Virus record (IMG/VR): IMGVR_UViG_3300042691_005476
Location: 1-26,863 of that record
Source of the DNA: a virus
Direction: 5' to 3' (one strand)
DNA length: 26,863 nucleotides
Made by a program: the position numbers and the translations under genes. This document shows positions 1 through 26,863 of this stretch, piece after piece; within the stretch, counting starts at the first letter, position 1; each line of letters begins with the position of its first letter. The notes beneath the pieces were generated by a model. That model was not told the origin of the DNA. It did no database searches and saw only the letters and a list, made by a program, of their open reading frames with translations.

Positions 1-2
1 GG

Positions 3-1052
3 GCGTATCAGGGAAGCCCTCATGACTTTGCCGCAGAGCGTCTTGTGCGCTTCCCCGACAAGACTGAGCAGTATATCGTCGGCACGCCTGATGTGCTTCC
101 TGACGTTCCTGAAGGCGCTGAGGTCATTCAGGACTTCCCGCTTGGCCGGATGAGGATGGACAAGATCGGCACGGGCGAGGGCGCGCAGGCTTATGGTCAT
201 GGGCTGTATGCGGCTGAACATGAGCCTATTGCTAAAGGTTATCGTGATCGTCTTAGTCGTAATGTCGCCATGGAAAAAGCAGGAACGCCAACTACATGGG
301 GCGATTACTTTACTGAAATTCAGTCTGCCGCGCAGGTTAAGGGGATACATCGGGACCAAGCCTATTCTATCGCTAAAAGTATTTCTGACTTAATGGACGA
401 GGGCAAGACCGCGCAATGGATTGCTAAAAACTACGAGCCGCCCACGGGTTTTGAGGATGCTTGGAACTCTGCGTTACAAGCCGCCTCTCTATACAAAAAG
501 AATAAAACCCCCGGCAAAGTTTACGAAGTCAACATCGCCGCCGACCCCAACACCTTCCTAGACTGGGACAAGCCGCTGAGTGAGCAGCCAAATCTTATGC
601 GCGCTTTGGGGAATTATGACCCAGAATACTATGTTGATTACGATGAAATAATAGACAAAGCGATGCGTTCTTTGCGGCCTGTTAGTGAGCCAACGGGAGA
701 AGATATTTATCGCGCACTAGGACATCCTAAGACTGCTACAAGGATGCTAAACACAATGGGTGTTCCCGGCATTAGGTATCTTGATGCTGGATCGCGCGGC
801 GTTGGTGATGGGACAAGAAACATTGTTGTCTTTGATGACAAGCTGATCTCCATCATCCGCAAGTACGGCATCGCAGGCGCATCCGCCATGCTGGGTTACA
901 ATCTGATGGAGCAGCTTGATCCCAAGCAGGCGCTGGCTGCATCCATGGCGGATCAGGAGTTCCAGTCCAGCAGGCCGCAGAGGTCTATGGGCGGCAACAA
1001 TTCGGTTTCAGGCGCGCTGAACGTGGCGCGCGGGCTGCACGGGGGTATGTGA
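3..1052 (+). CDS. ADP-ribosyltransferase-like polyvalent protein (5' truncated)
   Basis: The reading frame is open to the window edge, so the true start lies upstream; the GTG at 45 is inside the conserved domain and is not the start. The visible 349 residues begin AYQGSPHDF and continue with KIGTGEGAQAYGHGLYAAE, the N-terminal signature of the ADP-ribosyltransferase (ART) domain found in phage and mobile-element polyvalent proteins. Further family blocks follow: VYEVNI...FLDWDKPLSEQ in the middle and MGVPGIRYLDAGSRG...TRNIVVFDDKLI near the end. ART domains of this family are thought to modify host or competitor proteins using NAD, often after ejection with phage DNA; that role is inferred here. 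The Gly/Ser/Asn-rich tail looks unstructured. The TGA overlaps the ATG of the next gene (TGATG), suggesting translational coupling. Confidence 0.8.
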   Translation, partial: AYQGSPHDFAAERLVRFPDKTEQYIVGTPDVLPDVPEGAEVIQDFPLGRMRMDKIGTGEGAQAYGHGLYAAEHEPIAKGYRDRLSRNVAMEKAGTPTTWGDYFTEIQSAAQVKGIHRDQAYSIAKSISDLMDEGKTAQWIAKNYEPPTGFEDAWNSALQAASLYKKNKTPGKVYEVNIAADPNTFLDWDKPLSEQPNLMRALGNYDPEYYVDYDEIIDKAMRSLRPVSEPTGEDIYRALGHPKTATRMLNTMGVPGIRYLDAGSRGVGDGTRNIVVFDDKLISIIRKYGIAGASAMLGYNLMEQLDPKQALAASMADQEFQSSRPQRSMGGNNSVSGALNVARGLHGGM

Positions 1053-4000
1053 TGGCGGGTAAGGGCGACATTGTCGAGCAGGCGCTAAAGCTTCTTGCTG
1101 GCGGTGGTGATGATGCCGCCAAGAGGGCTTTTGCCAACACTCGCCTGAAGACGCCGCAGGGTGATCCCATGCGCCTTTATCATATGACGCCCGAAGACAT
1201 ATTTGAGTTCCGCGCATCGCCTGAGAACCGCAGCGGTCCTGCTGTATTCCTCAGTCCGTATCCTGACTTTCAACCCGCCTATCATCAGTCTGCGGAGCGC
1301 GGTCCTGCTGGCGAGTTGACAAGCAAGTTCAAAGAGGGTGCCAACGTCATGCCCGTCTATGCTGACGTTCGCAATCCGCTGGTGCTGGATCACCCGCGCA
1401 AGATCAAGGAGGCCGCCGCCAAGTATCAGGGTGGCGATCCCCAGTTCCCGCGCATCATTTCGCCTGAAGCCCGCGCCGCCATGGAGGCGGAGGGATATGA
1501 CGGCATCGTCTTCGGCGGCGACAATCCGATCCCCTATGGCGACAGGCCCATGGATGCGCGTCTTGGCTTTCAAGAGGGGCGCGGCGAGGAGTTTCTTGTG
1601 TTCGATCCCAAGCGTGTGAAGTCGGCCATCAGCAACACTGGCGAGTATGACTTTACAAACCCCGACATCACCAAGGCGGAAGGTGGGCAAGTGAGAGAAG
1701 GTTACGCTGGCAAAGGGCGTGTTGTTAAGAATAAAGTTGGAAGCATTGTTGACGCGGTAACGGGGCGCAGGCCAAACCGCGTCTTCCCTGAGCTTGCAAA
1801 GCGTTACCCTGAGGTAGTTCCGCCTGTTACGGCGTTTGATAAAAAGAAAGGCAAAGAATACTTAGCCAAGGACTTGTCCCCTGAGGCGCTGGCGGTTCAG
1901 AAAGCCCGTGATGTTATCCAGAAGGACATTGACGCTGGCTTTTATGACCCGTTTTTTGATGTAAGAGCGCGGGCAGACGTTGATCCGTCTGACTATCCCA
2001 GCACGGGCAAAACCATTGATGTTAAACCTGCGCGGCCTGAGACGCAGGCCAAGTACCGGGCTATGGCGTTTAACCCTGAGGGTCTTTCACGTTTGCGTGA
2101 AGGCTACGCTGCTGGCCTTGAGCAAAAGGACGTTGCTGAAAACTGGTACTTCATGAAGCAGCTTGAGGACAAGTTTGTTGAAGAATTTGGGCCTGAGGAA
2201 GGGCGCAAACAGTTCAAGGAACGTTTTGCAAAACCAATGGCGCTGACCACTGGCGGCGCTGACCCGACATCTAATCTTCTCATGTCCTATTATGGAAATT
2301 TTCTGCGTGAAAAAGGCTTGCCGATACCAAAGGCGGCCTATGACATGCCATTCCCGATTGGCGGGCAATTCGCATCTTCTAACATGGGCATGTTTGGTCG
2401 CAACATGGAAAAGGAACTGACGCCCGACAACCCGAAGCGGTTCAATTTCCAAAACAACTTTTTGGGCTACAAAGAGCCGACTATTGACGAGCAGATGTCG
2501 AAGGGCTTTGATCCCAAGCTTCAGATGCCGGAATGGTATGGCCCCTACGAAGAGGCCATCAACATGCTGGCCAGCGAGTACGATGTTGATCCGCGCTACT
2601 TCCAAGAGGTTACGTGGGCTGGTCTGAAGAGCAAGGGCAAGGGTGGCTATCAGGGCATGCCCATGATCCAGCATGTTAACGAAGCCATTGAACGCACAAG
2701 CCGCTTGACTGGCGTTCCGCCAGAAGAGGTTGTACGGCGCGGGCTGGTGCGCGCTGAAATGCCTATCTATGGCATGGCGGCCCCTGCTGGCGCGCTTGCT
2801 GTTGGCGCGATGGGCGATGACGCCGAAGAAGACATCGACAATGCCGTCCGTATTGCAAAGGGCGGCGGCGGTGGCTTTACCAAGCTTGTGCGGTCCCTGT
2901 TTGGCCCTTCGGAGAAAGAGGGGCTGGAGGCGCTGACCAAGGCGGGATCGGGTTACAAAGGTGTTCCCGGCAAGCCTAACACCGTCAAGCTGCCCGGTAT
3001 TGGCGAGGTTGAGGCCAAGCCTCTGCCGCCCCTTGAGCGGGCTGCCGAAGACTACATGAAGCGCCTTGGCAGGCCCGGTGAGCATGTCATCGATGTCTTC
3101 CAGCCGCTGGACGAGGATTTCGCCCGCCGCGTGGCTGGCGCATATGGCGAGATGAAACACGCCCCCACGGACCCGGAGGTCAAGCGCGCCTACGATGCGC
3201 TGGCTCAGGAGACGCTAGATCAGCTTGAAGCCGCCAAGCAGGCGGGCATCGACTTCAGCTTTATCCGTGGCGAGGACCCCTACAAGGCGTCTCCCGGCAT
3301 GGGCTACGCCGATCTGGCGGAGCGTGGTCACCTGTATGTCTTCCCGACCGATCAGGGCTTCGGCTCAGATGTTGCCTTCGACCCCGCGAACAACCCCTTG
3401 CTGAAACGCATTGGCCCGCTGGGTGACCTTGACGACGCGACGGTCAATGATGCCTTCCGCATCGTGCATGACCTGTTCGGCCACTATGGCCCCGGCAACC
3501 CGTTCTTCCGCGCGCCCGGTGAGGAGCGGGCATTCAAGCTGCATAGCCGCATGTATTCGCCGGAAGCGCGCCCCGCCATGGCGAGCGAGACGCGCGGCCA
3601 GAATAGCTGGCTGAATTTCGGCCCCTATGGCAGCTACAACCGTGGGGCCAACGCGGCTGAGACGATCTACGCTGACCAGAAGACGGGCATCATGCCGCCG
3701 TGGGCTTATGAGAAAGCTGACGGCGGCGCTATTGAGAATGCCCTGCGGATTGCAAAGGGTGGCGGCGGTGGCTTTGTACCGAAAGTCATTAAGGGTGGCC
3801 TTGAAGCGGTAGAAACTGCTCTGGGAAAATCAGCGCCTAACCTAAGCAACACCAGCCCAGAAATGCGTAACGCATATTTGCTCTCTAAAATGAAATCATC
3901 TGGGATTAACACTCCAGATGACGTTTGGAACAGGTGGCGGGATTATATGATGGCAAAGGCGGGGCCGAGAACAGGCTTGAGCAGTGTTGCCTCAAAGGAA

Positions 4001-5044
4001 AGTCATTCCAAGCAAGTAAATGACGCTATGCAACACTGGCGTCAGAAGGCAGACACTGCCGGAATGAGCGAACTTTTGAAGAATTGGGAAACCGTTCCGC
4101 GCGAAGACGGTTTTGTTGTTTCGGCTGGCCCGCGTGAAATTTTTCAAAAAGCTGGCATTCCTCCGACCATGGATAACATACAGGCTGCATATGATCTTTT
4201 GCGTTCGTTAAACAAAAAAGAGGATGGTTTTGCTCCGGGTGGTGCAGTGGACAACGCCATCCGCATTGCTAAGGACATTGGCGGCGCTGCGTCACGAGAT
4301 GACATGCGGGCAACATACGCTGCTTTGGAAGGCGCAAATGTTCCGCAAAGTGCGGCACCAGTAGAGCCGCGTTATCCCGATAAGGCCGCCCAACAAATGG
4401 CGGCCAAGAAAGCTTACATTGCAGAGGCAATGGGTGGCATAAAGCGTAATCGTGAGCCTACTGATCTTGAGTATTGGAATGCCATGCCGCCAGAGGAAAG
4501 GGCTGAGTTTGCTGCTCAATACCCAGAATTAGGGGAAGAAATGCGGATGGCAAGTGAAGTCAATTACTATGAAAATGCTCAACGGGCCAAAGCTTCTCAG
4601 CCGTACAGCGCCCAGTCAATGACGCATGATGCGTCTGTCCCGCGCACGGACATGAAGATTAACATGCCTCTGCTTGGCGGCGAGTATTCACTTGGTAGCG
4701 CACCGTATAATGTGGCCGAAGGGCTTCAGAGTATGGCCCAGAACGCATACGACTTCAAAACGATGCCGCTTTACTTCTCCGGGGCTGCCGCTCCTATTGC
4801 ATTGGGCATAGACGTTGCAGAAAGTCGTTTGAACGATGACCCGCTGGGGCTGGCGCTTAGTGCTGCTTTGACGCCTCAGACGGCGGCGGCGCTCAAGACG
4901 GCTGGTCGTTCTGCTCTTGGCTTTGCTCGCAGAAATCCAAAGGCAACCGCCGCTGTCATCGGCGCGGGATCGTATCTTTCTCCAGACGAGACAGAGGCTG
5001 ATCCTTTCGCTAACAAGGCGCTTGAACTGACAAGGGACTACTGA
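1052..5044 (+). CDS. Large multidomain polyvalent protein with ART-like and HDxxGH domains
   Basis: About 1330 residues. ATG 1052 is preferred (G-rich Shine-Dalgarno at 1041-1045); GTG 1049 adds one residue. Residues about 40-200 form a second ART-like domain: LYHMT with H44, and GEEFLVFDPKRVKSA with E179/E180 near its end. Residues about 260-580 match a phage domain I recognise by pattern (KRFNFQNNFLG near 462, TID at 477-479, FQEVTWAG around 521; possibly DUF7178). Residues about 660-890 hold a domain with FRIVHDLFGH (H806, H811) and ASETRGQNSW (E846), seen in other environmental phages without a firm function as far as I know. Residues about 1085-1330 end in hydrophobic Ala/Gly-rich helices. 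Copies of a 'DNAVRIAKGGGGGF' module (R600, R899, R1071) separate the domains. It is probably virion-associated or injected; that is inference. Confidence 0.75.
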   Translation: MAGKGDIVEQALKLLAGGGDDAAKRAFANTRLKTPQGDPMRLYHMTPEDIFEFRASPENRSGPAVFLSPYPDFQPAYHQSAERGPAGELTSKFKEGANVMPVYADVRNPLVLDHPRKIKEAAAKYQGGDPQFPRIISPEARAAMEAEGYDGIVFGGDNPIPYGDRPMDARLGFQEGRGEEFLVFDPKRVKSAISNTGEYDFTNPDITKAEGGQVREGYAGKGRVVKNKVGSIVDAVTGRRPNRVFPELAKRYPEVVPPVTAFDKKKGKEYLAKDLSPEALAVQKARDVIQKDIDAGFYDPFFDVRARADVDPSDYPSTGKTIDVKPARPETQAKYRAMAFNPEGLSRLREGYAAGLEQKDVAENWYFMKQLEDKFVEEFGPEEGRKQFKERFAKPMALTTGGADPTSNLLMSYYGNFLREKGLPIPKAAYDMPFPIGGQFASSNMGMFGRNMEKELTPDNPKRFNFQNNFLGYKEPTIDEQMSKGFDPKLQMPEWYGPYEEAINMLASEYDVDPRYFQEVTWAGLKSKGKGGYQGMPMIQHVNEAIERTSRLTGVPPEEVVRRGLVRAEMPIYGMAAPAGALAVGAMGDDAEEDIDNAVRIAKGGGGGFTKLVRSLFGPSEKEGLEALTKAGSGYKGVPGKPNTVKLPGIGEVEAKPLPPLERAAEDYMKRLGRPGEHVIDVFQPLDEDFARRVAGAYGEMKHAPTDPEVKRAYDALAQETLDQLEAAKQAGIDFSFIRGEDPYKASPGMGYADLAERGHLYVFPTDQGFGSDVAFDPANNPLLKRIGPLGDLDDATVNDAFRIVHDLFGHYGPGNPFFRAPGEERAFKLHSRMYSPEARPAMASETRGQNSWLNFGPYGSYNRGANAAETIYADQKTGIMPPWAYEKADGGAIENALRIAKGGGGGFVPKVIKGGLEAVETALGKSAPNLSNTSPEMRNAYLLSKMKSSGINTPDDVWNRWRDYMMAKAGPRTGLSSVASKESHSKQVNDAMQHWRQKADTAGMSELLKNWETVPREDGFVVSAGPREIFQKAGIPPTMDNIQAAYDLLRSLNKKEDGFAPGGAVDNAIRIAKDIGGAASRDDMRATYAALEGANVPQSAAPVEPRYPDKAAQQMAAKKAYIAEAMGGIKRNREPTDLEYWNAMPPEERAEFAAQYPELGEEMRMASEVNYYENAQRAKASQPYSAQSMTHDASVPRTDMKINMPLLGGEYSLGSAPYNVAEGLQSMAQNAYDFKTMPLYFSGAAAPIALGIDVAESRLNDDPLGLALSAALTPQTAAALKTAGRSALGFARRNPKATAAVIGAGSYLSPDETEADPFANKALELTRDY
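2852..2878 (+). repeat. Direct repeat copy 1 of the RIAK-GGGGGF linker
   Basis: A 27-base direct repeat inside the large polyvalent gene, encoding the IAKGGGGGF part of the linker. It matches 3749-3775 except for one silent C/T difference. The near identity of two copies 0.9 kb apart suggests recent duplication or homogenisation, and gives a possible site for recombination that swaps or deletes the domain between them. Confidence 0.8.
3749..3775 (+). repeat. Direct repeat copy 2 of the RIAK-GGGGGF linker
   Basis: Second copy of the 27-base repeat at 2852-2878, in the same frame and encoding the same residues. A third, diverged protein-level copy lies at about 4250-4285, where the DNA no longer matches closely. 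Confidence 0.8.
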
Positions 5045-5045
5045 C

Positions 5046-5468
5046 ATGGGCGGCACGAAGGGCGGCGGCAGCACAGGTTCCATGAATGCTTTTGCGCGGA
5101 ATACTGGCCCGCAGAACATGGGGTCACAGCCATCGACCAAGCAAGACATGCTTGTGCGCATGATGGGCAGCATGATGGGCATCCCTGCGTCCCGTCTTCC
5201 CGGCTACAATCAGTCTGGAACCGGATCAAAGGGCGCGCAGCAACCCCAACAGCCCGCCGCAGCGCTGCCGCCCATGCCGGAATACGTTAACTACCAGCAG
5301 ACGCCGTCCTATGGCACCCAGCCTGTCGGCCCATCGCAAGCCATTCTCGACTTCATGGGTGGGCAGTATGCGTCCGGTGGCTCCGTTAACGAGCGCTCAC
5401 CGGATGACGAGATCGCAGCCGCCTTGCGCATCGTCAGGCTTCTTGGCGGATCGGGTGATTTCGAGTAA
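5046..5468 (+). CDS. Small Gly/Gln/Pro-rich protein with a C-terminal ALRIV module
   Basis: 140 residues, not recognised as a named family. The start ATG lies one base after the stop of the polyvalent gene with AAGGGA upstream, so the two are probably co-translated. The N-terminal half is Gly/Ser/Met-rich and low complexity, followed by a Gln/Pro stretch (about 60-80). The C-terminus has SGGSVNE and then DDEIAAALRIVRLLGGSG (R128), a version of the linker module in the preceding gene. The predicted order is low. It may be a virion-associated or delivered partner of the polyvalent protein, but nothing shows a biochemical function. Confidence 0.65.
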   Translation: MGGTKGGGSTGSMNAFARNTGPQNMGSQPSTKQDMLVRMMGSMMGIPASRLPGYNQSGTGSKGAQQPQQPAAALPPMPEYVNYQQTPSYGTQPVGPSQAILDFMGGQYASGGSVNERSPDDEIAAALRIVRLLGGSGDFE

Positions 5469-5495
5469 GTTGCATCAAACCCACAGGAGACGGGC

Positions 5496-6884
5496 ATGGA
5501 ATACCGCAAGCAGGCCAAGAAGGCCATGAACGACAAGATCACTCGCATGACCTCCCCGCTCAAGGGTCCGGTCGATGCATCTGGCTGGCAGGCCTACGAT
5601 CTGCTGAATGCCGATGCGAAGACGGGCATGCGCCCGGTATCGCGCCGCGCCTTTAAGAAGGGCGGCAAGGTCGAGGCCAAGCCCGATGGCAAGATGTGCG
5701 GTGGGCGCGCTGACCGCAAGGCCCGCCAGAGCGGCGGCAAGGCTCTCACGCCGAACAGCTACATCAACCGCAATGTGAAGGATGCCAACGAGGAGCGCGA
5801 TGGCATCAAGCATGTCGGCGGCATGAAGAAGGGCGGCAAGGTGTCCAAGGAGACTTGGGAGCATTCCAAGGCCGACCTGAAGCAGGACAAGAAGCTCGCC
5901 AAGAAGCACGGCATGTCCATGGCGGCTTGGGAAAAGTCCAAGAAGGACGAGAAGCACGACAAGCAGCAGTCCGCCAAGGGCCTGAAGAAGGGTGGCCGCG
6001 CTGGCAAGGACAATGGCGGCTCCGCTCTGGTGACCCCGTCGCGGCTCACGACTGATGACAAATACAAGCGCTCTATGGGCGACGCCCTGCGCATTTCCCG
6101 CGCTGGTAAGGGTGATTATGCCGGGGACTATCCGGCAGACCTTAGCAATGAGGCGCTGGAGCAGGTGAGGGCGCGCGAGGCCACCCGCCGCATGAGGGAC
6201 CGCATGCTTGAGTACGGCGCGGAGGGCCGCAAGTCTGGCGGCAAGGTGGATCACGGTGCGCACACCGCCATCGGCCATGCCGTGGGCGCGGCCATGAAGG
6301 CCTATCTGGCCCACGAGGAGGGCGAGGATGAGGGCGAGGACGAGGGAAAGCGCAAGAAGCGCAATGCTGGCGGACGCATCGCCAAGGCCAACGGCGGCGG
6401 CTTCGGGGAGGACATGAACAACCCCAAGGCCAAGACCGACAAGCCCTCCAAGGGCGGCGGCAAGGTCCCGGTGATCAACATCACCATCAACTCCGAACCC
6501 AAGGCCCCCGCGATGCCTGTCCCCGGCGCTCCTGCGCCCATGGGGCCGCCTCCGGGCATGCCCCTCCCCATCGGTGGCGCTCCCATGCCTCCGGGCGGCC
6601 CTGCCGCTGGTGGCCCGCCGCCTGACCTTGGTGCCTTGATCGGTGCCATGGGCGGTGGTGCTGGTCCGGGCGCTGGTCCGATGCCCATGCCGCGCCGCGA
6701 CGGTGGCCGCGCCAAGCACATGACGGCTGGCGCTGGCTCCGGTGAGGGCAGGCTGGAGAAGAAGGACTGGTACGGTGCGCGCCCCGCCCGCGCCGCTGGC
6801 GGTGGCCTTGGCATGACCGCAGGCGCTGGCTCTGGCGAAGGCCGCCTTCAGAAGATTGACGCCTACGGGAAGAAGGCTTACTAA
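5496..6884 (+). CDS. Lys/Gly/Pro-rich low-complexity phage protein with KKGGK motifs
   Basis: 462 residues, preceded by AGGAGA at good spacing. It is strongly basic and disordered-looking, built from repeated Lys/Arg-x-Gly-Gly-Lys/Arg motifs (FKKGGKV, MKKGGKV, LKKGGRA, RKSGGKV, NAGGRIA). A helical stretch [15 protein letters not shown] (R199) carries the module shared with the two genes upstream. An acidic run [11 protein letters not shown] near 275 is followed by a long Pro/Gly/Met/Ala segment (about 340-400). The C-terminus has two copies of [12 protein letters not shown] (at nt about 6721 and 6814), each followed by an aromatic KxxxYG sequence. The protein shares RADRKxRxSGG with the 83-residue protein at 11871. 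It lies just before a terminator. No enzymatic motif is visible; nucleic-acid or virion binding is a guess from charge. Confidence 0.65.
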
Positions 6885-6891
6885 AACCGGG

Positions 6892-6953
6892 CCACAAGGG
6901 GCTGGAGCCAAAGCCCAGAAGTAACTTCCTGCCGGGGTTCCCCTTGTGGACCA
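6892..6953 (+). other. Perfect 10-bp terminal inverted repeat followed by ACCA, tRNA-acceptor-like
   Basis: CCACAAGGGG at 6892-6901 pairs exactly with CCCCTTGTGG at 6940-6949, and ACCA follows at 6950-6953. Small hairpins can form inside, such as GAAG-TAA-CTTC. The outline recalls a tRNA acceptor stem with discriminator base and CCA, but there is no T-loop consensus and at 62 nt it is too short for a standard tRNA. It lies between the stop of the low-complexity gene and the terminator at 6959, so it would form the 3' end of that transcript. It could be an RNA-stabilising structure or a tRNA-like element. Confidence 0.4.
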
Positions 6954-6958
6954 TTTGA

Positions 6959-6990
6959 GGGGTCAGCGAAAGCTGGCCCCTTTATCTTTT
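6959..6990 (+). terminator. Rho-independent terminator after the polyvalent block
   Basis: A nine-pair stem, GGGGTCAGC (6959-6967) with GCTGGCCCC (6972-6980), has one G-U pair and a GAAA tetraloop, followed by TTTATCTTTT. This is a textbook intrinsic terminator. It separates the polyvalent/low-complexity genes from the co-chaperonin and scaffold block. Confidence 0.85.
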
Positions 6991-7060
6991 CGGTGAACGG
7001 TTATTTACATTTCGCTTGACGTTAATGGATTTGCTTAACCCATGAGTTTACCTCTGCCTC

Positions 7061-7276
7061 ATGGTGCAAACCTACGATACTTACTGGCAGAAGATTTTTG
7101 CAAAGAGGCTTGGTGAGGCAGCGGAGCGCGAAAGCGAACGCATCATTGCAGGCAACGCGCAGGATTTTGCTGACTACAAGTTTCAGGCGGGCATCGTTCG
7201 TGGCCTTAACATCGCGCATGAACTAATTGGCGAAGTTAACGCTGAACTCAAGAAGGCAGAACAGGGAGAAAGTTAA
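7061..7276 (+). CDS. Small conserved phage protein upstream of the co-chaperonin
   Basis: 71 residues. The pattern AGNAQDFADYKFQAGIVRGL resembles a small helical protein common in tailed phages just before head genes (A-x-D-F/Y-A-x-Y-K/R...G-x-I/V-x-G-L); I know no firm function for it. No transmembrane segment is visible and it is predicted to be mostly helical and charged. The Shine-Dalgarno is weak. Its TAA shares one base with the ATG of the GroES-like gene (TAATG), indicating coupling. A head-assembly role is inferred only from position. Confidence 0.7.
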   Translation: MVQTYDTYWQKIFAKRLGEAAERESERIIAGNAQDFADYKFQAGIVRGLNIAHELIGEVNAELKKAEQGES

Positions 7277-7668
7277 TGCCATACATGCGTATGGAGCATT
7301 CCGACGACCCTGCGGAGGTAATCCGCAAGGAAATGGGCGACATCAGCGATATTGAGATTTTTCACAATCAGGTGCTGGTCGCGATCTACATCCGCCCGGA
7401 GAAGACCAAGAGCGGATTGTATCTTTCGGCGCAGACCCGTGATGAGGACAAGTATCAGGGCAAGGTCGGCTTGATCATCAAGAAGGGCGCTGATGCGTTC
7501 GTTGATGACACTGGCAAGTGGTTCAAGGGCGTCAATCTGGACGTTGGCGATTGGATTTACTTCAGGCCCAGCGATGGTTGGGCCATCACGGTTCACGGCC
7601 AGCTTTGCCGCATTCTGGATGACACTGACGTTCGTGGCCGCATCCCTGCGCCTGACGCCGTCTGGTAA
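7276..7668 (+). CDS. GroES-like co-chaperonin (Cpn10 family)
   Basis: 130 residues against about 97 for bacterial GroES. The Cpn10 core is recognisable: NQVLVAIYIRPEKTKSGLYL corresponds to the start of the beta-barrel and the mobile loop that contacts GroEL (GLYL in place of GroES GGIVL), then KYQGKVGLIIKKG, DVGDWIYFRPSDGWAITV and a closing CRILDDTDVRGRI. No GroEL gene is visible, so it would presumably work with host GroEL, as T4 gp31 does for its capsid protein. It sits directly before scaffold and capsid genes, which fits assisted folding of head proteins. GGGAGAAAG precedes the start. The extra N-terminal residues and an insertion around DAFVDDTGKWFKG account for the greater length. Confidence 0.85.
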   Translation: MPYMRMEHSDDPAEVIRKEMGDISDIEIFHNQVLVAIYIRPEKTKSGLYLSAQTRDEDKYQGKVGLIIKKGADAFVDDTGKWFKGVNLDVGDWIYFRPSDGWAITVHGQLCRILDDTDVRGRIPAPDAVW

Positions 7669-7684
7669 AACACGGAGAAGTTGA

Positions 7685-8581
7685 ATGTCAGACGAAAAGA
7701 TTGAAGCCAAGGAAGAGGAAGTCATCGTTGCAGATGAGGCGGAGACGCCTGAGCCTGCTCCCCAGAAAGAAAAGGGCGATGAAATTTCTCCTGAAATTGG
7801 CATTGAAGCCCTCAAGCAACAGCTTGAGATGGAGCGCAATGCCCGCGCAGAAGCGGAAAAACGCGCTCGCATGGCGGAAAACACCGCCTCCAAAGCCTCT
7901 TATGAGGTGCAGGACAGCAATCTCCAGCTTATCGTGAGTGCGATTGACAGCGTTAACCGCACCAACACCATGCTGAAGCGCGACTATGCGGCGGCAATGC
8001 AGGCTGGAAACTTCGACGCGGCGGCTGAAATCCAGTCGCAGATGTCGATCAACGGCGCAAAGCTGCTCCAGTTGGAGAATGGCAAGGCGGCATTGACCGA
8101 AAGGCTCAAGAACCCGCCCCAGCAACAGCCGGAAATGCCTGCTGACCCGGTTGAGGCCATTGCATCCCAGCTTTCCCCGCGCTCTGCGGCATGGGTCAGG
8201 GCGCATCCTGAGTGCGTCCGTGACAAGCGCCTCTACATGAAGATGGTTGGAGCGCACAATATCGCCGTTGCTGACGGTTTTCAGGCGGATACGGACGAGT
8301 ATTTTGCGGAAATTGAGCGCCAGCTTGGCTATCGCAAGCCTCAGACGGCTGTTCAGCAGGATGATGAAGAGGAACCGACATCTATGGCGGCAAAACCCAT
8401 GGCTCGTAAGGCTCCTCCGCCCGCTGCGCCGTCATCTAGGGCTGCTTCCAACGGAACTGGCGGCAGAAACACCGTCACACTGACCCGTGAAGAGCGCGAA
8501 ATGGCGAATATCATGGGCATGACCCCTGAAGAGTACGCCAAGAACAAGGTTGCGCTGAAGAAAGAAGGGAAATTGCAGTAA
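7685..8581 (+). CDS. Probable head scaffolding protein
   Basis: 298 residues. An acidic, disordered N-terminus (residues 1-38, many Glu) leads into a long charged helix with coiled-coil character (about 40-160: ALKQQLEMERNARAEAEKRA and onwards). A conserved central block LSPRSAAWVRAHPECVRD...DTDEYFAEIERQLGY is followed by a Pro/Ala linker. The basic helical end LTREEREMANIMGMTPEEYA is typical of phage scaffold-like proteins that bind the coat through a C-terminal helix. It lies between the co-chaperonin and capsid genes. GGAGAAG precedes the start, and its TAA overlaps the next ATG by one base. No protease motif is visible. Assignment is from composition, architecture and position. Confidence 0.65.
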   Translation: MSDEKIEAKEEEVIVADEAETPEPAPQKEKGDEISPEIGIEALKQQLEMERNARAEAEKRARMAENTASKASYEVQDSNLQLIVSAIDSVNRTNTMLKRDYAAAMQAGNFDAAAEIQSQMSINGAKLLQLENGKAALTERLKNPPQQQPEMPADPVEAIASQLSPRSAAWVRAHPECVRDKRLYMKMVGAHNIAVADGFQADTDEYFAEIERQLGYRKPQTAVQQDDEEEPTSMAAKPMARKAPPPAAPSSRAASNGTGGRNTVTLTREEREMANIMGMTPEEYAKNKVALKKEGKLQ

Positions 8582-9162
8582 TGAGCAGCGAAAACACACC
8601 CGAAATCACCAAGCGCGGCCCCGGAAGGCCCGCCAAGGACATGCGGGACGCTCCTGTGGCGGAAACCCGCGAGGATATGCGTGCAGGACAGCGTGAAGAT
8701 GACCCGCGCGCCCGTGCTGAACGCCGTGCAGCGGAAATCCGCAAGCATCTGAAGGGCGACACCAGCGATGGCGCTGACCGTTTCTGGGTCGATCCGTCTA
8801 TCATCCCTGATGGCTGGTCCTACGAGTGGAAGCGCAAGACCATTTGGGGCAAGGAAGACCCGGCCCACGAGGTCGAGCTTGCGCGTCAGGGATGGGAAGC
8901 TGTTCCTGCATCGCGCCATCCGCAGATGATGCCCAAGGGCAACTGGCAGACCATTGAGCGCGACGGCATGATCCTGATGGAGCGCCCGAAGGTCCTGACC
9001 GACGACATCCACAAGGACAATTTGCGGAAGGCCCGCCTTCAGGTGAGGGCTAAGGAGGCGCAACTCAATCAGGCCCCTGAAGGCACGTTTGAGCGTGACG
9101 ATCCGCGTGTGAAGCCTTCGATCAAGAAGAGCTTCGAAGCGATGCCGATCAGCGACGAGTAG
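8581..9162 (+). CDS. Conserved phage protein with AT-hook-like N-terminus
   Basis: 193 residues. The N-terminus carries KRGPGRPAKD, an AT-hook-like motif that in other proteins binds the minor groove of AT-rich DNA. Conserved blocks follow: DRFWVDPSIIPDGWSYEWKR, GKEDPAHEV, GWEAVPASRHPQMMP and RDGMILMERPKVLTD. I recognise this as a family recurring beside scaffold and capsid genes in podoviruses of aquatic and alphaproteobacterial hosts, without an assigned function. It overlaps the scaffold-like stop by one base and is the last gene before a terminator. A minor head protein or DNA-associated assembly factor is possible. Confidence 0.7.
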   Translation: MSSENTPEITKRGPGRPAKDMRDAPVAETREDMRAGQREDDPRARAERRAAEIRKHLKGDTSDGADRFWVDPSIIPDGWSYEWKRKTIWGKEDPAHEVELARQGWEAVPASRHPQMMPKGNWQTIERDGMILMERPKVLTDDIHKDNLRKARLQVRAKEAQLNQAPEGTFERDDPRVKPSIKKSFEAMPISDE

Positions 9163-9186
9163 CCCTAACCGGGGACCACGAGCGAG

Positions 9187-9219
9187 CGCCGTCCATTAAC
9201 TTGGGCGGCGTTTGTTTTT
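9187..9219 (+). terminator. Rho-independent terminator before the capsid operon
   Basis: CGCCGTCC (9187-9194) pairs with GGGCGGCG (9203-9210) with one G-U pair and an 8-nt loop, followed by TTTGTTTTT. The promoter at 9225 begins a few bases later, so upstream and capsid transcription look insulated. Confidence 0.85.
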
Positions 9220-9224
9220 GCGTA

Positions 9225-9253
9225 TTGTCAAGTTGCATTTTCGGGCTTATAAA
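9225..9253 (+). promoter_or_regulatory. Sigma70-like promoter for head genes
   Basis: TTGTCA (9225-9230), a 17-base spacer, and TATAAA (9248-9253) closely match the sigma70 consensus. It lies between a terminator and the first head gene, leaving a leader of about 90 nt. It is the best promoter candidate in the window, and suggests that capsid genes are read by host RNA polymerase. Confidence 0.7.
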
Positions 9254-9349
9254 CACCCCATTCCTTCCCGGTGAAGGATTAACCTTTGTCTGATCGCCCT
9301 GCGGCTCGGTGCCGATTTTGTGGTGATTGTCCATTAAGGAGAAACCGGG

Positions 9350-9937
9350 ATGGCGAATACCAACGCCCCTTTCGGCTTCCGTGTTTATCGCGGCATGGGT
9401 GCTGATCCCACCTATGAACTCTCTGTCCGTCTCATCAAGTCGGACAACACGACCGCCATCTATTTTGGCGACCCCGTCAGCAACCTCAACACCGGATACA
9501 TCACCCGCGCCACCGCTGGCACGGCGCAGATTTCCGGCATCTTCGCAGGCTGCAAGTACCTCTCCACATCGCAGAAGCGCACCGTCTGGTCGAACTACTG
9601 GCCGGGTTCGGACGCCGCTGCTGACGTCGAGGCGTATCTCGTTGACGCCCCGAATGCTCAGTTCGTCGTGCAGGCTGGCGGCACCGCCATCGGCCTCGCT
9701 GACATGGGTCTGAACATTCAGTTCAACCTCGGCACGGGCAACGCTTCCACTGGCATCTCTGGTGCCTATGTGGAAAGCCCCGCCGTCACCGCAACGCTTC
9801 CGTTCCGCATCATCGGCTTCATCGAAAGCCCTCCCGGTGCAAACGGAACCGACATCACATCTGCCTACAACCAGATCATTGTCGGCTTCAACAATGTCAC
9901 CAGCCGCAACAACGGCGCTGGTCCGACAGGCATCTAA
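9350..9937 (+). CDS. Head structural protein (decoration or minor capsid type)
   Basis: 195 residues, with a strong AAGGAG site and a promoter directly upstream. The opening MANTNAPFGFRVYRG matches a phage structural family that starts with (A)N-x-N-A-P-F-G-F-R and sits beside the major capsid gene. The rest is Gly/Ala/Thr-rich and predicted beta, with conserved-looking GDPVSNLNTGYITRA, GIFAGCKY and FRIIGFIESPPG. No catalytic residues are apparent. Because it is first in the operon, it is probably made in large amounts; a decoration protein is the likeliest role, a second coat protein the alternative. Confidence 0.65.
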   Translation: MANTNAPFGFRVYRGMGADPTYELSVRLIKSDNTTAIYFGDPVSNLNTGYITRATAGTAQISGIFAGCKYLSTSQKRTVWSNYWPGSDAAADVEAYLVDAPNAQFVVQAGGTAIGLADMGLNIQFNLGTGNASTGISGAYVESPAVTATLPFRIIGFIESPPGANGTDITSAYNQIIVGFNNVTSRNNGAGPTGI

Positions 9938-9952
9938 GAGGAGTAGGGACCC

Positions 9953-10864
9953 ATGGCTGTTAATCTCAGCGCAATTAAGGACCTTCTCCTCCCCGGCCTG
10001 CGGGGCATTGAAGGCAAGTACGAGCAAATTCCGTCTCAGTACGACAAGATTTTCACCAAGCACGAGAGCCGCATGGCGCTGGAGCGTACCGCTGAAATGC
10101 GTTACCTCGGCCTCGCGCAGCTTAAGACCGAAGGCGGCCAGACCGCTTTCGACAACGGCGCTGGTGAGCGTTATGTCTACAATCAGGAGCATACGGAAAT
10201 CGCTCTCGGTTACGCGATCACCCGCAAGGCGATTGACGACAACCTCTACAAGACGCAGTTCCAGCCCTCCAACCTCGGCCTGATCGAAAGCTTCAATCAG
10301 ACCAAGGAAATCTACGGCGCGAACGTCATCAACACCTCCACGACCTACAACGCGGCGGTGGGCGGTGACGGCAAGGCCCTGATCGCCACCGATCACCCGA
10401 TTGATGGCGGAACGGTTGCCAACCGCCCCGCGACTGACGTTGAACTCAACGAAGCGACCCTGCTTTCGGGCATGATCGCCATCCGTACCGCGTTCAAGGA
10501 TCAGGCTGGCCTGAAGGTCTTCGCCCGCGCCCGCAAGCTGCTGGTTCCCCCGCAGCTTGAGCCTGTCGCAATCCGCCTCACCAAGTCGGAACTGCGCCCC
10601 GGCACAGCGGACAATGACGTCAATGCCATCATCAGCACGAGCGGTGGTCTGCCGGAAGGCTACATGACCAACGACTTCCTGACGTCGGCGACGGCATGGT
10701 TCCTGCTCACGAACATCGACGGCCTCTCCTACATGGAGCGCGTCAAGTTCGAAACGGACATGCAGGTGGACTTCGTGACGGACAACCTGCTGGTCAAGGG
10801 ATATGAGAGATATTCCTTCGGCTATTACAACTGGCGCGCGATTTGGGGTTCCCTCCCCACCTAA
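9953..10864 (+). CDS. Major capsid protein
   Basis: 303 residues, preceded by GAGGAG. The pattern resembles Mu gpT-like/HK97-fold coat proteins: N-terminal LLLPGLRGIEGKYEQIPSQY, a central LGYAITRKAIDDNLY, KVFARARKLLVPPQLEPVA, and a C-terminal GYERYSFGYYNWRAIWG. The segment QAGLKVFARARKLLVPPQLEP is particularly typical of these coat proteins. Length fits an HK97-type coat without a large N-terminal delta domain, consistent with a separate scaffold upstream. It follows the small head protein by 15 bases. A nuclease gene lies immediately downstream. Confidence 0.85.
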   Translation: MAVNLSAIKDLLLPGLRGIEGKYEQIPSQYDKIFTKHESRMALERTAEMRYLGLAQLKTEGGQTAFDNGAGERYVYNQEHTEIALGYAITRKAIDDNLYKTQFQPSNLGLIESFNQTKEIYGANVINTSTTYNAAVGGDGKALIATDHPIDGGTVANRPATDVELNEATLLSGMIAIRTAFKDQAGLKVFARARKLLVPPQLEPVAIRLTKSELRPGTADNDVNAIISTSGGLPEGYMTNDFLTSATAWFLLTNIDGLSYMERVKFETDMQVDFVTDNLLVKGYERYSFGYYNWRAIWGSLPT

Positions 10865-10874
10865 GCGTGCAGTG

Positions 10875-11321
10875 ATGTCTGACGAGTTGAGGAAGCAAAA
10901 AGACAGGGAGCGCGCGGCAGCCTACCGCCGTGCGAACCCTGAAAAGGCCAAGGAAACAAGCCGCAGGGCAAATGCAAAGCGGCGGAAAGACCCGGCCATT
11001 GTTGTCTCAATCCGTGAGTACCAAAAAGAGTACCGGGACAAAAACCGGGAAGCTCTTGCGGCCAAGGAACGCGAACGGAAGTTCGGCATAACCCACGCGG
11101 AGTATGCCGAACTCCACAAGAACCAAGGTGGCGTCTGCGCCATCTGCAAGAAGCCTGAGACGGCAACGCGGAACGGCAAGGTGAAATCGCTCGCGGTGGA
11201 TCACTGCCACACCACAGGACGCATCAGGGGCTTGCTCTGCGCAGACTGCAACACTGGGATTGGGAAGCTGAAGGAAGACCGGAATATCTTCTTGGCGGCG
11301 ATCCAGTATCTGGACACCTGA
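10875..11321 (+). CDS. Recombination endonuclease VII-like nuclease
   Basis: 148 residues from ATG 10875 (GTG 10872 is an alternative); the frame is open further upstream but that part overlaps the capsid gene. A basic N-terminal half (about 1-69) precedes the nuclease core FGITHAEYAELHKNQGGVCA. Zinc ligand pairs C88-x2-C91 and C122-x2-C125 flank D109-H110-C111-H112, and ADCNTGIGKLKED follows. This is the His-Me/HNH fold of T4 endonuclease VII, which resolves branched DNA; many phage relatives act as free-standing mobile nucleases. Its position between two structural genes, with a weak ribosome site, suggests insertion. Whether it resolves junctions for packaging or homes is unknown. Confidence 0.85.
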   Translation: MSDELRKQKDRERAAAYRRANPEKAKETSRRANAKRRKDPAIVVSIREYQKEYRDKNREALAAKERERKFGITHAEYAELHKNQGGVCAICKKPETATRNGKVKSLAVDHCHTTGRIRGLLCADCNTGIGKLKEDRNIFLAAIQYLDT

Positions 11322-11386
11322 TCTGGGCCAACTCATTGCGCCGACCGCGCCCAGCGGACTTTGCACAGACGGCGTGATGTAAGTGC

Positions 11387-11393
11387 AAGGAGG
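11387..11393 (+). promoter_or_regulatory. Consensus Shine-Dalgarno that sets a TTG start
   Basis: AAGGAGG at 11387-11393 lies 5 bases before TTG at 11399. No ATG or GTG is better placed in this frame, so the downstream structural gene probably uses the rare TTG start. Confidence 0.75.
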
Positions 11394-11398
11394 TTCCC

Positions 11399-11851
11399 TT
11401 GGGAACGACAACCTTCACCGGACCCGTCAAGGCCGGAACCATTCCGAACACCAGTGGCTCGACGCTGGGTTCGAATGTGAAGAACACAGGCTGGGTGCTG
11501 ATGGCCCAGTCCTCTGCGGTCACGCAGGCCAGTGGTGCCACTGACATCGTGATCCCCGCGAACAGCCAGATTGTTGACATCAAGGTGTTTGTGACCGTCG
11601 CCTTCACGGGCGCGGCTACGACCTTTGGCGTCGGCACGACTGCATCTGCCACGTTCCTTACGGCGGCTGGTGCGCTGGATGGTGCTGCTGTTGGCCCGCT
11701 GACGGCCACACCCGGCACCGACGCCACGCGCAACGGCAACTGGATCGATGTTGGCACGACTGACCGCAAGATCGCGGTCACATCCACCAACACTGGCTCT
11801 GGAGTGGCGAACATCGTCGTCACCTACCTCCAGAACCGTGACGCAACCTAA
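11399..11851 (+). CDS. Small beta-rich virion protein (head decoration or fibre type)
   Basis: 150 residues starting at TTG, chosen because of the perfect Shine-Dalgarno upstream. The sequence is Thr/Gly/Ala/Val-rich with alternating hydrophobic residues and no Cys: FTGPVKAGTIPNTSG at the start, ATDIVIPANSQIVDIKVFVTV in the middle and GVANIVVTYLQNRDA at the end. This looks like an all-beta decoration or head-fibre protein, and its place after the coat gene agrees. The nuclease gene separates it from the coat gene. Confidence 0.65.
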   Translation: MGTTTFTGPVKAGTIPNTSGSTLGSNVKNTGWVLMAQSSAVTQASGATDIVIPANSQIVDIKVFVTVAFTGAATTFGVGTTASATFLTAAGALDGAAVGPLTATPGTDATRNGNWIDVGTTDRKIAVTSTNTGSGVANIVVTYLQNRDAT

Positions 11852-11870
11852 TCTGTAAGGAGCAGATGAC

Positions 11871-12122
11871 ATGGAAAAGATGAAGGGCGTTGCCCCGAAG
11901 AAGAACACGCCGGAACTTGTGGCTGGCAACAAGGACGTCGTCGCCGCTGCGCGCAAGATGCGCAAGTCTGGCGGCAAGGCCATGAAGGACAAGAAGGAGA
12001 TGGGCAAGATGGCTGGCAAGATGTCCGCCATGCGTGCTGATCGCAAGCCGCGCAAGTCTGGCGGCATCTGCGCTTCGGACTGGACGGCGGCGCAGGGCGA
12101 GGGCCAGAAGCCGCGCGGCTAA
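11871..12122 (+). CDS. Small basic KSGGK-motif protein
   Basis: 83 residues, preceded by AAGGAG. It is rich in Lys and Met with two RKSGG motifs (MRKSGGKAM, RKPRKSGGICA). RADRKPRKSGG closely matches [11 protein letters not shown] in the 462-residue protein at 5496, so the two probably share origin or binding partner. It is likely disordered or helical and nucleic-acid- or protein-binding by charge; no family function is known to me. It closes the capsid operon before a terminator. Confidence 0.65.
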   Translation: MEKMKGVAPKKNTPELVAGNKDVVAAARKMRKSGGKAMKDKKEMGKMAGKMSAMRADRKPRKSGGICASDWTAAQGEGQKPRG

Positions 12123-12125
12123 GTG

Positions 12126-12164
12126 TTCTGCGCGGTTCCGTCCCTCCCCTAGGGCTGCGCAGAA
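12126..12164 (+). repeat. Inverted repeat in the leader of the terminator region
   Basis: TTCTGCGC (12126-12133) and GCGCAGAA (12157-12164) are a perfect 8-bp inverted repeat with a 23-nt loop, just upstream of the terminator at 12188. It would form an additional RNA hairpin at the transcript end. Confidence 0.5.
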
Positions 12165-12187
12165 AGTCCCTGTGGTTGGGGGCTTTT

Positions 12188-12224
12188 GGGGCGGGGTGTT
12201 GTCATGGCACTCCGCCCCATTTTC
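12188..12224 (+). terminator. Rho-independent terminator after the capsid operon
   Basis: GGGGCGGGGTG (12188-12198) pairs with CACTCCGCCCC (12208-12218) with one G-U pair and a 9-nt loop, followed by ATTTTC. The very stable stem and short T tract fit an intrinsic terminator, possibly leaky because no clear promoter is visible before the next gene. Confidence 0.75.
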
Positions 12225-12237
12225 TTAGGAGACATTC

Positions 12238-12477
12238 ATGGCAAAGACGCCTGCATGGACCCGCAAGGAGGGCAAGAACCCTTCCGGCGGACTGAACGAA
12301 AAGGGCCGCGCCTCGCTGCGCGCGCAGGGTCACGACATCAAGCGCCCGCAGCCTGAAGGCGGCCCCCGCAAGAACAGCTTCTGCGCTCGCATGGGCGGCA
12401 TGCCCGGTCCGATGAAGGACGAGAGCGGCAAGCCCACCCGCAAAGCGCTCGCACTGAGGAAATGGAAATGCCCATGA
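12238..12477 (+). CDS. Small conserved basic phage protein (AWTRKEGKNPSGG family)
   Basis: 79 residues with AGGAG upstream. It matches a widespread small phage family recognised by AWTRKEGKNPSGGLNEKGRAS near the N-terminus and by SFCARMGGMPGPMKDESGK and RKALALRKWKC near the C-terminus (possibly DUF6321; recalled, not checked). It has two Cys and many Lys/Arg. Function is unknown; the usual setting is between head and tail genes. Its end overlaps the next small gene by 10 bases. Confidence 0.8.
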   Translation: MAKTPAWTRKEGKNPSGGLNEKGRASLRAQGHDIKRPQPEGGPRKNSFCARMGGMPGPMKDESGKPTRKALALRKWKCP

Positions 12478-12635
12478 AACCTGTATGGGAAAAGAAGCTC
12501 CCCAAGGACCACAAGTCCAAGCCGATGAAGGCTCACCAGATCAAGCAGGCCAAGGCAAAGGCCCGCGCTGCTGGACGGCCTTACCCAAATGCGGTAGACA
12601 ACATCGCAGTGTCCCGCTCCAGTAAGAAGGGTTAA
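12468..12635 (+). CDS. Very small basic protein (GRPYPNAVDN motif)
   Basis: 55 residues from ATG 12468, favoured over ATG 12474 because GAGGA at 12456-12460 is 7 bases upstream. The frame encodes PVWEKKLPKDHKSKPM, a Lys/Ala helix, then AGRPYPNAVDNIAVSRSSKKG; the GRPYPN-x-VDN sequence recurs in small phage proteins. It overlaps the previous gene by 10 bases in another frame. No function is known. It is short, but start signal, spacing and conserved motif support it. Confidence 0.7.
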   Translation: MPMKPVWEKKLPKDHKSKPMKAHQIKQAKAKARAAGRPYPNAVDNIAVSRSSKKG

Positions 12636-12638
12636 CTT

Positions 12639-13292
12639 ATGCAGACGATCACCGCCACAGTTGGCCCCCTCACCGCAGCGGATGCCGATGGTATTTGCGC
12701 ATCTCAGACGCCAGCGGGCGCTGGGGCGCTCACCCTTGACGGCGCTCTCGTCAGTGGCGGCGTTGCCGTTCTGGACACAGCGCGCCGCGTGCTGATCACC
12801 GCAGCGGCGGATGAGAGTGCGAAGACATTCACCATCACTGGCACATCATACAATGGGCGCGTCCAGTCGGAGACGATTGCTGGCCCGAACGCTACGACCG
12901 CGCAGTCCGTTCTGGACTACAAGACGGTGACCTCTGTCACCATCAGCGCTGCTGCGGCGGGAGCGATCACGGTCGGCACGAATGGCGTGGCGTCCTCGCG
13001 TTGGCTCCGTCTTGATAGCTGGGCCTTCGCTCAGGTCGGCCTTCAGGTCGATGTCAGCGGAACCATCAACTACACGGTCCAGCAAACATTCGATGATCCC
13101 AATGACCCGACCAGCCCGGTGTCTGCCGCCAGCGTGATCTGGGCGAACAGCGGTGACAGCGCTGTGGTGTCGAAGGCTGTGGATGCACAAAGCTTTTACG
13201 CCTATGCGCCGACCTTCATCAAGATCACGGCCAACAGCGGCACAGGCTCTGCCAAGCTGACCGCCGTCCAGTATGGCAACGTGCCGCTCTAA
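12639..13292 (+). CDS. Beta-rich virion structural protein
   Basis: 217 residues, with a modest AAGGG site upstream. LTAADADGICASQTPAGAGA, GVAVLDTARRVLITAAADES, FTITGTSYNGRVQSETIAG and TVTSVTISAAAAGAITVGTNG form a pattern common to an unnamed phage structural family. It is Ala/Thr/Val/Gly-rich, predicted all-beta, without Cys beyond one. It lies before the adaptor gene, which suggests a head-surface, head-completion or neck protein. Which of these is undetermined. Confidence 0.7.
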   Translation: MQTITATVGPLTAADADGICASQTPAGAGALTLDGALVSGGVAVLDTARRVLITAAADESAKTFTITGTSYNGRVQSETIAGPNATTAQSVLDYKTVTSVTISAAAAGAITVGTNGVASSRWLRLDSWAFAQVGLQVDVSGTINYTVQQTFDDPNDPTSPVSAASVIWANSGDSAVVSKAVDAQSFYAYAPTFIKITANSGTGSAKLTAVQYGNVPL

Positions 13293-13313
13293 CAGTGCCT
13301 GCGGAGGGCGTAG

Positions 13314-14009
13314 ATGACGACCAGCGGAACCTATAGCTACAACCCGTCCATCGGGGAGGTGGTTCTCTACGCCTTCAATCTCTGCCAGATCAGGTCCACA
13401 TCTCTGGCGGCGGAGCATCTGAACTCCGCGCGTCAGGCCATGAACATGATGCTCTCGCGCTGGAGCAACATGGGCGTGAACCTGTGGAAGGTGGACACCG
13501 AAACCGTCACGCTGATCGCAGGCCAGTCCACCTACTCGGTCCCCGCCGACACGGTGATGATCTTGGATATGTATGCGCGCACGCCGTCTGGCACGTCGAA
13601 CACCGACCGTATTATGATGCCGATCAGCCGCACTGAATATGCCAGCTACCCGAACAAGGCCCAGCAGGGCTTTCCTACCGTGTTCTGGTTCGACCGCCTG
13701 ATCAATCCGACCGTGACCATCTGGCCCGTGCCGGATGGCACTGGAAACCCCACGACCATCACCTACTACCGCGTGACACAAGTGCAGGACGCCAATCTTC
13801 CGGGCGGCGAAACCATCGACGTGCCGTACCGCTGGCTCGACGCATTTGCCAACGGTCTGGCCTACTATCTTTCGCGCATCTGGCAGCCGCAACTCACCGC
13901 CCAACTCAAGGCGGAGGCGGACGAGGCCTACACGATTGCCGCCAATCAGGACACCGAGAACGTCAGCGTTTACATTTCCCCGCAGCTTGGCGGCTATTTC
14001 AGGAGCTAG
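13314..14009 (+). CDS. Head-to-tail adaptor, P22 gp4-like
   Basis: 231 residues, with GGAGGG upstream. The helical N-terminus IGEVVLYAFNLCQIRSTSL...LNSARQAMNMMLSRWSNMGV and following LW...QSTYSVPAD, TIWPVPDG and PYRWLDAFANGLAYYLSRIW match tail accessory factor/adaptor proteins related to P22 gp4, which bind below the portal and close the filled head. The family uses a helical bundle with a beta insertion, which fits the predicted alternation here. A second adaptor-like gene is at 21888, so the two may form successive rings, or one may be a stopper. Confidence 0.65.
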   Translation: MTTSGTYSYNPSIGEVVLYAFNLCQIRSTSLAAEHLNSARQAMNMMLSRWSNMGVNLWKVDTETVTLIAGQSTYSVPADTVMILDMYARTPSGTSNTDRIMMPISRTEYASYPNKAQQGFPTVFWFDRLINPTVTIWPVPDGTGNPTTITYYRVTQVQDANLPGGETIDVPYRWLDAFANGLAYYLSRIWQPQLTAQLKAEADEAYTIAANQDTENVSVYISPQLGGYFRS

Positions 14010-14012
14010 GCC

Positions 14013-14723
14013 ATGAGGCCGCACGGCAGGGCAAAGGTCAGCACGCGGAACCCGGAGGCTTTTGCCATCTGTGACGACTGCGGCTTCCTGTTCAATCACT
14101 CCGAACTGCGCTGGCAGCTTCAGTGGTCGGGCAATAAGCTCGTCAACCTGAAGCAGCTTGTCTGCCGCCGCTGCAATGACATCCCGCAGACCCAGCTTCG
14201 CGCCATCGTGCTGCCCGCCGATCCGATGCCCATCGCCAACCCGCGCGTCCAGAACTATCAGGCGGCGGTCACCGACTACCGCACGACATCCGGCCAGAAC
14301 ACGGTTGACCCGACCACAGGCATCCCGATCCCCGGCAATACGATGCGGATCACGGAGAACGACGACTACCGCGTCACCCAGCAGACGGGCGGCGCGCGCG
14401 GCAGCGTGAACACCAAGCCCGGAACGGACCCCAATGCGGTCACCTACCGCAACATCTTCGGGGCGGTGGACAATGGCTCTGGCCTGATCCGCCTGACGCT
14501 CAACACGACGAACGGCATGATCACCGGGCAGCAAGTGACCGTGCGCGATGTCGTCGGCACCACAGAGGCGAACGGCAACTGGACGATCACCGTCATCAGC
14601 TTGACGGAGGTCGATCTGAACGGCTCCGCATTTGCAAGCGCCTATTCATCCGGCGGATATGTTGTCAACAACCCGTCGCTGCCCTATAACTTCGAAGAAA
14701 TTCCAAAGACAGGTACGCTCTGA
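14013..14723 (+). CDS. Zinc-ribbon virion protein with C-terminal FCCH-like beta domain
   Basis: 236 residues, with AGGAG at 14001-14005. The N-terminus has C20-x2-C23...C51-x2-C54, a probable structural zinc site, inside a conserved phage block (NPEAFAICDDCGFLFNH...LRWQ, QLRAIVLPADPMPIANPRVQ). Residues about 145-215 resemble the small beta domain called E1 FCCH in some annotations (LIRLTLNTTNGMITGQQVTV, then NGNWTITVISLTEVDLNGS), also present in the tail nozzle protein at 22605. It follows the adaptor by three bases and probably belongs to the neck or tail. The TGA overlaps the next ATG by one base. Confidence 0.7.
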   Translation: MRPHGRAKVSTRNPEAFAICDDCGFLFNHSELRWQLQWSGNKLVNLKQLVCRRCNDIPQTQLRAIVLPADPMPIANPRVQNYQAAVTDYRTTSGQNTVDPTTGIPIPGNTMRITENDDYRVTQQTGGARGSVNTKPGTDPNAVTYRNIFGAVDNGSGLIRLTLNTTNGMITGQQVTVRDVVGTTEANGNWTITVISLTEVDLNGSAFASAYSSGGYVVNNPSLPYNFEEIPKTGTL

Positions 14724-15280
14724 TGGCGATTTGCAAAAAATGCCAGCAAGACAAGCCAGAGGCAGAATTTTATTTTAAGGCGGCTGGCCGCCTCGCGACC
14801 TCTTGCAAGGTCTGTCATAATTTGCAGGTCAAGGAATGGCAGGCCGTTAACAAAGAAAAGGTCAGGGGGTATGTCAGGGCGTCCTGCAAAAAGGCATACG
14901 ACGAAAACCCGGAAAAATTCAGAAAAAAATCACTTGCGAGAAGGGCTGCTGATCGCGAAAAGTCGCGCAAAATTGTCAGCAAAAGCTACAAAAAAATATA
15001 CGCCAGCCGCCGCGAGAGAGAGCGCGCAAGATTGAATGCCGCAAGTGCAGCAAGACGGCGCTTGCCGCCGAATTGGCTTGGCGCTATTTTCATGGCTCAA
15101 ATTCAAGAGTTTTACGATGTGGCAAAGGCTGTCACCATGCAGACTGGCGTGATGCACCATGTTGACCATATTGTTCCTCTGAACGGAAAAACGGTTTCTG
15201 GCCTTCATGTGCCGTGGAACATGCAGATTATTTCTGCGAGCGAAAACTGCGCCAAGGGCGCTAAGGTGGCGGTGGATTAA
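14723..15280 (+). CDS. HNH endonuclease, probably homing-type
   Basis: 185 residues. The N-terminal zinc finger is C4-x2-C7 and C28-x2-C31. A long Lys/Arg-rich helical linker (about 45-115) follows. The C-terminal HNH core contains HHVDHIVPLNG with H146, D148 and H149, then GLHVPWNMQIISASENCAKG with N166 and N175. Relatives are common free-standing nucleases in phage structural operons. Its coding DNA is visibly richer in A/T than neighbouring genes, supporting recent acquisition. It lies between the zinc-ribbon protein and the fibre gene, coupled to the former by a TGATG overlap and ending exactly where the GTG of the fibre gene begins. Confidence 0.85.
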   Translation: MAICKKCQQDKPEAEFYFKAAGRLATSCKVCHNLQVKEWQAVNKEKVRGYVRASCKKAYDENPEKFRKKSLARRAADREKSRKIVSKSYKKIYASRRERERARLNAASAARRRLPPNWLGAIFMAQIQEFYDVAKAVTMQTGVMHHVDHIVPLNGKTVSGLHVPWNMQIISASENCAKGAKVAVD

Positions 15281-19080
<3,800 letters not shown>

Positions 19081-19081
19081 C

Positions 19082-19573
19082 ATGGCTGAAGGTCTTGTCG
19101 GCTACAAATTGATCGATGGGAAGGGTATCGTCCATAATCAGTGGGGTGGAACGTGGGGGATTGTTCCTGCAATCCCCAATCCTCTTCGGCTGCCCAGTGG
19201 CGACCATGTGCATGCGCCGCAGATCAACGTCAATTATGATGGCTACACCCTGACTGAATGGATGATGGGGGAGCCGCCTCCGTCCGTGCCAGTTTCCATC
19301 ACCCGCCGTCAGGCCGCTCTGGAGCTTTACGCCCTGCAATACATCACCCTGCAAGAAGCGCTCTACATGGTGAAGACCGCAGGCGTGCCGCTGGCGATTG
19401 CCGCCATTTTTGACACCCTTGTCTCTGATGGATCGTGGACGGTGGAGCAACGCACCCTTGCGGAGATCGACTTCGCAGCCGATAACTATTATCGCGCCAA
19501 CAGCTTGCTGGCGCTCATGGGTCTGACATCGGGACAGATCGATCAGTTCTTCATCTCGGCATCAACTCGCTAA
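19082..19573 (+). CDS. Tail-fibre-associated protein (possible fibre assembly factor)
   Basis: 163 residues from ATG 19082, just after the previous stop; an in-frame TTG at 19070 overlaps the upstream gene and is less likely. The N-terminal half contains VGYKLIDGKGIVHNQWGG and a Pro-rich segment MGEPPPSVPVSITRRQAALE. The C-terminal helical half (LAEIDFAADNYYRANSLLALMGLTSGQIDQFF) is typical of small proteins encoded after phage fibre genes: R-Q-A...L near the start and G-L-T-x-x-Q-I-D near the end. These are often annotated as tail proteins or fibre-assembly chaperones. The chaperone role is inference. Confidence 0.6.
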   Translation: MAEGLVGYKLIDGKGIVHNQWGGTWGIVPAIPNPLRLPSGDHVHAPQINVNYDGYTLTEWMMGEPPPSVPVSITRRQAALELYALQYITLQEALYMVKTAGVPLAIAAIFDTLVSDGSWTVEQRTLAEIDFAADNYYRANSLLALMGLTSGQIDQFFISASTR

Positions 19574-19592
19574 CATTTCCGGGGAGGGAAAT

Positions 19593-20669
19593 ATGCGTTT
19601 CCACGTCGCGGCACTGCCGCACACTTGCGTCACGACCGAATATCTTAGCTGCGCCTACACCGCCAAGGTGCTGAACTTCTGCCGCATGATGAAGGACAGG
19701 GGCCACGAGGTCTTCCTGTACGGTGGAGAGCAGAACGAAGCACTGTGCGACGAGCATATCGTCTGCGTGAGCGAGGCGGACCGCGCAGCGCATGTCGGCG
19801 ATGGTCATTTCACCTCCGCCAGCTTCGACTACACCCTGCCGTTCTGGCGCAACGCCAATGCCAAGATGGCGGAGGAAATCAAGAAGAGGGCGCAGCACAA
19901 GGACTTCCTCTGCATCATTGGCGGCTACGCACAGAAGCCGATTGCTGACGCGCTGCCCAACATGATGGCTGTCGAGTTCGGCGTCGGCTATGGCGGCTCC
20001 TTCAGCCAGTACCGCGTCTTCGAAAGCTATGCGTGGATGCACCTGTGCTACGGCTCCGCCAAGGGCGGCGATCCGCACGGCGTGGACGGCAACTGGTGGG
20101 ACACTGTCATCCCCGGCTACCTCGACCCTGAGATGTTCCCCTTCAGCGCGGAGAAGGACGACTACTATCTGTTCATTGGCCGCCTCGTGGACCGCAAGGG
20201 CTACCGCATCGCCGCCGATGTCTGCTTCGATCTGGGCAAGCGCCTCGTCGTGGCGGGACAGGGAACGCCCCCTCTGGGGACGGAGTATGTTGGTGTCGTT
20301 GACCCGGTGACGCGCGGCAAGTTGATGAGCCGCGCCAAGGCGGTGTTCGTGCCGACCATTTACATCGAACCCTTCGGCAATGTTAACATCGAAGCGCAGG
20401 CCTGCGGCACGCCCGTCATCACCACGGACTGGGGCGCATTCACCGAGACGGTCGTGCATGGCGAGACGGGCTTCCGGTGCCGCACCTTCGGTGAGTTCAA
20501 GCGCGCAGCGGAGGCGGTGGAGAAGCTCGACCCGCACGCCATCAGGGAGCGTGCCGTTAACAAATACTCCCTCAAGGTCGTCGGCAAGCAGTACGAGGAT
20601 TATTTCGCCCGCCTTCTGCATATGTGGGAAGACGGGTGGTATGAGGGGAAAGTCTTCGGCAAGCAGTAG
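19593..20669 (+). CDS. GT4-like glycosyltransferase (GT-B fold)
   Basis: 358 residues with GGGGAGGG before ATG. The C-terminal Rossmann half is clear: YYLFIGRLVDRKGYRIA, KRLVVAGQG, SRAKAVFVPTIYIEPFGNVN and GTPVITTDWGAFTETVVHGE. E259-P-F-G-x4-E267 is the EX7E motif that contacts the sugar nucleotide in GT4 enzymes. The N-terminal half (LSCAYTAKVLNFCRMMKDRGHEVFLYG) fits the acceptor domain. It would transfer a sugar from a nucleotide donor; the acceptor is unknown. Candidates are host envelope glycans, to block superinfection, and phage fibre proteins. Its place directly after the fibre genes and before lysis genes makes the fibre attractive. No signal peptide is seen, so it is cytoplasmic. Confidence 0.85.
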   Translation: MRFHVAALPHTCVTTEYLSCAYTAKVLNFCRMMKDRGHEVFLYGGEQNEALCDEHIVCVSEADRAAHVGDGHFTSASFDYTLPFWRNANAKMAEEIKKRAQHKDFLCIIGGYAQKPIADALPNMMAVEFGVGYGGSFSQYRVFESYAWMHLCYGSAKGGDPHGVDGNWWDTVIPGYLDPEMFPFSAEKDDYYLFIGRLVDRKGYRIAADVCFDLGKRLVVAGQGTPPLGTEYVGVVDPVTRGKLMSRAKAVFVPTIYIEPFGNVNIEAQACGTPVITTDWGAFTETVVHGETGFRCRTFGEFKRAAEAVEKLDPHAIRERAVNKYSLKVVGKQYEDYFARLLHMWEDGWYEGKVFGKQ

Positions 20670-20693
20670 CATCTTTTCCACGACGAAAAGATG
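20670..20693 (+). promoter_or_regulatory. Perfect 9-bp hairpin at the entrance to the lysis cassette
   Basis: CATCTTTTC (20670-20678) and GAAAAGATG (20685-20693) are perfectly complementary with a 6-nt CACGAC loop. The hairpin begins right after the glycosyltransferase stop and covers the ATG at 20691, making that ATG a poor start and leaving the ATG at 20736 free. It may stabilise the upstream mRNA end or reduce read-through into lysis genes. There is no T tract after it. Confidence 0.55.
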
Positions 20694-20735
20694 AGTTACA
20701 AGACGCCGGGGAGAGAATTTGCTTTTGGAGCGGCC

Positions 20736-20978
20736 ATGGAGATCAACTTGCAAATCCTCTTCAACATTGGCGTTGGTGCCATATTTGCAATAGCCGGGTG
20801 GTTCTTCCGCCAGCTTTGGGACGCAACCACAGAGCTTCGCAAGGACCTGCACTCCATCGAAAAGGGCCTCCCGGTCAACTATGTGCGCCGCGAAGAGTTC
20901 ACTGAGATCATGCGCGAGATCAGGGGAATGTTTGAGAAGATACACGACAAGCTTGATGGCAAGGCAGACAAGATATGA
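20736..20978 (+). CDS. Small membrane/coiled-coil protein of the lysis cassette
   Basis: 80 residues from ATG 20736, chosen over ATG 20691 because GGAG lies 5 bases upstream, the upstream ATG is buried in a hairpin, and family members start M-x-I-N-x-Q. One membrane segment near the N-terminus (LFNIGVGAIFAIAGWFF) is followed by a charged amphipathic helix (WDATTELRKDL to the end) with LPVNYVRREEFTEIMREI and KIHDKLDGKADK. This is a familiar type next to phage endolysins, usually unnamed, with a proposed holin- or spanin-like role. It overlaps the amidase start by four bases (ATGA). Confidence 0.7.
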   Translation: MEINLQILFNIGVGAIFAIAGWFFRQLWDATTELRKDLHSIEKGLPVNYVRREEFTEIMREIRGMFEKIHDKLDGKADKI

Positions 20979-21409
20979 AGCGCGAGGCCACCAACAATAT
21001 CGTTCTGCACTGCGCCGCCACCCGCCCCAGTCAGAATGTCGGGGTCGCCGACATCAGGAAATGGCACAAGGAGCGCGGCTGGTCCGATATTGGTTACCAT
21101 TTCGTGATCCGGCGTGACGGGCGTGTCGAGCGTGGCCGCGCTGAAGACGAGGTCGGTGCGCACGTCGCAGGCCGTAACATCGACAGCATCGGCATTTGCA
21201 TGGCGGGTGGCCTCAACGAACTCACATGGAAGCCGGAAAACAACTTCACCATCCCCCAATGGGCCGCGCTTGAGAAGCTTGTCCGCTCGCTGACGATCAA
21301 GTATCCTCGCGCGAAAGTGCTTGGTCACCGGGACTTCCCCGGTGTGCAGAAGGCCTGCCCCTGCTTCAATGCGCGGGCGTGGGCGAAGAAACTGAAACTT
21401 CCTGTCTAA
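20975..21409 (+). CDS. Endolysin: N-acetylmuramoyl-L-alanine amidase, T7-lysozyme-like
   Basis: 144 residues, single Amidase_2/PGRP domain. It cleaves the bond between N-acetylmuramic acid and L-alanine in peptidoglycan. Zinc ligands are visible as H12 (NIVLHCAAT), H118 (LGHRDFPG) and C128 (KACPCF), matching T7 lysozyme H17, H122 and C130. Catalytic partners Y41 (DIGYHFVI) and K126 match T7 Y46 and K128. Length is close to T7 lysozyme (151). There is no signal peptide or membrane anchor, so release depends on a holin; a holin-like gene follows. Whether it also regulates an RNA polymerase, as T7 lysozyme does, cannot be told here. Confidence 0.92.
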   Translation: MKREATNNIVLHCAATRPSQNVGVADIRKWHKERGWSDIGYHFVIRRDGRVERGRAEDEVGAHVAGRNIDSIGICMAGGLNELTWKPENNFTIPQWAALEKLVRSLTIKYPRAKVLGHRDFPGVQKACPCFNARAWAKKLKLPV

Positions 21410-21428
21410 CAACAGAAGGGAAATGAGC

Positions 21429-21590
21429 ATGACGAAGGAAATGGTCTGGGGCGTTTTCCGCGCCGTTCTCGCTGCCGCTGGCGGCTACATTGTCGGCACT
21501 GGCATCGTTGACAATGCCACGATGAACGACATCATCGGCGCGGTCGGCATCCTCTTCGCAGCGGCTTGGTCGATCTGGTCTAAGAAGTGA
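21429..21590 (+). CDS. Putative holin (Pam3-gp28-like)
   Basis: 53 residues from ATG 21429, favoured over ATG 21423 because GAAGGGA at 21415-21421 lies 7 bases upstream. Two hydrophobic segments, VFRAVLAAAGGYIVGTGIV and DIIGAVGILFAAAWSIW, are separated by a short polar turn (DNATMN) and followed by SKK. The pattern W-G-x-x-R-x-x-L-A-A-x-G-G-Y...V-G...W-S-x-x-S-K resembles the Pam3-gp28 family of putative phage holins, recalled rather than searched. It would form inner-membrane lesions that let the amidase reach peptidoglycan. The stop overlaps the next gene's GTG by four bases (GTGA). Confidence 0.75.
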   Translation: MTKEMVWGVFRAVLAAAGGYIVGTGIVDNATMNDIIGAVGILFAAAWSIWSKK

Positions 21591-21817
21591 ACTGGCTTGA
21601 GATAGCCGCCATCATCATCCTCCTTCTGGGGATCGGTGCTGGCGGCTTTCTTGTGGCCCAGAGGCCGTCGTTCTGGCTCGGCCTCATCACGGTGACGATC
21701 AAGGCCGCGATCCCGGCCATCCTGAAGCGGAACCCGTTAGATGTCGAGGAACGGATGAACGACTGCATCCGCAGCGGCGGGCAATGGGATAATTTTCGCA
21801 AACGCTGCAAGAGATGA
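21587..21817 (+). CDS. Small membrane protein of the lysis cassette
   Basis: 76 residues starting at GTG 21587, overlapping the holin stop (GTGA), so probably translated by coupling. An N-terminal membrane segment (IAAIIILLLGIGAGGFLVA) is followed by a second moderately hydrophobic stretch (FWLGLITVTIKAAIPAI) and a soluble tail RMNDCIRSGGQWDNFRKRCK with two Cys. The family is not certain. It could be a holin partner or antiholin, or part of a spanin-like system, but no lipobox is seen. Confidence 0.65.
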   Translation: MNWLEIAAIIILLLGIGAGGFLVAQRPSFWLGLITVTIKAAIPAILKRNPLDVEERMNDCIRSGGQWDNFRKRCKR

Positions 21818-21887
21818 CGTCCCGGCCTTCACAGGCCACCCTAAGCTATGGTAAAACCACGCCGAACAAAGTTAACAGAGGCATGTC

Positions 21888-22601
21888 ATGCCGGGTTTGA
21901 CCTACGGAACGTACAAGACTGCTCTGGCAACTCTGTCTGTGGTTCCCGAAACGGACGCCAACTGGCTCTCAATTCTGCCGGATGCCATCGAATACGCTGA
22001 ACTGCGCATTTACCGCGATCTCGACCTCCTCTCGACCGTCAGCACGAACACCAGCTTTTCTACCACCGCAGGGGCGTCTAAGGTCGCCTTGACACAAGGC
22101 ACGTTCGTCACGCTCCAGAATGTTAACGTCATCACGCCCGCCGGAACATCGAACCCCGATTTGGGAACCCGCGTGCCGCTGCTCCCGGTGTCCAAAGAAT
22201 ACATCCAGTATTCTTGGCCCAGCATCACCAATTCTGCGGTTCCCGCCTATTTTGCCATGATCGATGAGCGGACGTTTTCTCTCGGCCCGTGGCCCGATGC
22301 CGCTTACACGCTGGAGATCATCGGGACGATCAGGCCCGCAACGCTGTCCTCGACCAACACCGAGACTTTCATCTCGCAGTACCTCCCCGATCTGTTCCTG
22401 ATGGCCTCCATGATCTTCATCAGTGGCTATCAGCGCAACTTTGGCCGCCAGAGCGACGACCCGCAGATGGCTCAGTCCTACGAGAGCCAGTACCAAAACC
22501 TCCTCAAGGGTGCGACGGTCGAGGAGTACCGCCGCAAATTCCAAGCCTCTGGCTGGACATCGTCGTCTCCATCCCCGGTGGCTACTCCGGGCAGGGGGTA
22601 A
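21888..22601 (+). CDS. Tail adaptor protein (gp4/tail-tubular-A-like)
   Basis: 237 residues; AGAGG lies 6 bases before ATG 21888. Key blocks are WLSILPDAIEYAELRIYRDL, the helical start typical of phage adaptor proteins, a beta core (LLPVSKEYIQYSWP, FAMIDERTFSLGPWP, TLEIIGTIRPA) and QYLPDLFLMASMIFISGY followed by a C-terminal helix. These fit podovirus adaptor proteins that link portal to nozzle (T7 gp11, P22 gp4). The nozzle gene follows after three bases, supporting the pairing. It is the second adaptor-like protein here besides 13314. A Ser/Pro tail ends the protein. Confidence 0.65.
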   Translation: MPGLTYGTYKTALATLSVVPETDANWLSILPDAIEYAELRIYRDLDLLSTVSTNTSFSTTAGASKVALTQGTFVTLQNVNVITPAGTSNPDLGTRVPLLPVSKEYIQYSWPSITNSAVPAYFAMIDERTFSLGPWPDAAYTLEIIGTIRPATLSSTNTETFISQYLPDLFLMASMIFISGYQRNFGRQSDDPQMAQSYESQYQNLLKGATVEEYRRKFQASGWTSSSPSPVATPGRG

Positions 22602-22604
22602 TCC

Positions 22605-25600
22605 ATGCCGCACAGCACGATCAAGCTCATTCCGGGCGTGGACACCAACAAGACGCCCACTCTCAACGAAACCGCCATCTCCTTCACCGATCTCGTCCGC
22701 TTCGTCCCCGACAGGACCGGGCTTGGCCTCGTGCAGAAGCTTGGCGGCTGGACCCGCTACATTTCCGGCACATTCTCCGCGCCGATCCGCGAACTCAAGG
22801 CGTGGAGCGATCTGGAATACACCAACTACCTCGCCATTGGCGGCGAGAGCGATGTGGGCGTTCAGGTCTACAAGCAGTCCGATGGATCGCTGACTGACGT
22901 CACGCCTCGCACCCTTATCGATGACGTGACCTCCAGCTTCGTCACGACGAGCGCCGCTCTTCCCTCGACATCGTCGCACACCGATGTGCGCGTGGCAACG
23001 TCTACGGAAGCCCTTGGCCCTGAGCTTGTAACCAACGGCAATTTTGCGACTGGCATTCAGGGGTGGACGGTCTTCGGTTCTGGCGCAACTCTGTCATGGG
23101 ATGCGATTAACCAGCGCGCGGAAGTGACGACGACCGCGCAGCAGCAGGGCTTGTCCACGACTGTTTCTTTTGTTTCCGGCGACACATATCTCGTTACCGC
23201 GACCATCACAAATGGTTCGTCTTCGTCGCGAACCTATCGCGCTGTGATGGGGACCGGGGTGTCAGACTTCGTCACAATATCTGCTGGTGCAACGCAAAAC
23301 GTATCTTTCACTATTCCGGGCGCGACATCCTCGACCCTGACATTGAGGACTGGTGGAACATTTACGCCGGACCCCAATGAGAAACAGTATTTTGATAACA
23401 TCTCCGCAAAAAACGTCCGTTTCCCTACGACCTACAACAATGGCACCAGCGGCGTGGGAGCCACGTTGACCAATGCAGGGCCACTGGCCGCCATTCAGAT
23501 TGATGGCGTCTCTCTTGCCGTTTCAAACCGTGTTCTGGTTCAAAATCAGGTCACGCCTGCACACAACGGCGTCTACTCGGTCACCACCGTGGGCGATGGC
23601 TCAACGGCATGGGTCCTGACGCGCGTCACTGATTTTGATGCGTGGGGGGCTGGCGACATTGAGTATGGCGCGCTGTTCTTCGTGTCTGAAGGCACGGTCA
23701 ACGCCAGCCGCACATACTATTGCTCCAACAGCACGACTGTGACGGTTGGGACCACAGCGATCACATTTGCTCTGGCGGCTGGCCTTAGCACAGGCTCTGG
23801 CGCGTCTGCGGTTTCCGTATACACGCCCTTCGTCCCAAGCTCCGCCTCCTATGTGTTCTTCCCGACCATTGTCAATCTGGGCAACGTCAATCTTCTCGGC
23901 CCCTACGACATCACAACAATCGGTTCTGGCTTCTTCACGATAGACGTCCCGTCCATCCTGACGCCGATCTCCAAGATCACAGCAGTGACGGCTGGCTCTG
24001 ATCGCACGGTCACGATCCGCTTTCCGGTAGCGCACACATTCTATGTTGGGCAAAGCATCTACGTTGCTGGTGTTGATACGGTGAGCTTCGATGGCTCATT
24101 CACCATCACCTCCGTCACCGACGTGACCATCACCTATACGCAGACAGGCGTCTCGACTGCGGCAACATCCTATGGCGGAACGGTCAATGCCAAGGTGAAC
24201 TTTGGTGGTGTGCCGCCCGAATTTACGACGGTCGCCGGATCGTCCACGGTAACGGTCGATCTGGTGAACCATGGTTATTCGGTGGGCGATACATTCAATG
24301 CCACCGTGTCCACTACGGTCGGCGGTGCGGTCATCTTTGGTCTCTACACCATCAACAAGATCAACACGGCAGATCAATTTGAAATCTCGACCGCACTCCC
24401 GGCCACGGGCAGCGCCACGGGCTATGAAAACGGCGGTGCGATCCGCATCGAAAGCTTTGTCAGCATCCAGAGCATCGATCAGGGCGACAATTATGTCTAT
24501 GGCGGCGGCGTCTACAACGAAGGCCTTTACGGAAGTGGCTTTGTCCCGGCGGCCAATGACGGCACTGCCATTACGGCGACAGACTGGTCGCTCGACAATT
24601 GGGGGTCGATCCTCGTTGCTGCTCCCAAGAATGGTGCCGTCTATTACTGGCAGCCCGTAGGCAGTGCCATCCAGAATTTGGGCTACATGCCGAACGCCCC
24701 CGTCTACAATGCGGGCATTTTCGTTGCGATGCCGCAGCGCCAAGTCATTGCCTTCGGTTCGTCCTTCGGCTCCATTCAGGACCCGCTGCTGATCCGCTGG
24801 TGTGACCTTGAGGATTTTACGGTGTGGGAAGGAACCGCCTTCAATCAGGCGGGCAGCTACCGCATCCCCACAGGCTCCAAGATCGTGTGGGCCACGCAGG
24901 CTCCGCAGCAGGCCCTGATCTGGACCGACCTCGACGTCTGGTCGATGACCTATATCGGCCAACCCTACATCTACGGCTTCAACAAGATCGGCGCGAACGC
25001 TGGCCTGATCTCGGCCAAAGCTGCGGGGCAAATGGGCGGCGTCGTCTACTGGATGAGCCAGAAGCAGTTCTTCCGCTTCGGCGGCAACGGCGTGGAGCCT
25101 ATCCCTTGCCCGGTCTGGGATCAGGTGTTTCAGAATTTCTTCCCCGGCGTTGACGGGAACGGTAATCCGTACACGGATCGTATCCGCTGCGCAGCCAACA
25201 GCCAGTACAACGAGATCACTTGGTACTTCCCGGCGCACTACACCAACGACATTGATCCCGCCACGGGTCTGGCGCTGGATGCGCAGCAGATCGGGACTGG
25301 TGAGGTCAATGCGTATGTCAAATACAATGTGGTCCTGAACCAGTGGGATTACGGCTACCAGCACCCTGACAATGCCTCCGTTCTTGTTGGTAGGACGGCA
25401 TGGATCGATCAGTCGGTTCTCGGTCCGCCCATTGGCGCTGCGGCGGTCACCAGCGTCGTCGGCCAGACCAGCGGTTTCTTCGTCTACCAGCACGAAACCA
25501 GCAACAATGCCGATGGTGTTGCCATGCAGTCTGGCTTCACGACGGGCTACGCTGCTCTGTCGGACGGCAACGAGATGATCTTCATCGATCAGGTCTGGCC

Positions 25601-25847
25601 CGACATGAAGTGGGGTTTTGTGGATGAAGCCAAGACGGCGGAGGTCAAGATCACCTTCTTCGTCACCAACTATCCCGGCGACACGCCGATTGAATATGGA
25701 CCCTACACGGTGACGCAGCAGACGCAGTACCTGAGCGTCCGCATGCGCGGGAGGCTGGTCGCCATCGGCGTCTCCAGCACCGACAGCGGAAGCTTCTGGC
25801 GCATCGGCGCGATCCGTTACAGGTTCCAACCGGACGGAAAATACTGA
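22605..25847 (+). CDS. Large tail nozzle/hub protein (P22 gp10- or T7 gp12-like) with inserted domains
   Basis: 1080 residues, with AGGGGG before ATG. The N-terminus (ETAISFTDLVRFVPDR, LGGWTRYISGTF, LKAWSDLEYTNYLAIGGESD) and the C-terminal half (APKNGAVYYWQP, VAMPQRQVIAFGS, IRWCDLEDFTVWEGT, GVVYWMSQKQFFRFGGNGVE) match beta-propeller-like nozzle/hub proteins of short tails. Such proteins are usually about 470-800 residues, so the middle is expanded: residues about 140-275 look like a CBM4/9-type jelly roll (ELVTNGNFATGIQGW), about 280-405 a tail-associated beta domain (LVQNQVTPAHNGVYSVTT), and about 458-617 two FCCH-like repeats. The inserts could contact host glycans during adsorption. The assignment as nozzle is strong; sugar binding is inference. 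Confidence 0.75.
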   Translation: MPHSTIKLIPGVDTNKTPTLNETAISFTDLVRFVPDRTGLGLVQKLGGWTRYISGTFSAPIRELKAWSDLEYTNYLAIGGESDVGVQVYKQSDGSLTDVTPRTLIDDVTSSFVTTSAALPSTSSHTDVRVATSTEALGPELVTNGNFATGIQGWTVFGSGATLSWDAINQRAEVTTTAQQQGLSTTVSFVSGDTYLVTATITNGSSSSRTYRAVMGTGVSDFVTISAGATQNVSFTIPGATSSTLTLRTGGTFTPDPNEKQYFDNISAKNVRFPTTYNNGTSGVGATLTNAGPLAAIQIDGVSLAVSNRVLVQNQVTPAHNGVYSVTTVGDGSTAWVLTRVTDFDAWGAGDIEYGALFFVSEGTVNASRTYYCSNSTTVTVGTTAITFALAAGLSTGSGASAVSVYTPFVPSSASYVFFPTIVNLGNVNLLGPYDITTIGSGFFTIDVPSILTPISKITAVTAGSDRTVTIRFPVAHTFYVGQSIYVAGVDTVSFDGSFTITSVTDVTITYTQTGVSTAATSYGGTVNAKVNFGGVPPEFTTVAGSSTVTVDLVNHGYSVGDTFNATVSTTVGGAVIFGLYTINKINTADQFEISTALPATGSATGYENGGAIRIESFVSIQSIDQGDNYVYGGGVYNEGLYGSGFVPAANDGTAITATDWSLDNWGSILVAAPKNGAVYYWQPVGSAIQNLGYMPNAPVYNAGIFVAMPQRQVIAFGSSFGSIQDPLLIRWCDLEDFTVWEGTAFNQAGSYRIPTGSKIVWATQAPQQALIWTDLDVWSMTYIGQPYIYGFNKIGANAGLISAKAAGQMGGVVYWMSQKQFFRFGGNGVEPIPCPVWDQVFQNFFPGVDGNGNPYTDRIRCAANSQYNEITWYFPAHYTNDIDPATGLALDAQQIGTGEVNAYVKYNVVLNQWDYGYQHPDNASVLVGRTAWIDQSVLGPPIGAAAVTSVVGQTSGFFVYQHETSNNADGVAMQSGFTTGYAALSDGNEMIFIDQVWPDMKWGFVDEAKTAEVKITFFVTNYPGDTPIEYGPYTVTQQTQYLSVRMRGRLVAIGVSSTDSGSFWRIGAIRYRFQPDGKY

Positions 25848-25859
25848 TGAGGGCGGACC

Positions 25860-26231
25860 GTGGCAAACATTGACGATCTCGTAACTGTCCAGAAGAACGG
25901 CGTCGTCGCGATCAATGATCTGACGGCATCGCTCAATTCCTTCCGCGCCCTCTACGAGAGCTTCGTCGGGAACCGGACGGCGGTGGGCATCACCGACGAC
26001 AGCCTGATCTACACCGGGGCCGGAAGGCTCGTGAACGTGGCTGTGACCGCCGGGACTGCGGGTGGCACCGTGCATGACGCCGCCTCCGTGGCGGACGCGA
26101 CATCCGCCAACACGATTTTCGTCCTGCCGACCACGACAGGCCTCACGCAAGTCAACATGCCGTTCTTTGACGGCCTCGTCATCAACCCCGGAGCGTCGGT
26201 CACCGTCGCCGTGACATACTCGGAGAGCTAA
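25860..26231 (+). CDS. Small tail-associated virion protein
   Basis: 123 residues from GTG 25860, with GAGGGCGG upstream. The N-terminus MANIDDLVTVQKNGVVAIN and a helix (LTASLNSFRALYESFVG) precede a beta-rich region with GRLVNVAVTAGTAGG, TIFVLPTTTGLTQVNMPF and GASVTVAVTYSES. Small proteins of this type recur after nozzle genes in related phages, without a defined function. Its first 12 bases equal those of the collagen-like fibre gene. It might be a minor tail component. Confidence 0.65.
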   Translation: MANIDDLVTVQKNGVVAINDLTASLNSFRALYESFVGNRTAVGITDDSLIYTGAGRLVNVAVTAGTAGGTVHDAASVADATSANTIFVLPTTTGLTQVNMPFFDGLVINPGASVTVAVTYSES

Positions 26232-26232
26232 G

Positions 26233-26703
26233 ATGGAAAAGGGGTCCAAGACCATCTCCAAGGCGCTGGCGCTCGCCAAGAAGGCCCCGCAGCCCGCCAC
26301 GCCCATCGGCGGAGCGAGCAAGCTGCACACAGGTGCGATCAAGGCCCCCGTGGCCGGGAGGACGGATCACCTCCCGATGCACGTCCCGTCAGGCTCCTAT
26401 GTCATCCCGGCGGACATCGTTTCTGCCATCGGCGAGGGCAACACCGAACACGGCTTCGACATCATCGACCACATGGTGAAGGAGCGCATGGCCGCTGGCG
26501 GCGATGTTAACGAGGCCGACGAGGCCAACCCGGTCGCCATCGTCGCGGCTGGCGGCGAGTATGTGATCCCGCCCGGTGCCGTGAGAGGCTTTGGCGGCGG
26601 CGATCTGGACGCGGGCCACAAGGCTTTGGACGAATGGGTGAAGGCTGAGAGGGCAACCACAATTGCCACCCTCAAGAAGCTTCCGCCGCCGAAGAAAGAC
26701 TGA
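26233..26703 (+). CDS. Conserved phage protein with duplicated GxYVIP motif
   Basis: 156 residues, start one base after the previous stop. LHTGAIKAPVAGRTDHLPMHV and GDLDAGHKALDEWVKAERATTIATLKKLPPP are typical of an unnamed phage family encoded after tail genes. Two units align without gaps at an offset of 54 residues: G54-S-Y-V-I-P...V63...G67-E-G69...D79 and G108-E-Y-V-I-P...V117...G121-G-G123...D133. The N-terminus is basic and probably flexible. No catalytic motif is obvious. A virion-associated or regulatory role is conceivable. Confidence 0.7.
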   Translation: MEKGSKTISKALALAKKAPQPATPIGGASKLHTGAIKAPVAGRTDHLPMHVPSGSYVIPADIVSAIGEGNTEHGFDIIDHMVKERMAAGGDVNEADEANPVAIVAAGGEYVIPPGAVRGFGGGDLDAGHKALDEWVKAERATTIATLKKLPPPKKD

Positions 26704-26720
26704 GTTCAATGGAGGGAAAC

Positions 26721-26863
26721 ATGACAGAGGAAATTTACGTTCGCACCGCAGTTCCGGCTGACGAGGAGGGCATCATGCACCTCGCCCGCCTTGTTAACGG
26801 CGAGAACGGTGTGTTCAAGATGAACGAGCAGAAGGTGCGCGACATGGTGCGCCCGTCGCTCTA
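26721..26863 (+). CDS. Probable GNAT-family acetyltransferase (3' truncated)
   Basis: ATG 26721 has GGAGGGAA upstream; the frame runs off the window after 47 codons. The visible YVRTAVPADEEGIMHLARLV and GVFKMNEQKVRDMVRP match the first strand and helix of phage GNAT domains (VRxA-x-x-x-D-x-x-x-I-x-x-LA). The acetyl-CoA-binding motif would lie beyond the window, so the family call is provisional. GNAT genes near tail genes are common in phages and may modify host or virion proteins. Confidence 0.55.
   Translation, partial: MTEEIYVRTAVPADEEGIMHLARLVNGENGVFKMNEQKVRDMVRPSL

Follow-up and report, generated by a model that had tools for sequence, protein, structure and literature searches.

The stretch of viral DNA analysed here (the window, 26,863 bp, an entire IMG/VR virus record) lacks GANTC, and this loss is one entry among about 20 other purged type II sites. 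The pattern was very probably left by a succession of orthodox type II restriction enzymes, one of which resembled HinfI, acting on a presumably virulent phage whose hosts are probably CcrM-bearing Alphaproteobacteria; the specificities of these putative enzymes are read from the sites that are missing. CcrM signalling is not needed to explain the loss of GANTC. The new part is the breadth of the loss, together with the switching of site sets between sister clades.

Gene content and counts of GANTC

With a GC content of 59.5%, the window belongs to a P22/Pam1-like tailed phage and, given the absence of end repeats, is probably a fragment of the phage genome. All the genes named here lie on the + strand. 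These include an ORF of 335 aa with a weak match to the phage endolysin/head-packaging family phrog_873 (45..1052), a large protein of 1331 aa with an ART-PolyVal (ADP-ribosyltransferase of polyvalent proteins) domain (1049..5044; PF18760, E 3e-15), a GroES-like co-chaperonin typical of this capsid module (7276..7668) and the major capsid protein (9953..10864), which served as the anchor for finding relatives. They are followed by an Endonuclease VII-like nuclease (10803..11321; PF02945, E 1e-24), possibly a mobile gene and likewise without GANTC, a structural, tail-adaptor-like protein (13314..14009; phrog_12985 and phrog_399) and a collagen-like repeat protein with the pattern GPTGPTG... (15281..17905). 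Finally, a group 1 glycosyltransferase (19593..20669), an N-acetylmuramoyl-L-alanine amidase, or endolysin (20975..21409), and a virion structural protein (22605..25847; phrog_3287, E 6e-53) are encoded. The nearest annotated record is MW202675, a complete, circular genome of 61,219 bp from Manatee Spring, whose capsid protein is 87% identical to that of the window and which holds 2 GANTC against about 206 expected. Additionally, a record of 4,574 bp (L002) matches a part of the window with 100% identity.

GATTC, GAATC, GACTC and GAGTC each occur 0 times in the window, which bears out the absence of GANTC described in an earlier note on this DNA. That note had proposed a count against Markov or codon-preserving models, and the expectations so obtained are 97 sites with independent bases, 104 with a first-order, 83 with a second-order and 44 with a maximal-order Markov model, and 38-48 with codon-preserving shuffles, none of which fell below 23. 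A shuffle of synonymous codons in 29 genes, which make up 95% of the window, yields 46.2 ± 5.5 sites and never fewer than 29 in 1,000 shuffles; a shuffle carried out within genes, from which the collagen-like ORF was excluded because its repeats might bias the result, yields 38.3 ± 5.0, with a minimum of 23 in 300. The Markov and codon models differ in their expectations, the main absences being common to all. When the window was aligned pairwise with relatives of 75-83% identity, 38 cases of a GANTC in the relative (sites common to several relatives enter this tally more than once) were kept in the window 0 times, while control short palindromes in the same alignments were kept at 22-65%.

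These results leave practically no chance that base composition, codon usage or mutation bias lies behind the absence, a reading to which the somewhat GANTC-poor state of the host chromosomes might lend itself. It is refuted by the codon-preserving shuffles, close relatives retain GANTC at aligned positions, and neither GATC (153 occurrences in the window) nor GTNAC is below expectation, both being at or above that of the codon shuffle.

Palindromic type II sites missing from the window

A site was regarded as eliminated when the observed count was at most 3-5% of an expectation of at least 8-9, and the resulting lists depend on these thresholds. By this definition RCCGGY (0 observed, 94 expected), GDGCHC (0/76), CCWGG (0/74), GANTC (0/47) and CYCGRG (0/35) are all eliminated; for GDGCHC this means that GKGCMC, GRGCYC and GWGCWC are each gone. 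When palindromic words were scanned, including some that contain degenerate positions, RGATCY, SAGCTS, CGGCCG, CCGCGG, ACRYGT, CGATCG, GTCGAC, TCCGGA and CTGCAG proved to be missing from the window as well, and a single copy of GGCGCC is left. The same scan of five codon-shuffled copies of the window found no eliminated motifs.

The effect is confined to palindromic type II sites. In the REBASE list shipped with Biopython, 26 of the 98 testable palindromic type II sites are eliminated versus 4 of 318 asymmetric ones, and every one of these four overlaps an eliminated palindrome. Once the collagen-like ORF is set aside, the counts become 21 of 91 and 4 of 306, with a Fisher P of 3e-11 that serves as a guide only, since eliminated sites often overlap or nest, so that the independent enzymes must number fewer than 26. 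Some eliminated words (SAGCTS, CCGWCGG) match no site in the copy of REBASE used; in several lineages the loss of SAGCTS is joint and sharply bounded.

GANTC is therefore not singled out among similar words. The earlier note had taken the avoidance to be particular to GANTC and had argued that the abundance of GATC rules out a general avoidance; the first claim is refuted, and the second proves wrong, by the absence of about 20 other palindromic sites. For restriction, each uncut site would be a place where a host enzyme could destroy incoming DNA, and every site would thus carry its own cost, so that purging may be expected, from how restriction works, to run to completion.

Avoidance of interference with CcrM/GcrA signalling would act otherwise. 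According to this explanation, GANTC sites on many phage copies titrate CcrM or GcrA, or misregulate phage promoters, and are selected out; as the cost of titration shrinks when few sites remain, the loss should stop short of zero. It would also leave aside the unrelated type II sites, about 20 in number, that are eliminated just as fully.

A phage that protects its own DNA by methylation was considered and rejected. The three methylase families searched for, PF01555, PF00145 and PF02086 (N6/N4, C5 and Dam-type, respectively), have no match in the window or in the complete MW202675, so that a phage-encoded DNA adenine methylase (PF01555 or PF02086) is found neither in the fragment nor in the complete genome. 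Among the strongly GANTC-poor relatives checked, a methylase is present only in the record of L068 and is of the C5 type; the record of L056 carries one N6/N4 methylase.

Relatives, host genomes and the part of CcrM

Relatives were found by their capsid and portal proteins, and their records, which are often fragments, hold GANTC at anything from 0 to about 1 of expectation. Among the capsid-search records of at least 10 kb, the only ones of 32 short palindromes to be near absent are GANTC (8 records), GTAC (5), CCGG (4), GATC (2) and AGCT (1), GANTC being the one eliminated most often. In the portal tree, a clade of ten members without CCGG holds GANTC at about 0.16-0.5 of expectation, and in the eleven members of its sister clade GANTC stands at 0 to 0.26, with CCGG kept, although partly reduced. 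The family members from Caulobacter and Roseobacter keep GANTC at about 0.3-0.4 of expectation (a cultured relative, Caulobacter phage RW, has 41 GANTC in 50 kb), and in the Pelagibacter members of the capsid family, HTVC023P and HTVC027P, it is not depleted (0.92 and 0.87). The residual sites in relatives were also considered as regulatory sites, and this was rejected: they have no position in common, and several fall within structural genes or genes that resemble HNH-type homing endonucleases.

CcrM methylates all four forms of GANTC and makes no distinction by the central base. The window itself is without all four forms, and in some relatives the loss does depend on that base. GAWTC is gone and GASTC retained in L042 (0 observed with 29 expected, and 15 with 17, respectively) and in L285 (0/26 and 12/11), while the reverse is seen in L259 (GASTC 0/20, GAWTC 12/32) and L280 (GASTC 0/19, GAWTC 15/47). 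Because CcrM does not tell the forms apart, the loss of one form alone indicates enzymes whose recognition depends on the central base.

A genome scan revealed relatives with capsids 71-76% identical in cultured isolates of Rhizobium, Boseaceae, Rhizobiales and Acidisoma, and one with a capsid 79% identical in a Bosea bin; the matches of highest identity come from metagenome bins that span mixed taxa and were probably mis-binned, and weight was therefore given to the cultured isolates. Five of the seven relatives in host genomes sit on long contigs (204-882 kb) and are therefore regarded as integrated; the contigs of the remaining two measure 28 and 62 kb. GANTC stands at 0.27-0.37 of expectation in these relatives and at 0.27-0.44 in the host chromosomes. 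Avoidance is stronger in free phages: those of the close family have 3-26 eliminated motifs per 20 kb, versus 0-4 in the host-genome relatives and chromosomes, a difference from which the phage of the window would be virulent. Its hosts are probably Alphaproteobacteria, and a CcrM-type (RAMA-domain) methylase is encoded in 8 of 8 candidate host genomes.

Together with the GANTC-poor state of host chromosomes and prophages (about 0.3-0.4 of expectation), and the fact that no short palindrome is eliminated more often in the family, the universal presence of CcrM-type genes in these hosts is what speaks for an effect of signalling. It is improbable all the same and is rejected as the sole cause on the central-base-specific losses and the many other lost sites. 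Likewise, GANTC persists at 0.16-0.5 in prophages, which lie in CcrM-bearing genomes, in the clade without CCGG and in the family members from Caulobacter and Roseobacter. Of the two causes proposed in the earlier note, restriction is supported, as many orthodox type II sites are missing together, and CcrM signalling is not. A contribution of CcrM beyond restriction is possible, given that GANTC is the short palindrome most often eliminated. The orphan CcrM of Alphaproteobacteria marks GANTC, and something linked to it may hold chromosomes and prophages at the milder level of about 0.35 of expectation; the further drop from about 0.35 to 0 in the lineage of the window would then best be explained by ancestors that met a GANTC-cutting (HinfI-type) enzyme.

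How such an enzyme spares its own host allows a more specific version of restriction, in which a lone GANTC-cutting nuclease borrows its self-protection from the essential orphan CcrM of the host. This is doubtful, although it agrees with the CcrM-type genes in 8 of 8 host genomes and has a precedent in the putative separated type II systems proposed for four orders of alpha-Proteobacteria, in which CcrM-like enzymes would probably provide the protection (PMC3488263), predictions that their authors describe as unproven. In the annotated regions examined around alphaproteobacterial CcrM-like genes on plasmids, these genes adjoin ribonuclease HII, with no nuclease annotated and no lone nuclease found beside them, and an ordinary linked GANTC system would leave an identical trace in the phage. 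In lactic and staphylococcal bacteria, the CcrM-like genes belong to operons that combine two methylases with a type II nuclease, presumably GATC (DpnII-like) systems.

Implications and comparison with published systems

Close members of a family with different missing site sets form a readable record of the enzymes that their hosts carried. Such fingerprints could help to link uncultured phages with their hosts, bring doubtful host labels to light and point to restriction specificities that nobody has isolated. They also separate two easily confused causes of low GANTC, the mild depletion common to CcrM-bearing hosts and the complete, restriction-type loss. More tentatively, CcrM might double as the protecting half of a defence, its marks being read as self by lone GANTC nucleases, with virulent phages of this family recording that pressure as complete loss of GANTC; the same fingerprints would also predict uncatalogued type II specificities, such as SAGCTS.

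Rusinov et al. (2018, PMC6286503) reported that the avoidance of restriction sites concerns orthodox type II sites, above all in dsDNA phages that are not temperate. As in those phages, palindromic type II sites are fully lost from the window, other site types are little affected, and the loss is strongest outside temperate phages, which the free phages and integrated relatives of this family match. Unlike those phages, the window has lost about 20 sites at once within one fragment, and sister lineages carry different sets; GANTC is not mentioned in the main text of that study.

GANTC depletion in phages of Alphaproteobacteria is itself already published for pelagiphages, where it affects about half of 33 phages, clusters by phage clade and is given restriction as a possible cause (Microbiome 2022, PMC9516812). 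The window, whose alphaproteobacterial host is probable, resembles these phages in its depletion; they are marine, mainly Autographivirinae and different from the phage described here, and the part of that study that deals with depletion discusses GANTC only. That GANTC is one of many lost sites in the window favours restriction. Finally, Ochrobactrum phage vB_OspM_OC encodes a CcrM-like methylase (PMC7139368) and, like the phage of the window with its putative alphaproteobacterial host, has to deal with GANTC. Phages of its type do so by methylating the sites, whereas the window and MW202675, which match none of the three methylase families, have removed them.

Boundaries and lineage-specific losses of palindromic sites

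The loss of AGCT-containing sites follows a sharp boundary in the window (1-26863), from which SAGCTS has been eliminated while WAGCTW and WAGCTS are retained. The same boundary was found in relatives recovered by capsid and portal searches (L091-L093, L102, L103, L089, L076, L080, L228, L251 and L258), and a further variant occurs in L236, L246 and L262, in which CAGCTG is retained and the remaining SAGCTS forms are gone. No enzyme recognising SAGCTS was present in the REBASE copy used. Other losses are restricted to particular lineages. These include AGCT in L105 (0 observed against 54 expected) and GATC in L133 (0/38) and L184 (0/56). Additionally, CCGG is absent from the starred portal clade (L227-L233, L237, L245 and L247), the members of which hold GANTC at approximately 0.16-0.5 of expectation.

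Methylase, nuclease and collagen-like genes

Among the strongly GANTC-poor records searched, the sole match to the three methylase families (PF01555, PF00145 and PF02086) is a C5 DNA methylase gene in the L068 record (G017:C1:1741-2607, - strand). In the window, the product of 10803-11321 matches both a Pfam Endonuclease VII-like family (1e-24) and the PADLOC REase_II model (5e-8), of which the former provides the better name. The window also encodes a collagen-like repeat protein of 874 aa (15281-17905), which is probably a tail fibre component.

Host and taxonomic labels of the relatives

Planktothrix phage Pag-Yong1 (L089, OL906435.1, positions 1-50000; 68% GC) contains neither GANTC (0/153 expected) nor GTAC (0/68 expected). 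The MinM2 and Pra-JY27 records share with it an identical length (65,014) and an identical capsid match, under different cyanobacterial names. The cyanobacterial hosts given for these three phages may be wrong, and the true host may be an associated bacterium. The contigs binned as Bacteroidia (L177, GANTC 0/32) and Planctomycetaceae (L110, GANTC 1/30) look like mis-binned free phages. The record of MW202675.1 (L081, L082), a complete circular relative of the window, is described as Myoviridae; despite this label, its annotation lists proteins that connect head to tail and others for phage stabilisation, both of the type known from P22-like podoviruses.
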